NCBI GenBank assembly: GCA_950295325.1
Contig: OX485808.1
Span: 25,752,527 to 25,816,526, forward strand
Length of the DNA: 64,000 nucleotides
Direction: 5' to 3'
Source: Polytrichum commune
Taxonomy: Eukaryota > Streptophyta > Polytrichopsida > Polytrichales > Polytrichaceae
Made by a program: the position numbers and the translations under genes. The notes under the pieces were generated by a model. That model was not told the origin of the DNA. It ran no database searches and was given only the letters and a program-made list of their open reading frames with translations. Positions 1-64,000 of the stretch are shown piece by piece. Numbering within the stretch: position 1 is the stretch's first letter; each line of letters begins with the position of its first letter.

Positions 1-368
1 TTGGCGCTTCTCTTTGTGGGTGTATGTGAGCCCAAATTGATGCCCACATTGGTTGTTAACATTTGTAAAACATTACAAGTGGTGTTTTGGTGATTTATGA
101 TTATTTACAAAAATATAAAAAGAGTGAAGCTTGAAGAAAGCTTAGTTTGAAGCATTAGGCTTTTGTGGAGTAGATTTAAGTAGGAGAAGAACAAACCTTG
201 GTAAAGTGTGGTAGGTAGAAAGCCAAGGTTAGTTAAATGTTTGAATTAGGATCCTTGTTGATCATTTGAGGGAGGAAGGCTTAGGAGATAGGATTAGAGC
301 CTACAAAGTAGGAGGAAATCTCGAGGGCTTATCGTGAGTCTTGAGGGTGCTCACCCCCTCAAACTCAC

Positions 369-472
369 TATATAATCCCTCATTCTTCCCTCACTCATCA
401 TTTCTTCCCTTCGTGCTCCAAGGCACCCCACGTGTTATAAGTGTGGGTGTGTTGGAAGCAAGATTGGAGCAC
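369..472 (+). promoter_or_regulatory. LTR core promoter and G-box double stem
   Basis: TATATAA at 369-375 is followed by a CT-rich stretch, as at plant transcription starts. At 413-472 lies a nested inverted repeat: outer GTGCTC/GAGCAC, inner CACCC/GGGTG, enclosing CACGTG (429-434) and TTATAAGTG. The same arrangement occurs at 20349-20449 (+), 42834-42930 (-) and 53634-53737 (-, TATA degenerate). Conservation is seen directly; promoter function is inferred. Confidence 0.5.
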
Positions 473-589
473 ATGTGTGTGCTTAGTTTTTAGTTGGAGA
501 GCCAAGACTAGTTGGCCTTGAAGAGGGCTTGACCTCTTGTTAGAATTAGTTTTGGTGTGAATAATTTTAAGATATTTTATGGCTTCAAG

Positions 590-1520
590 TTGTAAGGGGC
601 ATAACTTCCGAGCAGAAGAAGATACTTCATTGAAATTTAGAGGGTTAGTAAAAAACTTGTTTATATGAACATGGTCAAAATCTGAGGATATTTGGAGTAC
701 TGGAGCAGCAGTTATGACATTCTGAACTTTGCCTACATTTTTGAGCTGAAATGGGCATAACTCCTGGACGGAGGCTTGGAAACGCATGAAATTTTGAGGG
801 ATGCTTTATTCTTAGGTTTCCTAGTTGTGGTACAAATTTCAACTCATTCTAAATAGATGAGAAGGAGATATATCATTCTGAAGTGTTTTCAAAAGTTGCA
901 GACTAAAAAGGCCATAACGTTTTCGCAGAAAATGAAAATAGTTTGAAATTTCAGGGGGTCACAAAAAATTAGTTTTTGTGATTGCTCTCAACATTTGAAG
1001 TTCTTTGGAGCCTGTGAGAGGAAATTATGACATTCTGAACTTTGCCTACATTTTCGAGCTGAAATGGGCATAACTCCTGGACAGAGGCTTGAAAACGCAT
1101 GAAATTTTGAGGTATGCTTTGTTCTTAGGTTTCCTAGTTGTGGTACAAATTTCAAGTCATTCCGACTAGATGAGAAGGAGATATATCATTCTGAAGTGTT
1201 TTCAAGAGTTGCAGACTAAAAAGGCCATAACGTTTTGGCAGAAAATGAAAATAGTTTGAAATTTCAGGGGGTCATAAACAATTAGTTTTTTGTGATTGCT
1301 CCCAAAATTTGAAGTTCTTCGGAGCCTGTGAGATGAAGTTATGACATTCTGAAATCTAGGTAGACTGACACACTAAAATGGTCATAACTGTCGGACAGAA
1401 AATGAGATAGGCTCACAAATTGGTGAGATGTTTTTTGCTTTGTCTCCCTAGTTACAGATAAAATTTCAGGACATTCCGAGAAGTAATGGAAGAGTTACAC
1501 TATTAGCTAGTAAAGTCTAG
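590..1520 (+). repeat. Degenerate ~157-bp tandem array, six units
   Basis: The core CATAAC recurs at 600, 756, 913, 1069, 1226 and 1383, with spacings of 156-157 bp. Units share a pattern of CATAAC, a GGACAGA-like stretch, TGAAATTT and TTATGACATTCTGAA. Alternate units are closer to each other than to their neighbours, so the last expansion duplicated a dimer of about 313 bp. The sister LTR at 52353-54081 has only four such units. Confidence 0.8.
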
Positions 1521-1652
1521 GGGAACAAAGGAAGTTTGTTTGGTTCCATTAGGGATAACCATTAGTTCATTAAACCAATATAGTGGTTGAAGCGTGAGGA
1601 GAAAACTACAATAAGTGACAAGTATTTATCAATACTTAAACTTGTGTAATTC

Positions 1653-1820
1653 ATGGAATCAATAAGCGAGAACTCATGTAGTAGTGTGGAGTCGACGGCA
1701 ATGACTCACTTCACAAGAGGGATATCTTTAAAGGCATGCGTGGCCAAAGCGGCCGGGTGGAGTTTAGAGAAGTACAAGGATGTGACATTACCCGAGATTA
1801 AAGAGTGTAAGAAGACATAA
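1653..1820 (+). CDS. LTR-encoded small protein (RGxSLRAC family), intact
   Basis: An open frame of 55 codons from ATG 1653 to TAA 1818-1820 lies 15 bp downstream of the conserved LTR hairpin and about 140 bp before the LTR end. The core reads RGISLKACVAKAAGWSLEK (residues 22-40), preceded by a Ser/Thr-rich N-terminal half starting MES and followed by a charged tail. The same peptide occurs in five other intact copies (16790, 21239, 41905, 55710, 63019) with mostly third-position differences, so I read it as coding. I recognise no domain. It could be a regulatory or nucleic-acid-binding peptide of the retroelement, or an upstream ORF; function is unknown. Confidence 0.6.
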   Translation: MESISENSCSSVESTAMTHFTRGISLKACVAKAAGWSLEKYKDVTLPEIKECKKT

Positions 1821-2275
1821 TATAGACTTGGCTAAGTTGTGTATATTCCAACGATAGATTGGAATCATACATTGTGTTACAAAGAGAGAAATCTCTACAT
1901 GTCATTATAAACTTCTCCATTCGGGCTAGGACGAAATTGAAGGGTGGAGGCTTTTTGGTGACAGTGTGTGCATGTGTTGCTGATATGGCTTGTTGTTCTT
2001 AGTGTTGCCGTTGTCAGAGGGTAAATACGGGTTTCGGTGTGGGTTGGCGTGTCTGTGCTCGGGGGTGGGTGTCCAATCATATGTTGTGTGGTGTCTAGGT
2101 GTTGTATTTAAAGTGTTGGGTGTGGAATGTGTTTTTTGTGTGGGATGGGTGAGGGAAGTGTGTGTAGGATGGGTAGAAATAGTGTATGTGAAGGGGGTGT
2201 AGGGGGAGTGGAAGGTGAGGGTATTGTGTATAGTCTTGTTGGTTTTGAACAGCGGAGTTTGTGGCTGAGTTTGGG

Positions 2276-3721
2276 TTAGAGCCTGTTTCTTTGGTGTATC
2301 TTCTTCGCTGGGCGTGGGCGATCGTCTTCGGCAGATTTCAGGTGAGAAAGGTAAGTGTAGGTTACGGTGTTTTGTTTGGGTTGGCTGGTATTGATTTGGG
2401 AGATGTATGGGTTATTCGTAGGTGCATGTGGGTGGGTATGTGTGCTGTGTGTGTGCAGGTATGTAGTGGGTTGAGTACTGGGGATAGTTTGTGTTGTGTG
2501 TTGTGGAGGTTGATGTGTGAGTTGTTGATGTGTGTGGTTTTGTGTGTGTTTCTTTGTGCTTATGGTTGGGTTAGGGTTTGGGTGTTGGGGGCGTGTATTG
2601 GAACTGTGTTTGTGCTGCTGGTGGTGTACTTTTGTGGGGGCTTGGGTTGATATTTGATTTGTAAAGTAGGGGATTATTTGACACCTTGGTGATCCGTAGT
2701 TGGGGGGGCGGTTGCGGTGGTGGCTATTGGTGAGTGACTCTGTGTGATTTTGCTTATGTTTTTTGGATTGCTTGAGTCTTTGTGTGGTTTTTCGAGCATG
2801 AGTGGTCTTTGTGGAATGTCTTTGTGTGATATTTGTGTGGGTGGCAGGTGTACTGCCGTGTGTTCCTGTGTGATGTGCAACCGGGTGGGGGTGTGGGGGG
2901 AGGGAGTACCTTCTTGCGGAGTGGAGGGCGTATGTCGGTGTGCGCTTGTAGTGGATGTTGGTGAGGACTGTGGGAGATGGTGGTCGAGCTCCTACGCTGT
3001 TGGTGCGGCAGCGTCTTTGGGCGTTGAAGTGGGTCTTGCGGATGTCGGTGTTGTGGCGGCTCCAGTCGTTTCTTCGGTAGATATCCCTGCAGTGTCGACG
3101 GCTCCATCTGTGCTTGTGGGGGGGTGTGCGGGCGGAGGAGGTGCGGCTGTCTCGGCTTCGGCTTCGTCTGCTCCGGATCTTCACGCAGGGGGGTAGCTGT
3201 TTGGTGTTCAGAGGGTACTGGTGGCGGATCTTTGGAGCTGGTTGGTTGGTGCTGGAGGTGTCTGTTAGCTTAGGTTTGAAGCTAGGGTTGGGGTATTGGT
3301 GGCCTGTAGCAGGTAGATCTGGCCGCTTACAGTCGAATGTTTGGTTGAGGCCGATTAGCGCCCATAACACTAATAAAGTTGCTATATGCAAGAACTGCTT
3401 GCTTCGACTCCAGCTTGTGCTTCTGTTTGCGTTGAATGTTGTGGCCCTGTGTGTGTTCGGTGATGTTGCGGCTATAGATCTAGTTTGGTGTTGTTGCGAA
3501 AATTGCTTGCTTCGACTCCGGCTTATCCTTCTGTTTGCATTGGGTGTTGTGGTCCAGTGTGTGTTCGGTGATGTTACGGCTGTAGAACTAGTTCGGTGTT
3601 GTCTGTGGGTTCTTCTGGGTGTCCCCGGTAGATCATTGTGCTCCATTGCGTTCCGCCGTTTCATTCCGCTGTCGGGTAGAGAGGGTTCCGCCTTGGGAAA
3701 GCACTGGGCTTCTGGCTGCAA
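2276..3721 (-). CDS. Unrecognised 481-codon T/H/Q/P/R-rich frame, possibly LINE ORF1-like
   Basis: A long minus-strand frame with a strikingly biased product: Thr, His, Gln, Pro and Arg dominate, and the plus strand is correspondingly G/T-rich. The N-terminal part contains a 36-residue tandem duplication ending RSRSKQF in both copies, matching the 108-bp DNA repeat. No zinc knuckle, RRM or catalytic motif is visible. The degraded LINE at 9-14 kb, also minus strand, shows the same bias, so this may be the 5' ORF of a related LINE whose ORF2 was lost or lies beyond the left edge. The frame may equally be open because the GT-rich strand yields few stops when read in reverse. Confidence 0.3.
   Translation of the reverse strand: MQPEAQCFPKAEPSLPDSGMKRRNAMEHNDLPGTPRRTHRQHRTSSTAVTSPNTHWTTTPNANRRISRSRSKQFSQQHQTRSIAATSPNTHRATTFNANRSTSWSRSKQFLHIATLLVLWALIGLNQTFDCKRPDLPATGHQYPNPSFKPKLTDTSSTNQPAPKIRHQYPLNTKQLPPCVKIRSRRSRSRDSRTSSARTPPHKHRWSRRHCRDIYRRNDWSRHNTDIRKTHFNAQRRCRTNSVGARPPSPTVLTNIHYKRTPTYALHSARRYSLPPHPHPVAHHTGTHGSTPATHTNITQRHSTKTTHARKTTQRLKQSKKHKQNHTESLTNSHHRNRPPNYGSPRCQIIPYFTNQISTQAPTKVHHQQHKHSSNTRPQHPNPNPTISTKKHTQNHTHQQLTHQPPQHTTQTIPSTQPTTYLHTHSTHTHPHAPTNNPYISQINTSQPKQNTVTYTYLSHLKSAEDDRPRPAKKIHQRNRL
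3397..3612. repeat. 108-bp tandem duplication (in frame)
   Basis: GCTTGCTTCGACTCC starts at 3397 and again at 3505. The period of 108 bp is 36 codons, so the minus-strand frame at 2276-3721 stays open through both copies. Confidence 0.75.
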
Positions 3722-3908
3722 CTAGATTTTATCGGACCCGTCGAATCTTCTGGTCTTCAATCGAGTCTTCTAGTCTTCTAGTCTTCAATTTCTTCAATTT
3801 CTTCTAATCTTCAACCTCTTTCCCGTCGACCTATCCTGTTGAGGCTCTATATGGGTAAAGGGTAAGGGTAGTGTGATAAGAAACCACGGGCTTCGGACGG
3901 GTAAAACG

Positions 3909-3934
3909 GGACGTCAGAACACGAGCTGACGTCC
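3909..3934. repeat. Inverted repeat GGACGTCA...TGACGTCC
   Basis: An 8-bp perfect stem with a 10-nt loop. The arms contain TGACGTCA-like (CRE/TGA-type) half sites. Isolated; no adjoining gene is seen. Confidence 0.45.
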
Positions 3935-4006
3935 GAAAGATTGGCTCCTAAACTTTCAAACCCATAGTGACCAGCAATCGCGCCTCACCAATGGGAACGA
4001 CAGAAA

Positions 4007-4084
4007 ACAACCTTGTGGGTGATCAATCCCACTTCGTTGTCACAAACAACCTTGTGGGTCATTAATCCCACTTCGTTGTCACAC
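4007..4084. repeat. 39-bp tandem duplication
   Basis: ACAACCTTGTGGGT...CCCACTTCGTTGTCAC occurs twice, at 4007 and 4046. Each unit also contains the inverted pair TGTGGGTGAT/ATCAATCCCAC. Confidence 0.75.
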
Positions 4085-4566
4085 AGGAAACAAATTACGA
4101 TGCAGAAATGAAATGCAACTAGCCTCCAAAACCGGCTTGGAATCACACACACAAGAAAAAGACAACGTGCCACAAGCAACCACACATTCGAGTCTTGAAG
4201 CCTTCAATTCTTCAATCTGTCCGTCTTCTATGGTCGGTCGAAGTCTCAGCTCTTCTTTTAAGAACCAACAGACTTCCCTCCACTCAAACAAGCACAAATC
4301 TTGATTGCTAACTTCCAAAACAACAAGTGAGATCTCTCATGAATCACAAATCTCTCGTATTTTATTTCATATTCTTCTCAAAAACAACTCACACCGTGAG
4401 CTTGGAATCCACTTCTCTCTCTCAACAACTTCTCTCCCACAATAATCACATAACATCTTTCCTTCACCACCTCTCCCTATCCATGCGAGAGACAAAGTTT
4501 AATCTTATCCTCATCACATGGCTTCTAATCACCCATTGGTCCAAAGTAACTCAAGATAACTAAAAG

Positions 4567-4800
4567 ACATAAATAAACTATGAGTAAATAAAAAGGTAAT
4601 CTATTTCTATCATTTGGTAAAGTTAACTATGAGTAACTATGAGTAAACATAAAGGTAAGCAACTTCTATCCTTTGGTAAAGGTAACTAAGAGTAACTATG
4701 AATAAACATAAAGGTAAGCAACTTCTATCCACTTCTATCCTTAGGTAATGATAACTAAAATAAACTATGAGTAAATAAAAAAATAATCTACTTCTATTCT
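4567..4800. repeat. Degenerate ~60-bp tandem repeats
   Basis: About four units of AACTATGAGTAAA(C/T)A(T)AAA(G)GTAA...CTTCTATCCTTTGGTAA follow each other, with indels between units. Confidence 0.65.
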
Positions 4801-4841
4801 TTATTATTTTTCTCCAAGACCAAGAATCACAATGCAATATT

Positions 4842-4874
4842 AAATACGTACACATCTATATAGTGTACGTATTT
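4842..4874. repeat. Inverted repeat AAATACGTACAC/GTGTACGTATTT
   Basis: Perfect 12-bp arms around a 9-nt ATCTATATA loop. It could be a cruciform-prone site or the relic of a small DNA transposon. Confidence 0.55.
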
Positions 4875-4954
4875 ACATCACGACACCGCCCTCTCTCGTC
4901 ATCGCTCCCTCTGGCATTTCATACATATACCCACTCACCCTAAGCCCACCCTTA

Positions 4955-5335
4955 GAGCTGGTTCACATGGAGTCCCAAGTCACTTGAGGTTAATCCGTGC
5001 AATCTGAATTGTTGAGAGCACGGAAGTTGGGATTTACCACTTCACACGAGGTCCCAAGTCCTAAGTCTCAAGTCGGACATGGATGCCTACATCGCAACAC
5101 TTCTTGGAGGCAAGGCTTGGGACTTGTGTTGAGAGTTGGGTAGAGAAAAAAGTTAACTCAACTCTCAACACAAATTCTGCGAATATTTTTGCATAAAATA
5201 ATCAAGATTCAATCTTAATGGTAATTAACCATAATTTAATGGTTTCTTGAGGCTCAAAAGTTGGGTCTCTACCTCCATGTTGGGACTTGCTAACATAAGT
5301 GGGACTTGGAACTTGGGACCCATGTGAACCAACCC
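4955..5335. mobile_element. Tourist-like (PIF/Harbinger-type) MITE
   Basis: The termini GAGCTGGTTCACATG and CATGTGAACCAACCC are inverted repeats, and TTA flanks both sides (4952-4954 and 5336-5338). A TTA duplication and a G-rich start are typical of PIF/Harbinger MITEs. The host sequence CCCTAAGCCC is met on both sides. There is no coding capacity in 381 bp. Confidence 0.75.
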
Positions 5336-5338
5336 TTA

Positions 5339-8110
5339 CCCTAAGCCCGTGCCCATTATGCACCCCCCATTCTGCCCCTTGGGTCCCTTGCACATTGTAC
5401 CCTTGCCATGTGCCCTTTGAGAAATAGTTTTCTTTCTTTCTTTCTTTCTTGAATTATTTTTGAAATGGCAAGCAATGGGTTGACTTTCATTGTCATTTTT
5501 GGTCTCTCCCCCCTCTCCCCCCCCCCCCCCTCAACCCACGCTAGGTAACGCTTTTCCCATCATTGCCATCTCTGTTGTATATAGAGTAGAGGAGCTCATA
5601 ACCAACCACTTAAGATATCCTACGCCATATCTAGTGAAGTATAAGGCGGTACAAATTTTTCCCGTGTAGGAAGATAGAATTCAAGAGGACAACAATTTTT
5701 TTGATACTTTTATTCCTTGAAGTGAAAACATGTGAAATTTTGAAACCAAAAGTTGGTCGGGACATATTATCAATGTCTAGAGTCCACCATAACCGCTTAC
5801 TTTAATTGCTCATACATGCTCACTCTAGCACTCAAAATAAGGAGATGTGTCATGGCGCTCTTAGTTCCGGCTTAATTGGGATTCCGGTACCTTATAGATT
5901 GCCGATGGGGTCTTGATTTGGAATAGGCAACCTCTACAATAAATGTACCATTAGGGTAGAGGTACAAAATCTTTCACATACGCATTATGTGTTGCCAAAG
6001 TCTCTTATGCTTGTAGTGACATGAGCGGAGTAGATTTGTCTTGTTAAATTACACATTAGTTGGAATGTGGCTGCCATTGTTTTCATCCATTTTGAGTTCT
6101 AAATAAGATGATTTATTAAAATATTTACCTTCACATTTTAAAATTAAAATTAAATCTTAAGTATGAAAAATCCCTGCAAGGTTTGAATAATTTGAACATC
6201 TCAACATGAAAATATTTAATATGACAATATGGGGTCCACACCAACATGATTATGCAAATCCTTCTTTTTGGCTCAAAAGTATTTCAATTTTTGATTTAAT
6301 TTTGGAACTATCTTACGTGACCAAAATCATCATTTGTGTATGTTTCATGTTAATGGCTACACCCCCACTACACCACAAAAATGTGGTGCGTCTAACTTTA
6401 GCAAGCCATTAAAAAAACGATTGACCTCATTGAGGCAAGGGTGAGCTTAACTAAGCCTCAAACCTTCACTAGATTGCAACTATGTACTCTTGAACCACAA
6501 CTAGCTTGTAAAGGTGAAGGAGTAACCAGATATGGTATCTTTTGGTGTGATTAATCACACCAAATTTCATAATGAAACGTTGGTATCCCCCTCAACTATA
6601 AGTAGATTTTGAGTGAATTGTGAAGATAATGAAATAATATATGATTTTTTTTATTACACTATCAAAACATAATTTTGTTGTTGTTTTGTTATTAAAACAA
6701 AAAAAATGTTTTATGATACTAGATTACAAAGTTCACCTCCCAAAAAGCACAAATCGAGCTCACATTGGATTAGCCCGAAGTTCAGCAAAAACTTAGTTTA
6801 AACGAATAAGGGCAAATGATTGGCACAAAATAAACCCTTGATTAAATTCCGGTCACTTCGCTAAATTTTGGTTAGTTCAGTCCAAACTAGTTTGCTTTTA
6901 CATTTTTCAATTGAAACGAGCATTACATCCACCTAAAATACCCACATGCCATTACATATATGCAATGGTGGAGGGCAGTTGCGAGTCAAGTAAGCAGTAT
7001 AATAGAGGATCACCCCCTGCAACCTTGCTATCATAGAGGGGAAGGATCCATATTAAATCTAAAATAAGCTAGCATCATGTCATTCACATGATGGAGTGTT
7101 TTGCAAAATATCAATCAATGATGTTGAGTTGGTTTTCATTATTTATAAGGAATCGGAGAATAACACTTAAACTTTGAGCATGTTACTCAGATGATGCTTG
7201 GCCCTCAAGGGTGGATTCTTCATTGGAAACCTACGTGATGTGCATGTATCAATTCCTAGATACAAGTTGTTTATAGAGAAAAACAAATGTGTGTGTATTG
7301 GTGCTAGAGAATGAATTCACTTATTTATATTAAGCTTTTTAGTTTAATGTGATAAATGCCTCCATTACATATACAAATGAAAACCTATGCATTTATTACA
7401 TATAAATCCACTTCCACTTTCCCGTGCGAAAGTTTTTGGACATTTTTTCATCATATCATGTAACTTGATGATTGCATAAAACAAATGAAGACAAAAGCAT
7501 AATAAATCTAACCACAATCCAAAGAGTCAAACTCAAGGGAGCCCATGAGCACTCCAAGAGCCCTCAATTTGTACAAACATGAAACCTAAATGCAAACCCT
7601 AACAAGAATGGACATGGTAGTCGTTGAGGAATAGTATCATATGACAACAATGGATGATAACTTGAATTGGATGAAAGTGGCACATTTATTGTTAAAAATT
7701 CCTATCTAAATCTTAGGGCCCCCTTTTGTACATCTACCTTTACTTCAATATCTATAACAACCTTTTCAAATGTACATACTAGGAAAAGAAAAAAGAAAAC
7801 CTCCCCCTTATGCGTACATACTATGTACCCATAAGCCTCAAATAAATAAAAAATGACATCGGTGCTTTTGTTTGCTCCAACGTGAATGGGAGCCTATTCT
7901 ACCTTGTCTTGAACATGTTTTCCCAAGCTTCAAGGTAATTGTACTTCTTACCTTTTGGGAGGTGGGCTCTCTTTAGTAGTACGTTGTTTTAGGCCCCTTT
8001 CAAGGCGGGCCCACTGGTGCTTGGTTTGTTGTCAAGGTTTCTTTTGTTCATGACTAACTATGTGAGACATATTATAGCTATTTGATGTATGCGTTTCATG
8101 ACATTTTTGA
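5339..8110. other. No gene recognised (AT-rich intergenic)
   Basis: I see a (TTTC)n microsatellite near 5427-5452, a C-tract at 5519-5530 and a perfect 24-bp palindrome at 6541-6564. No coding region or element end is recognisable. Confidence 0.5.
6541..6564. repeat. Perfect 24-bp palindrome
   Basis: TTTGGTGTGATTAATCACACCAAA reads identically on both strands. It contains ATTAAT and TGTGA/TCACA half sites. Function unknown. Confidence 0.6.
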
Positions 8111-8262
8111 CATAACATTACTCAATGTTCACTTCTCATTCAATGGGCCCCTGGAATATAATAGTCGGATGCTCAGAAAGTTGATTCTCCCTGCTCAACT
8201 TTTGGAGCATTTGATTGTTATATTCCAGGGGCTAGTGAACAAGGAGTGCTGAGTAATGTTAT
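8111..8262. mobile_element. Near-perfect 150-bp hairpin, MITE or MIRNA-like
   Basis: CATAACATTACTCA at the left pairs with TGAGTAATGTTAT at the right. Pairing continues inward through GGGCCCCTGGAATATAA, ATGCTC and AAAGTTGA with their complements, leaving a loop of about 10 nt. One transcript would fold into a stem of about 70 bp with few bulges. A fold-back MITE is the simplest reading; a young MITE-derived small-RNA locus is possible. Confidence 0.6.
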
Positions 8263-8361
8263 TAACCTCACTTGGAGGTATTTTAAGGTCTTTGAGTGCA
8301 TGCATTGAGTGTTTGTATGAGAGGGTCATATTTGTTGGATTTTTTTTTCCCCTAATGACGG

Positions 8362-8840
8362 CATAACATTAAGTAGCAAGCCCGAATTGACCTTCTTAAA
8401 AGAGCATCAAACCGGCACGTGTCGGTTTGATGCTCTTTCAAGAGCAAAAGTAACACTAAGTTTGAGTTTTACTTAGGCTATTTTAGATCTATTTGGGTAG
8501 TTACTTTCAATGCTTAGTATTAATTATGTCAGTTTCTAGGACAAAACTACAGTAATGCCAAGTGGTGATAAAGGTTCTAATCTAGGCTAAATTACGATCT
8601 TAACAAATTTAAATAGCTATAAAGCAACGGGAAAGTTGGTTAGGTCAAAAAGGTAGTTGCACTTTTTGGAAAAGTCTCCCGACACCCGCATTGAAAACCT
8701 CTTCGATACCTTTTTGAATATTCTATATTTGATTAATTATCCATTCATTCACCCTTGCTTTGCAAACTTTTCCCTTCTTGTTGAGGTAAATTTGCGGGTA
8801 CTCAAAGGGTACCCTCTTAGCATTGCTACTTAATGTTATG
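8362..8840. mobile_element. Putative MITE with 18-bp terminal inverted repeats
   Basis: CATAACATTAAGTAGCAA (8362-8379) and TTGCTACTTAATGTTATG (8823-8840) are perfect inverted termini 479 bp apart. The first ten bases match the start of the hairpin element at 8111. Inside, 8398-8438 is a second perfect palindrome, AAGAGCATCAAACCG/CGGTTTGATGCTCTT. No target duplication is clear and there is no coding capacity. Confidence 0.6.
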
Positions 8841-8999
8841 GGTAGTGGAGAATCTATGGTGGCAATAAGTGAAGTCTATGAATTGTATAGTGTTTGATGG
8901 GGTTGTGGTAATGGATGAGTGGCTAGATATGGCGGCTCAAAGGATATATAGGATGTTGGGTCACATTCGGGCCATACATGTACGTGCATGTGGTGGTGG

Positions 9000-11900
9000 G
9001 TGGGTGGGGGGGGGGGGGGGGGATGAGCAATGTCATAACCATTCCAGGATGGTGGCGTCTTGGGGTCACGAGTGTTGGTTTCCACCGTTCACGAGGGTAC
9101 AACATGACGTGTTTGTGGATTGGAGTGTATGAGCTATTTGTTATGTGGCGTTATTATATCGGGTTATTCGGAGCCTTTTATGTGTGGATGTGTACATGTG
9201 GATAATAGGTGGGACCACATGTCGATTTCATGGTTTAAGCAACGTATACAATGAGGATCGGAGTGTGTTAGTGGTTGGAATATGTTTTTCTTATGATTTC
9301 CCATATATTGGGTGTATCTAGATTCTAAGGTACTTGTGGTATTTGTGCATCTAATATGTTGGGCGCTTTCTAGAAGTGATTGGAGGGTTTATGATTGATT
9401 TAATCAATAGAGATCCATTTGTTGACGTATGTGAATTTAATTTTTGTGGCTTGTAATTCTTCTTCATAGTAATATTTGTTTATGTATGTTTGTAGATTGT
9501 GGATTTCTCCGTTACCTTTGTTTATTGGGATTCCATTGAGTTACTAGGGTATGGTGTGTCCTATGTGTATCTGGATGTTGGGATGGGTCCATCATGGGTA
9601 GTTTCTTTGTTTCCTACACTGCATATGATATTTAGTGCCACAATGGAAACTTTACAGATGACACTCCTTATAAATGTACAAACAATGTTATAGATGATGG
9701 ATGACTTCATCCATTGGCCAAAACCATACCTTCTTTTGTCAACAACTCGTGATGAAATAATCATGAATGATAAATCAATCGGTAAGTAATTGCAACACTG
9801 TAGATCACTGATCCCTCAAAAAATCTACAAGATATGACAAATAATATTGATTAACATGTAGTGATGGTGACACCATGCCACGGTTTACAATTAGTATTGA
9901 CCAAGACAATTAGAATTGGTGACACTAAATATCATATTTAGCGTAGTTGGTCTAAATTTTCACTTCATTATGTGTGACTCCAATATGTTCTTTAACTTTT
10001 TGTATTGTTATGTTGTGTTTGGTCCAGAGGATTTGGTGAACTATGGCTCATATGAGTAATTTGTTGGGGTGATTGGGTTAAGAGGATGGGTGTCTAATGT
10101 GGTTGTTGATGAGTTGTATGCTATTAAGACTCTCAGTACATATGCAAGTATCTTGTGGCTAATATTTTGTAGTGGTGAGGACAATAAGTATGGTTTGTAA
10201 CTCTTTATGTAGTATGTTTGATAGTCCAAGGAGTCTTTTTGCAATGCGGAGATCGTTGTTTGGGTTGTATACTCATGAGCCAACTACGTTACCAATACCA
10301 TATTTTTTTGGTGGTATGAAGGAACCATATGTGTATATGCATTGTTGAGGGTTGTATTTGAGGGTGGTATAGTGACTCCAAGAGGGGGGGTTATGTTGTC
10401 ATTGAATGCTATTGGGGTGGTTTTTGGGTTGTTTACCATATTTTGGTGAATTTAACTTTGTATTATGTGGGTGTATTGTGGTTGGGGTTAGTTTCCACAT
10501 GTACATTGTAAAGTTCTAGGATGTTGGGTGTGAGGTTGTTGGCTAGTTGTTGGTTTTATGAGGGAGTTCTTTGGTATGCATGCATGTATGGTTGTGTGTT
10601 GATTTCCGTGTTGGTGTAGGTATTTGGGCCTTTCGGATGTGGGGTTGAATTCTATGGTGTTTGGTGGGATGGAAAGGATTGTGTGCATGTCTGCGTGTAT
10701 TTCTTATAGTATATAATCTTTGAGGTTGCATATGCTTATGGTCGTGGTAGTAAGGTTTTCTTTGGCGACCATTCTTGCCTAATGGATACTACTTTCTATG
10801 GTAGAGTTGTGGTCTGGTAGGGTTGAATTTTGATACCCGTCCATTTTGATGATTTGGTTAATCCAGATGAGCCATGATGATGTCCCAATTGTGTGGCAAG
10901 TTGTAGTGCATGAGATGTGTAGGGCATGTGAGGGTTGAGGAGTATTATGATTGTGTGATTGGTATGCATCTATGATCGTGTCTATTGTGGATGGGCGGAG
11001 TGTTTGGTGGTTGTTGTGGGGATTGTGCTTTTTGGGTTTTTTCTTTGGTAGGGTTTGAAGTATCGTTGGATTAGACATAATATTTTTGTGACAAAATCTT
11101 GGGGGGTTGGTTGTAGGATGTTAGCCACAACATGGTTTGTTTTGGATGAACCTATTTTAGAGCAATTTGAGTCTTGTGGTTGGGATGGTGAAGATGTAGG
11201 CTCTAGTGTGGTAAAAAATGTTAGCGTTGTTCATTTGGATTTGCATGGTAGGTGTGGTTGTGGTGATGTCTTTGTCCAAGTTGCATTCTTTGATAGTCGG
11301 GGTAAGGTGTGGGGCCTCAAGAGGGGTTAGAAGATTCGTCGGTCTTTGGATTGGGAGAAGTAAATGCATGAGTTGTAGGCGGCTATGTGAATTTGTTGAA
11401 CAAAGTAGATTGTGTATTTGTTTTCAATAGTGGGTCATATTGGTGAGAAGTATTGGTATTCGTGGTTTACGCTTGTACTACTAGTTGGGGAAGGGGGGGG
11501 GGGGGGGTAAGAAGGTGGGGTTGGGGTGGTAGGGCTTCTTTGGTTATTTTCTGGGGGTATGTTTGAATTTTATTTGAATTCTTGAGGGGATAGGATAGAT
11601 AGATAGATAGAAACTCCAACCCCTTTCAAGCAAGGGGCCGGCGTGAATAAAGTGTCCGTTCGTAATGCCAATGACCCGATGCCCACTGGACAAGGGGACA
11701 TTGGGACAAATACTACTCTCCCCTTTCGAGGATGGACGGGGATAGGATATGTTGTGTGGTTGAGAATTGGATTTGGGTAATGATGGTAAAGCTATACATG
11801 TAGAGTATATTGAGTCATTTTTTGATGTTCTTTTTCTATTCTTGGGGGAGCGAAAGTAATGTGATGTTTTTTTTCATGCTAGTTTTATTGGGGTTTGTTT

Positions 11901-12430
11901 GATTGGGAATTCCTTGTTGGCGGTGTCTATGAATATTTCGTATTCTTTCTTTACCATAAACATAGTGTGAGTGATGGAAGATCTAGAGCATTCTTGATAG
12001 CGGGGGTTTAGGAGGTGGTGGGATCCTCCGTATTTGGCTAAGCCTTGATATATTATGCAAAGTTGGCCCAGGTCATTGAGTGTGAATATTTATTTGTTTG
12101 TCTCTGTAGTGTACGTAGTCTGGGAGTAGGGAGGTAATGTTTATGCCAAAATCGTAAGTGGAGAGGTGGGTCTAGATGTTTGCTATGCTTTTGGGGATGC
12201 TACGTACATATTTCTTTGGTGAGTAAGCTAAGTACTTTGTTGAGTTTCCGGAAATCAAGTTTGGAGAAAGAAACCGTGTAGTAAGCACATATTGTTTTTC
12301 TTCGATGGTGGTTGGTGATGTCATTAGTTCTTTGTGCCCTTTTTGTGAATCTTTATAGTTTGTTGATTTGTGGTTGTATGTGCAAAATGTAATTTATAAC
12401 GATGGTTAACATATGCATATGCCGTGGTGT
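9000..12430 (-). pseudogene. Probable degraded downstream part of a LINE
   Basis: This stretch continues the strand bias of the reverse-transcriptase segment at 12431-14050. Minus-strand translation is Thr/His/Asn/Gln-rich with many stops and frameshifts. Just downstream of the GDALSP motif the minus strand still encodes a weakly RT-like stretch (HFAHTTTNQQTIKIHKKG, near 12330-12390), where these enzymes carry the YADDL region. Beyond that I recognise no motif. It contains poly-G runs (9007-9022, 11489-11507), a small retroposon at 11598-11737 and a solitary ACACTAAATATCATATTTAGCG block at 9923-9944. The LINE's 3' end is not located. Confidence 0.3.
11598..11737 (-). mobile_element. Small retroposon with 12-bp target duplication
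   Basis: GGGGATAGGATA occurs at 11586-11597 and again at 11738-11749, enclosing 140 bp. Read on the minus strand the insert starts GTCCATCCTCGAAAGGGG and ends GGGGTTGGAGTTTC(TATC)n. A simple-repeat tail plus a long target duplication is the signature of LINE-mediated insertion. I do not see clear A and B boxes, so I do not call it a tRNA SINE. Confidence 0.55.
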
Positions 12431-12676
12431 TGCATGTGGCTATGGTGGTGTTAAAGTGACATTTGATGTGTCTTTTCCAGCAAGTGTTGTAGTGGGTCTA
12501 GAAAGAGGATGAATAGTTATGGGCTTAGTGCATCCCCTTGGATTGTACCTCTGTTAATTTGGATTGGTGCTAATGCACCAAAGTGGTTGCCGTGGAAGGA
12601 GGTTTTGAGTTTGTGTATATGTTACCGATTAGTTTGAATGCATCTTTGGGGTAGCCTAGATTTTCCATTAGTGTGA
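12431..12676 (-). pseudogene. LINE reverse transcriptase, downstream half
   Basis: Minus-strand translation gives LMENLGYPKDAFKLIGNIYT followed by a stretch ending in RGTIQGDALSP (codons near 12521-12560) and LFILFLDPLLQHLLE. RGxxQGDxLSPxLF is the motif before the catalytic YxDD in non-LTR retrotransposon RTs. A stop follows GDALSP and another follows about 20 codons later, so the enzyme is dead. The upstream half is at 13975-14050, separated by the fold-back transposon at 12685-13966. The LINE clade cannot be named from this. Confidence 0.8.
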
Positions 12677-12684
12677 AAAATATA

Positions 12685-13966
12685 GGGGATCGCTATTTCC
12701 ACACCTTTTCTGGCTAGATTCACACCTTTTTGCCGGTTCGGTTGCCGTGTCATTGAGGCGCTATACATGAGATTCTTCATGGTGCATCCGGACCGTTGAT
12801 CCACCAAGGCCCAGCCAAGGGCCTCAATGATCCTAGGTGGCGGTGGGGTGGGGGGCGGGGGTGGTGCTTGCCACCAAGGCGGGGTGGGGCCGTGGGCCTC
12901 ATGTCTTTTTTGGGGAGGCCGGATTTAAGGTGGTGTCGGGCATAGTGGCTAGGCCTACTTATTATATAACTAGTTGGTTAGCCTTACTCTACTTACTAAA
13001 TGACTAGTTGGTTAGCCTTACTCTACTTACTAAATGACTAGTTGGTTACCCTTACTCTACTTACTAAATAACTAGTTGGTTAGCCTTACTCTACTTACTA
13101 AATAACTACACTAAATATGATATTTAGTGTTAGATACACTAAATATGAACACTACACTAAATCTCACTAACCTTATGAAAGTAAGTAACATTAAATGTAA
13201 ATTCAAACACTAAATATCATTTATGGTAATATGTGAAAGTTACATGCACGAATTTAGTGTTTAGTAGGAAAGAGGTGGCAACAAGGAAGGCGGCGGCAGC
13301 GCATTTATGTCTAACACTAATTATCAAAGAATTGAAAATTAGTGTTGAGCAAAGTAGGGTGGTAAAACATTAAATCTAATCAAACACTAAATATCATATT
13401 TAGTGTAGTTGATTAGCCTTACTCTACTTACTAAATGACTAGTTGGTTACCCTTACTCTACTTACTAAATAACTAATTGGTTAGCCTTATTCTACTTATG
13501 GTCACTCTTCTTAATTGGACATGTATATTTGAGTGTATATGTCCAAGTCTTGAAGTTAAGCTTTGATGCGTTAAAGTATTGGAGAGGCTTACCAACTAGT
13601 TATTTAGTAAGTAGAGTAAGGCTAACCAACTAGTCATTTAGTAAGTAGAGTAAGGCTAACCAACTAGTTATATAATAAGTAGGCCTAGCCACTGGGCCCG
13701 CCTAGCTACTATGCCCGACACCACCCTAAATCCGGCATCCCCAAAAAAGACATGAGGCCCACGGCCCCACCCCGCCTTGGTGGCAAGCACCACCCCTCCC
13801 CACCCCACCGCCACCTAGGATCATTGAGGCCCTTGGATGGGCCTTGGTGGATCAACGGTCCGGATGCACCATGAAGAATCTCATATATAGCGCCTCAGTG
13901 ACACGGCAACCGAACCGGCAAAAAGGTGTGAATCTAGCCAAAAAAGGTGTGGAAATAGCGATCCCC
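12685..13966. mobile_element. Fold-back DNA transposon, copy 1
   Basis: The ends GGGGATCGCTATTTCCACACC and GGTGTGGAAATAGCGATCCCC are inverted, and AAAATATA flanks both sides (12677-12684 and 13967-13974): an 8-bp duplication, as for hAT, or for MULEs with a short duplication. The inverted arms run about 400 bp each and include a subterminal tandem repeat of about 35 bp (TTACTCTACTTACTAAATGACTAGTTGGTTAGCC). There is no transposase frame, so it is non-autonomous. It sits in the LINE RT between GSIDRDI and TLMENLGYP. Confidence 0.88.
13105..13410. repeat. Variable core of fold-back copy 1, with its own inverted ends
   Basis: The core is bounded by ACTACACTAAATATGATATT (from 13105) and AATATCATATTTAGTGTAGT (to 13410) in inverted orientation. 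Inside, (A)CACTAAAT recurs in both directions. The equivalent core in copy 2 keeps ACTACACTAAAT...ATGTAGT ends but is otherwise very different. It may be a nested MITE or a fast-evolving centre. Confidence 0.55.
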
Positions 13967-13974
13967 AAAATATA

Positions 13975-14050
13975 TCACGATCAATGGAGCCAAAGACATT
14001 TCTAAAGTCTATGTGTGTAAGGTAGACGTCATTGTTTGTGAGTCTTGGAC
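13975..14050 (-). pseudogene. LINE reverse transcriptase, upstream half
   Basis: Minus-strand translation gives NDVYLTHIDFRNVFGSIDRDI. The DFxxxFGSIDH pattern is RT motif A of non-LTR retrotransposons, including the first catalytic Asp. The frame continues after the fold-back insertion at 12676. No endonuclease motif is recognised further upstream. Confidence 0.75.
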
Positions 14051-15595
14051 AATTATTTGTATTTGTTTTGTGATGTTTCTTTGTAACTTGAATCCTTCTT
14101 GGTTGAAGTGAAGTATTTTGTGCTTCTTACCATAACTTGTGAGGAGTGAGATAAGTGCACTTGTTTTGTGGCTGAAAATTTGCATCTTGGATCCAAGATA
14201 CACATTTCAAAAAAATTGGATCCTCGCCCATGATTTTTCCAAAAAAATATAACTCTGTTTCCTTCCAAAATTGGGGGCTTGAATGTTTTGTTTTTGAATG
14301 TGTGGCATCTAGTACGCACACAGTTTTGAGTTCCGAAATTGTGAGTTAGGATCAAAGTTTTTATTTGATTTTTAAAATTAAATTTGAGAGGAGGCTTGTG
14401 CTTTGTGTTTTCACCTTTAGAAATGGAATTCTTTGGGGCTCATATCTTGTGCCATCAACTGCACGCTCCTCTAAAGTTCGACATTACGAGTGTCTGGTAT
14501 TTGTAAATCTTTACCTATACCAGTGTGAGTGTCTGGTTTTGTTTTAATCCTTGAAATATGTGACACTTTCAAGATGTGTGTCTTGAGATTTGAAATTTTG
14601 AGTTAAGGTTTGTGCTTTGAGCTTTCAATGATTGAGCTAGGATGTCATATCCTCCACATTGTCTGCACTTCTAAATATTTCATTGTTATCTTTCATCATA
14701 GTCTATTCATGTCTTGTGCACATCTGAATTCCTTGTGTTGTGTTTTGTTTAAATGTGTGTGCTTGTGAATTTTATTGTGGCTTGAGGGTTATAAGTGTTC
14801 ATGGTTGTTCTTTGAATTTGACAATTTGTAGCACTAACACTTTATCAAGAATGCTTAAAAAAAATTATGGATGTAGGATAAGCATGCCAACAATCTTGAC
14901 CATGGTGATATTTTGAATTGTTGGAGGATGTTGATAAGGTTGTTAAGGACATGCAAAATCATAAAAAAATAAATCTCCATTCCCCTATAAGCAACTTACG
15001 CATTAAACCACTGGGGAAGTCAAGAACGTCTATCTCAATTTATCGATTGGTATTATTTCTTGTGATGTAACCAATACTTGAGGTTGACGTGCACGTCTTG
15101 GAGAATGAGTTTAATAATAGTTCCCCGGGAGTGCACAATGTTAAAAGTAAGGTATAACATGCTTGCGTCACCTCCAAATTAATACCCTTATATTCAATTT
15201 TTCTTTCTTTAAAAAATGATATACATACATATATATAACAAAAAGAAGCCTAACTTATGTATGCACGTTCAAAGTGAATTAAATAAACAAAAGCCTAACA
15301 TGTGTATACAATGAAAAACATGGTCTAAAAAATAATCATGGAATTTATTCACTTTAAAAGTACTTATTTATCAATAATAAAATCCTTAAACACTTTTTAA
15401 TTTGTATGATGTAACTCATACAAGTTTTGTCCTCCTACAAAAGTTATTGTAGCTAGTGCAAGAATAGTTTCTAAGTCTACCATGATATGATCTATTAACC
15501 CCTAAGTGCCCGAGCAACCATATCTGGTTGACCAAAAATTTCGGCTCGTTTGTGTGTGGGCAGGTAAAATTCCTTTGACCGCGTAAATTTTTTTG
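14051..15595. other. No gene recognised
   Basis: AT-rich DNA with scattered short frames only. The minus-strand frames at 14009-14355 have no recognisable domain. Possible 5' remnants of the LINE lie here but I cannot support them. Confidence 0.4.
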
Positions 15596-16346
15596 GCGGG
15601 TGTGAGCCCAAAATGGTGCCCACATGTGGTGATTAACTCTTCGAAACCAATTTTAGTTTGACTTTGAGGTGTTATGACTATTCACAAAACATAAAAAGAG
15701 TGAAGTGTGGTGTGGATTTAAGTTTAGGCATTAGAATGTGTTGTGTAGTTATTTCAAGGTTGAATTCAATAAGAGTATGCCTTGATATTGTGAGTAGGGG
15801 GTAAGGTGAAGCAAGGTGAGCTCCGCGGGTTAAATGCCCACTTTTGGATCCACCTTGGTAGTTTAGGAAGAAGGAAGCTTGGTGGAAGGGGATTAGTCCC
15901 TACTTTGAAGGTGAAGGTTAAGGGATTGTGATTGGAGGTGCTAATCCTCTCACCCTATCCTCACCTGTCTCTCCCTCTCTCCCTCTCTCCCTCTCTCCCT
16001 CTCTGCTACTTAAGGTGGTTTCTCTCTCATTTTCCTCTCTCTCAACCAAGCGCTCTCAAGGGAGCAAGCTCTTCAAGAGCTTGAGCCACGTGTGTGGATT
16101 GCTAGTTCTTAGTAAGGTTAATTAGTTGAGCTCTCTCTCTCAAGGCCTCACAAGTGAGTGAACTCTTAGAGTTTAAGATTGCATATAGGGATTAAGTGGT
16201 AGTTAGTGAAAGTAGTGTGTTAGATTAGTTCATGACTTAGGAGCAAGGAAAATAAAAGAAAAGAATAACTTAGGAAACCTTTGATTAGTGAATGAGAGGG
16301 GGTGTATTAAGGGTAGCTAGCAGAAGGACTTACTATATAGTCACTA

Positions 16347-16500
16347 GGACCTTGGGCAGAACTAAGCTGTTGGACCCTGGGCAGAACTAAGCTGCTGGGC
16401 AGCCGAAGGAGTAAGCTGCTGGCCCTGGGCAGAACTAAGCTGCTGGGCAGTCGAAGGAGTAAGCTGCTGGCCCTGGGCAGAACTAAGCTGCTTGGCAGCC
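16347..16500 (+). repeat. LTR minisatellite, 48-bp unit
   Basis: CCTGGGCAGAACTAAGCTGCTGG repeats at about 16350, 16375, 16423 and 16471, alternating with GCAGCCGAAGGAGTAAGCTGCTGG. The last two periods are 48 bp. Confidence 0.8.
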
Positions 16501-16789
16501 AAATTAATCAAGGGGCTGCCGGTAACTAGGCGTGAGTTGTACCAATGGTTACTTAGACAATTGGTAGGTTTAGCAAGCTAAGGCTAAGATTGTGTGGAGG
16601 TTGCCACTAAACTATCCAATAGGGTGTTAGACCAATCGTAGAATTAAATAGTTATTAGACAAGTGTTAAGCTCAATAGGATAGGCAAGGTGTGTGGAAGT
16701 CTCATGTGATTGTACGTAACATTGACTATAGAGTAAAGTGTTTTTCAACACTTGCATCTATCGTTCAAAATAACTTACTTGCATCATTA

Positions 16790-16954
16790 ATGGAGAATGT
16801 GAAGGACTCTTGCAATGGCAAGAAAAATGGGGTGAAGATCAAAAGAGTGAGGGGAATGTCAGTAAGGGCGTGTGCGGCTAAAGCCGCGGGTTGGACTCTT
16901 GAGAAAGCCAACTCTAGCACAAACCAAGAGACCAACATTAATAAAGTACAATGA
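16790..16954 (+). CDS. LTR-encoded small protein (RGxSLRAC family), intact
   Basis: The frame of 54 codons starts at ATG 16790 and ends at TGA 16952-16954. I chose this ATG over the upstream one at 16691 because it sits at the conserved spot after the hairpin and starts ME like the other copies. The core is RGMSVRACAAKAAGWTLEKAN, followed by a Thr/Asn/Gln-rich tail ending INKVQ. The first 20 residues are Lys-rich (GKKNGVKIKR) rather than Ser/Thr-rich; the copy at 63019 shares this, so two N-terminal types exist. Function unknown. Confidence 0.6.
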   Translation: MENVKDSCNGKKNGVKIKRVRGMSVRACAAKAAGWTLEKANSSTNQETNINKVQ

Positions 16955-17089
16955 GTGAGACAATACATGTTCATTTGAACACGAAAATTACCTTGCACAT
17001 GGTTCAATGTTGTAATAGATAAATGTGATTCTCAAAGTCATCACCCGGACTAGGACGCTTAAGGGTGGTGGATTTGGCCTCACAGCGGG

Positions 17090-18119
17090 CAATATGGAAG
17101 GGCAACTTTTGGATTGAGGCATTTTTGACCAAAAAGAGTAAATATTTGATTTTAGAGAGGGTCGCAAAGGCATATATGTCCGTGATGTAGGGAATGGGTG
17201 GAGAAAGTGCTTTACTATTTCCTCAATGTTTCAGCTAATTGGACTATTATACTTGTTTTTGACATCCAAAGAGTTTTCATTATTCATTTCTTTTGAAAAG
17301 TGTCGTAGTGGAAAGAGTAAAAAAATTCCGTATTTTTGACCGTCGAATATTAGTATTCATAATTACCAATGTGAAGTAATTTGCAATATCAAATCGTCAA
17401 GTGTTAAAATAAAGAAAATGCATTTCAAGAATTGCAAGGAGGATTGCGAAATGATTGGGATAGCTCTATATGCATACATAGGGTCTTTGGAATCATATTT
17501 TCGTATTCTTTCACATGTTGGAGTCGTTCGTGTCACCTCAAACTCCTAAAAACACTTATGAGCAAATCATACCAACATTGTGGGGAGGACGGTATACAAA
17601 AAAAAGAATGTATACATTTCTCTTGTTTGAATCTCACAACTCTTATGCAATCTCAATCTCAAAATTGGTATGCATACTAATAAACAAGTTCTTTAAACAT
17701 CTATACGGTTAGATTTTGGATAAAAGACAAATTCCTCCATTGGGGATTGTATTAAAGCTATGCACATATTTCTTAGGAAAAGTGCATTCCGAAAGGCTTG
17801 GGCTCTTAGGGGTTAAGTCATAAGTCCATAGTGATCCACGATCTTTTTGGTACCAACACAATTCAATCTCCATATGAGATGGTCAATGCAACAAATCAAT
17901 TGGTTCTCTATATTCAACCCACCTATTAGCAATTTTTCTACGCACTCCATAAACCCTTCCTAGATACCAAATTTTAGTGGTCAATGCTTTTGATTTGCTT
18001 GGCCTTCCTCTTTTTTCAAAATTTTCATTTGTTGCCTCAGTGACAAAAGCCACAACACAATCACACCCCAATTTCAAAAATATTATCACCAACTCTTGAT
18101 ATTTTCTTCTTAATAATGG
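17090..18119. other. No gene recognised
   Basis: Target DNA between two solo LTRs. The short frames here show no family resemblance. Confidence 0.4.
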
Positions 18120-20698
18120 CCCTATGTGAGCCCAATATCGCGCCCACATGTGTTCCCAACATTAAAATTTACAAAGGGCTTTGATGCTTGTGGTTGTTTG
18201 ATGTGTTAGAGCAATAAAACGCGGAAGGCATTAGAACTTAAATATTGTTTTAGATTAAGTTAGAATAGTCTTCTTAGACATATGATTGGAGTGACTTAAA
18301 AAAGTAAAATTACAAAGAGTGAATTAATCCATTAAGTGTAGGGAAGTGCATTGGGTCCAATAGGTTGAGTTTAGGCCGTGGCCACGTAAGGTTGAAAGCG
18401 TTAGAAGGGAGGGAAAGATACGGAAATTAGCCGCTTAAGGCGAGCAGATGTTCAATTAAGGGTCAAGGCAAGACAAGTCGGGGTTAGACCGTTATCCTCC
18501 TGGATTTCCGGCCACATGGAAGGGGTCCAGAAGCGAGAGGCTCTCCCCCTCTTACTCTCACTCTCAGAGGAAGCTCGGTGGCTGGATGCGGCGAATGCTG
18601 AAAAATGTGGCAGCAAGGGAATGTGGATGGAGGCGCAGGGAGGGGGTTGATGTGAGTTCGGCCAACCAGCCAGCAAGTTAAGTGAAGGAGGGAGATTGAA
18701 AGGAGCAGGTAAAAAATGCGGCAGTTGTAGGCGTTGCTGGATCTGGAAAGATCTCCTTCCCGAAATGGGATGGAGTTGGGCGCAGAGGATTTGTTGTAAT
18801 TGAGAGGTGATCCCAGGGGTCACTAATGAGCTTCCACTGGCCGAAATGGTTAGAACTCCGCTTGCACAGAAGGAAGAGGGACAGTCGCCGAACCTCCGGT
18901 GGGCGAAAGCTAAATTCAGTGAAGAATGCGGTCTCAAGGGCATCCTAGGAGAAGAGGGTGCAAGAAAGGGAATGAACACTGAAGTTGGGGGTGAGGCGAA
19001 GGTCATGCACAATGCCAGCAAGCAGAGAGGTCACACCTGAGGTGAAATCTGGGTCGCAGATTGTGTGCAGGAGGGCGACTTAAATCACGAGGTTAGAATG
19101 ATGGTTGCTGGGAGAGGTAACTCTTCGGCAGGAGAGCTGTCGACAGAGAAGAAGGCGTTGCAGGGCTGGAGGGGCCGTGGCACGGGTAGATCACTTAGTG
19201 CATTTTAAAAACGACGTGCGGCATAATATAGAGAGGATTAAAATCATTTGAAATAAAAATCATAAAGGAATTCCAAATAATGAAGGGGCCATTAAATGTA
19301 GACAATCCCATTATAAGTAAGTTAGATGTACATAAAACGTGGGCCATTATTTTTTTGTAAAATTAATATAGGGGCTGAAGATAAGGATCCTAGAAGGTAT
19401 GTTTAGTATGGTATGTAAATGGGTTTAGGACTCACGGGGATGGATGATAATTGGGATTTCTGTCTGTCCAAAAATGAATTAAAAGGAATATAGAGTACAA
19501 AAAATTGCAATGACTTGGACAATATAAGTAATGAAAGGGTGCAAACAAATGGGCCATTTTTGAAATTTAAGTAATTATAGGGAGGCTTTAATTCAGCCCT
19601 TGAAGGTAAATAACCCCAAAACAAATAACCCCTAGCCGTACGTGGTGCACAAAAATGCCTTAGAGTGATCTACCCATGGGCCGTGGGCAACGTTAGCAGA
19701 CTCTCAACGGAGTCTGGGATCCATGTGGCTCGGGCATCTGGTTACGGCAGTGAAGGGGCTGGAACTGTGTTGGCTCCAGGGGAAGGAGTGAACTTAAGTG
19801 TTAGGCCGAGGGGTAAACAACATGTTACAACAGCCAACTGATGGGTCCAACCACAACTCTAGAATTTTGGGATTAAGGAATTAGTAGGATAGGGTATTAG
19901 TAGGAATTAAAAAGTAGCTAGGGTGATTAGTTAGTGGGATAATAGTGGGACAACCTCAATGAGAGCATTGGTGCAATCTGTAAGCCCAAAATGGTACTCA
20001 CATGTGTTCTTAACCCTTCGAAACCATTAGAAGTTATGTTTTGATATTTTATGATTATTCATAAAAATATAAAAAGAGTGAAGCTTGAATGAAGTTATGT
20101 TTAGACCTTAGGCTCGTGTGAAGTAGTTGATTAAAAGTTTAGGGGTGTGAAAAAAATTCCTTAGTTAGGTGAGCGTAGTGTATGGTGAACCAAGGGTGGC
20201 TCCTTGATTTAAATGTTTGAATTAGGACCTAAGTTGTTGGTTTAAGAGTTGAAGGCTTAGAGGATAGGATGAGAGCCTACAAAGTAGCAAATGATCAAAA
20301 GGCTTATCTTGAGCCTTGGGGGTGCTCACCTATTCTCTCTCAACTCACTATATAAACCCTCACTCTTCCCTCTCTCATCCTCTTTTCCTTCGTGCTCCTT
20401 GGCACCCCACGTGTTATAAGTGTGGGTGTGGGAAGCAAGAACGGAGCACATGTACGTGCAAAGTCTCAAGGTGAAGAACCAAGATTAATTCACTTTGAAG
20501 TTAGTTTGACATTTGTTAGAAGTAGTCTTTGGTTGAAACATTTAGAGCTTAGCTTGTTGTATGTGACTTATAGAATTTAGATTCATGATATTTAGATTTA
20601 TAGTGTTTGGAATCATGACATTTAGAATTGTAGCATCCACATTCATACTGAATTTAAAGCTCTCTCTTCTCTAAGGAGTTGAGCTCTTAGAGCTTTGG

Positions 20699-20945
20699 GA
20701 AATACAATATTTAGTCAGAGGGTAGGTTGTTGGAAATACAATATTTAGTCAGGGTTAGGCTGCTGGAAATACAATATTTAGTTGCTGGAAATATAGTATT
20801 TAGTCAGGGTTAGGTTGCTGGAAATACAGTATTTAGTTGCTGGAAATACAGTGTTTAGTCAGAGGGTAGGTTGCTGGAAATATAGTATTTAGTTGCTGGA
20901 AAGACAGTATTTAGTCAGGTTAGGCTGCTGGAAATACAGCATTGG
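20699..20945 (+). repeat. LTR minisatellite
   Basis: Units of the form GCTGGAAATACAATATTTAGTCAGGGTTAGGCT recur in full and shortened (24-37 bp) versions. Confidence 0.8.
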
Positions 20946-21238
20946 GTTCAAAAGTTAGACAGCTGGGACATTAGATTGGGTCATAGTTAGTTAATAAGAA
21001 TATTACCTAATGCTAATTAGGTAATGAGCATTTAGCTAGGGAGTTGACTACAAGGCATCATAAGGTGATATCAAGGGGGGGACTTGTAGTTAAGTTGTTG
21101 GGATTGTAATCAAGCACTTAAGGGTGCCATGGCGAAGAATGAACGAACTTGGGAGTGAATGGCGAAGAATTGCGGAAGAAGATGTAACGCTAGGTGATGA
21201 GAGTGATGAGTGTTTTTTAACACGTGTGTACTCATCAC

Positions 21239-21418
21239 ATGGAGTCAACAAGTTACAACTTCATCGAAGTGACGAGCACTAGTGAAGAATCAACGGCCAG
21301 AACTAAGGTTTCAAGAGGGAAGTCCTTAAGAGCATGTGTAACTAAGGCCGTGGGATGGACCTTTGAGGCGGCCAAAGCTATGCCCACTCAAGAAAATTGC
21401 ATTAATAAAACGTCGTGA
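21239..21418 (+). CDS. LTR-encoded small protein (RGxSLRAC family), intact
   Basis: 59 codons from ATG 21239 to a TGA at 21416-21418. An upstream in-frame ATG (21224) exists, but the conserved start is MEST. The N-terminal half is Ser/Thr/Glu-rich, the core is RGKSLRACVTKAVGWTFEAAK and the tail ends QENCINKTS. It differs from the 41905 copy at several core residues (A to T, A to V, L to F, K to A) yet stays open, with the Cys and the GW pair invariant. The Cys at core position 8 and the Trp are candidates for functional residues. Function unknown. Confidence 0.6.
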   Translation: MESTSYNFIEVTSTSEESTARTKVSRGKSLRACVTKAVGWTFEAAKAMPTQENCINKTS

Positions 21419-24400
21419 CTTAAGAGAAGTTGGGGGTTCATTGAGATGAGACTTATATCTTATGTTGCTACTTTTGGTGTGACACATGTGAGTCTCAAAA
21501 CCATCACCCGGACTAGGACGCTTAAGGGTGGTGGGTTTGGCCTCACACAATCCTTGATTTGAAATTAATTAGTTTATTGCAGAAGTTTTAAGGTGTGAAT
21601 GTGGTGTGGGAGCTACAAAGTAAAAGCATTTCTAAATGCTTGTAACATGGTCTCCTGGTTGAGTAAAGTTGTGTGTTTCATACTTCTTTGAATGGTGCAT
21701 GAGGAGCGTGATTCCAAGGGTTAGGAAAACTCATGCAAGTGCAGTGAACCCTGGGCTCTCACCCGGACTAGGACGCATAAGGGTGGGGGTTTAGGGCTCA
21801 CACCCTATGTGTAAATTTATAAATGACATTACAAATGGGCTATATACATTTACAAAATTGACCAAAGTGATACCCTAAGCTCATATATATTTTGTAAGCC
21901 TACCCGACAATTAATACCCCTCTTGTTCACTCAGGTGGTTTCATACATGATATTGTAGTGCACCCCCCAGGTAAAAGCTATATGGAAGGATCCAAGGTTC
22001 TCTACATATCAATTGTTGATAACAAAGGCCATCAATTCGAGTTGCATGTTGGAATAGAATAAGCTTGGAGTGTTTATTGGTGTGCAACTAATGCATGTAC
22101 TGAGGAAAACCTTAATGTTGAATGACAGTGTTAGTTTGTGAAACAATGCGTTTTTTCTTTGGGGAAGAAATAATTGATTGATCACATGACGATGACACAT
22201 AGAGTGTTTTCATGCATATGATCCATATTGGCATTTTGCAATTGATTGCATATGCCTAGATGCAAATGATAATGTTAAAGTTCTGCACAATGTCACCATG
22301 TTTTCTTTGGCGCAAACTATTTTGTATTTTCATTCTTTATCATTTTTGTCCAATTTAATTAATCTTTTAGTTTATTTCTTCTAAGTCTACTGACAGTGAT
22401 CATATGGAGACCAATCCTGTTTAGAAATTACACCACATCATTTTGGTGTTCTTCCTATCGGGGATTTGAAATCAATGATTAATGCCAACGACTACAAAAA
22501 GAGGAAAAAGAAGAAAGCTAAGCCCACTTGGTATGCATTAACAAATGACGCCATTGTATGATTAATGTACTAGGTTTGTTCCGCAATCCATGTGTTTGTA
22601 ATTATTTGCATGTATATTTTTGTTTGCATGATTATATTTGTAGTTGTGGATTTATAATGTGTTTGTGTATGTAGTGTAAGGTGGTTGTGGGTAAAGACAA
22701 GGCTTGTAGCATTTATAGCAATACTACGCCATTTGAGGAGTAGTTAGAAAAAGGCTTGGGGAGAATGATATCAAACACATATGAAAAAAACAAAATGAAA
22801 GAGTCATGAGAAATTGCTCTTTGTTGCAGATCCAAGAACCAATGTGGATCCTTGGACGAGATGAGTTTTGATTCCCATTTGCAATTTTAATTTACAATGA
22901 ATCATAAGCTGCGTATTGAATATGTATTTTTTTTTTGTCAACACTCATTGGAGTTCCAATCTAGAGCCCGAGATGTCTTTGTAAAATTGCAAAAGATTGT
23001 AACATCGACGACTAAAGGCACTTACAAGATGCGATGGTTCAGGCGGTGGAGTTCCCCATGTTTCCTTCACAACATTTATTTTTGTGTGGGCCCCATACGC
23101 AACCTTGACACACACCTTCCCCTCTACTATTGACAACGACTTGAAAACACTAGTCCCCAAGCACCCACACTCACACACATGGGTGGCTTACAAACATATT
23201 ATCCACCCACTATCCAACTTATTATGTCAACACCCCTAATTCTCCCCAACCATATTTTTTCTAAGCATATATGCACACCATATGTAGACCACATGAGTTA
23301 TTTGGGATTGATATGAATTTTTAGATGTTCATTTCAAAATAATGAGATTGTCCACAAGGGATAATCTTATAAAGCAACATAACATTATTCAGCTACTATC
23401 AACCATTCCATTCTAATAACTTTTTACATTGTTTCACTTAAGTTTATCAACATGAATATGTTAGTGCAATGCTTTGCCTTGAGAATAAACAAAGTATAAT
23501 TCCGAATAAAATTTGACTTATTCCCAACCCCACCCAATGTACAGAGTCAGCTGAATAATGTTATGAAGATCAAATGCCTGCAATTTGTGTATTAAAGTAG
23601 TTTTTCTTGTAAAGGCCATGACTACTCCATCTATGATATAAAAACATTTTTCATTGGAGAGGGCATGGGGTTCCATGGCAAAGTTATGGGCATAAAATTC
23701 TTGGGAATATAAATTTATATCAAATTCCCACCAACTCCGGTATCAAAATTTTGTTGGGTCCTCCATGCACACATTTACAAGTACCCCATAATATAAGTGT
23801 TGAAGATCTTGCACAAGAAAGTTTCAATTCCACAAGAATATCCACTTATGACGACGTTCTTTGGAGTTGTCTTAAAAATTCTAATCTTTTGGGGGGATAG
23901 CTTGAGCCTTCCAAGCCAACTAGCATGGCACGTGCTATTTCACCACAAAATCGTGAACATCATCTACTTACTCATTGCAACTACCCATCATTGCTTCAAA
24001 GCTTTTTATTTGCATACGCAGAGGGTTTGATACATCTGCACGAGATCGATTTGCTTTGTTGTTTTTATTGTGACTTTACCAAACCATATGCACACTACCA
24101 ATTAGGATACTATCAACGACAAATCTATGGAACTATAAGCAGCTTATGGTATGATATCATGCTCATCACCATTCCTATCTACTGCAAGTTTTGTATGCAA
24201 AGGGTTTTAAGGATGTTGTATACTATTGACATTGAGGAATGACACACAAACATACCATTTATTCCAAGTGTCCAGGTTGCACATTTCTTGCTACTAAGGG
24301 AAGGGAAGGAAAGGAAGGGAATGTCATCTAATGGTGAGGTGATTGGCTAGGGGTCTAGGACAATCATTGTACATAGCAAATCATGTATGCGAGTGCCCAC

Positions 24401-25457
24401 CACGTGTCTATATATTCCAAGAGTGGTTGAGTTGTAATTCAACAATCATACATACAATACCACTTTTCAAAATTCCCAAGGATTAGAGAATTAAAAAATA
24501 AAATAAGGAGTGACATTTATGCCAGCATATCCTTTAAAATAGTGTATTCCAAACACAATTCCTATTGGAGGACAATCCCGATGTACAAGAAATTAAACCA
24601 TTTTTTGTGCTTGCAATCCTGTAGGGGTTAATTGGTAAGAGACATTAAGATGGATGTGCCTGATTCGGTTTGTGATCTTCAACCTACACATATATTTGAT
24701 TGGTGATTCTAAGAACATACACCTAACCGATGTGTGTTGAAAAGAGATTAGACTACGTATTCAAAAATTTGTTAAACATTCTAGTCACAATAGTCGACAA
24801 CGTCTATGGTTGGGGGGGGGGCACCTATATGATCATTTAATGACATGGAGGATCTTCACTTGGACAACTGATAGGATATTCATACAAACGAGATACAAAC
24901 TCAAAACATTATGAGGAAAGTGACTAAGGAACACGCTTTGGATTGCTATCATCTCACAATAATTGTGTGTTTCATATCCTATGAGATGTGTCCATTTAAG
25001 ACCCACTTACTTAACACACACATCCACGTTTGTGATCCTCCTCCTCCTCTTTAGGTTCCAAAACCTCAATCGTTTGAGAGGCATGACTTGACCTTCCTGA
25101 GCCGACCATGGGACAATTCTATACACCACAAAAACTAGGCGGGACCTCCGCACATCTTGTTGACATGGTCGACTGGCTTACAGCCGGCCTAATATCCATA
25201 TGAGGATGGAATATTGTCTTCATAGCTTCCCTTCTACACGTTGCGGGATGTAAACCTATTGTATTTGGTCCCATTGTTGATGACTTTTGATATTTTCTTA
25301 ACCTTGGGGAATCAGATCACCTGCTATGCCCAATATTTAGTGCGATTCAACATTCTACCAGGATCAACACGTTGTGTGTCACAATGTTGACATGGTTAGG
25401 GATTCGTGGTACTTAAGTGAAGTCATCTGGTAACAAAATTTAGATGAGTTTATCAAT

Positions 25458-25560
25458 AGGCTGGGGTGAACCAACCCGTACATTGGTTCCTTGGAGACAA
25501 GGGTTTAGGCATCCAACAAAGAACGAGTGTATGGGTTGGTTCGTCCAAATCTCATCAAGA
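25458..25560. repeat. Small dispersed repeat with inverted ends, copy 1
   Basis: GGGGTGAACCAACCCGTACA at the left is inverted as TGTATGGGTTGGTTCG at the right. The internal sequence TTCCTTGGAGACAAGGGTTTAGGCATCCAACAA is shared with copy 2. Too short to code; probably a very small MITE. Confidence 0.6.
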
Positions 25561-28500
25561 AGGTTGGAAAGAGCTTAGGTTAGGTAAGTGTCTTTGAGTT
25601 GGCGTGAAAGACTCCTTGTCCCTTCCACCCTATCATGGAGTTCTTCTTCTTTATAAAATTGCAAATAGGTGGCATAGAACCATGATGTGGCTTAAGGATA
25701 CTCTAACCCTATTTTCTAACCTTGTACGAGTTGTCACCAAGGCCATGATGTGGCATTGGATTTCACATATCTATTTTCATTAATAATGTAGGTGTCCACG
25801 TGTGTAACATGTGGCAAGTCACTATATCGTGTTGTTACAACGCATTTTCTTTAAAGTAATCCATCATATATTTTGCATGGATGAGAATTTTAATACGTAA
25901 TATGTTAAATGAGAACATATTTAATTGTGATAAAAAACATTTTAAATACATGTTTATTTTAAAATATTAGTATGTTGATGTTATGCAATTATTTCTAAAT
26001 GAGATAAAAAAAATCATCAAAATAAGAGAAATATAGTGACATTGAGAGGAATGATTTTCAGTCTATCTTAGTTCAACAACTATGATATCATTTACTTATT
26101 TGTTGAATTTGTTGAAATAAATGTCACTTTTCAAATAATTTAATTTAATATATTATACGTCACAATACGCACCATAGTTATATTAATAATGTTTTTTGAA
26201 TCAACCATGATGGATCCAGTTATCATATAGCCACGGATAGGATACATTCATGAATTTCAAAATTTATGATGTTCTTAATAAAAATATTCTTTTAGGATAT
26301 CTTCCATCGGACACATTTTGAATGTTATCTTCATGTTAATCTTATGAACTTGAGTGTTTTTGTGATTCAACAAAAAAACTAAGTTCAGGGATAATGACAT
26401 TAATATGTTAATGTCACAAGGTGTAGTCAAGGAAAATTTCACGAAAAAAAATCCATCCTTACCACTCGTGAGAGTAACAAAGATGGTATAGTCGTTGCAT
26501 ACAATTAAATGGAGTATCATGATAATTTTTTTTTAAAAAAAAACGATTGTAAGTTATAAGATGAAATCAAATGTTATTTCAACATAAGGAGAAATAAACA
26601 AGATATTATGAATAGGATTAGTAAAACAAATTCAAATAGAAAAGAAATATAATGCACAATATACAACACATTGATTTCAAAGTTAATGACCTTAAAGAGG
26701 TCAAAATTCTTTGAAGAAATAATGACGACAAAAATATGGAGCACATGAAGGTTCACAAACTAAGAAACAAAACACTTGAAAAGAAGAAGAGACGCAAGGA
26801 ACAAGATATTTGATTTGTAAATAAAAATGAAAATAAAGCACTTCCAATGGAAAATGATAGCAAAAAGAAGAAGAATGTGAAGATCTTAGAACATTGAAAA
26901 ATGATGAAGTGGAGCAAAGCTTAGGCATGTCAATTACAATGAGGAGGGAAGGAAAACAAAATCCTATAAGTAGTTAATGTGAAATGTGGAGAAACAAGGA
27001 TGTGGAGGGTCCTACATGGCCGCAAGTAGGCGAGTTTGCAAAATCAACAACCTAGTGTGCTAGCTAAGACAATTTTAGATTTTGCCAATATGCATATGTT
27101 ATTATCGCGCACTAGACAAGGAATTGTATGATTGCTTATTGCTTGACTTGTTTGAAACAAAATTAGCAATATCATTGACAAGATAAAAGCGAATGGAGAA
27201 CGCTCTAATGATGAAAATATTTGGGTTCCACGAATCTATGGCCGTGTCAATGCATATGCTTGACAAGTTTCGTCTCATACACATTTCTTGCTTCTCTCAG
27301 TAATAAGTACTATCATAGCATATACCTAGTTCATAACCATTGATTGGCAAGAGGCATTAGCATGCACCACTGACTCATCATGCATACCTTTGTTTTTGGA
27401 GCTCCTTTCAAAACAATGATCTTTGGGAGGGATAATTCAATTTTCTCAAGTTGATCACCATGGCACATTAGGGTATGCATATGTTATTTAGTTATTATTC
27501 TATTGGAAACATATATTTGAATGATGTGTGGTTAGGTGTGAATTTATGAACAAACACCATAAACACACATGTTTCAAATAGATTGAATAATGGGGTGGTC
27601 ACTCCACCATAACTTGCAGGGGTGTGTGGATCATAAACTCAATTTTGAGCTTATTGATTTGTGATAAGCAAATTTCCACAAAGAAATATGAAAACGAAAT
27701 CAAACTCTAGGCTACAATTTTTTCAAATAAAAATAATCTTAAATTCATTTATTGCTCACATTTTTAGTTTGAAATTGTGTTGCTCACCATCTACTTCAAG
27801 TTGTAGTCTCCACTAGCAATTGTATTGAAGAAAGTTGTTGAGAGGGCTTAGAAGTTTGGAGAACCTCTCGCACATTGTGGGCACATTCCTCTTTTTTGAA
27901 GAAGAAACTTTACTTTCCTTGATGGATTTGTTCAAAGAGGTTCTATCCTCTTTTTCGAAGTAATAAATCTATGGACCTTTAAATTGATTGTTACAAATAA
28001 CAAGCAAATCACACATTGAATGCTAATGACATCCATCTCTTGACCGCCAAAACCACCATGATCATAGTAGAGACCAATTTACATAAATTTTTAATGATAT
28101 TTATGATTATTTATTTTCAACAAAATGTGGTGTAGACTAAGAACTAGGATGCACTCCCGTGCTTTATGAAACTTCCAATCATTCATTTATGAAGTGTAGT
28201 AATTTTCATGACAATATTACTTTCATTGGGTCCATCGTTTTATGTATTATCAAATTTCACTCTCATGACAATCATAAGTATTGGCCCATTATTGAACCCT
28301 ATGTATTATCATCATAATCAAATAATTAATAAGCTTATGACCCAATGAGTTATCAACCCAAGGATTGAATCATGTCTTCATATTTTATCAACCACTCTCT
28401 TCGTATTTGGGAAACCTATGTGTTCATTGAAGGAATCAACACAGAGGCACTTACGACAACCTTACATACGTCACGGGAGGTTCAAATTTTGTTGATGTCT

Positions 28501-28943
28501 TAGAACGTAGATCCGAACAAGGAAAAATGACCGAATAACACCCACTCACCTCATCCACCACAACACACTTTGCATAATGTCTACCAATATATAGCAAGAA
28601 CCATCATTGCTCCTAAACTCATCATCTCCGCAAAATAAAGCAGTCATGTGGTGACACATCGGGATGCCTTATCAAGCCAATTATTTCCTTTACTTGAACC
28701 CCCCTTCCTCCATTGGGTGCAGTGCTTGGTTGTTATGCGTCGCGTCCGTTGTGTATTGTCATGTCATAGAACCATAATATGAGCCAGGTATCCAATCGAC
28801 TTGTAGATTTGGAGATCCTTAGATGATAAGATGTGAGTGCTAGCTGGCATAGCCAAAGCCCCCATTGCTGGTTGTAAGGTAATGTAAGTATACCTAAAAC
28901 CAAAAAAATTAGCGTTGAGAATAGTATCTATCATTAGAAACAC

Positions 28944-29040
28944 GGCTGGGGGCGAACCAACTTGTACACTGGTTCCTTGGAGGCAAGGGTTTAGGCATCC
29001 AACAAGGAATGAGTGTATGGGTTGATTCGCCCAAATCTCA
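28944..29040. repeat. Small dispersed repeat with inverted ends, copy 2
   Basis: About 90% identical to copy 1 by eye, in the same orientation, with GGGGGCGAACCAACTTGTACA and TGTATGGGTTGATTCGCCC as inverted ends. Similarity extends into AAATCTCAT at the right. Confidence 0.6.
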
Positions 29041-30591
29041 TAAACACCATGTCTACATGTTTTCTTACTTGCAAGGCAAGAGGATTGTAACGCATCAAAG
29101 AATATATCGTTTGGATATATGCAAAAGTCATAAGGGTTTGAAGTTTCATTTGTAGGCACTTACATCAAATGTTCAAGTGGTATGCATCTTCAAAATCACC
29201 ATGTTCATATTGTACAAGATTTCTAGGCGTTGGATTTAGGCTAGGTGTTGGATCTCGGTATACTTACCTCATGTGGGTCTTAATGTTTTTTGTTTTTTTT
29301 TTTTTTTTTAAAAAAATGGTCCACTTCTCCTGGGATATGAAACATCCAATTAGAAAGGGATGGTTAGTAAATTCAAATTGAGGCCATAGACATTTCTTCT
29401 TCTTCTTCTTCTTCTTTTTTAGTGCATGTAAATATCTTACTCATTGTCAAAGAAAAGATTCATGTGCTCACAAAACGGTTGTATAGGTCCCCCCCCCCCA
29501 AATTATGGCGAGTATTGAGCTTAGAATGGTTAATGTATTTTGAAAACATACTCCAATCTCTTGTAAACATATGTCTTTTTGAATCCTTCTTGGATGGACA
29601 CTTAACCACATACCACTCAGTTATAGGTGAGCAACTAAGATAAGTGACCAAATTGGGCATGTTTAATTTAGTGTGGTGTGGCCATGATCAATCGGTAGGC
29701 TCATCAAGGTTATTAAGGTTGATGGGTTGAATTTTTTTATTTTTTGTTGTATGTCATGGGCCTTTGAAATTGGATTCACAAGGCCGAAGTTTTGTGCATC
29801 CATGAATGTATATGAAGCCAATATCAACCCCATAATGTTTTGGAATGAATCTTGAATTGTTATGAAGTGTTGAAGTCCATTGAAAATGAGACATAAGAAG
29901 GTCACATAGGTCCACTCTATCATGTTGACTATTGAACCTAAAATGGCTAAAAGTTTTTGAGCACATAGTCCAATCTTCTTGAATCTTTCAAAATTGACAC
30001 CCATGTCTTTTTGATGTCCATTCTTAGATTTGCACCCAACCATGCACCACTCCAATTAAGATAAGTAATTGCATTAGGCCCATTGGAGACATGCTTACCT
30101 TAGGTGTCATCAACATAATATGAGTTGGGCATTAGTGTATACCTAATCCCCAATCCAGCCCCTCACTTTGCTACGAGTTTCAGTGTCCTTGTTTGTCCCA
30201 GGGCTAGTAAGTCTCATCACCCTAAAATATTGTACAACATTTACGTATGTTGACATTGAGAACATTCACCACCTTAACATCATACGCATGTGTTAGTTGG
30301 CATCATTTTGAACCCTCATAACTTTTACATGCGGAAATCAAATGAGACATGCTTTAGTGTGTTGGAATCCCTTGTCAATTGCTAATAGAAAACCGTCTTG
30401 AACTTTTTCATCTCATAATAGTATTAAAACTCAACGCTTAGAGACGAGGTTGGAGCACCCATAGTATGATGTGGTATTAGTGCGGAGGTTATTGTCGCTG
30501 TAAGGTCCCCAATGCCATCGTCTTTTAGATTTGAAGATCCTTACATGACAAGAAACGAGCGTCAGATGATTGTAGTGTATCAATTCATAGG

Positions 30592-30760
30592 CTCATGAGT
30601 TGTCACGGTTGATGGGATCTTCGAAGCGTAAGTTATGTAAGGACTGGGGGCAAGCGTTAGGTGATGGTGGTAGTGTGTCGTGGCTATGATCAAGTGGTAG
30701 GCTCGTGAGTTGTCATGGTTGATGGGATCTTCGAAGCGTAAGTTATGTAAGTAAGCTAGT
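30592..30760. repeat. 110-bp tandem duplication
   Basis: GCTCATGAGTTGTCACGGTTGATGGGATCTTCGAAGCGTAAGTTATGTAAG recurs 110 bp downstream with few changes (GATGGGATCT at 30611 and 30721). Confidence 0.7.
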
Positions 30761-33552
30761 GGTGTATGGGACAATACGATTTTCCGATCTGCCATGGATG
30801 GGATGCAAGTGTCATAGTCACATGGGCTGGTCCCATCAGGTTAGATAAATGTAAGTTATGGCCTCCCTGCCTTGAGTGTTGCATGCCGTGAGTGTCCAAA
30901 GCCCTTTACCATCCAAAACACATCCTCCAGTAGCACTAATCTTCCTCCAACGCACACACTAGGCTCAGGGCCCTCACCATTGCACTCCAAGCAATCTCAT
31001 TAGTGCGAGATGTGGAGCCGGTCTAAGTTTACTTCACACTATGCTTGGGGGACCAACAAAATAAGTGAATGCAAGATTAATGTAAAGAGTACATGGATTT
31101 CTACATGGTATCAAATGGATCATGTTTCATGGTCGCTTGGATTATTCTCAATAATCACCTATTGAAGGTAGGCCTAACACAAAACCAGAGACCCTAACAC
31201 TTCAAAATCTCACAACTGTTGATTATATTTGATCATGTGTGAGGAATCTTCGTGAATAGAAATTCCTTGAAATAGCATTTGGTTGAGGGTCCAGTCACAT
31301 ATGACTTCACACTACACTTGAGGGCATGTGAACACACAACACGATTTTGGAAATGTTTTGGGATGGCCTTTGGAGACTTCTTTTGAACTCTCACAAGTTC
31401 ATGGTCATGGCCATTTGCTCATGCGTGAAGTGATCCTAAACCATGATGTTTGCTTCCAAATTGATAAGTTGGATGACCTTTATTTAATTGAGGCAATTCT
31501 CATTCAATTCAAATACATTCATGGAACCTTAGATTAGTTCTTTGTTAAATATTACATACCCTACTTTATTACTAGAAATTAAATACCACCTATACTTTTC
31601 ACCTACCCTCCTTTAAATATAATAATATATGGGTCATTTTATCCAAGCTATAGCAATTCTAATTCTTTTATAAAGAAAATCTCCATTGATAAAAAATACC
31701 CTATATATTTCTCACGTGGTTTAATAATTTTTTGACAATGACCTCTATGTGCGTGTAATAAATATGTATTCCCAAAGGTAAGTCCACCTTGTCAATTCCC
31801 CTTATGGTATGAAATTGAGAGTTGAGTTTGAATAGTGGAAGATTTTGATACCTACTAGTAGCATTAGATTGGGCATCCACAATTAAACCTTTTGATGCAA
31901 AGGCCAACCTCCCTTGCTACCTATTTGTAATTGTAAGTGAGATTATATGAGTGTCTTTTAAGCAATTTTGTATATTTTGGGTGTGATCTCTTGTTTACAT
32001 AGGCCAAATTAATTTTTTGGGTGTAGAAATGCGTTAGATACTTTAAGTGTACCACATTTCAACACCGTTCATTTTAAACTGACATTTCTCTCTCTATATA
32101 TATATATGGACAATCACTTGTCCAAAAATGATGAGGAATGTGCTTATAAAGCCATTTTCAAAGGGTTTGTTCAATGTCCCCCTTAGTCGTGGTGTGGCCA
32201 CATCTAGACAACAATTATAAATTTGGGGCCACTTATTCCCTCATTGTTACCCTCATCAAGGCATACATGTAGCCTTGGGTTTATTCTATATACAATTAGA
32301 AGTTGCCACCCATAATAACACATAGGTTTTGTGCATTCGCCAAATACTCCCTTTGATTCATCTAAATGTAGCTACTTTAAACTCCACAAATATCTCAAGC
32401 TTGCCACCTTAGCTTCTTATGAACTCAACATGTAGCCAAATTTACTACTTTTCTAGAGACAAATAACAAGGGTTGCTATATCTACGTTGCCAAGAAAAAG
32501 AATGCCCTAATCTATGTATATGTTGTAAACCATAGTCATAAATTAATATCCATTTTGTGCACCCACATGTTACAAGTACAAAAATCTAGTGCATCTCCCG
32601 TTTTCAACATGAAGGTCACGAGGATAGCCATTATAATTGGATGGACCATAGGTGGTAGGGTGCACCAAAATTTAAGTGCTAGGAAGGTCATCCCTCCAGG
32701 TACTCTTCCAACCTCAAGGCGGCTTAACCTTGGAGTAGTTGTGGGATCCAAAATGGCCTCAAGTTTAAGCCACCCTTTCATAACAAAAACCCAAATCTTG
32801 ATTTATTCAAAGCTGCTCAAATCCACACAAAGCAAACTTTGTTGGTGTTCTAGACGGGTCAATCTTTTATATCCCATTATCAATACATCTAGCAATTTCA
32901 AACCATCAATGCTTGACATCTTAATGCACACAAGACCCAATTTAGACCTCCAAATGTGTAAAGATACGTATTTGAGCACCTACCTCACTGTGCTCGCGGA
33001 TGGGTCTAAACATGCTACGTCCAAAGTTACTCTATGTACCTTGGTCACGCAAATGGAATGCTTTGAATTTGGTTCCACCTACACAATACACATCTAAAAA
33101 CATGTCACATGGTAGATATTTCCATTACAATCTATAAATTCCATACAATCCATATGGTTTGAACGAATTCCCTCTCATAATTTTGTGCATACACAAGATA
33201 CATTTTAGCCAACACAACCGGGCAATATGTTCACATCCATTCGTGAATATTGCACTTTAGCTTTGTTATGTGGAATATCCCTAACATCATGATGACTCCG
33301 GCTTCCAAGTGTTCACATCCTCCCTTATCAAAGTATTGCATGGGCGTTCTCACACATAAGAAAGGGGGGGGGGGGGTTGAGCAATTTAAGATGCACACCC
33401 ACAAACATCCACCACCTTGCCAACAACTCATCATGAACAACCCATATTCCCGTAGTTGGGCCCCAAGATGGTACTCTACCTTGTGAATGGGTATTGGCGC
33501 CTCCTCACTTATCAAAATTTGTGTGAGCTCTCATTCTCAACCTACGATAATT

Positions 33553-33684
33553 CAAGCTCTAGAAATGTCAACAATAACCAAGCATTGCCAGGGACACAAG
33601 TTCTAGAAATGTCTGTAATAACCAAGCATTGCCAGGGACACAAGTTCTAGAAATGTCTGTAATAACCAAGCATTGCTAGGGACA
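33553..33684. repeat. 44-bp tandem repeat, three units
   Basis: CAAG(C/T)TCTAGAAATGTC...AATAACCAAGCATTGCCAGGGACA starts at 33553, 33597 and 33641. Confidence 0.8.
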
Positions 33685-33872
33685 CTTCTAACCAAGCCTC
33701 CATTTCAAATGCCATAAGGATGTACTCTAGATGTGAGGCAATAGCCAACGAACCCTCCATGAAGTCAATAGAAGCAATGTTGTCAAATTGGATGAGGCGA
33801 TTGACTTTCTCATTGATTGCCTCTCCAAATCGAAGGGACAACTATTAGATGATAAAATTTGATTTTTTTAAA

Positions 33873-35161
33873 GGGGATTGCTATTTCCACCACTTTTTTG
33901 GCTAGATTCACACCTTTTTGCCGGTTCGGTGCCGTGTTACTGAGGCGCTATATATGAGATTCTTCATGGTGCATCCGGACCGTTGATCCATCAAGGCCCA
34001 TCCAAGGGCCTCAATGATCCTAGGTGGCGGTGGGGCGGGGGGCGGGGGGCGGGGGTGCCAGGGTGGTGCTTGCCACCAAGGCGGGGTGGGGCCGTGGTCC
34101 TCATGTCTTTTTTGGGGAGGCCTGATTTAGGGTGGTGTCGGGCCTAGTGGCTAGGCGGGCCCAGTGGCTAGGCCTACTTATTATACAACTAGTTGGTTAC
34201 CCTTACTCTACTTACTAAATAACTAGTTGGTTACCCTTACTCTACTTACTAAATGACTAGTTGGTTATCCTTCCTCTACTTACTAAATGACTAGTTGGTT
34301 ACCCTTACTCTACTTACTAAATAACTAGTTGGTAAGCCTCTCCAATACTTTAACGCATCAAAGCTTAACTTCAAGACTTGCACATATACCACTCAAATAT
34401 ACATGTCCAATTAAGAAGAGTGACCATAAGTAGAGTAAGGCTAACCAACTAGTTATTTAGTAAGTAGAGTAAGGCTAACCAACTAGTCATTTAGTAAGTA
34501 GAGTAAGGCTAACCAACTACACTAAATAGGTAGATTAGTGTTGGAAACACTAATAGTCGACGAAAACGCTAAATGTAAATTGTCTCTATAGTGTTAGAAC
34601 ACTAAATGTCAACTCTAACACTATTTGTACCAAGTAGTAACTTTAAATATTTACATGAGCGCATTTAGTGTTAGATGATATTTTGTAAATCTTGGAATGA
34701 AGAATTGAAGGAAGAAGAATATGAGAACCTCGTAAAAGGTATAATTTGTTCAAGCCCTATTCAAACACTAATTGTAATATCAGTTGAAAATTAGTGTTTT
34801 AGGTAACTATTGCATCTAACACTAATCTTCATCTAACACTAATCTACTTATTTAATGTAGTTATATAATAAGTAGGCCTAGCCACTGGGCCCGCCTAGCC
34901 ACTAGGCCTGACACCACCCTAAATCCGGCCTCCCCAAAAAAGACATGAGGCCCACGGCCCCACCCCGCCTTGGTGGCAAGCACCACCCCCGCCCCCCACC
35001 CCACTGCCACCTAGGATCATTGAGGCCCTTGGATGGGCCTTGGTGGATCAACGGTCCGGATGCACCATGAAGAATCTCATATATAGCGCCTCAGTGACAC
35101 GGCAACCGAACCGGCAAAAATGTGTGAATCTAGCCAAAAAGGTGTGGAAATAGCAATCCCC
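33873..35161. mobile_element. Fold-back DNA transposon, copy 2
   Basis: The ends GGGGATTGCTATTTCCAC and GTGGAAATAGCAATCCCC are inverted. Flanks are TTTTAAA on both sides (33866-33872 and 35162-35168), consistent with a decayed 8-bp duplication. The arms closely match copy 1 at 12685-13966. The asymmetric spacer with GAGAGGCTTACC lies right of centre in copy 1 and left of centre in copy 2, so copy 2 is in opposite orientation. The core (34516-34862) differs from that of copy 1. No transposase. Confidence 0.87.
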
Positions 35162-35168
35162 TTTTAAA

Positions 35169-36417
35169 ATCATTAACTGGTTAGCCAAAAAAGTTGGGTC
35201 GACATAGGCAATTGGTTGGCCTCAAAAATTAAGTCAACCAAACTTGTCAACTAGCCGGGCCAACCGGTCAATTATTATTACTTTAAATTTGAAAATAAAA
35301 TAAAATTGAAAGTTTGATTGGGATATTGATTGGTCAAGATGACATGACGTAATTTGATTCAACAAAGTGAACCGGTTGAGCTGACACATATAATTTGGGT
35401 CACAAAATCTGACCGGTCAACCCAAAACATTTAGGGTGACTTGATGTCGCTTTGTCTAATTAGGTCTAGTCGATTGAATGGTCAACACTTTTTAAAAAAA
35501 AAAAAAACTAACTGATTGTCCAACTAGTTAGCATACAATGGCATTCTAATTGATCCATTTTTGTCATCAGGGAAAAAAAATCTATCCCCTACTATCCAAA
35601 TGGACGACAACAATGTTCAATATTGAAGTCTTTAACACCTGTCAAATACCATTTTGGCTGTCAAAAAGTTGTTTTGGGGGGCACGTCACAACAATGTGCT
35701 CTGCAAAGTTTCCACCCTTCACAATGAAGGCCTGTCCAAGAATTGTTTGTCACTAAATACGGTGGTTGCATTTTGCAAATGAAAACATAGTTGGACTCCA
35801 ATCTTGGCACTATAGTAGACACTTCCGAATTCCAATAACTCCTGCAATTTCGACTATGCGACTTCGACTTGGCATTGACTACAACTTCGACTCGGCACTG
35901 ACTAAATGTTGGCTTGGCAAGCACAACTATGTGTAAATGTGAATTTTCCAAACATAATTGGGTGAAGAGTGATCGCAGAAGTCGATTCAAACTTGAAAAG
36001 TTGGATGCATTGATGTGAGTGTCATTATATGGTCTTCCGATGAAAAACATAGATTGGACAAAAAATTTAATACTTGGGAATCGACCAAAAACTGGAGGAC
36101 TTTGACTCTGGAGTTGGATGACAATTAAGTGCATTATGTAGGGAATCTAAATAATTTTAACGCATCATTTTATTGCATTTACTTCCTCAATATAGCGAGA
36201 CAACATATTATTTTCATATTCAATGCAAAACGGCCAATATCAAGTTGTTTTCTTTTGGTGAAGTGGTGCAAAAAAGTTTGAAAGTTTGTGTGAAGTGTGT
36301 TTATCTTGAAGCCCTTCACATTGAAATGCATGTGCACACTTCAAACTTGAACACTGGACGACAGGGTCTCTGTCCCATTGCTGGACGGGACGTGATGGAC
36401 CAGACAAGGACAACCCT
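35169..36417. other. No gene recognised
   Basis: 35180-35500 has repeated ACCGGTCAAC/GGTTGGCC-like motifs in both directions. The minus frame at 35661-36134 (157 codons) shows no recognisable domain. Confidence 0.4.
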
Positions 36418-36426
36418 AATTAGAAG

Positions 36427-36670
36427 GGCCGGGGATTCGTGGCACTCACTAAAAATCATCCGTGCGGATGAAAAAAAATTGAATCATCTAATTGGCTATT
36501 TTTGGGCAATTTGATTCCGGAAATAGAGTCAAAGGCCCCGAATTAGTCTTGTGACGTCACATTCGAATGAATCGACCCTCAACCCCATAGGGGGGCTTTT
36601 TTTATTGGAGCCACTTCATCCACGATATCTTGGATGGATGATTTTTAGTGAGTGCCACGAATCCCCAGCC
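36427..36670. mobile_element. Mutator-type MITE
   Basis: The termini GGCCGGGGATTCGTGGCACT and AGTGCCACGAATCCCCAGCC belong to inverted repeats of about 35 bp (one mismatch in the arm shown). AATTAGAAG is duplicated at 36418-36426 and 36671-36679. A 9-bp duplication indicates the Mutator superfamily. 244 bp, non-coding. Confidence 0.87.
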
Positions 36671-36679
36671 AATTAGAAG

Positions 36680-37825
36680 CACATTATGTGTATAACGTAG
36701 AAATACCATAACCCGTGAAAATAAGGTGATTTGCATTGAAGGTCTAGTTTGACAATCATGAGATAATTGTCCAAGTTAGACGAGAAGGATTCATGAAGAC
36801 TACAAGTTGTTTCATATTCTTCTGCCTTATACAAAAAATGCTACAAGTTTTGAAAGTGGAAAGTTTTCCAACCTCCTAGGCTCCTACTCGTTCATTAGAT
36901 TTTTCCTACACCGAACACGGTAATCCGCATTTCCATACATAACATCGCCTAAATCGGTTACCTCATGAGTACATTAACACTTGACTCCCATTGGCTACAC
37001 TAAGTGTACACGCATTGAAGTTGCCGCCGAGCCATGATCCGTTTTAAAAATGGCACTTCACCATTATGACGGCGGTCTAGTGCACGGCTAGAGGGTGGTT
37101 AATCAATTATGGTATTTCTGCCTTACTACACTAGTACACTCCACGGTCAACTATCCAATATCGCCAACAAAGGTATGCATGTAGGAGATCACGTTGTGTT
37201 TGATTTCTCTGCTTTGTCATTGTCATGGTGTTTGGGCGTATTCAACTCTCGCCATGTCTCTCATACCTTCCTTGTGTTTGTGGGGACAGTACAGTACAGT
37301 ACATTTGGAGTGGGTGTTGCTGTGGGTGCCACCTCCTTCGTTCAGGAATGGGCAAATGGTTATGTGTCTGTCAAAAGAAAACTCGTCGATCAACAAAGGC
37401 TGACCGAGTGTGAATTGTTGCCTGCCAACCCCCAACATGCTCACTTCCGCTCCTTGTTATTTTCATGTGGATGCGTTCATGGGGTGGCATGTGCATCACA
37501 AATCCCTCCCACATCTGTCTATGTCCCTTATCATTACCGTGGAAATTCAAGTTGAGAGATTTCAGAGCAAGTGTTACTAGATGTTGATGTATTGATTTGT
37601 AAGCATATATCCAAGGATTGTCAATCTGGTTCTCAATCACTTATCATTTCTATAGATGATCGAGAACATTTACTCTGGGACTCAAAATTATCGCATATAT
37701 ACATGAGACTGTCATGTAGTCCATGTGTTGTATATGTAGTCTTTATTGTCATGAAAATTTGGTACTTATGGGGTTTTAATGAGGGGTCACACATGTATGT
37801 GGCTCCAACTCTCAAAGGAGAATCC
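36680..37825. other. No gene recognised
   Basis: The plus frame at 37109-37555 (148 codons) has no recognisable domain. A short (AGTAC)n run lies near 37287-37300. Confidence 0.35.
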
Positions 37826-37830
37826 CCCTC

Positions 37831-39453
37831 TGTCAGCCACAAACCTCCACCCTTATGCGTCCTAGTCCGGGTGGGGGCCTGAGACCCACATGTGATTTTC
37901 TTGATCCCAATTGCAACTCTTGTCCAAGCCCTCAATGCTCAATCCGTATAACCGCTAAACTCAAAGCTTTATTCATGTCTCAAAAGGTTTTAGCATTCAT
38001 AAATGCTTTGTGCTTTCGCGATTATGTCCCTTACATTAATCCCAACAACCAATTCTAACTTAAGGCTAAACATTCACCCACTAAATCACCCTAAGGCTTG
38101 GGTGTTAATTGCCTTGGACCCACCCTTGTACATTGTGAAGGGGGGCCTACAAATTAATCCTATTTAACTACTCACCCAATATACCATCTCTGGTTCCCTC
38201 TCACCCTTTCGGTCTGCCGGCATTGCCTTAAATTACCATTTTCTGTGCCTCAGTAGGCACAGGCTCTTCTGTTACAGTCCACCCCCTGGCCGGAACCAGC
38301 AGCTACTGCCCCTATGCGATTGAATTCGGTCTATGTAACCTCAGCCTTCCTCCCTGCCTCGCAATGTAGGACTGGTACTACAACCTAGCTCCTGCCTCCT
38401 TCACACGCACCTCTCCGGTCATTGTGATTCCCTGATTTAAGGTCTGAGGTGCATCCACCTCCAACTGATGGTTTCCTCACCATCACCCAAAAATGTCCAG
38501 CCGCAGCCACCCCTGAATCCCGAACTGATCTACACACTGCCTTGTTCAAGAATGTCGCACAATCCGAACTCGCCTCCGAACGGGCACCTCCCACCTAAAT
38601 GCAGCTCAGCCTGTCTTCGCCGCCCTTATCAACACTCACCTTTGAATCTGTCACAATTCTCCATCTGTGAGCCCTTGGAGAGGCTCAAATGCGGCACCCC
38701 CGCTGCTGGGATCAAGCCCTTCTTCCTCTGCCTGTAACCTTCCCTCTCTGAACTGCTTTCGGCTTGCCCCTTTCGTGCATTGTTGAATCATCCACCAGAA
38801 ATCGCCCTCAGCGACCAGCGTCCTCCTCTGTCCCCCTCGGCCCTCAGAGAGAGAAAACCCGAAAGCACAACAATTCTCTGAGACCCCCTTCCCTGGATCC
38901 TCGTATCCAGGGCACCTGATCCTTCCTTTGAAAGCTCCTGCCACCCTTAAAATGACACCGAGCTACTCTAAAACGGGCAATTAAGCCCGACCCGGCCATA
39001 ATTCTAAGGTCTAATGGCAACTCGATCTCCTAAGCCTCCCCCCTAACTCTAAGCTTCCTCATCACATTAACCCCTCCCTAAACTAATCCGTAATTCCTCA
39101 ATCCACACTCACACACACACAACCCGTAACCTCAATAATAATATTAACTACAAGCATCCCTTTTTTTTTTTAATCTATTGGTCATCCCTAAAACCCCCAC
39201 CCAAGCCGGTTGGGCCAGAGCACAGTTCCTCCCCAATCCTAGCTTATCAATTACAGTTAATTGGCTTTTCTCATTTCATCCCATCCATTCAACATCTACC
39301 TCAACTTCACTCTAAATCCCAACTAACACCGTACCAACTAAACTTGCCCAATTCTAAACTCTATCCTCTCCTAACCATCCACACAACACCATTGCTACAT
39401 TTTTTTGTATTTTTGAGAATAAGAAGACATGTGAACACAACTTTGGGCTCACA
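37831..39453 (-). mobile_element. Solo LTR, ORF-less class
   Basis: On the minus strand it runs from TGTGAGCCCAAAGTTG (ending at 39453) to the CGGACTAGGACGCATAAGGGTGGAGG terminus (starting at 37831). CCCTC is duplicated exactly at 37826-37830 and 39454-39458. Hairpin AGCATTCATAAATGCT is at 37992-38007, about 160 bp from the terminus, and there is no small ORF. The centre is GC-rich. Confidence 0.92.
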
Positions 39454-39458
39454 CCCTC

Positions 39459-41046
39459 CTCTTGCCATGCTCCCTTGTATATTTCTATATTGCTAGGTGG
39501 AATATTACCCATCCTTTATGTATATTTTCTAAAACCAAACTCTCATTAAATGTATTTTTGTACACCCACGTGATATCGTACGAGCTGTATTGAGTTCACT
39601 CCCCCAATGAACCAACATGTTTCACCCTTGTCAAAGGACCATGGTTTTTTGCACTGCTAGGACATGATTTTCTCCTTGTTCCTTAAATTTTCTAAGAGAT
39701 ATTTTTGCATGTCATAGTGAGCACTTCAATGGAACCAAATTATATTACACCCATCTCATTTGACAAATGTATCAAGTTTTTCTGTCCTTGCAAAATAGGT
39801 TGTCAAAAATAGGTTGCCCCGTTTGATCTCTTTGTCAATTTTGAATGATGTATTGAATGATGTATTAGAATTGTCAAGTTTCAAAATGTTTCTTTGTCAA
39901 AATTTAGAAGAGATTTGTGGTGATGGGACAAGAATCTCATGGGTTTGTGGGCGGTCAAAGTTTGTTTTTGAGTTATTGACATGTGAAATTATACATATTT
40001 GTATGTTTTGCACTTGAGATATGAGGGAAGTTAGCATGTGAGTGGTGAGCAATGAGCAAGGAGCGATAACATGTGAGCAATGAGTAATAATAGTAGATTA
40101 AAAAAAATTGTTTTTCAAATATGTTCCACAAAATTTGAATAGTTTGTATATAAATAGAACATAAGGGGACATTTGACATTTGAGAAATGAACCTTCAAGC
40201 CCTAGAATTCATGCTCTATATCTTTTCAAGAGATCCATTACCCTAGAACAATAATCTCTTGAGAACAATAATCTTTGAGTATCACAATTATCTTGGTAAC
40301 CTTTAGCCAATGCATCTTCAAATCACAATAATTCATGCATTAATTGGTCGATGTTAATTTCAATACAAGACAAAGTGTTTATTTATTAATTCCAAGGTTT
40401 AATCATTACTCACAACTTATGCAAATAACAACAATCATCAAGGTCAAGTTATAGTCTTGGTTGCCCTGCACAATCTGCAACAACAATAACCAAGGTAACA
40501 CACAAGACAATAGTAGGTCTTGCTAACTTGCATTTCATATTCAAAGATCAAAGTCTCTAGACTAATATGTGTTAATCTAAAACTCTAATTAAGTCTAGGA
40601 CAACTCGTGCCTTAATATCCTTGATAATCCAAAGTTCATCTTAAGTCATGTTTACTTGATCGGTCTTAATCCCTCATTTCCACTACTAATCCACTGATCA
40701 AAGACGCATCTTCATCACATTTAGTTGATAGAGGGTCCTCTAATTTAATAAACTTAGAAGATTTTACCACCACAAGACTATGGTGTTCACTTTAACTAAA
40801 ATCAAAATTTGTCTACACGATTTATCTTGTTTCCTTCCTTTCCCTCTCCCTACCTCCCATAAGCTTTAATAATTGTTGTCTTTCTCTTTGCTTTTTATCG
40901 GCTTCATCTATCGCCAATAGTTTTTTCTCAGGCTGACGCTTGACCTTTTGGCTTCTTTGCACCTCCTATACCTTTCATAAGAATTGATTTTAAAAAGAAA
41001 CTCTTTCTCAGGTAACCCTTAGCTACACAGTTCCACCCTCATATGG
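39459..41046. other. No gene recognised
   Basis: AT-rich sequence between two solo LTRs. It contains short degenerate repeats of TGAGCAATGAG near 40040-40090. Confidence 0.4.
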
Positions 41047-41904
41047 GGAGTTGTGAGCCCAATTATGTGCCCACATTTGAATTTAGCCTTAGGAACGCCA
41101 AAATATAAGAATTAGCATTTGTTTGAGTTAGTTGAAAAGAGAAAAATAATTTAGATTCAAAGTTTTAGATAGATTTGAATTAGAAGTTTCTAGTGAGGAG
41201 CAATTAGTAGAAAAACCAATAAAAAGGATTGGAGTAAGTAGCCTAGGGTCAAGGCACAACTTGGAGGCCAAAGAATTTAGGGAGGAATTAGCCTTTTGAT
41301 TAAAGGAACCACATGCTGAGATAAGGTGAGGTTCCTGGATTTCCGAGGGAGCTTGAGGGGGTCCCGGGAGACTCTCAAGGGGGGGGGGGGGGGGCTTTCA
41401 TTTTACAAAGGCGACTGGAGAAAACAGAGACGAGGGCGGAGCCTTGATCCCTCATGAAAAGTGAGAAATGTTGGTTTGAATGGATTGCTTGGGGGATTGG
41501 AGATGGCCCAGGGAAGAGGAGGAATGGCAAAGCTTGAAGGAGCCCTGTGTGACTGAGGTGTGGGCGCAGTGCGGAGTGAAGTGGATTGTTGAGGGCCACA
41601 ACGGTTCCAGATCAAGCTGCTGGTTCGAGAAAATAGTATGTTGGAGGATGAACAGTAGAAGTGCTAGCTAAATCTCTAATCTCGAGGGCAGGAGCTGCCA
41701 CGTCAATGTCGAGGCGGCTGGGTCAGAAGGGGAGCGACACAAAGATGCGCCAGTAAGAGACAGGTCGGGATCTGTGAGGCCAAACCCACCACCCTTAAGC
41801 GTCCTAGTCCGGGTAATGGGTTTGGATATCACATGTGTAACCTAAAAACTTATAGTAACATGGAATGTACGTTCTACCTTGGTGGACTCACAACTTACTT
41901 CAAG

Positions 41905-42084
41905 TCATGACATTTTATTAGTGTGATCCTCTTGCATAGGTACATCATTGGCTTTCTCAAGAGTCCACCCCGCAGCCTTTGCCACACATGCCCTCAAAGA
42001 TTTCCCTCGTGCAAACTTGGTCCTGGCTGACGATTCTTCACTAGTGCATGACACCCCGCTGCGGCTATGGCTTGTCGATTCCAT
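41905..42084 (-). CDS. LTR-encoded small protein (RGxSLRAC family), intact
   Basis: 59 codons on the minus strand, ATG at 42084, stop at 41905-41907. The core is RGKSLRACVAKAAGWTLEKAN, the closest to the family consensus. The N-terminal part is MESTSHSRSG followed by Ser/Glu residues, and the tail contains PMQEDHTNK. An upstream in-frame ATG would add 11 residues across the hairpin; I prefer the conserved MES start. Function unknown. Confidence 0.62.
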   Translation of the reverse strand: MESTSHSRSGVSCTSEESSARTKFARGKSLRACVAKAAGWTLEKANDVPMQEDHTNKMS

Positions 42085-42279
42085 GAGGCACATAAGTGTT
42101 GAAAAATACTTATACAACTTATCATTGCCTCTTTGTCCACAAGTCCCTCACAACTCCTCCCCAAGTTCACACCTTAATGCGTCTACTAACCCAACTAGTT
42201 TAACCCAAATAGCCTAACTATCTAGCTTAACTAACTAGCCTATTAACTAGCCTATTAACTAGCCCCTTATCTCAGTCGT

Positions 42280-42552
42280 AAAGCAGCTGGGTTGAACTAG
42301 AATAAACCAACAGTGAGGCAGCTTAGTCGAACTGGCTTGAGCCGCGGTAAACCAGCTTAGTCGAACTGGTTTGAGCCTGCTTGAGCCGCAGTAAACCAGC
42401 TTAGTCTAACTGGCTTGAGCCTGCAGTAAACTAGCTTAGTCGAACTGGTTGAGCCTGCAGTAAAACAACTTAGTCTAACTAGCTTGAGCTGCAGTAAACC
42501 AGCTTAGTCGAACTGGTTGAGCCTGCAGTAAATAAGCTGGATTGAACCAGCG
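42280..42552 (-). repeat. LTR minisatellite
   Basis: AAACCAGCTTAGTCGAACTGG(TTTGAG)CCTGCAGT repeats with variable short units of about 30-48 bp. Confidence 0.8.
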
Positions 42553-44006
42553 TTATACTAAACCCAAAATTAAGTGATACTAATCTAACATAATTTTAAA
42601 TGCTATAAATCTAGATGCCACAAGTTTAAATGTGACAAATCTAAACACCATACGCCTAAACACTATAAATATAAATACTACAAAGCTAAATGCGAGAAGT
42701 TGAACAATATAAGCTAAGCTCTTGTTTCTAAATGCCTTAAATACAAGACTACATCCAACAATGTGAAGCTAACTTCCAGACTAGTTAGTCTTGGTTCTTC
42801 ACCTTGAAACCTTGCGCACACACGTGCTCTTCTTTTGCTTCCCACACACCCACACTTATAACACATGGGGTGCTAAGGAGCACGAAGGAAAGAGAGAGAG
42901 AGAGAGAGAGGGGAGAGTGAGGGTTATATAGTGAGGTGAAAGGAAGGAGGTGAACACCTCCAAGGCTCAAGATAAGCCTTTTGATCATTTCCTACTTTGT
43001 AGGCTCTCATTCTATCATTTAAACTTTCAACTATTAAACCAACAACATAGATCCTAATTCAAACATTTAACTCAAGGAGCTACCCTTGGTTCATCACACG
43101 CTACACTCACCTAACTAAGGAACTTTCTTCACACCGCTAACCTTCTAATCAACCACTCCACACAAGCCTAAGGCCTAAACATAACTTCACTCAAGCCTCA
43201 CTCTTTTTATATTTTTGTGAATAATCATAAAACATCAAAACATAACTTCTAATGGTTTCAAAGGGTTAAGAACACATGTGGGCACCATTTTGGGCTCACA
43301 GGATCTCACAAACCAGACTGGGATCTCCGAAGTCACAACGGGATTACACTCTGGAAGCTAGCTATCAAGCACACTGTCGATGGAAGCACCAGTTCGGATC
43401 TGCCACAAAAGTCAACCTCTCCTGCTTGCTCCTGGATACTACCGAGGCCACTCGTCGTCTTTGGAGGCTCATCAGTGAAGAATCAAGGGGTCCAGCAAGG
43501 TGGTGAGCTATGGTAGGAGAGGCTTGAAGCCAAGTCGCCAAATCAATGTAGCAAAGGTGTCAACTTCAGGGTTCTACGGGAGCAATGCAAGGTAGCACTA
43601 GCGGCAGATGCATGAACAAGACTGGTGCAGATTCGGGGACTTCTACACCCGAGCTCTTGCTGGATTCACAGTCGAGGTGAGGGATGTGGACACGTGCAGC
43701 AAAAGGAGAAGTGAGGGCAGGGACTAATATACCAGCTCAAGCAAAGGCTGCACGCAATCTGTTGAGGGAGCTTGGTCTCCGCATGGCTTAAGCCTTAGTT
43801 AACCTTAACACTATTGGAGGAGGATGATGGTGGTCATCAGAAGACGAAGGCTGTTGTGATTTAAATGAAGAGACAGGGAGGCAAGGCAGTGATTAGGTAA
43901 GGCCTCAGTGGCCTTGAGCTGGGCATCGAAATGCAGTTACTGGGTGTGCCTATGTATTAGCCAGTAGTGTGGTGAAATTAGAATTAGTAGTAGAATTAGA
44001 GTGTGG

Positions 44007-45409
44007 TGTGAGCCAGGATCACCCCCACCCTTAAGTGCGTCATAGTCCGGGTGAGGGATTCCTTTCCACATCTATTTTTGATCATTCACCATGGCATGCA
44101 TCCCCTTTCCATCCCAACAATGCACAGGTGCATGTAGCACCTTCTCTTTATTATATTTAAACACAAATATTAAAAAATACCTGAGTTACACACCACACCA
44201 AGTCCCACTCAAATCCACCGCACTTCCACACAATTCTAACCTAACATTTACACCCTCACACCACCCCTAATGTGAGCTCTCACATTGTCATCTATCACCT
44301 AACTATGCTCACTGGCTGATCTTTCAACACCCAGCCCCAGTTGCAGCAATCCACCACCATTCGGTTCAATCTCCCCAGGTCCTAAGGACTGTCCACCTAT
44401 ATTGCCCGGTGGGGTGGATTCCAACACCAACTTCCTCAATGTTGGCATTCCCCCAGCTCCTGCAGGCCTGCTTCACCCCTCAATTCACAGGCTCGGTGCA
44501 GCTGAAGCTGCCACCCTGCTTTGCTTGTCCAGCAACCCGATTCACTTCTTGCCTTCCCCATCGTTAATGTGCCACGCTGCATCCCTCGGCACTCCGTCCA
44601 TCTGTGACCAACCACCTTACAAAAGATGCAGATCAACTGCTTACTTGCCAACCTCGGACGAACCTACTGTTGTGATGAATCCAACATGCTCAAATATGAG
44701 CTCTCACTCTCGATTACAGAGGTAAAAAAGGAGGGACTTCCTCCCAGATTGATTTCAACCATTCACTTAGGTTGCGGTAATGCAACATTGCTTGCTTAAT
44801 CCACAAGGCTGCCTCTGAATTCGCCAAATCCCAAAGTGCGGAATCCCTAGCCTCTTCTTAGTTTGCTCACCCTGCCGCCCTCCTCTTCATTGCTGACCAT
44901 TGAAGCTGGGTTCAGGCCCCTTCGCCATGTTCTTCCCATTACCTCATTCCCTCAGTCGCATGGCTAGAAAGTGCCGAGAGCCCAGAAATCAACCAAGTTC
45001 GGCAAGAGGGCCTCCCCTTCCGTTGCCACTCTGCCTCCTTCGTCCATCATGTCGAGAGAGACTAAGCTTCCCGCACCCCCCGAGAGTTCCAGGGCCCTGG
45101 GCTTGGATCCGAGAATCCAGTAGCCTCATCCGACTTGAGAAAGCCCCCCCCCCTTCTTAAACGAACATCACTCTCACCCCACATAAACAGTTACGTTGGT
45201 CTAAAGGCCACCTAAGCATTCGTACCCAATTTACCTGCTTTTAATCCTTTTCTTTAATTGCACATAAGCACACAACTTTAATTCTAATCTACTCATCCTT
45301 TGAACCTCCAATCCTGCCTAACTTCAAAACCACTTAACCAGTTGCCAATCTTAATATTTTGTATTTTTTAAGGTTTAATTTGAATTGTGGGCACGAAATC
45401 GGGCTCACA
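44007..45409 (-). mobile_element. Nested solo LTR, ORF-less class
   Basis: Minus strand, from TGTGAGCCCGATTTCGTGCCCAC (right end 45409) to CCCTCACCCGGACTATGACGC...GGCTCACA (left end 44007). TGTGG is duplicated exactly at 44002-44006 and 45410-45414. Second insertion into the LTR at 41052. Hairpin stem is weak (AATATTAAAAAATAC near 44168). A sense-strand frame at 44436-44651 (71 codons) contains CIFCKVVGHRWTEC, which fits the CX2CX4HX4C zinc-knuckle spacing; no other copy confirms it. Confidence 0.92.
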
Positions 45410-45669
45410 TGTGGCAACTAGATTAGGCTTTCTCAAAACAAAGACAAAATTTGAGTGTTTCTTTTCCTTGTGTGGGTGTGTGACTCGCGTATTTGTTAAT
45501 ACTTGAGGTCTAAACATAATAAAGAGAAGGTGTTGAGTATACCAATCCATTAGTGAAATGAGAAGATGCCACATGCCCTTGTAAGCAGCTGGTAAAACTT
45601 ATGGAAGGGGGATCCCTCACCTGGACTACGACGCACCTAAGGGTGGGGGTGGTCCTGGCTCACAGGAGT

Positions 45670-46973
45670 TCAATAGTTTCACTAAACTATGGGTTTTTTT
45701 CAAGGTTTCCAGCTTAACCCGACCACCACTTGGGTTTGCCCTAGTCATCCAAAGACTCTAGTCTTTGATGATTCCTGCCTATAGTTTGTCTTGCTTCACT
45801 CTGTAGTATTTGCTTCCTTGCTTTCTTCCATTTTCTACCGCCTTCTTCAACCAAGGATATTACAAATGCTCTTTACTTGAATGGACTCTATATGCTAATA
45901 GTTTTATCTTTCTCAGTTGAGTGTAACCCTCCCTCTCCACTCTACTGCACTTGGTTACTGAACTTCAAAAAGGATTATGGTCCTTGGACAATTGTTGCAC
46001 AATCATCAATCTCTTCCAACTATACATTTAACTCATGGATTCACTCTGTAGTTCCTTATGCATGTCCATTATTCCATCTCTCATTCACTCTTCCATCATT
46101 TGCTTCTCTCTTTGATTTGTAATCACTTCCCTCAAAGGTTAATCAATTTTCTATCAATTTCTCATTGTTTTTGTCAATTCTTAAACGCTCATTTTCACAA
46201 TTCTAGCTTACTCAAATCCTCTCGCAACTTCAAACTTATTCAACTACAATCACAACAATAGATTATGGTTCACAATTTCACATTCACTCATCAATACAAA
46301 AAAATAGTTTGGCCAGCCTTCAGCCCTTCAATGTTACTTATTATTCAAAATAACAATCTTCTTAACCAAAAACCAATTATCCCGCAATCTCTATGATGAT
46401 TACCCTCGATTCACATAATGTAGTTCAACTATAACCTTGCCCACTCTTAATGCCGAGAGAGACAAAACTACTTGGTTTTACTATGCACTAAAGTTGCCTA
46501 CAACATGCATGTCTCTCCCACCTCCCTTAGCCTCTTTGGCTCAGCAGGGACGACAATAGTTGCAACGTAACCAACGATGTGCCTATGGTTATGACTACCT
46601 TCTATAGCCCATAGTTAATTACTTTCATCTATTTGGATGTTACTTCATCCAACTACTTCCTATATGCCCATAGTTAAACTAATTGGCCAATATTTGGCTC
46701 ACAACAACCAACTCCCAACCAAAAATCTAACTGCAGTAAAGGATATTTGTAAGGAAGATTTATGCTATACATGGATTTATCATGGGAGATGCACAAGATA
46801 TAGCATGCATAATGAATTCTGTAGTTTTTTAAAGCAAATTATCAAGAGTGATACTCTATCTTCATCATAGGAGTTGCGTTAAAAAACATTATAGTTATCT
46901 ATAAAGTCCGTCAAAGTTACTTGAAACTATGGGTTTCATCCTTCTTTGAAAAAACTTTCTATCAAAACCATGA
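45670..46973. other. No gene recognised
   Basis: Target DNA between LTR blocks. Frames at 45877-46261 have no recognisable domain. Confidence 0.4.
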
Positions 46974-47321
46974 GTTTGTGTGAGGCCAAACCGCCCACCC
47001 TTAAGCGTCCTAGTCCGGGTGAGGGAATGGATATCACATTCATGTTTCCATAATTCCATCTTACCAAATTCGTGAGAATCCATTACATTTCCCATCAAAT
47101 CTTGCACACCAATTTATTTCATGATAAGAATACAAGCATTGAAAAATGCTCTTCTCCTTCTTCCTAAGCTACGTACACACCCACAATTAGATCCCTAATT
47201 GTCTAGCCTACCATCTAAGTGCCATTAGTGCCCTTAGGCCTTTCCCATGATCGGCCGGTTCGCCAATAGTCCATACCCGGCTCTTAACTCAGCCCCTCAT
47301 CCTAACTCCAACTAGCTAAGC

Positions 47322-47655
47322 CTCCACCTTAACCAGCTGCCCTCGGTAGTCTCCCAGCTGATTAACTCCACCTTAACCAGCTGCCTCTCGGCAGTCTCCC
47401 AGCTGATTAACTCCACCTTAACCAGCTGCCTCTCGGCAGTCTCCCAGCTGATTAACTCCACCTTAACCAGCTGCCTCTCGGCAGTCCACCAGCTGCCCTC
47501 GGCAGTATCCCAGTTGATTCACTCACCTTAATCAGCTGCCTCTCGACAGTCCACCAGCTGCCCTCGGCAGTCTCCCAGTTGATTCACTCACCTTAACTAG
47601 CTGCCTCTCGGCAGTCCACCAGCTGCCCTCGGCAGTCTCCCAGTTGATTCACTCC
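47322..47655 (-). repeat. LTR minisatellite, 45-bp unit
   Basis: CCACCTTAACCAGCTGCCTCTCGGCAGTCTCCCAGCTGATTAACT repeats, then a longer unit adds CACCAGCTGCCCTCGGCAGT. Units are almost identical, so the expansion is recent. Confidence 0.85.
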
Positions 47656-47958
47656 GTATCTACTTAATTTCTAACAAGCCACCTACCTAAATACTCTAAC
47701 CAAGCCCATTAATTCTACTAAGCCACTACCTAATCCCCACATATTTTCTAGCTCTAAGAGCTCACATTCCTAGACGGAAAAAAAAGAGATAGGAGAGAAG
47801 AGAAAAAGAAGAAGAAGAAGAAAGAGAGGAGAGGACACCCAAGACCACAACCCCTTAACCTTCTCTTACTTAGTAGGACCATATCCTATCCACTAAGCCC
47901 TCACCCCCCGAACCAACACACACATGTTCTAAATCAAACATTTAAATCCAAAGCACTT

Positions 47959-48875
47959 TGTGAGGCCAAACCCACCACCCTTAAGCGTCCTAGTCCGGGT
48001 GATGGTTTTGAGAATCACATGTGTCATACCAAAGCTCGTGGTAACATGGAATATACTTCTATCTCAACAAGCTCCCAACTCACTTGAAATCATGATGCTT
48101 TATTAATGCTAGTCTCTTGAATAGGTATAGTATTGGACTTCTCAAGGGTCGACCAACTACTACACTTAACCTTACTAAGTCCCCTACAAGTCTCTATGAA
48201 TTCTACTAATTCCACTAATCCTTCTACTAATTCCCACATAACTCTAATTCTAAAACTCAATTCTATGAGAGGAACAACAAGAAGGAGAGAGAGAGAGAAG
48301 GAGAAGGAAAATGAGAAGGTAAGGAGGCCTTGTATGAACCTCTCCCCTTTACCCACACTCCCCTCTCAATACAACATACTCATGTGCCCACACACACGTG
48401 CGCACCCATACGTGTGCACCCACACATGCAAGATGGAAGAGCGCGAAGGAAGAGAAAGTGAATAGGAACACAAGTGAGTGAAGAAGGTGAGAAAAATATA
48501 TATATAGGGGAAGGGAAGGGGTGAGCACCCCTCAAAGCTCAAGATAAGCCCCTCGATCCTCTCCTACTTCGTAGGCTCTTATCCTATCCGCTAAGCCTTC
48601 AACTCCTAAACCAACAAGATGGATCCATATTCAAATATTTAAACTCAAGGAGCTCCCCTTGGTCCACCACATGCTACATTCACCTAACCAAAGAACTTCC
48701 TTCATGCTGCTAAGCTTCTAATTAACTACACCACATAAGCCTAAGGCCTAAACATAACTTCACACCAAGCCTCACTCTTTTTATATTTTTGAGAATAATC
48801 ATAAAACATCAAAATGTAACTTCTAATGGTTTCAAAGGGTTAATAATACATGTGGGCACCATTTTGGGCTCACAC
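47959..48875 (-). mobile_element. Nested solo LTR, internally deleted
   Basis: Termini TGTGAGGCCAAACCCACCACCC (left) and CATTTTGGGCTCACA (right), with CACTT duplicated exactly at 47954-47958 and 48876-48880. It is only 917 bp: the minisatellite, the hairpin and the 5' part of the small ORF are missing. A TA-rich TATA-like run lies near 48492-48507. Confidence 0.92.
48090..48149 (-). pseudogene. Truncated LTR small protein (C-terminus only)
   Basis: Minus-strand translation ends STLEKSNTIPIQETSINKAS before a stop, matching the tail of the RGxSLRAC family. The N-terminal 40 residues, including the core, are replaced by unrelated LTR sequence through an internal deletion. Confidence 0.7.
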
Positions 48876-49144
48876 ACTTCTCTTTGCTTCACCAAACACT
48901 ACTCATTCAATCAAAACACTTCCTAATGCCACTAAGCTTCTAATTAACCACACAAAATAGGCTTAAGGCCTAAAACATAAACCACACCAAGCCTCATTTT
49001 TTTAATATTTTTGATTATTCCAATAACCCCTCAAATGCAATTCTAAATAAATTCTAAACATAAAACAAATATGAGCAACCATTTTGGGCTCATATAATTG
49101 ACGACCATCGGGGGATGGATCCCGAATCACTTGCTTCGAAGGCA

Positions 49145-50307
49145 AGTTGTCGTTCAAACTTGATATTCCTTGCACCTACTTCCCGTGGTTCGGGTTAGGA
49201 AGCTCTCCCCGTTCAATGTTTCCAATTGCATGGAATTGTTGGAAAATACTTCGCGGACAAGATAAAGGCCCATCCATACCGCATCAAACTTACCTGGAAA
49301 TTCAAGTTTCCTCCCATCTTGAATCATCACCATCATTCCCGGTTGTAGTGCCCTCTTCTTGTGTCGTTTGTCGAAGGTGATTTTCCTTCAACGTTGAATC
49401 GCCTTGATGTGTTGAGCCGTCATTTGCCTTCTCTCATCAAGCTCCTCCAAGTCGGTCAATCTATTTTTCAACGATTGACTTTCGGTAAGGCGCGAACCTA
49501 TGGCCACTCGAAGAGACTCCACCTCATACTCAATTGGAAGTGTGGCTTCTAAACCATACACCAAGGAGAAGGGAGTAGCTTGGGTAGTTACTTTGTAAGT
49601 TGTCCGATAAGCCCACAATGCCGCTGTCAACTTTGTATCTCAATCCCTCTTAGAGTCCATCACCGTCTTTTGTAAGATGCTTACCAAAATGCCATTGACC
49701 CTCTCCATTTGATAATTTGTTTGGGGGTGGTAAGGTGTAATCTTCTTATGGTCAATTTGGAATTTGTCCGTCATTTTTTGAATCAAGGAATTTAGGAAGT
49801 GAGGTCCTATATTGCTCACTAAAATCCTGGGCACTCCAAACCTCGAGATTATATTTTCATACATGAATGCTGCCGCATGCGCCGCAATATCAGTTTTGAC
49901 CGCCTTAGCTTCCGCCCATTTGGTGAGGTACTCAGTGGCAACTATAATGTAAGCCATTCCCTTAGAGGAATTGGGAATGGACGTCGCCTACATAGTCAAT
50001 CCCTCACTTCTCAAAAGGCACAAGAGGCAATGATATATTTGACATAAATCATTCTGTAAATCCGTAAATCATTCTGAGCATACATTTGACAAGCGTCACA
50101 ACGCTTCACATAATTATGTGAGTCCTTAAACAAGGTAGGCCAAAAGATTCCCGCTCTAAGAATCTTTTGACCGGAAAGTTGACCGGAAAAATGTCCTCTA
50201 CATGCACTATCATGACAAGCCTCTAGGATGGTCGGGACCTCTACCTCCGACACACACCGCCTAAGCAACCCATCGGTTCCTCTCCTAAACAATCTATGCC
50301 CTACCAC
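49145..50307 (-). pseudogene. Ty3/gypsy integrase (element A), inactive
   Basis: In order on the minus strand: the H2C2 zinc-binding region (H and H around SACRGHFSGQ, then RCDACQ, 50011-50307), a frameshift near 50050 caused by a small duplication of AAATCATTCTG, the catalytic core (49640-49957) with EYLTKWAEA and NYQMERVNG, and the C-terminal region (49154-49630) with KFDAVWMGLYLV. The second catalytic position reads LVSNIGPHF: Asn (codon at 49811-49813) replaces the expected Asp of SDxG. In-frame TGA codons lie near 49637 and 49388. It would have inserted the element's cDNA in the nucleus. Confidence 0.88.
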
Positions 50308-50440
50308 CGCAAAATGCCTACTATTAATTCTAACATTTCTTCTCTCCTCCTTGGTCTAATATTCGGGCAACTTTTGTGTGGTTAAGAACTCCACGATACC
50401 CGCATACCAATCCGGTTTGGCCGTAACCACAAAAAGATTG

Positions 50441-50950
50441 TCATCCACCAACAGTTTCTCCCATTTCCTTGGACAACCTAGACAAGTGGTCGGCTTGCAT
50501 GTGCATGCGGCCCGTCTTATACTCCACTGTGTAGTCAAACTCCTCTAATAACAAGTCCCATCCAGCTAATATCTCGCTTAGCTCCGTCTTATTGACCAAG
50601 TACTTTATGGCTATGTGATCCACAAAGAAAACAACCGGATTACACACAAGGTAATGACGAAACTTCGTAACCGAAAATACCATAGCCAAGCATTTCCTCT
50701 CCGTGGTAGAATAATTCCTCTCGGCCGGTGTCAATTGTTTGCTAGCATAGGCAACGGGGTGGTCCTTACCGTTCTCACCCGTGGATTGACACAAAGCACT
50801 ACCAATCGGTACATTGCTAGCATCACAATACATATGAAAAGGCTTATCCCAATCGGGTGGCCTCAACACCGGATAAGTGCTCAACTTATCCCTCAACACC
50901 TCAAACGCCTTTTGGCAAGCATCAGTCCATTCAAATCTAACATCCTTCTT
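50441..50950 (-). pseudogene. Ty3/gypsy RNase H (element A)
   Basis: The frame contains YCDASNVPIGSAL, ERNYSTTERKCLAMVF, FFVDHIAIKYLVNK and HMQADHLSRL: all four catalytic positions (D, E, D, D) can be assigned. It lies between the RT thumb and the integrase, as in all Ty3/gypsy pol proteins. This domain would degrade the RNA strand during reverse transcription. It is the best-preserved part of pol here, but it is cut off from the RT by a frameshift near 50950-50975. Confidence 0.88.
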
Positions 50951-50973
50951 GAATAAGTGGGTAATGGGAACTG

Positions 50974-51649
50974 CTATTTAAGAGAAGTAGGAATCAACTC
51001 CCTATACAACCCTACATGTCCTAACAACTTGGCTATACCCTTCGCATTGGTAAGAGTGGGCAACTCATCAATAACCGTGATTTTGTCGAGATCCAGTTCT
51101 TTTTTCTTTTCGCTCACTACATAACCCAAAATAACTCCCTTGTGAACGCTCAAGAATGTTTTGTCCGGGTTCAAAGCCAATTGCATCTTCCTACACCTAA
51201 TCAAAGCCTCTCGCACACATCCTATATGTTGACTAGCATTTAAATTTGTACAACAAGTCGGTGAAGATGTACATGACAAGCCTTTGGAACGTGGCCGGAG
51301 CGTTATACAACCCAAATGGAATGACCACCCAAACAAATGTGCCCCATGGAGTAGTAAAAGCCGTTTTATGGATATCTTGTAATGCTATGGCGATTTGGTT
51401 ATATCCTGCATAACTATCCATAAACGTGTAGCGAACATGCCCTCCTATTTCTTCTAGAAGGAGAGTGATGAATGGTAAAACAAAATGATTCTTTTGTGTG
51501 CAAGCATTTAATTTCCTATAATCCACACACATCCTCAACTTTCCATTCTTTTTCTTCACCAATACCATCGGAGAGACCCAATCCGTAATCTCGATGGGCT
51601 TAATAAATCCGACATTCAACAACCTCTCTAACTCCGCTTTAATCAACAA
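50974..51649 (-). pseudogene. Ty3/gypsy reverse transcriptase (element A), catalytic motif lost
   Basis: The upstream frame (51233-51649) has GFIKPIEITDWVSPMVLVKK, LRMCVDYRKLNA, motif A FMDSYAGYNQI and motif B FGLYNAPATFQR. It ends at FTDLLYKFKC; the frame then shifts, and the next piece (50974-51240) resumes at CVREALIRCRKMQLALNPDKT, the region after the active site. The segment that should carry the (Y/F)xDD motif between them is absent in every frame: a small deletion removed about 12-15 residues. The enzyme cannot be active. Confidence 0.9.
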
Positions 51650-51850
51650 TTATAATCGTAGGTTCATCCTTCTCTCCTTTTGCTTAATGAGCCTAGCACC
51701 TGGAATCAAAAAATGCGATGCTCCACCATTTCTCTAGGCATACCCTTCAGCTTATTGTATAACCATGCAAAGGTGTTACTAAATTCATCCACCAAATCGT
51801 TATATTCCTTGATTTCTTCATCCACAGTTGAGACGCCATCTTTATTTGTC

Positions 51851-52352
51851 TCAATTTGCCATTTTTTGTGTAACATCTACATACTTCCAATCTCCTTCAG
51901 TAACATGAACTTGCTCATCTTTGTTTCTATACCAATCCGCTGGTACATTGGGATAATCCTTGACATCTTGTCCAACCACAATTGCAGTTGATGTCGTCTT
52001 GAAGTGTAAAGACTTCTCCAAGTTCTCAATTTCCATGATAGCATCCTCATCTAGGGTCTCATCCATATGTATTAAACTTACATCACTCTATTCCATACTA
52101 TCAACCCAAAGTGTCAATCCCCTTAAAATCCACTCTTCCTCGGTGAGCACCTCGCATGATTTTAACAAGGAATATTCTTCACTCCATGAATCAAGAATAT
52201 CATCGCTCAAGCATATATGGTGGGATATCGTCATGATATCGAATTCCGACTCCGGATAATCCCTCAACCATTGGGCATACTCTCCATTATCCCCATAATT
52301 ATAGAAACTAGGACCTAGACCACCCAAATGAACTATTCCTACCAATGCCTCA
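51851..52352 (-). pseudogene. Conserved PR-RT linker of unknown function (element A)
   Basis: Downstream of the nested LTR the element A frame resumes with SFYNYGDNGEYAQWLRDYPE, an acidic region and VKDYPNVPADWY. The same string of motifs is found in element B (57288-57960), so the linker was conserved before the two elements diverged. At least one in-frame stop (near 52085) breaks it. I do not recognise a known domain. Confidence 0.6.
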
Positions 52353-54081
52353 TGACACCAAAAATCCTCCACCCTTTCATTTCGTCCTAGCCCGAGTGGA
52401 AAAGTTTATAATGACATGTAGAGATTCCTCTCTTTGTAACCCAATATATAATTCCAATCTATCATTGGAATATACACAACTTGATTAACTCCACACTATG
52501 TAGTTTTGCATTTTTTTAATCTCGGGCAAGGTTACATCCTTAGCCTTTTCTAATGTCCACCCGGCCGCTTTGGCCACGCATGCCTTCAAAGATGAAGCGA
52601 GTCCTTGCCGTCGACTCCACACTACTACATGAGTTCTCGCTTATTGATTCCATGAATTACACAAGTTTAAGTATTGATAAATACTTGTCACTTATTGTAG
52701 TTTTCTCCTCACGCTTCAACCACTATATTGGTCTAATGAACTAATGGTTATCCCTAATGGAACCAAGCAAACTTCCTTTGTTCCCCTAGACTTTACTAGC
52801 TAATAGTGTAACGTTTCCATTACTTCTCGGAATATCCTGAAATTTTATCTGTAACTAGGGAGACAAAGCAAAAAACATCTCACCAATTTGTGAGCCTATA
52901 CCATTTTCTGTCCGACAGTTATGACCATTTTAGTGTGTCAGTCTACCCAGATTTCAGAATGTCATAACTTCCTCCCACGGGCTCCAAAGAACTTCAAATT
53001 TTGGGAGAAATCACAAAAACTAATTGTTTATGACCCCCTGAAATTTCAAACTATTTTTATTTTCTGCCAAAACGTTATGGCCTTTTTAGTCTGCAACTCT
53101 TGAAAACACTTCAGAATGATATATCTCCTTCTCATCTAGTCGGAATGACTTGAAATTTGTACCACAACTAGAAAACCTAAGAACAAAACATCCCTCAAAA
53201 TTTTATGCGTTTCCAAGCCTCTGTCCAGGAGTTATGCCCATTTCAGCTCAAAAATGTAGGCAAAGTTCAGAATGTCATAACTGCTACTCTAGTACTCCAA
53301 ACATCCTCAGATTTTGACCATATTCATATAACCAAGTTTTTTGCTAACCCTCTAAATTTCAACGAAGTACTCTCTTCTGCTCGGAAGTTATGCCCCTTAC
53401 AACCTAGACTAGTCAAATGACCTTCTCATTTACCAACTCGTGTTCCGGCAACGTGTCACACTTAGCAAACACATATACCCAAGAAATATGAACTCAAGAA
53501 CTACAACTTGAAGCCCTAAACTATCTTAAAATCATTCACACCCAAACTAATTCTAACAAGAGGTCAAGCCCTCTTCAAGGCCAACTAGCCTTGGCTCCTA
53601 ACTTCAAAACCATGCACACACATGTGCTCCTATCTTGCTTCCACACACCCACACTTATAACACGTGAGGTGCCAAGGAGCACGAAGGAAAGAGAGGAGGA
53701 ATGACGGAAGAATGAGGGAAGAATGAGGAATTATGTAGTGAGTTTGAGGGGGTGAGCACCCTCAAGGCTCACGATAAGCCTTCGAAATCTCCTCCTATTT
53801 TGTAGGCTCTCATCTTATCTCCTAACCCTTCCTCCCTTAAATGATCAACAAAGATCCTAATTCAAACATTTAACTAACCTTAGCTTTCTACCTATCACAC
53901 TTTACCAAGGTATGTCCTCATACTATTTAAATCCACTCCATACAAGCCTAATGCTTCAAACGTAGCTTTCTTCAAGCTTCCTTCTTTTTATATTTTTGTA
54001 AATAATCATAAATCAACAAAACACCACTAGTAATATCTTACAAGTGTTAACAACACATGTGGGCATCAATTTGGGCTCACA
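52353..54081 (-). mobile_element. Solo LTR nested in element A, 157-bp array type
   Basis: It lies between TGACACCAAAAATCC (52353) and TTGGGCTCACA (54081), with CCTCA duplicated exactly at 52348-52352 and 54082-54086. Removing it and one duplication joins the element A frame in phase (DE before, ALVG after). It is the minus-strand sister of the LTR at 25-1963 but has four instead of six 157-bp units (52917-53388). Hairpin AAGTATTGATAAATACTT is at 52669-52686 and the G-box double stem at 53634-53682. Confidence 0.95.
52496..52653 (-). pseudogene. LTR small protein, frameshifted copy
   Basis: ATG at 52653 opens MESISENSCSSVESTARTRF, the same N-terminus as the copy at 1653, but an 11-bp deletion then removes the TRGIS codons and shifts the frame. 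The DNA downstream still matches the core and tail. The LTR insertion itself looks well preserved, so the break may be recent. Confidence 0.75.
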
Positions 54082-54086
54082 CCTCA

Positions 54087-55577
54087 TCATTCTTGCCATC
54101 TTCTTTGGCATCACCTTCACCGTCCGAAGATGAAGCAATCTCTTGTCTAACCCAACCACCTAACGACCCTATGAGAACTTTGACCCTATTATCCTCCGGA
54201 CCATAAGTAATAGATGGCTTGACTCTTCTCCAATCTACTATGGTATCCGCCATTGTCAACCAAGGCCTACCTAATAAGATGAGAAATGTATCCTTGTTAG
54301 AATGCATCTTGATGACATGAAAGGTGACCACATACTCTTCCCCTTCGGTGCTAATCCTACAATCCTTAATCATTCCCAAAGGCACGGCCGGACTTTGATT
54401 CGCCATATTGATGATGAAAGGTGATGGACCCGTAAGACTAAGACCCAACTTCTTCATGGTATGCTCCGGTAAGATGTTTAAAATACTACCTCCATCCACT
54501 AGCACATTAGGAACCACCTTGTCCACCACTATAACTTCAATCTCAATTGGCTTGACATCCCGTCTTCCTCCCTTCGGTTGACCTATAGCCGCCATCCTAG
54601 TTCTCCTAGTCACCGGCATTCGTTCCTTGAGAGTCTTCCTAGCCACGGGTGAAATCTCCAACAATTGTCCAAAAGAAATATCGGCCTTGAGTGAGCTAAG
54701 ATCGGCCCATAAATCATAGCCACTCGACTTTTCCACTTTGGCATTGCCAACACCATCAAACTCATCCAAAGGAATTCACGGTCCTTCCCACTCTCCCATC
54801 TCACTATCCTCTAAATCATGAATAACATTAGGCTTCTCTTTATCATAAAGAATAACATTCTCATTCTCTAACTCTCTAGTGGCCCTCCTAGCTACTCTAG
54901 CTACCCTATCCAATTCGGAAAGATTAGGAGCCTCATCCGAAGAATACTCTTGACCGTCTACTCCTACCTCTAATGGGGCTTTCCCTCTCCTAGCCCTAGT
55001 GGTTACCGCTAATGCCGGTGCCTCATGAGTAACCTCATCTCCTAGACTCTTCAACTCATAGGTGATGGCATTGGTGTGTGGAGACCATTGACCTTGCTCC
55101 TCTCCGATCTCCATTTGGAGAGAAAGAGTGTCATCATGAGGTGACTCCACTACACCATCCATAAACCTCACATCTTCAGAATTAGACGGACCCGGATCCG
55201 TAGGAGGTTGACGCCTATTGTCTAAGTTTTGTGGACATCCTTGCCTACCTTGAATCGGAATGTAATTATTCGCCGTTTGCAATCCTGCCGGTGGATGAGA
55301 AGTTTGTCTCGCATTACCATGGTCGTAATACAAATTCGGTGGCCTAAGCTCATTCGGTGCTCCACCTTGAGGTCTAGCTCTTCTCATGTTGTCCATCGCT
55401 TGTTGTTGTAGATTGGCCACCGGGTAATTCACACTAATAACCTTATCCGGTTGACGACACTCATCTGAAGGATGGTTTCCTCCACAATTGCTACAACCAT
55501 GACCTTGTCCCTCAGACCAACATTGACCTTGTGCATGTCACCTCCCACAAAATGGATGAAACTCCCTCTCCTCCACG
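54087..55577 (-). pseudogene. gag C-terminus and aspartic protease (element A)
   Basis: The frame opens with a zinc knuckle CSNCGGNHPSDEC (CX2CX3HX4C-type, 55457-55495), then a Pro/Gln-rich and an acidic linker. A TGA at 54776-54778 interrupts it, and it continues in the same frame through LWADLSSLKADISFGQLL to the protease motif VLVDGGSILNILPEH. The catalytic triad reads DGG; D(S/T)G is the classical form, but DGG also occurs in plant Ty3/gypsy proteases. Gag packages the RNA and the protease cuts the polyprotein. A second nonsense codon lies near 55540. The N-terminal gag is cut off at 55577 by the LTR of element B. Confidence 0.82.
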
Positions 55578-55709
55578 TGTGAGGCCAAACCCACCAGCCT
55601 TAAGCGTCCTAGTCCGGGTGGTGGTTTTGAGAATCACATGTGTCATACCCAAACTCGTGGTAACATGGAATGTAACTCCCATCTCAATGAACTCCCAACT
55701 TACTTAGAT

Positions 55710-55889
55710 TCATGATGTTTTATTGATGTTAGCCTCTTGAATAGGTAGAGCATTGGCCTTCTCAAGGGTCCACCCTGCGGCCTTGACCACACATGCCCTT
55801 AAGGATATTCCTCTTGAAACCTTGGCCTTGGCCAATGTTTTCTCATCAGTGCTCTTCACCTCAGTGAGGCTATGGGTTGCCGACTCCAT
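55710..55889 (-). CDS. LTR-encoded small protein (RGxSLRAC family), intact
   Basis: 59 codons on the minus strand, ATG at 55889, stop at 55710-55712. It begins MESATHSLTEVKS, has the core RGISLRACVVKAAGWTLEKAN and ends EANINKTS, very like the copies at 21239 and 41905. It lies close to the left end of the LTR, as in the others, although the sequence upstream of its ATG lacks a good hairpin. Function unknown. Confidence 0.6.
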   Translation of the reverse strand: MESATHSLTEVKSTDEKTLAKAKVSRGISLRACVVKAAGWTLEKANALPIQEANINKTS

Positions 55890-56220
55890 GATTCAATTAA
55901 GTTTCTAGTGTCTTAATTCCCAATTGTCAACCCAAAGACATTCTCCTTGTGTGGGGCCAACAACCCAATCTCGTGCTTCACATCAATATTAGCACATCAA
56001 TTTACTCCATGATGAGAATACAAGTGTTGAAAAACACTTCTCTCTCTTATCACTCTCATGTCATCCTCCTCACAAGTTCACTCCCAAGTGTCACTTCCCG
56101 CTATACGGGATTTCCTAACTATAACTCTAATCCTAACCCAGCTAACCTCTTAAATCCTAACCTATATAGTTACTTAATTCCTAACCCAACCCCTGCTCTT
56201 TGATGCAGCCTTTACCTTAG

Positions 56221-56445
56221 CAGTCCCGGTCCAGTAGCCCCTTAGATTCAACCAGCAGCTAGCTGGGTTTGCCGAAACCACCCTCTGCAGTTCCGGTCCA
56301 GTAGCCCCTTAGATTCAACTAGCAGCTAGCTGGGTTTGCCGAAACCACCCTCTGCAGTCTCGGTCCAGTAGCCCCTTAGACTCAACCAGCAGCCTGCTGG
56401 GCTTGCCGAAACCACCCTCTGCAGTCCCGGTCTAGTAGCTTTGCT
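56221..56445 (-). repeat. LTR minisatellite, 67-bp unit
   Basis: CAGT(C/T)CCGGTCCAGTAGCCCCTTAGATTCAACCAGCAGCTAGCTGGG... starts at 56221, 56288, 56355 and 56422, a regular 67-bp period. Confidence 0.88.
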
Positions 56446-57287
56446 GCAGTCTCAGAACCTGAGAGTCGACCAAGCACCAGAATTAAATGCCACGGCCGAA
56501 AATCATAACTGGATGCTACAAATTAAATCTTATAAACTAAGCCCTATAAACTAAATACTACAAACTAAATATTATGAGCTAATCACTATAAAATGCCACT
56601 AATCCCAACACTATAACTAAGCACTATAAAACTAACCTCACAACCGGATGGCACCGGTTTCCCCCCAAAGAAACTTGCACTTCCCCGTGCCTCCTTTCTA
56701 ATCACATTTTTTTCTCTAATTCTAAGAGCTCAAAAATCCTAGAGAGTAGAGGGAGAGAGAGAGAGTGAGCATGAGAAGAAGGTTAAGAGAGGAAACTCAA
56801 GGAGAGAAGAGGATAAGGGAGGAAGAGGAGAGATAGGGCATCCAATCACAACCCCTTAACCTTCTCCCCCTTAGTAGGACCTCATCCTCTCCGCTAACCC
56901 TTCAACCCCTAAACCAACAAGAACACGTTTTAATTCAAACAATTAAATCAAAGGCACTTCCCCTTGCCTCATCAAGCACTACTCCTCTAATCAAAACACT
57001 CCCTAATGTCACTAAGTTTCTAATTTACCACACAAAATGGCTTAAGGCCTAAACATAAATCCACACCAAGCCTCACTCTTTTTATATTTTTGATTGTTTC
57101 AATAACACTCCAATTGCAATTCTAATTAAATTCTAAACATAAAACAAATATGAGCACTCATTTTGGGCTCATATAATTGGTGACCATCGGGGGATGGATC
57201 CCAAATTTCTTGCTTCGAAGGCAAGTTGTCTTCAAACTCGATTTCGGTCAACCTTCTTCTATGATTAGCTTCCGACAAGGTGCGAAC

Positions 57288-58467
57288 TCATTGCTTCCTT
57301 AAGAGACTCCATTGCAAATTAGATCGATGTCTAGGTAACTTTTTCTCGGAACTAGTAACACATTGGTCGTCCTCTTCATTCTCGGACGTTTCGATATAAC
57401 ATTGTTGGTACCCTAATTGAATTCTAATTCCGTCTTCTACCCATAGTGTCCAAATTTCATCCCAACATTTACGTGGATTGCGAGACGCCCACTTTAGCTT
57501 CCAATGTCCAATTTGAATTGGAACATCTACATAATTCCAATATCCTTCGGATACACAAACTTGCTCATTTTCGGGTTCATACCAATCCATTGGTACATGA
57601 GGATAATCCTTGACATCATGTTCAACCACAATTTCCGTTGACGTCGTCTTGAAGTGTAAAGGCTCCTCCAACATCTCCATTTCTATGATAGCATCCTCAT
57701 CTTGAGTCCCATCCACATGCACTAAATTCACGTCACACTCTTCCATACTATCTACCCAATATGTCAATCCCCCTAAAATCCACTTTTCCTTGGTGAGCAC
57801 CTCACATGGTTCTAACAAAGAATATCCCTCACTCATTATCTCAAGAATGTCATCGCTCAAGCATGTATGGTGGGATATCGTCATGATATCGAATTCCGAC
57901 TCCGGATAATCCCTCAACCATTGGGCATACTCCCCATCATCCCCATAATTGTAGAAACTATGACCTACACTACCCGAATGAACCGCTGCCTCATCATTCT
58001 TGCCATCCTCTTTGGTATCACGTTTATCGTTGGAAGATAAAACAATCTCTTGTCTAATCCAATCACCTAACGACCCTATGGGAACTTTGACCCTATTGTC
58101 CTCCGGGCCATAAGTAATGGATGGCTTGGCTCCTTCCCAATCTACCATGGCATCCGTCATTCTCAACCAAGGTCTACCTAACAAGATGGGAAATGTATCC
58201 TTATTAGAATGCATCTTGATGACATGAAAGGTGACCACATATTCTTCCCCTCCGGTGCTAATCTTACAATCCTTAATCATTCTCAAAGGCACGGCTGGAC
58301 TTTGATTCGCCATATTGATGATGAAAGGTGACGGACCCGTAAGAATAAGACCCAACCTCTTCATGGTGTGCTCCGGTAAGATGTTCAAACCACTACCTCC
58401 ATCCACTAGCACATTAGGAACCACCTTGTCCACTACCATAACTTCAATCTCAATTGGTTTGACATCC
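57288..58467 (-). pseudogene. Aspartic protease and linker of element B
   Basis: The frame holds VLVDGGSGLNILPEHTM, then RPWLRMTDAMVDW (the protease C-terminal region), the acidic linker with QWLRDYPESEFDIMT and a 75-residue tail, ending at a stop near 57288. It stays open for 383 codons, longer than any frame in element A. The frame's 5' part lies beyond the nested LTR at 61222-61489. A conserved, long-open protease in an element that has lost RT and INT is odd; it may simply be young. Confidence 0.75.
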
Positions 58468-61221
58468 TGTAAGCTTCAATCCTCCTCACCCTTCGATTGC
58501 GTCCTAGTCCGGGTGAGGAATCATGGGCTACACCTCAAATTGCAATTCACATGTGCAAGCAAGGGAAAAAGATTGGGAGAAGTGGTGTATATAACACATT
58601 TTTCTTTCTTCCTTTATTAACCTTAACAGTATTCACAAATACTCCAATGTCTCACAATGTCACAACACAACCTCTAGCCTTAATGTACTCTTCCTGATTT
58701 TAATTATCCTACTTCGATGATACCACCGAAGCACTGCCCTAACTCCTTGCTTCTAGTGATATTCTGCCTAGACTCATTAAGACTTCCGATTTCCCTTTAC
58801 TCCTCCCTGGATGCTTGCTCTTCTAATTCGGCAGCATCACCATAAATGGGCAAGGCGTGAGGGGTTCCCCTTGCCTACATCTCGACCTCTGCTGGAGCTT
58901 CCGTTCACCTCTCCAGAGTCCGATGAAAAGGCCTGGTGCAGAATGGTGCACCCTGCTGAACTGCTCGACCATTCTTCTTGGAGGCAGATACCTCGGCGAG
59001 CTCCTCTAGTAATGCACCTCATCACCACTGTGGCTGTCACCCTTCTCTTGTTGTGGTCTTACTGTGGAGCTTGCGAACTGAGGTGTAGGCTTCCCAATTC
59101 ACCTACCACCACCTGCACCTGATTTCTGCCAACCTCCCCTTCACCCAAAACTTGGTTGCGCACCAACACCACGAAATCTCAGCAATCCAAGCATAGCTAA
59201 TTACCATAACCACCCTCTCCGCCTCCGAGGTTCCTCAGCGGGGAGCGGAGCTGGTATAACGAGGGATTGCACACGTTGACCCCGAATTCCACTTTATTCT
59301 CTCACTCCTGCACCTCCGCACCTCAGCTCCTACACAAGTTTCTCAACTATCTGATACCTTGGTTGTCTGTACCCGAGGCACACACAGATCTGTGATAACT
59401 GTATCCTCACCTTTGGAGAGGTCAACCGCCTCCCGCACCTTACCTTGTTATTCAAATGCTAGCCCGATTCCATTCCCCTTTCTCTGCACTCTAGCATAGC
59501 TCAGTCACCATCCCCGTCATTGCTGGGAATTAGCGGACGGTTGTCTCATTGGCTGTCTCGGAGCTTCTCCACTGCCGCCTCACATGCGAATCGTTCAAAC
59601 GCACCCAGGGCGTCCTCCTCTTCCACGCACCTCCGGAACAGGGTAGCCAATGCTGCTGCCGACGCTTAGAATTCCCCCAATCCTACACTGCAGTCTGGTA
59701 AAGCGCCCTTTGGCAGCCTCCTGTCGTTACGGGTTGCCGCTACACTCCAGATCTAAAGCTAAGATGGCTGGTCTTGGCCCCCGTAGAGGTCAGTATCCAT
59801 GCTAGGTTGTCCCGATACTAACTACCGCCGACCCATTCGGCCTCGTACCCAATTGTGGAAGGCGCGACCACAACCACTTCTACGCCCACATTCCAGCAAC
59901 CACGCTGATCACCCACTCCGCGCACTAGTAACCTTCCCTAGCATTCCTACTTACCCAGCAACGCGACAGATCGCGTTGGTTGCCTCCCGCGGCAACACCT
60001 TCGTATCATGAGAGCAAGCTAATTCGCCGATCCTACGCACATCAGATTCCCAGATAATCAATATTTAAGATCTGCCCTTAAAACGAGATGAAGAAGATCA
60101 CCCCAATGATCAGTGCTGAAGCCAGGTGTCGTGTGCACTGGACGCGGCTGCGGCTTGTACTTCCCTTCCTCGTCATCCAGCACCTCTCGCTGAACCGCGG
60201 CTGCCTTCAAAGTTGTGCGTGTCCCTCCGTCAGCAACCGTTACAAATTCCTCAACCCATCTGTATAGGCACTCTCCCACAGTCTCCGCGAAATTCTAAGA
60301 TAGTATAGAGCTTCCTCCTCCTTCCCTAGTCTCCTCCTTGTTGCATCTACCTTGCATCCAATCCCCAATGAGGCAGGGCTTCGCCCTCTCCCTACCTTCT
60401 CTCCCTCCTCTACCTCTAAAACATGCATAATGAGCTCCCTACCTCCTACCTCCCGAGACCCCTCCAACCTCTACCTTTTTTCCCGGGTTGCCCGGCATCT
60501 TTCGGGCCGCCCGAGAGAAAAAGCGGGTCAAGACCTTTTCTTTTGGCCTCTCCCCCTTTCAAACCCACTTTCCCTTTTCTTCCATTGACTTCTTCTCCCC
60601 CTAGACTCCTAGATAACTCAAACTCATTGGTAGATAGATAAATACATACGATAAAATAAAAGTAACCCCCCATAGTTATTAGCAAGTAATCACGCTCGTG
60701 TTATGGTATAAGTTGAGGGTTGTTGTGGTTGTGGTCACCAAGTCATGTTTCCTCGGTTGGTTGAGGAAGGATGTTAGTATTACACTTAGACGGTCCGAGT
60801 TCGATTCCCGTTGAGTTCGTCTGACCGCTTAGTGCCTTACACATGACTTGGCTAGTGATTTCTAGGCAGGAAATTAGTACCCAACCAACCGGCGCTTACC
60901 CATTCTCTTGAGCTATTCATGTAACTATCGTTCAATAAATAACGGTCATCATTATGACCCCTCTCTTATTCTATTGGTTTTTCTTGGTTTTTCGAAGTAC
61001 GTTTTTACTAGACTCTCCATTAAACGCTTATGTCTTCACCTCCCCTTTCTCCCCTAAGGTTAATTTCACTTCTAGCTCCTAATTACCTCTTAGCCTATTT
61101 TTACCGGGATATTCACCACCTCACCTTTCTCATCACTTAATAATTCCATCAAGCGTGAAATCAACGTATTAGCCATGTTGTTGCGATTAAGGATTAATGT
61201 GAGTACGATTTCGGGCTCACA
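58468..61221 (-). mobile_element. Solo LTR nested in element B, ORF-less class
   Basis: Left end TGTAAGCTTCAATCC, right end ATTTCGGGCTCACA, with CATCC duplicated exactly at 58463-58467 and 61222-61226. It is the longest LTR here (2754 bp), partly because of a SINE at 60738-60950. Hairpin AGTATTCACAAATACT is at 58628-58643, about 160 bp from the left end. The terminal hairpin has a fully Watson-Crick CCTCACCC/GGGTGAGG stem. No small ORF. Confidence 0.93.
60738..60950 (+). mobile_element. tRNA-derived SINE
   Basis: Pol III boxes are visible: A box GGTTGGTTGAGGAAGG (60755-60770) and B box GGTCCGAGTTCGATTCC (60792-60808), spaced as in a tRNA. The sequence between and after them does not fold as a tRNA. 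It ends in CAATAAATAA before GGTCATCATTATGACC. CCAAGTCATGT (60738) is repeated inverted as ACATGACTTGG (60841), enclosing the tRNA-like head. The precise 3' end and target duplication are not certain. Confidence 0.7.
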
Positions 61222-61489
61222 CATCCCGTCTTCCTCCCTTCGTTTGAACAATAGCCGACATCCTAGGCTTAACCTTCCTAGTCCTCCTAGTCACCGGCAT
61301 TCCTTCCTTGAGAGTTTTCCTCGCCACCGGTGAAATCTCCAACAATTGTCCAAAAGTAATATCGGCCTTGAGTGAGCTAAGATCGGCCCATAAATCGTAG
61401 CCACTCGACTTCTCCACTTTGGCTGAGGTTGAGGACATACCTTCGCCGCGCTCCTTATTCAAAACAAAATGCATAAAGGAAATATGCAA
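61222..61489 (-). pseudogene. 5' part of the element B protease frame
   Basis: Minus-strand translation contains AKVEKSSGYDLWADLSSLKA and VARKTLKEGMPVTRRTRKV, matching the segment before the protease in element A. It begins shortly after the primer-binding site, so the gag region was deleted. The frame is broken by the solo LTR at 58468-61221 and resumes at 58467. Confidence 0.72.
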
Positions 61490-61604
61490 TTCATTCCAAG
61501 GAAATAAACAAATCTAAGTAAGACACTTACCATGAGCTATGCGCTCATTCTCTTCTCCTACAATGTCGCCTCCAAGTCTTCTCTAATTCCGCTTCAATTC
61601 CGGC

Positions 61605-61614
61605 GGACGCACCA
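61605..61614 (-). promoter_or_regulatory. Primer-binding site of element B
   Basis: On the minus strand TGGTGCGTCC starts four bases after the LTR end. It is complementary to a tRNA 3' end GGACGCACCA. From memory, plant tRNA-Arg(UCU) ends in GGACGCA before CCA, so that is the likely primer; this needs checking. It fixes the LTR at 61619 as the 5' LTR and the element's orientation. Confidence 0.7.
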
Positions 61615-61964
61615 TTTATGTGAGGCCAAACCACCCACCCTTAAGCGTCCTAGTCCGGGTGAGTGAATGGGGATCACATTCGTATTCACATAACTCCCTC
61701 TTACCAACTTCGCACAATTCCATTTCATCTTCCATTCAATTCTTGCACACCAATTTATTCCATAATGCGAGTACAAGCATTGAAAAATGCTCTTCTCTAT
61801 TTATTCCCCTTCTCCTACACTAATTCACAACCCCACACTCAAATCCCTACTAAAGCTTATTCCCTTATTCTATCCTCTAAGTTATGTGAGCCAACTCCAC
61901 TAATTCACTAAGGAGATGAACTCCTAATTAATTCTTCCTATATCCGGCCTTAAATTCCAGCCTT

Positions 61965-62887
61965 CCGCTAAGCCAGCAACTCCTTAATCCACCTTCTAGC
62001 TAGCCAGCAGCTCCTTAATCCAGCCCTCCGCTAAGCCAGCAGCTCCTTAATCCACCTTCCAGCCAACCAGTAGCTACTTAGTCCACCTTCTGGCTAGCCA
62101 GCAGCTACTTAGGCCCAGCCTCGAGGCTAACCAATGCTCCTTAATCCACCTTCTAGTTAACCAGTAGCTACTTAGTCCACCTTCTAGCTAGCCAACAGCT
62201 ACTTAAGCCCAGCCTCGAGGGTAACCAACGCTCCTTAATCCACCTTCTAGTTAGCCAGCAGCTACTTAGGCCCAGCCTCGAGGCTAACCAGAGTTCCTTA
62301 ATCCACCTTCTAGTTAGCCAGCAGCTCCTTAATTCAGCCTTCTAGCTACCAGCAGCTCCTTAATCCACCTTCTAGTCAGCCAACAGCTACTTAGGCCCAA
62401 CCTCGAGGCTAACCAACGCTCCTTAATCCACCTTCTATCCAATCAGTAGCTACTTAGTCCACCTCCTAGCTAATCAGTAGCTACTTAGTCCCCGCTCGAG
62501 GCTAAACCAGCACTCCTTAATCCAGCCTTCTAGCTTCCAGCAACTACTTAGGCCAAGCCTTCGAGGCTAAACCAACACCCCTTAATCCACATTCTAGTTA
62601 GCGAGCAGCTCCTTAATTCAGCCTTCTAGCTACCAGCAGCTCCTTAATCCACCTTCTAGTTAGCTAGCAGCTACTTAGGCCCAGCCCCGAGGCTAACCAG
62701 CGCTCCTTAATTCACCTTCTATCCAATCAATAGCTACTTAGTCCACCTCCTAGCTAATCAGTAGCTACTTAGTCCCAAATCGAGGCTAAACCAGCACTCC
62801 TTAATCCAGCCTTCTAGCTTCCAGCAGCTACTTAGGCCAAGCCTTCAAGGTTAAACCAGCACCCCTTAATCCAGCCTTCTAGCTAAG
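61965..62887 (-). repeat. LTR minisatellite, ~33-bp units, over 900 bp
   Basis: More than 25 units of the kind AGCCAGCAGCTCCTTAATCCACCTTCTAGCT and AGCAGCTACTTAGGCCCAGCCTCGAGGCTAACC alternate, forming higher-order blocks. The array is cut at its right end by the nested LTR at 62888. Confidence 0.88.
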
Positions 62888-63018
62888 TGTGAGGCCAAAC
62901 CCACCACCCTTAAGCGTCCTAGTCCGGGTGATGGTTTTGAGAATCACATTCACTTCATAACATCATAATGTGAATTGCTATGTGGCTCTCATGCCCAAGG
63001 TACTCACTTTATCTTAAC

Positions 63019-63183
63019 TCAACTTGTTACATTATTTTGAATCTCTTGGCGTGTGGTGGAATTTGATTTCTCAAGGGTCCAACCCGCGGCCTTGGCCACG
63101 CATGCCCTTAAAGAGATTCCCCCAGCACCCTTGATCTTTACTTCCCTTGTATTGCCCTTGCCAGGATCCTCCACATTCTCCAT
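63019..63183 (-). CDS. LTR-encoded small protein (RGxSLRAC family), intact
   Basis: 54 codons on the minus strand, ATG at 63183, stop at 63019-63021. It starts MENVEDPGKGN, like the copy at 16790, and has the core GISLRACVAKAAGWTLEKSN. In this copy the Arg before the core Gly is a Gly (GAGGIS). The two copies with the MEN type of N-terminus belong to the same LTR subfamily, so the ORF evolves with its LTR. Function unknown. Confidence 0.6.
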   Translation of the reverse strand: MENVEDPGKGNTREVKIKGAGGISLRACVAKAAGWTLEKSNSTTRQEIQNNVTS

Positions 63184-63464
63184 TCGTTGCACACGTGATC
63201 TTATTTTGACAAAAAAGAGTGCAAGTGTTAAAAAACACTTTTCTCAATAGTCAATATTTGAACACAATCACTTGTGACACCACACATGACACTGCCTAAC
63301 CTAATGAATCTAACACTTATCTATAAACTACTCTAATCTAAGATGGTCTAATGCGTCTATGATTATTTTGGTAATGTCACCCACTTAAACTTTGCCTTGG
63401 CTAATGAAACGAGCTCCCGGCTGCGGTTGTCTAATGCAGTCAGCCTCAGCTAATTAAACCAGAT

Positions 63465-63648
63465 TCCAGGGCCTTCGTCTAACCGGTCCCAGCTGCAGTC
63501 CAACAACAGAGTCTCCCAGTCCAGGGGCCTTCGTTTAACCGGTCCCAGCTGCAGTCCAGCAGCAGAGTCTCTACCCAGTCTCGGGGCCTTCGTCTAACCG
63601 GTCCCAGCTGCAGTCCAGCAGCAGAGTCTCCCAGTCCAGGGGCTTTTA
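63465..63648 (-). repeat. LTR minisatellite, ~58-bp unit
   Basis: AACCGGTCCCAGCTGCAGTCCAGCAGCAGAGTCTCCCAGTCCAGGGGCCTTCGT repeats about three times, starting near 63481, 63537 and 63597. Confidence 0.82.
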
Positions 63649-64000
63649 CTCAATCTTTTCTCTTTGTGCCTTAATCAATGAACTAATCTATTCCTATAAT
63701 GAACTAATCCCACCCATTAATTCCACTAAAGGGCTACCTAATCCCCACACATTGTCTCAAGCTCTAAGAGCTCACTCTACTTGAGAAGTATTGAGAGAGA
63801 GAGCTTAACTAATTAACTTCACTAAAACTAATAACCCACACACGTGGCTCAAGCTCTTAAAAGCTTGCTCCCTTGAGAGCGCTTGATGGAGAGAGAGGTA
63901 AATGAGAGAAAAAAACACCTTAAGTAGCAAAGAGGGAGAGAGGGAGAGAGGGAGAGAGAGGTGAGGATAGGGTGAGAGGATTAGCACCTCCAATCACAAT

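Follow-up and report, generated by a model that had tools for sequence, protein, structure and literature searches.

Long terminal repeats of a Ty3/gypsy-type family group in the moss Polytrichum commune probably hold a small gene whose core is under purifying selection

Long terminal repeats (LTRs) are normally regarded as non-coding control DNA, and annotation takes solo LTRs as non-coding debris. In MMTV, a protein is encoded within the LTR itself (sag/naf), and a second U3 promoter is described that directs Sag expression in B cells (PMC9412291). The additional ORFs described in plants (env-like, Grande gene23, RIRE2 and Retand ORF4) are conserved, with function unknown, and are placed in the internal region, most of them in the interval from pol to the 3' LTR (PMC7264820, PMC11963269). 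Retrosat2, RIRE3 and RIRE8, elements with long LTRs, have an extra ORF, ORF0, that is described as lying upstream of the gag-pol ORF, as diverging faster than that ORF and as not found outside the grass family (PMC3485330). The 'LTR ORF' of PMC12037069 refers, in the usage of that source, to ordinary polyprotein ORFs. We analyzed a 54-59 codon ORF that lies inside LTRs in 64 kb of P. commune DNA (64,000 nucleotides of contig OX485808.1; the window). The first-pass annotation of this DNA knew of no described plant family of this sort, and likewise there was none among the papers listed in the literature searches; the review PMC7264820, as far as its account of additional ORFs goes, covers those of the internal region. 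The core letters of the ORF product had no literature match.

Eight LTR copies of the ORF had been reported, six intact (54-59 aa), one frameshifted and one truncated, and we recovered all of them at the coordinates listed in Table 1. Each of the six intact ORFs translates from ATG to stop, so that start, frame and stop are preserved in six of the eight copies and broken in two. Compared with the copy at 1653, a close relative, the frameshifted copy lacks 11 nt and has a later 1-nt difference. The intact ORFs start some 300 nt before the LTR 3' end and stop 129-143 nt from it. The ORF was found in three LTR groups (a and g; b and f; c, d, e and h), and no further copy of its core was present within the window; the comparisons below draw on the six intact copies, all from this one 64 kb stretch.

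Table 1. Positions in the window of the LTR ORF copies, related LTRs and associated features
Feature	Coordinates	Strand	Remarks
LTR ORF copy a, 55 aa, intact	1653..1820	+	LTR a = 25-1963; flanks match at 4/5 bases
LTR ORF copy b, 54 aa, intact	16790..16954	+	Solo LTR b = 15601-17084; duplication GCGGG
LTR ORF copy c, 59 aa, intact	21239..21418	+	Solo LTR c = 19979-21547; duplication CAATC
LTR ORF copy d, 59 aa, intact	41905..42084	-	Solo LTR d = 41773-43300; duplication GATCC
LTR ORF copy e, 59 aa, intact	55710..55889	-	LTR e = 55578 to about 57171; 5' end joined to Ty3 internal 3' end
LTR ORF copy f, 54 aa, intact	63019..63183	-	LTR f = 62888 to past window end
LTR ORF copy g, frameshifted	52496..52653	-	Solo LTR g = 52353-54081; duplication TGAGG; inside protease region of Ty3 element
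LTR ORF copy h, C-terminal codons only	48090..48149	-	Solo LTR h = 47959-48874; duplication AAGTG; nested within another LTR
Ty3 internal region (protease, RT, RNase H, integrase)	49643..54775	-	Domain matches; degenerate, broken by LTR g, upstream of LTR j
Related LTR i without ORF, 3' part	61619..62887	-	Hairpin at -174; AATAAA at -141 and -187
Related LTR j (X) without ORF, 3' part	46979..47958	-	5' part at about 48875-49099; split by LTR h
Hairpin upstream of ORF, LTR d	42094..42111	-	One mismatched pair in this copy
AATAAA of LTR d	41914..41919	-	In ORF frame (Asn-Lys codons); 147 nt from LTR 3' end
TATATA of LTR d	42925..42930	-	LTR position about 371; pyrimidine-rich stretch next

The ORF-bearing units have TG...CA ends, perfect 5-bp target duplications flank five of the eight (b, c, d, g and h), and empty sites were seen for g and h. 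The flanks of LTR e do not match, as would fit one LTR of a two-LTR element, and its first bases are TATGAGCCC. The window also contains an internal region with the domain order protease-RT-RNase H-integrase, in which RT and RNase H scored above the Pfam cut-offs and protease and integrase below them. The Pfam scan covered 16 of the 32 stop-to-stop frames of at least 110 aa in the window: five of the first six frames had retroelement domains (E <=0.003) and one had no match, and ten further frames gave no match at 0.01. LTRs e and j each come after the homologous 3' end of an internal region, and a PBS-like TGG... sequence is visible by eye 4 nt past the end of LTR i, into which LTR f seems, from its flank, to have inserted. 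We saw no complete element in the window that would show near-identical ORF-bearing LTRs on both sides of one internal region. We considered whether the units could be DNA transposons with near-perfect terminal inverted repeats and a small gene of their own, since TGTGAGCCCAAA and TTTGGCCTCACA, the two ends, form inverted repeats that by eye match at 11 of 12 positions and come with 5-bp duplications. This is extremely improbable: the a/g group ends in TTTTTGGTGNCA, which breaks the long inverted repeat, related units adjoin a Ty3 internal region at its integrase end as well as the PBS-like sequence, and AATAAA occupies a nearly fixed place in most units. Taken jointly with the accessory-gene explanation developed below, the assignment of the ORF-bearing units to the LTRs of one Ty3/gypsy-type family group is probable.

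Five related LTR 3' ends in the window, at 61619, 46979, 37831 and 58468 (-) and at 21802 (+), lack the ORF, which is therefore not a constant part of these LTRs. Comparison with them revealed two landmarks that ORF-less LTRs share and between which the ORF sits. One is a 7-bp hairpin whose pairs covary; the other, present in most copies, is an AATAAA roughly 145 nt short of the LTR end. This placement is new in this analysis. The hairpin was present in 12 of the 13 LTR 3' ends examined: it lies at -173 to -179 in all five ORF-less LTRs; among the eight ORF-bearing ones it lies at -334 to -353 in six and at -462 in e, and was not found in h. With hairpins chosen by eye for the count, six cells had changed on both sides, a number that none of 500 shuffles reached, and further pair types were no more numerous than in shuffles. 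AATAAA was found at -140 to -151 in five of the eight ORF-bearing LTRs (b, c, d, e and h) and in four of the five ORF-less ones (i, j, k and l), and was absent from that interval in a, f, g and m. The TATATA and adjacent pyrimidine-rich stretch of LTR d form a probable promoter. Given the placement of the hairpin and AATAAA, the ORF probably lies in the R region, near both ends of the genomic RNA, as judged from LTR anatomy. Two further candidates were dropped after inspection by eye, namely a splice acceptor just upstream of the ORF, for which there was no consistent AG with a pyrimidine tract, and a TATA box beside the hairpin, which was inconsistent between copies. Scans of the window against Rfam and for tRNAs gave no hits.

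The first-pass annotation had read the ORF as a selected protein and not as LTR control DNA, citing a nearly invariant ACxxKAxGW...E motif and codon differences in the core mainly at third positions. Both features were borne out. The columns invariant among the six intact sequences (M1, E2, G27, S29, A32, C33, K36, A37, G39, W40, E43 and E52) agree with the motif, and third positions in the core differed in 0.50 of comparisons as against 0.15 at the first two. Across the 22 codons of the core (columns 25-46), the variable columns at codon positions 1, 2 and 3 numbered 7, 9 and 20. The third-position excess was not reached once in 5000 codon-position randomisations for either the core or the whole ORF, and was matched in 3% of them for the N-terminal part and 45% for the C-terminal part. 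Codon models gave an omega of 0.157 for the core (LRT 34.3, p 4.8e-9), 0.435 for the whole ORF (p 1.2e-5) and 1.46 for the last 13 codons (p 0.44), which are thus without constraint as protein; the omega values are rough because synonymous sites are near saturation (pS 0.41-0.77). We also scanned the aligned last 420 nt of the six LTRs in 355 sliding windows. The third-position excess peaked at 0.347, in the ORF frame; it was at most 0.094 in the 110 sliding windows outside the ORF, and its mean was negative in the two other phases inside the ORF. The proposed comparison of dN/dS in the frame with the flanking LTR, run on the copies of the window, thus returned a low core omega (0.16) and no comparable periodicity in the flank, in keeping with the original reading. 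These results show that, as the elements multiplied, purifying selection acted on the ORF core at the protein level.

It could be proposed that the conservation is that of a signal at the RNA or DNA level in R, such as a packaging or poly(A) element, and not of a protein. The ORF is bordered by the covarying hairpin and, in most copies, by AATAAA, and DNA conservation is strong over the final 62 nt of the LTR. The mean pairwise difference was 0.16 in these 62 nt vs 0.39 in the ORF, and 0.53 in the stretches immediately before and after the ORF. The concentration of changes at third positions, confined to the ORF frame and not seen outside the ORF, already disfavors this proposal, and we consider it very unlikely.

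We searched for relatives of the ORF product and found no known domain for any of the six intact products in Pfam, NCBIfam or PDB (best scores E 0.09 in Pfam and E 0.059 in NCBIfam, one member each; nothing up to E 10 in PDB). Viral contigs yielded 26 pattern stretches, none of them a relative, and no exact match to the LTR end motif. Among 20 pattern stretches in prokaryote genome contigs, one relative was reported (L001, from a Parvibaculum MAG), at 44% over 34 residues in an open stretch of about 100 codons; we took it as chance, the likeness being mainly the word ACVTKAAGW, which the scan had itself required. An AlphaFold2 model of the product was poor (mean pLDDT 55), with helices at 30-37 and 42-45 only. 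These searches bear on the suggestion that an LTR acquired, in a single event, a fragment of a host gene, which spread by LTR recombination, the constraint being that of the host gene or of early history, with no present function. The ORF does resemble an insert of about 165-180 nt between the landmarks of ORF-less LTRs, and LTR e, probably a mosaic, has a j-like 5' part and an ORF-type 3' end, suggesting that the module moved between LTR backgrounds. Against this, three divergent groups retain the whole frame despite near-saturated synonymous change, so that constraint is needed during LTR evolution itself; moreover, no other copy of the core occurs in the window and neither Pfam nor NCBIfam holds a matching family. 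We regard such a capture as decidedly improbable.

The explanation that we favor, and consider probable, is that the LTRs of this family group hold a complete small gene encoding an LTR accessory protein. The conserved core in the LTR frame suggests that the end repeat itself encodes this undescribed protein. The gene would consist of the 54-59 codon ORF between the conserved hairpin and the poly(A) signal, probably in R. Transcription, to judge from the anatomy, would begin near LTR position 400 and end just past AATAAA. Genomic RNA would then have the ORF close to each of its ends, and any short RNA made from an LTR alone would have it at the 3' end. We predict an accessory protein that is small, mostly basic and endowed with one short helix (SLRACVAKA). 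It would be expressed in trans, either from the short LTR RNA or by use of another start close to the hairpin. By analogy with MMTV Sag and Naf, it would aid the element's own expression or replication.

The further proposal, of each solo LTR as a potential mini-gene, was not substantiated. ATGs precede the ORF downstream of the TATA position. Counted from LTR position 401, just past the TATA, there were 22 in a, 4 in b, 12 in c, 6 in d, 8 in e and 17 in g, and at least 3 in f, whose LTR runs past the window end. In most copies, therefore, the ORF would be poorly accessible to simple scanning that starts at this promoter, with b and f less affected; expression may call for a second promoter, for splicing or for initiation in some other way. 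That the ORF would precede gag in a full-length element is plausible because of its putative location in R. The same location, in the leader upstream of gag, together with the conserved middle of the ORF, would also suit a conserved-peptide upstream ORF that controls gag translation in cis through the nascent peptide or ribosome behavior. Stalling peptides usually need their C-terminal residues; here a conserved C-terminus was not found, the last 13 codons being unconstrained, the poly(A) signal overlaps the C-terminal codons in four of the six intact copies, and other upstream ATGs come before the ORF. We judge cis control of this kind to be unlikely.

If the LTR encodes a selected protein, LTR-LTR recombination would remove gag and pol yet leave the gene, and copies would accumulate in the genome. 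The annotation of solo LTRs would change accordingly. Two predictions would follow: purifying selection on the LTR frame throughout the family, and detectable peptides wherever the LTRs are transcribed. More tentatively, a plant Ty3 lineage may have a whole accessory gene confined to its LTR, with a structured element on one side of it and the poly(A) signal on the other. Solo LTRs, of which there would be many per genome if the window is typical, could then continue as small-protein genes once the remainder of the element had gone, and their protein could serve surviving elements, or the host, in trans.

Compared with the described systems, the moss ORF differs from the additional ORFs of plants in that none of the six intact copies lies in an internal region; it is inside the LTR and survives in solo LTRs. 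It likewise differs from ORF0, which is described as upstream of the gag-pol ORF and, as far as the description consulted goes, not as placed in the LTR (PMC3485330). Retrozymes are similar in that their LTRs have a functional feature beyond control signals, which is described as a ribozyme and not a protein (PMC4918200, PMC9695139). With MMTV sag/naf the likeness is that a coding frame, under selection in the moss, lies inside the LTR; MMTV belongs to another host kingdom, the moss product is much shorter, and the MMTV ORF is described in U3 (PMC9412291), whereas the moss ORF would lie in R next to the poly(A) signal. If our explanation is true, the moss LTRs hold a plant counterpart to the LTR-encoded proteins of animal retroviruses.

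The claimed ORF copies were as the first-pass annotation had described them: by translation six were intact, the seventh was frameshifted and the eighth held C-terminal codons only. We also upheld its claim that codons of the conserved core vary mainly at third positions, as fractions of 0.155, 0.145 and 0.497 differed at positions 1, 2 and 3 (pairwise, six intact copies, alignment columns 25-46, 330 codon comparisons). Pooled pairwise pN/pS was 0.24 for the core, 0.57 for the N-terminal part, 0.76 for the C-terminal part and 0.49 overall. All of the selection measures given here come from six sequences with near-saturated synonymous sites and gapped alignments, the broken copies g and h being excluded. 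None of 5000 randomisations reached the third-position excess of variable sites for the core or for the whole ORF; for the N-terminal part 3% of them did so, and for the C-terminal part 45%. A codon model on the six-copy tree gave an omega of 0.157 for the core (p 4.8e-9), 0.435 for the whole ORF (p 1.2e-5), 0.44 for the N-terminal part (p 0.009) and 1.46 for the C-terminal part (p 0.44), nearly unchanged across the three topologies fitted for LTRs c, d and e. When the final 420 nt of the LTR were scanned without regard to phase, the signal was confined to the ORF and to its frame; the last 62 nt were more strongly conserved than the ORF, without a three-position period.

The ORF-bearing units are LTRs. 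They start with TGTGAGCCC (TGTAAGCCC in c and TATGAGCCC in e) and end with CTCACA or, for a and g, with GGTGNCA. LTRs b, c, d, g and h lie between perfect 5-bp duplications, four of five bases match at the flanks of a, e has no duplication, and f runs past the window end. The ORF-less LTRs k, l and m are flanked on both sides by GAGGG, GGATG and CCCTA, respectively. For g and h, sequences made by joining the two flanks aligned through the junction with uninterrupted copies found at other places in the window, at 87% over 395 nt and 83% over 364 nt, respectively. LTRs e and j each come directly after a segment that is homologous to the Ty3 internal-region end downstream of integrase, and a TGG-initial, PBS-like sequence was seen by eye 4 nt past LTR i. 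The domain order of the internal region is protease, RT, RNase H and integrase (Pfam), with the protease and integrase matches below the Pfam cut-offs. No complete element was seen within the 64-kb window. LTR l is inserted in a protease region, and LTR m is interrupted by the solo LTR c.

LTRs, tandem arrays and example hairpins in the window
Feature	Position	Strand	Remarks
LTR a	25-1963	+	ORF-bearing
LTR b	15601-17084	+	ORF-bearing; tandem array at LTR positions 747-900
LTR c	19979-21547	+	ORF-bearing; tandem array at LTR positions 590-961
LTR d	41773-43300	-	ORF-bearing; tandem array at LTR positions 769-982
LTR e	55578 to about 57171	-	ORF-bearing
LTR f	62888 to window end	-	ORF-bearing; tandem array at positions 358-536 of part present
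LTR g	52353-54081	-	ORF frameshifted
LTR h	47959-48874	-	ORF truncated
LTR i	3' end 61619	-	ORF-less; tandem array at 61948-62885
LTR j	3' end 46979	-	ORF-less
LTR k	3' end 37831	-	ORF-less
LTR l	3' end 58468 (58468-61221, 2.75 kb)	-	ORF-less
LTR m	3' end 21802 (18125-21802)	+	ORF-less
Hairpin	16736-16753	+	Upstream of poly(A) signal
Hairpin	61775-61792	-	Upstream of poly(A) signal

A hairpin near RAGYRTT-NNNN-AAYRYTT was found in 12 of the 13 LTR 3' ends examined, in ORF-bearing and ORF-less families alike, and was absent from h alone. Among twelve hairpins picked by eye, covariation at two stem pairs (93.7% of cells paired, six cells changed on both sides) was matched by none of 500 shuffles, and further pair types were fewer than in the shuffles. 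Measured from the LTR end, the hairpin position is -173 to -179 in each of the five ORF-less LTRs, -334 to -353 in a, b, c, d, f and g, and -462 in e. Nine LTRs have AATAAA at -140 to -151 (the ORF-bearing b, c, d, e and h, and the ORF-less i, j, k and l), whereas a, f, g and m lack it there. In four of the nine (b, c, d and e) it falls in the ORF frame as Asn-Lys codons, ending 6 nt ahead of the stop codon. The simplest account is that an ORF module sits within an older LTR design, with the hairpin on one side and the poly(A) signal on the other; alternatively, LTRs i to m may have lost the ORF.

LTR e looks like a mosaic by sequence comparison. In its 5' part, identity to j is 88% over 219 nt and then 77% over a further 168 nt, compared with 62-68% to c, d and h; its hairpin region is 78% identical to j over 74 nt and 70-74% to c and d, and its last 197 nt are 88% identical to h. 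In h, the sequence upstream of the surviving ORF codons (48169-48326, minus strand) is 69% identical over 166 nt to part of LTR j, as if the N-terminal half of the ORF had been replaced. The repeat unit of the mid-LTR tandem arrays varies from copy to copy, and both LTR ends are conserved. Inverted and direct repeats at 12664-13966 and 33865-35169 (73-98% identical) are apparently unrelated to these LTRs.

LTRs a, c and d have TATATA within LTR positions 344-370, h has a TATA run near position 368, and a pyrimidine-rich stretch follows in all four; b, e and f have such a stretch without TATATA. If TATATA is the promoter, R would be ~1 kb in d, with the ORF near its 3' end. Between LTR position 401 and the ORF we counted 22 ATGs in a, 4 in b, 12 in c, 6 in d, 8 in e and 17 in g, and at least 3 ahead of the ORF in the part of f within the window. 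These upstream ATGs disfavour simple scanning to the ORF in the majority of copies, b and f being less affected. They are the main weakness of the earlier suggestion that each solo LTR is a potential mini-gene.

The ORF proteins are small, hydrophilic and mostly basic (pI 7.7-10.0); the structure model was poor and put one short helix within the core, and no family match was found for the ORF in Pfam, NCBIfam or PDB. The ORF might encode a leader peptide acting in cis, but the lack of constraint at the C-terminus makes this less likely than an accessory protein. The additional ORFs covered in a review of plant LTR retrotransposons belong to the internal region (PMC7264820), and searches of openly licensed PubMed Central papers gave no comparable plant LTR protein among the matches listed. 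We favor an accessory protein that would work for the element, by analogy with complex retroviruses, for which LTR-encoded proteins are described (PMC9412291).
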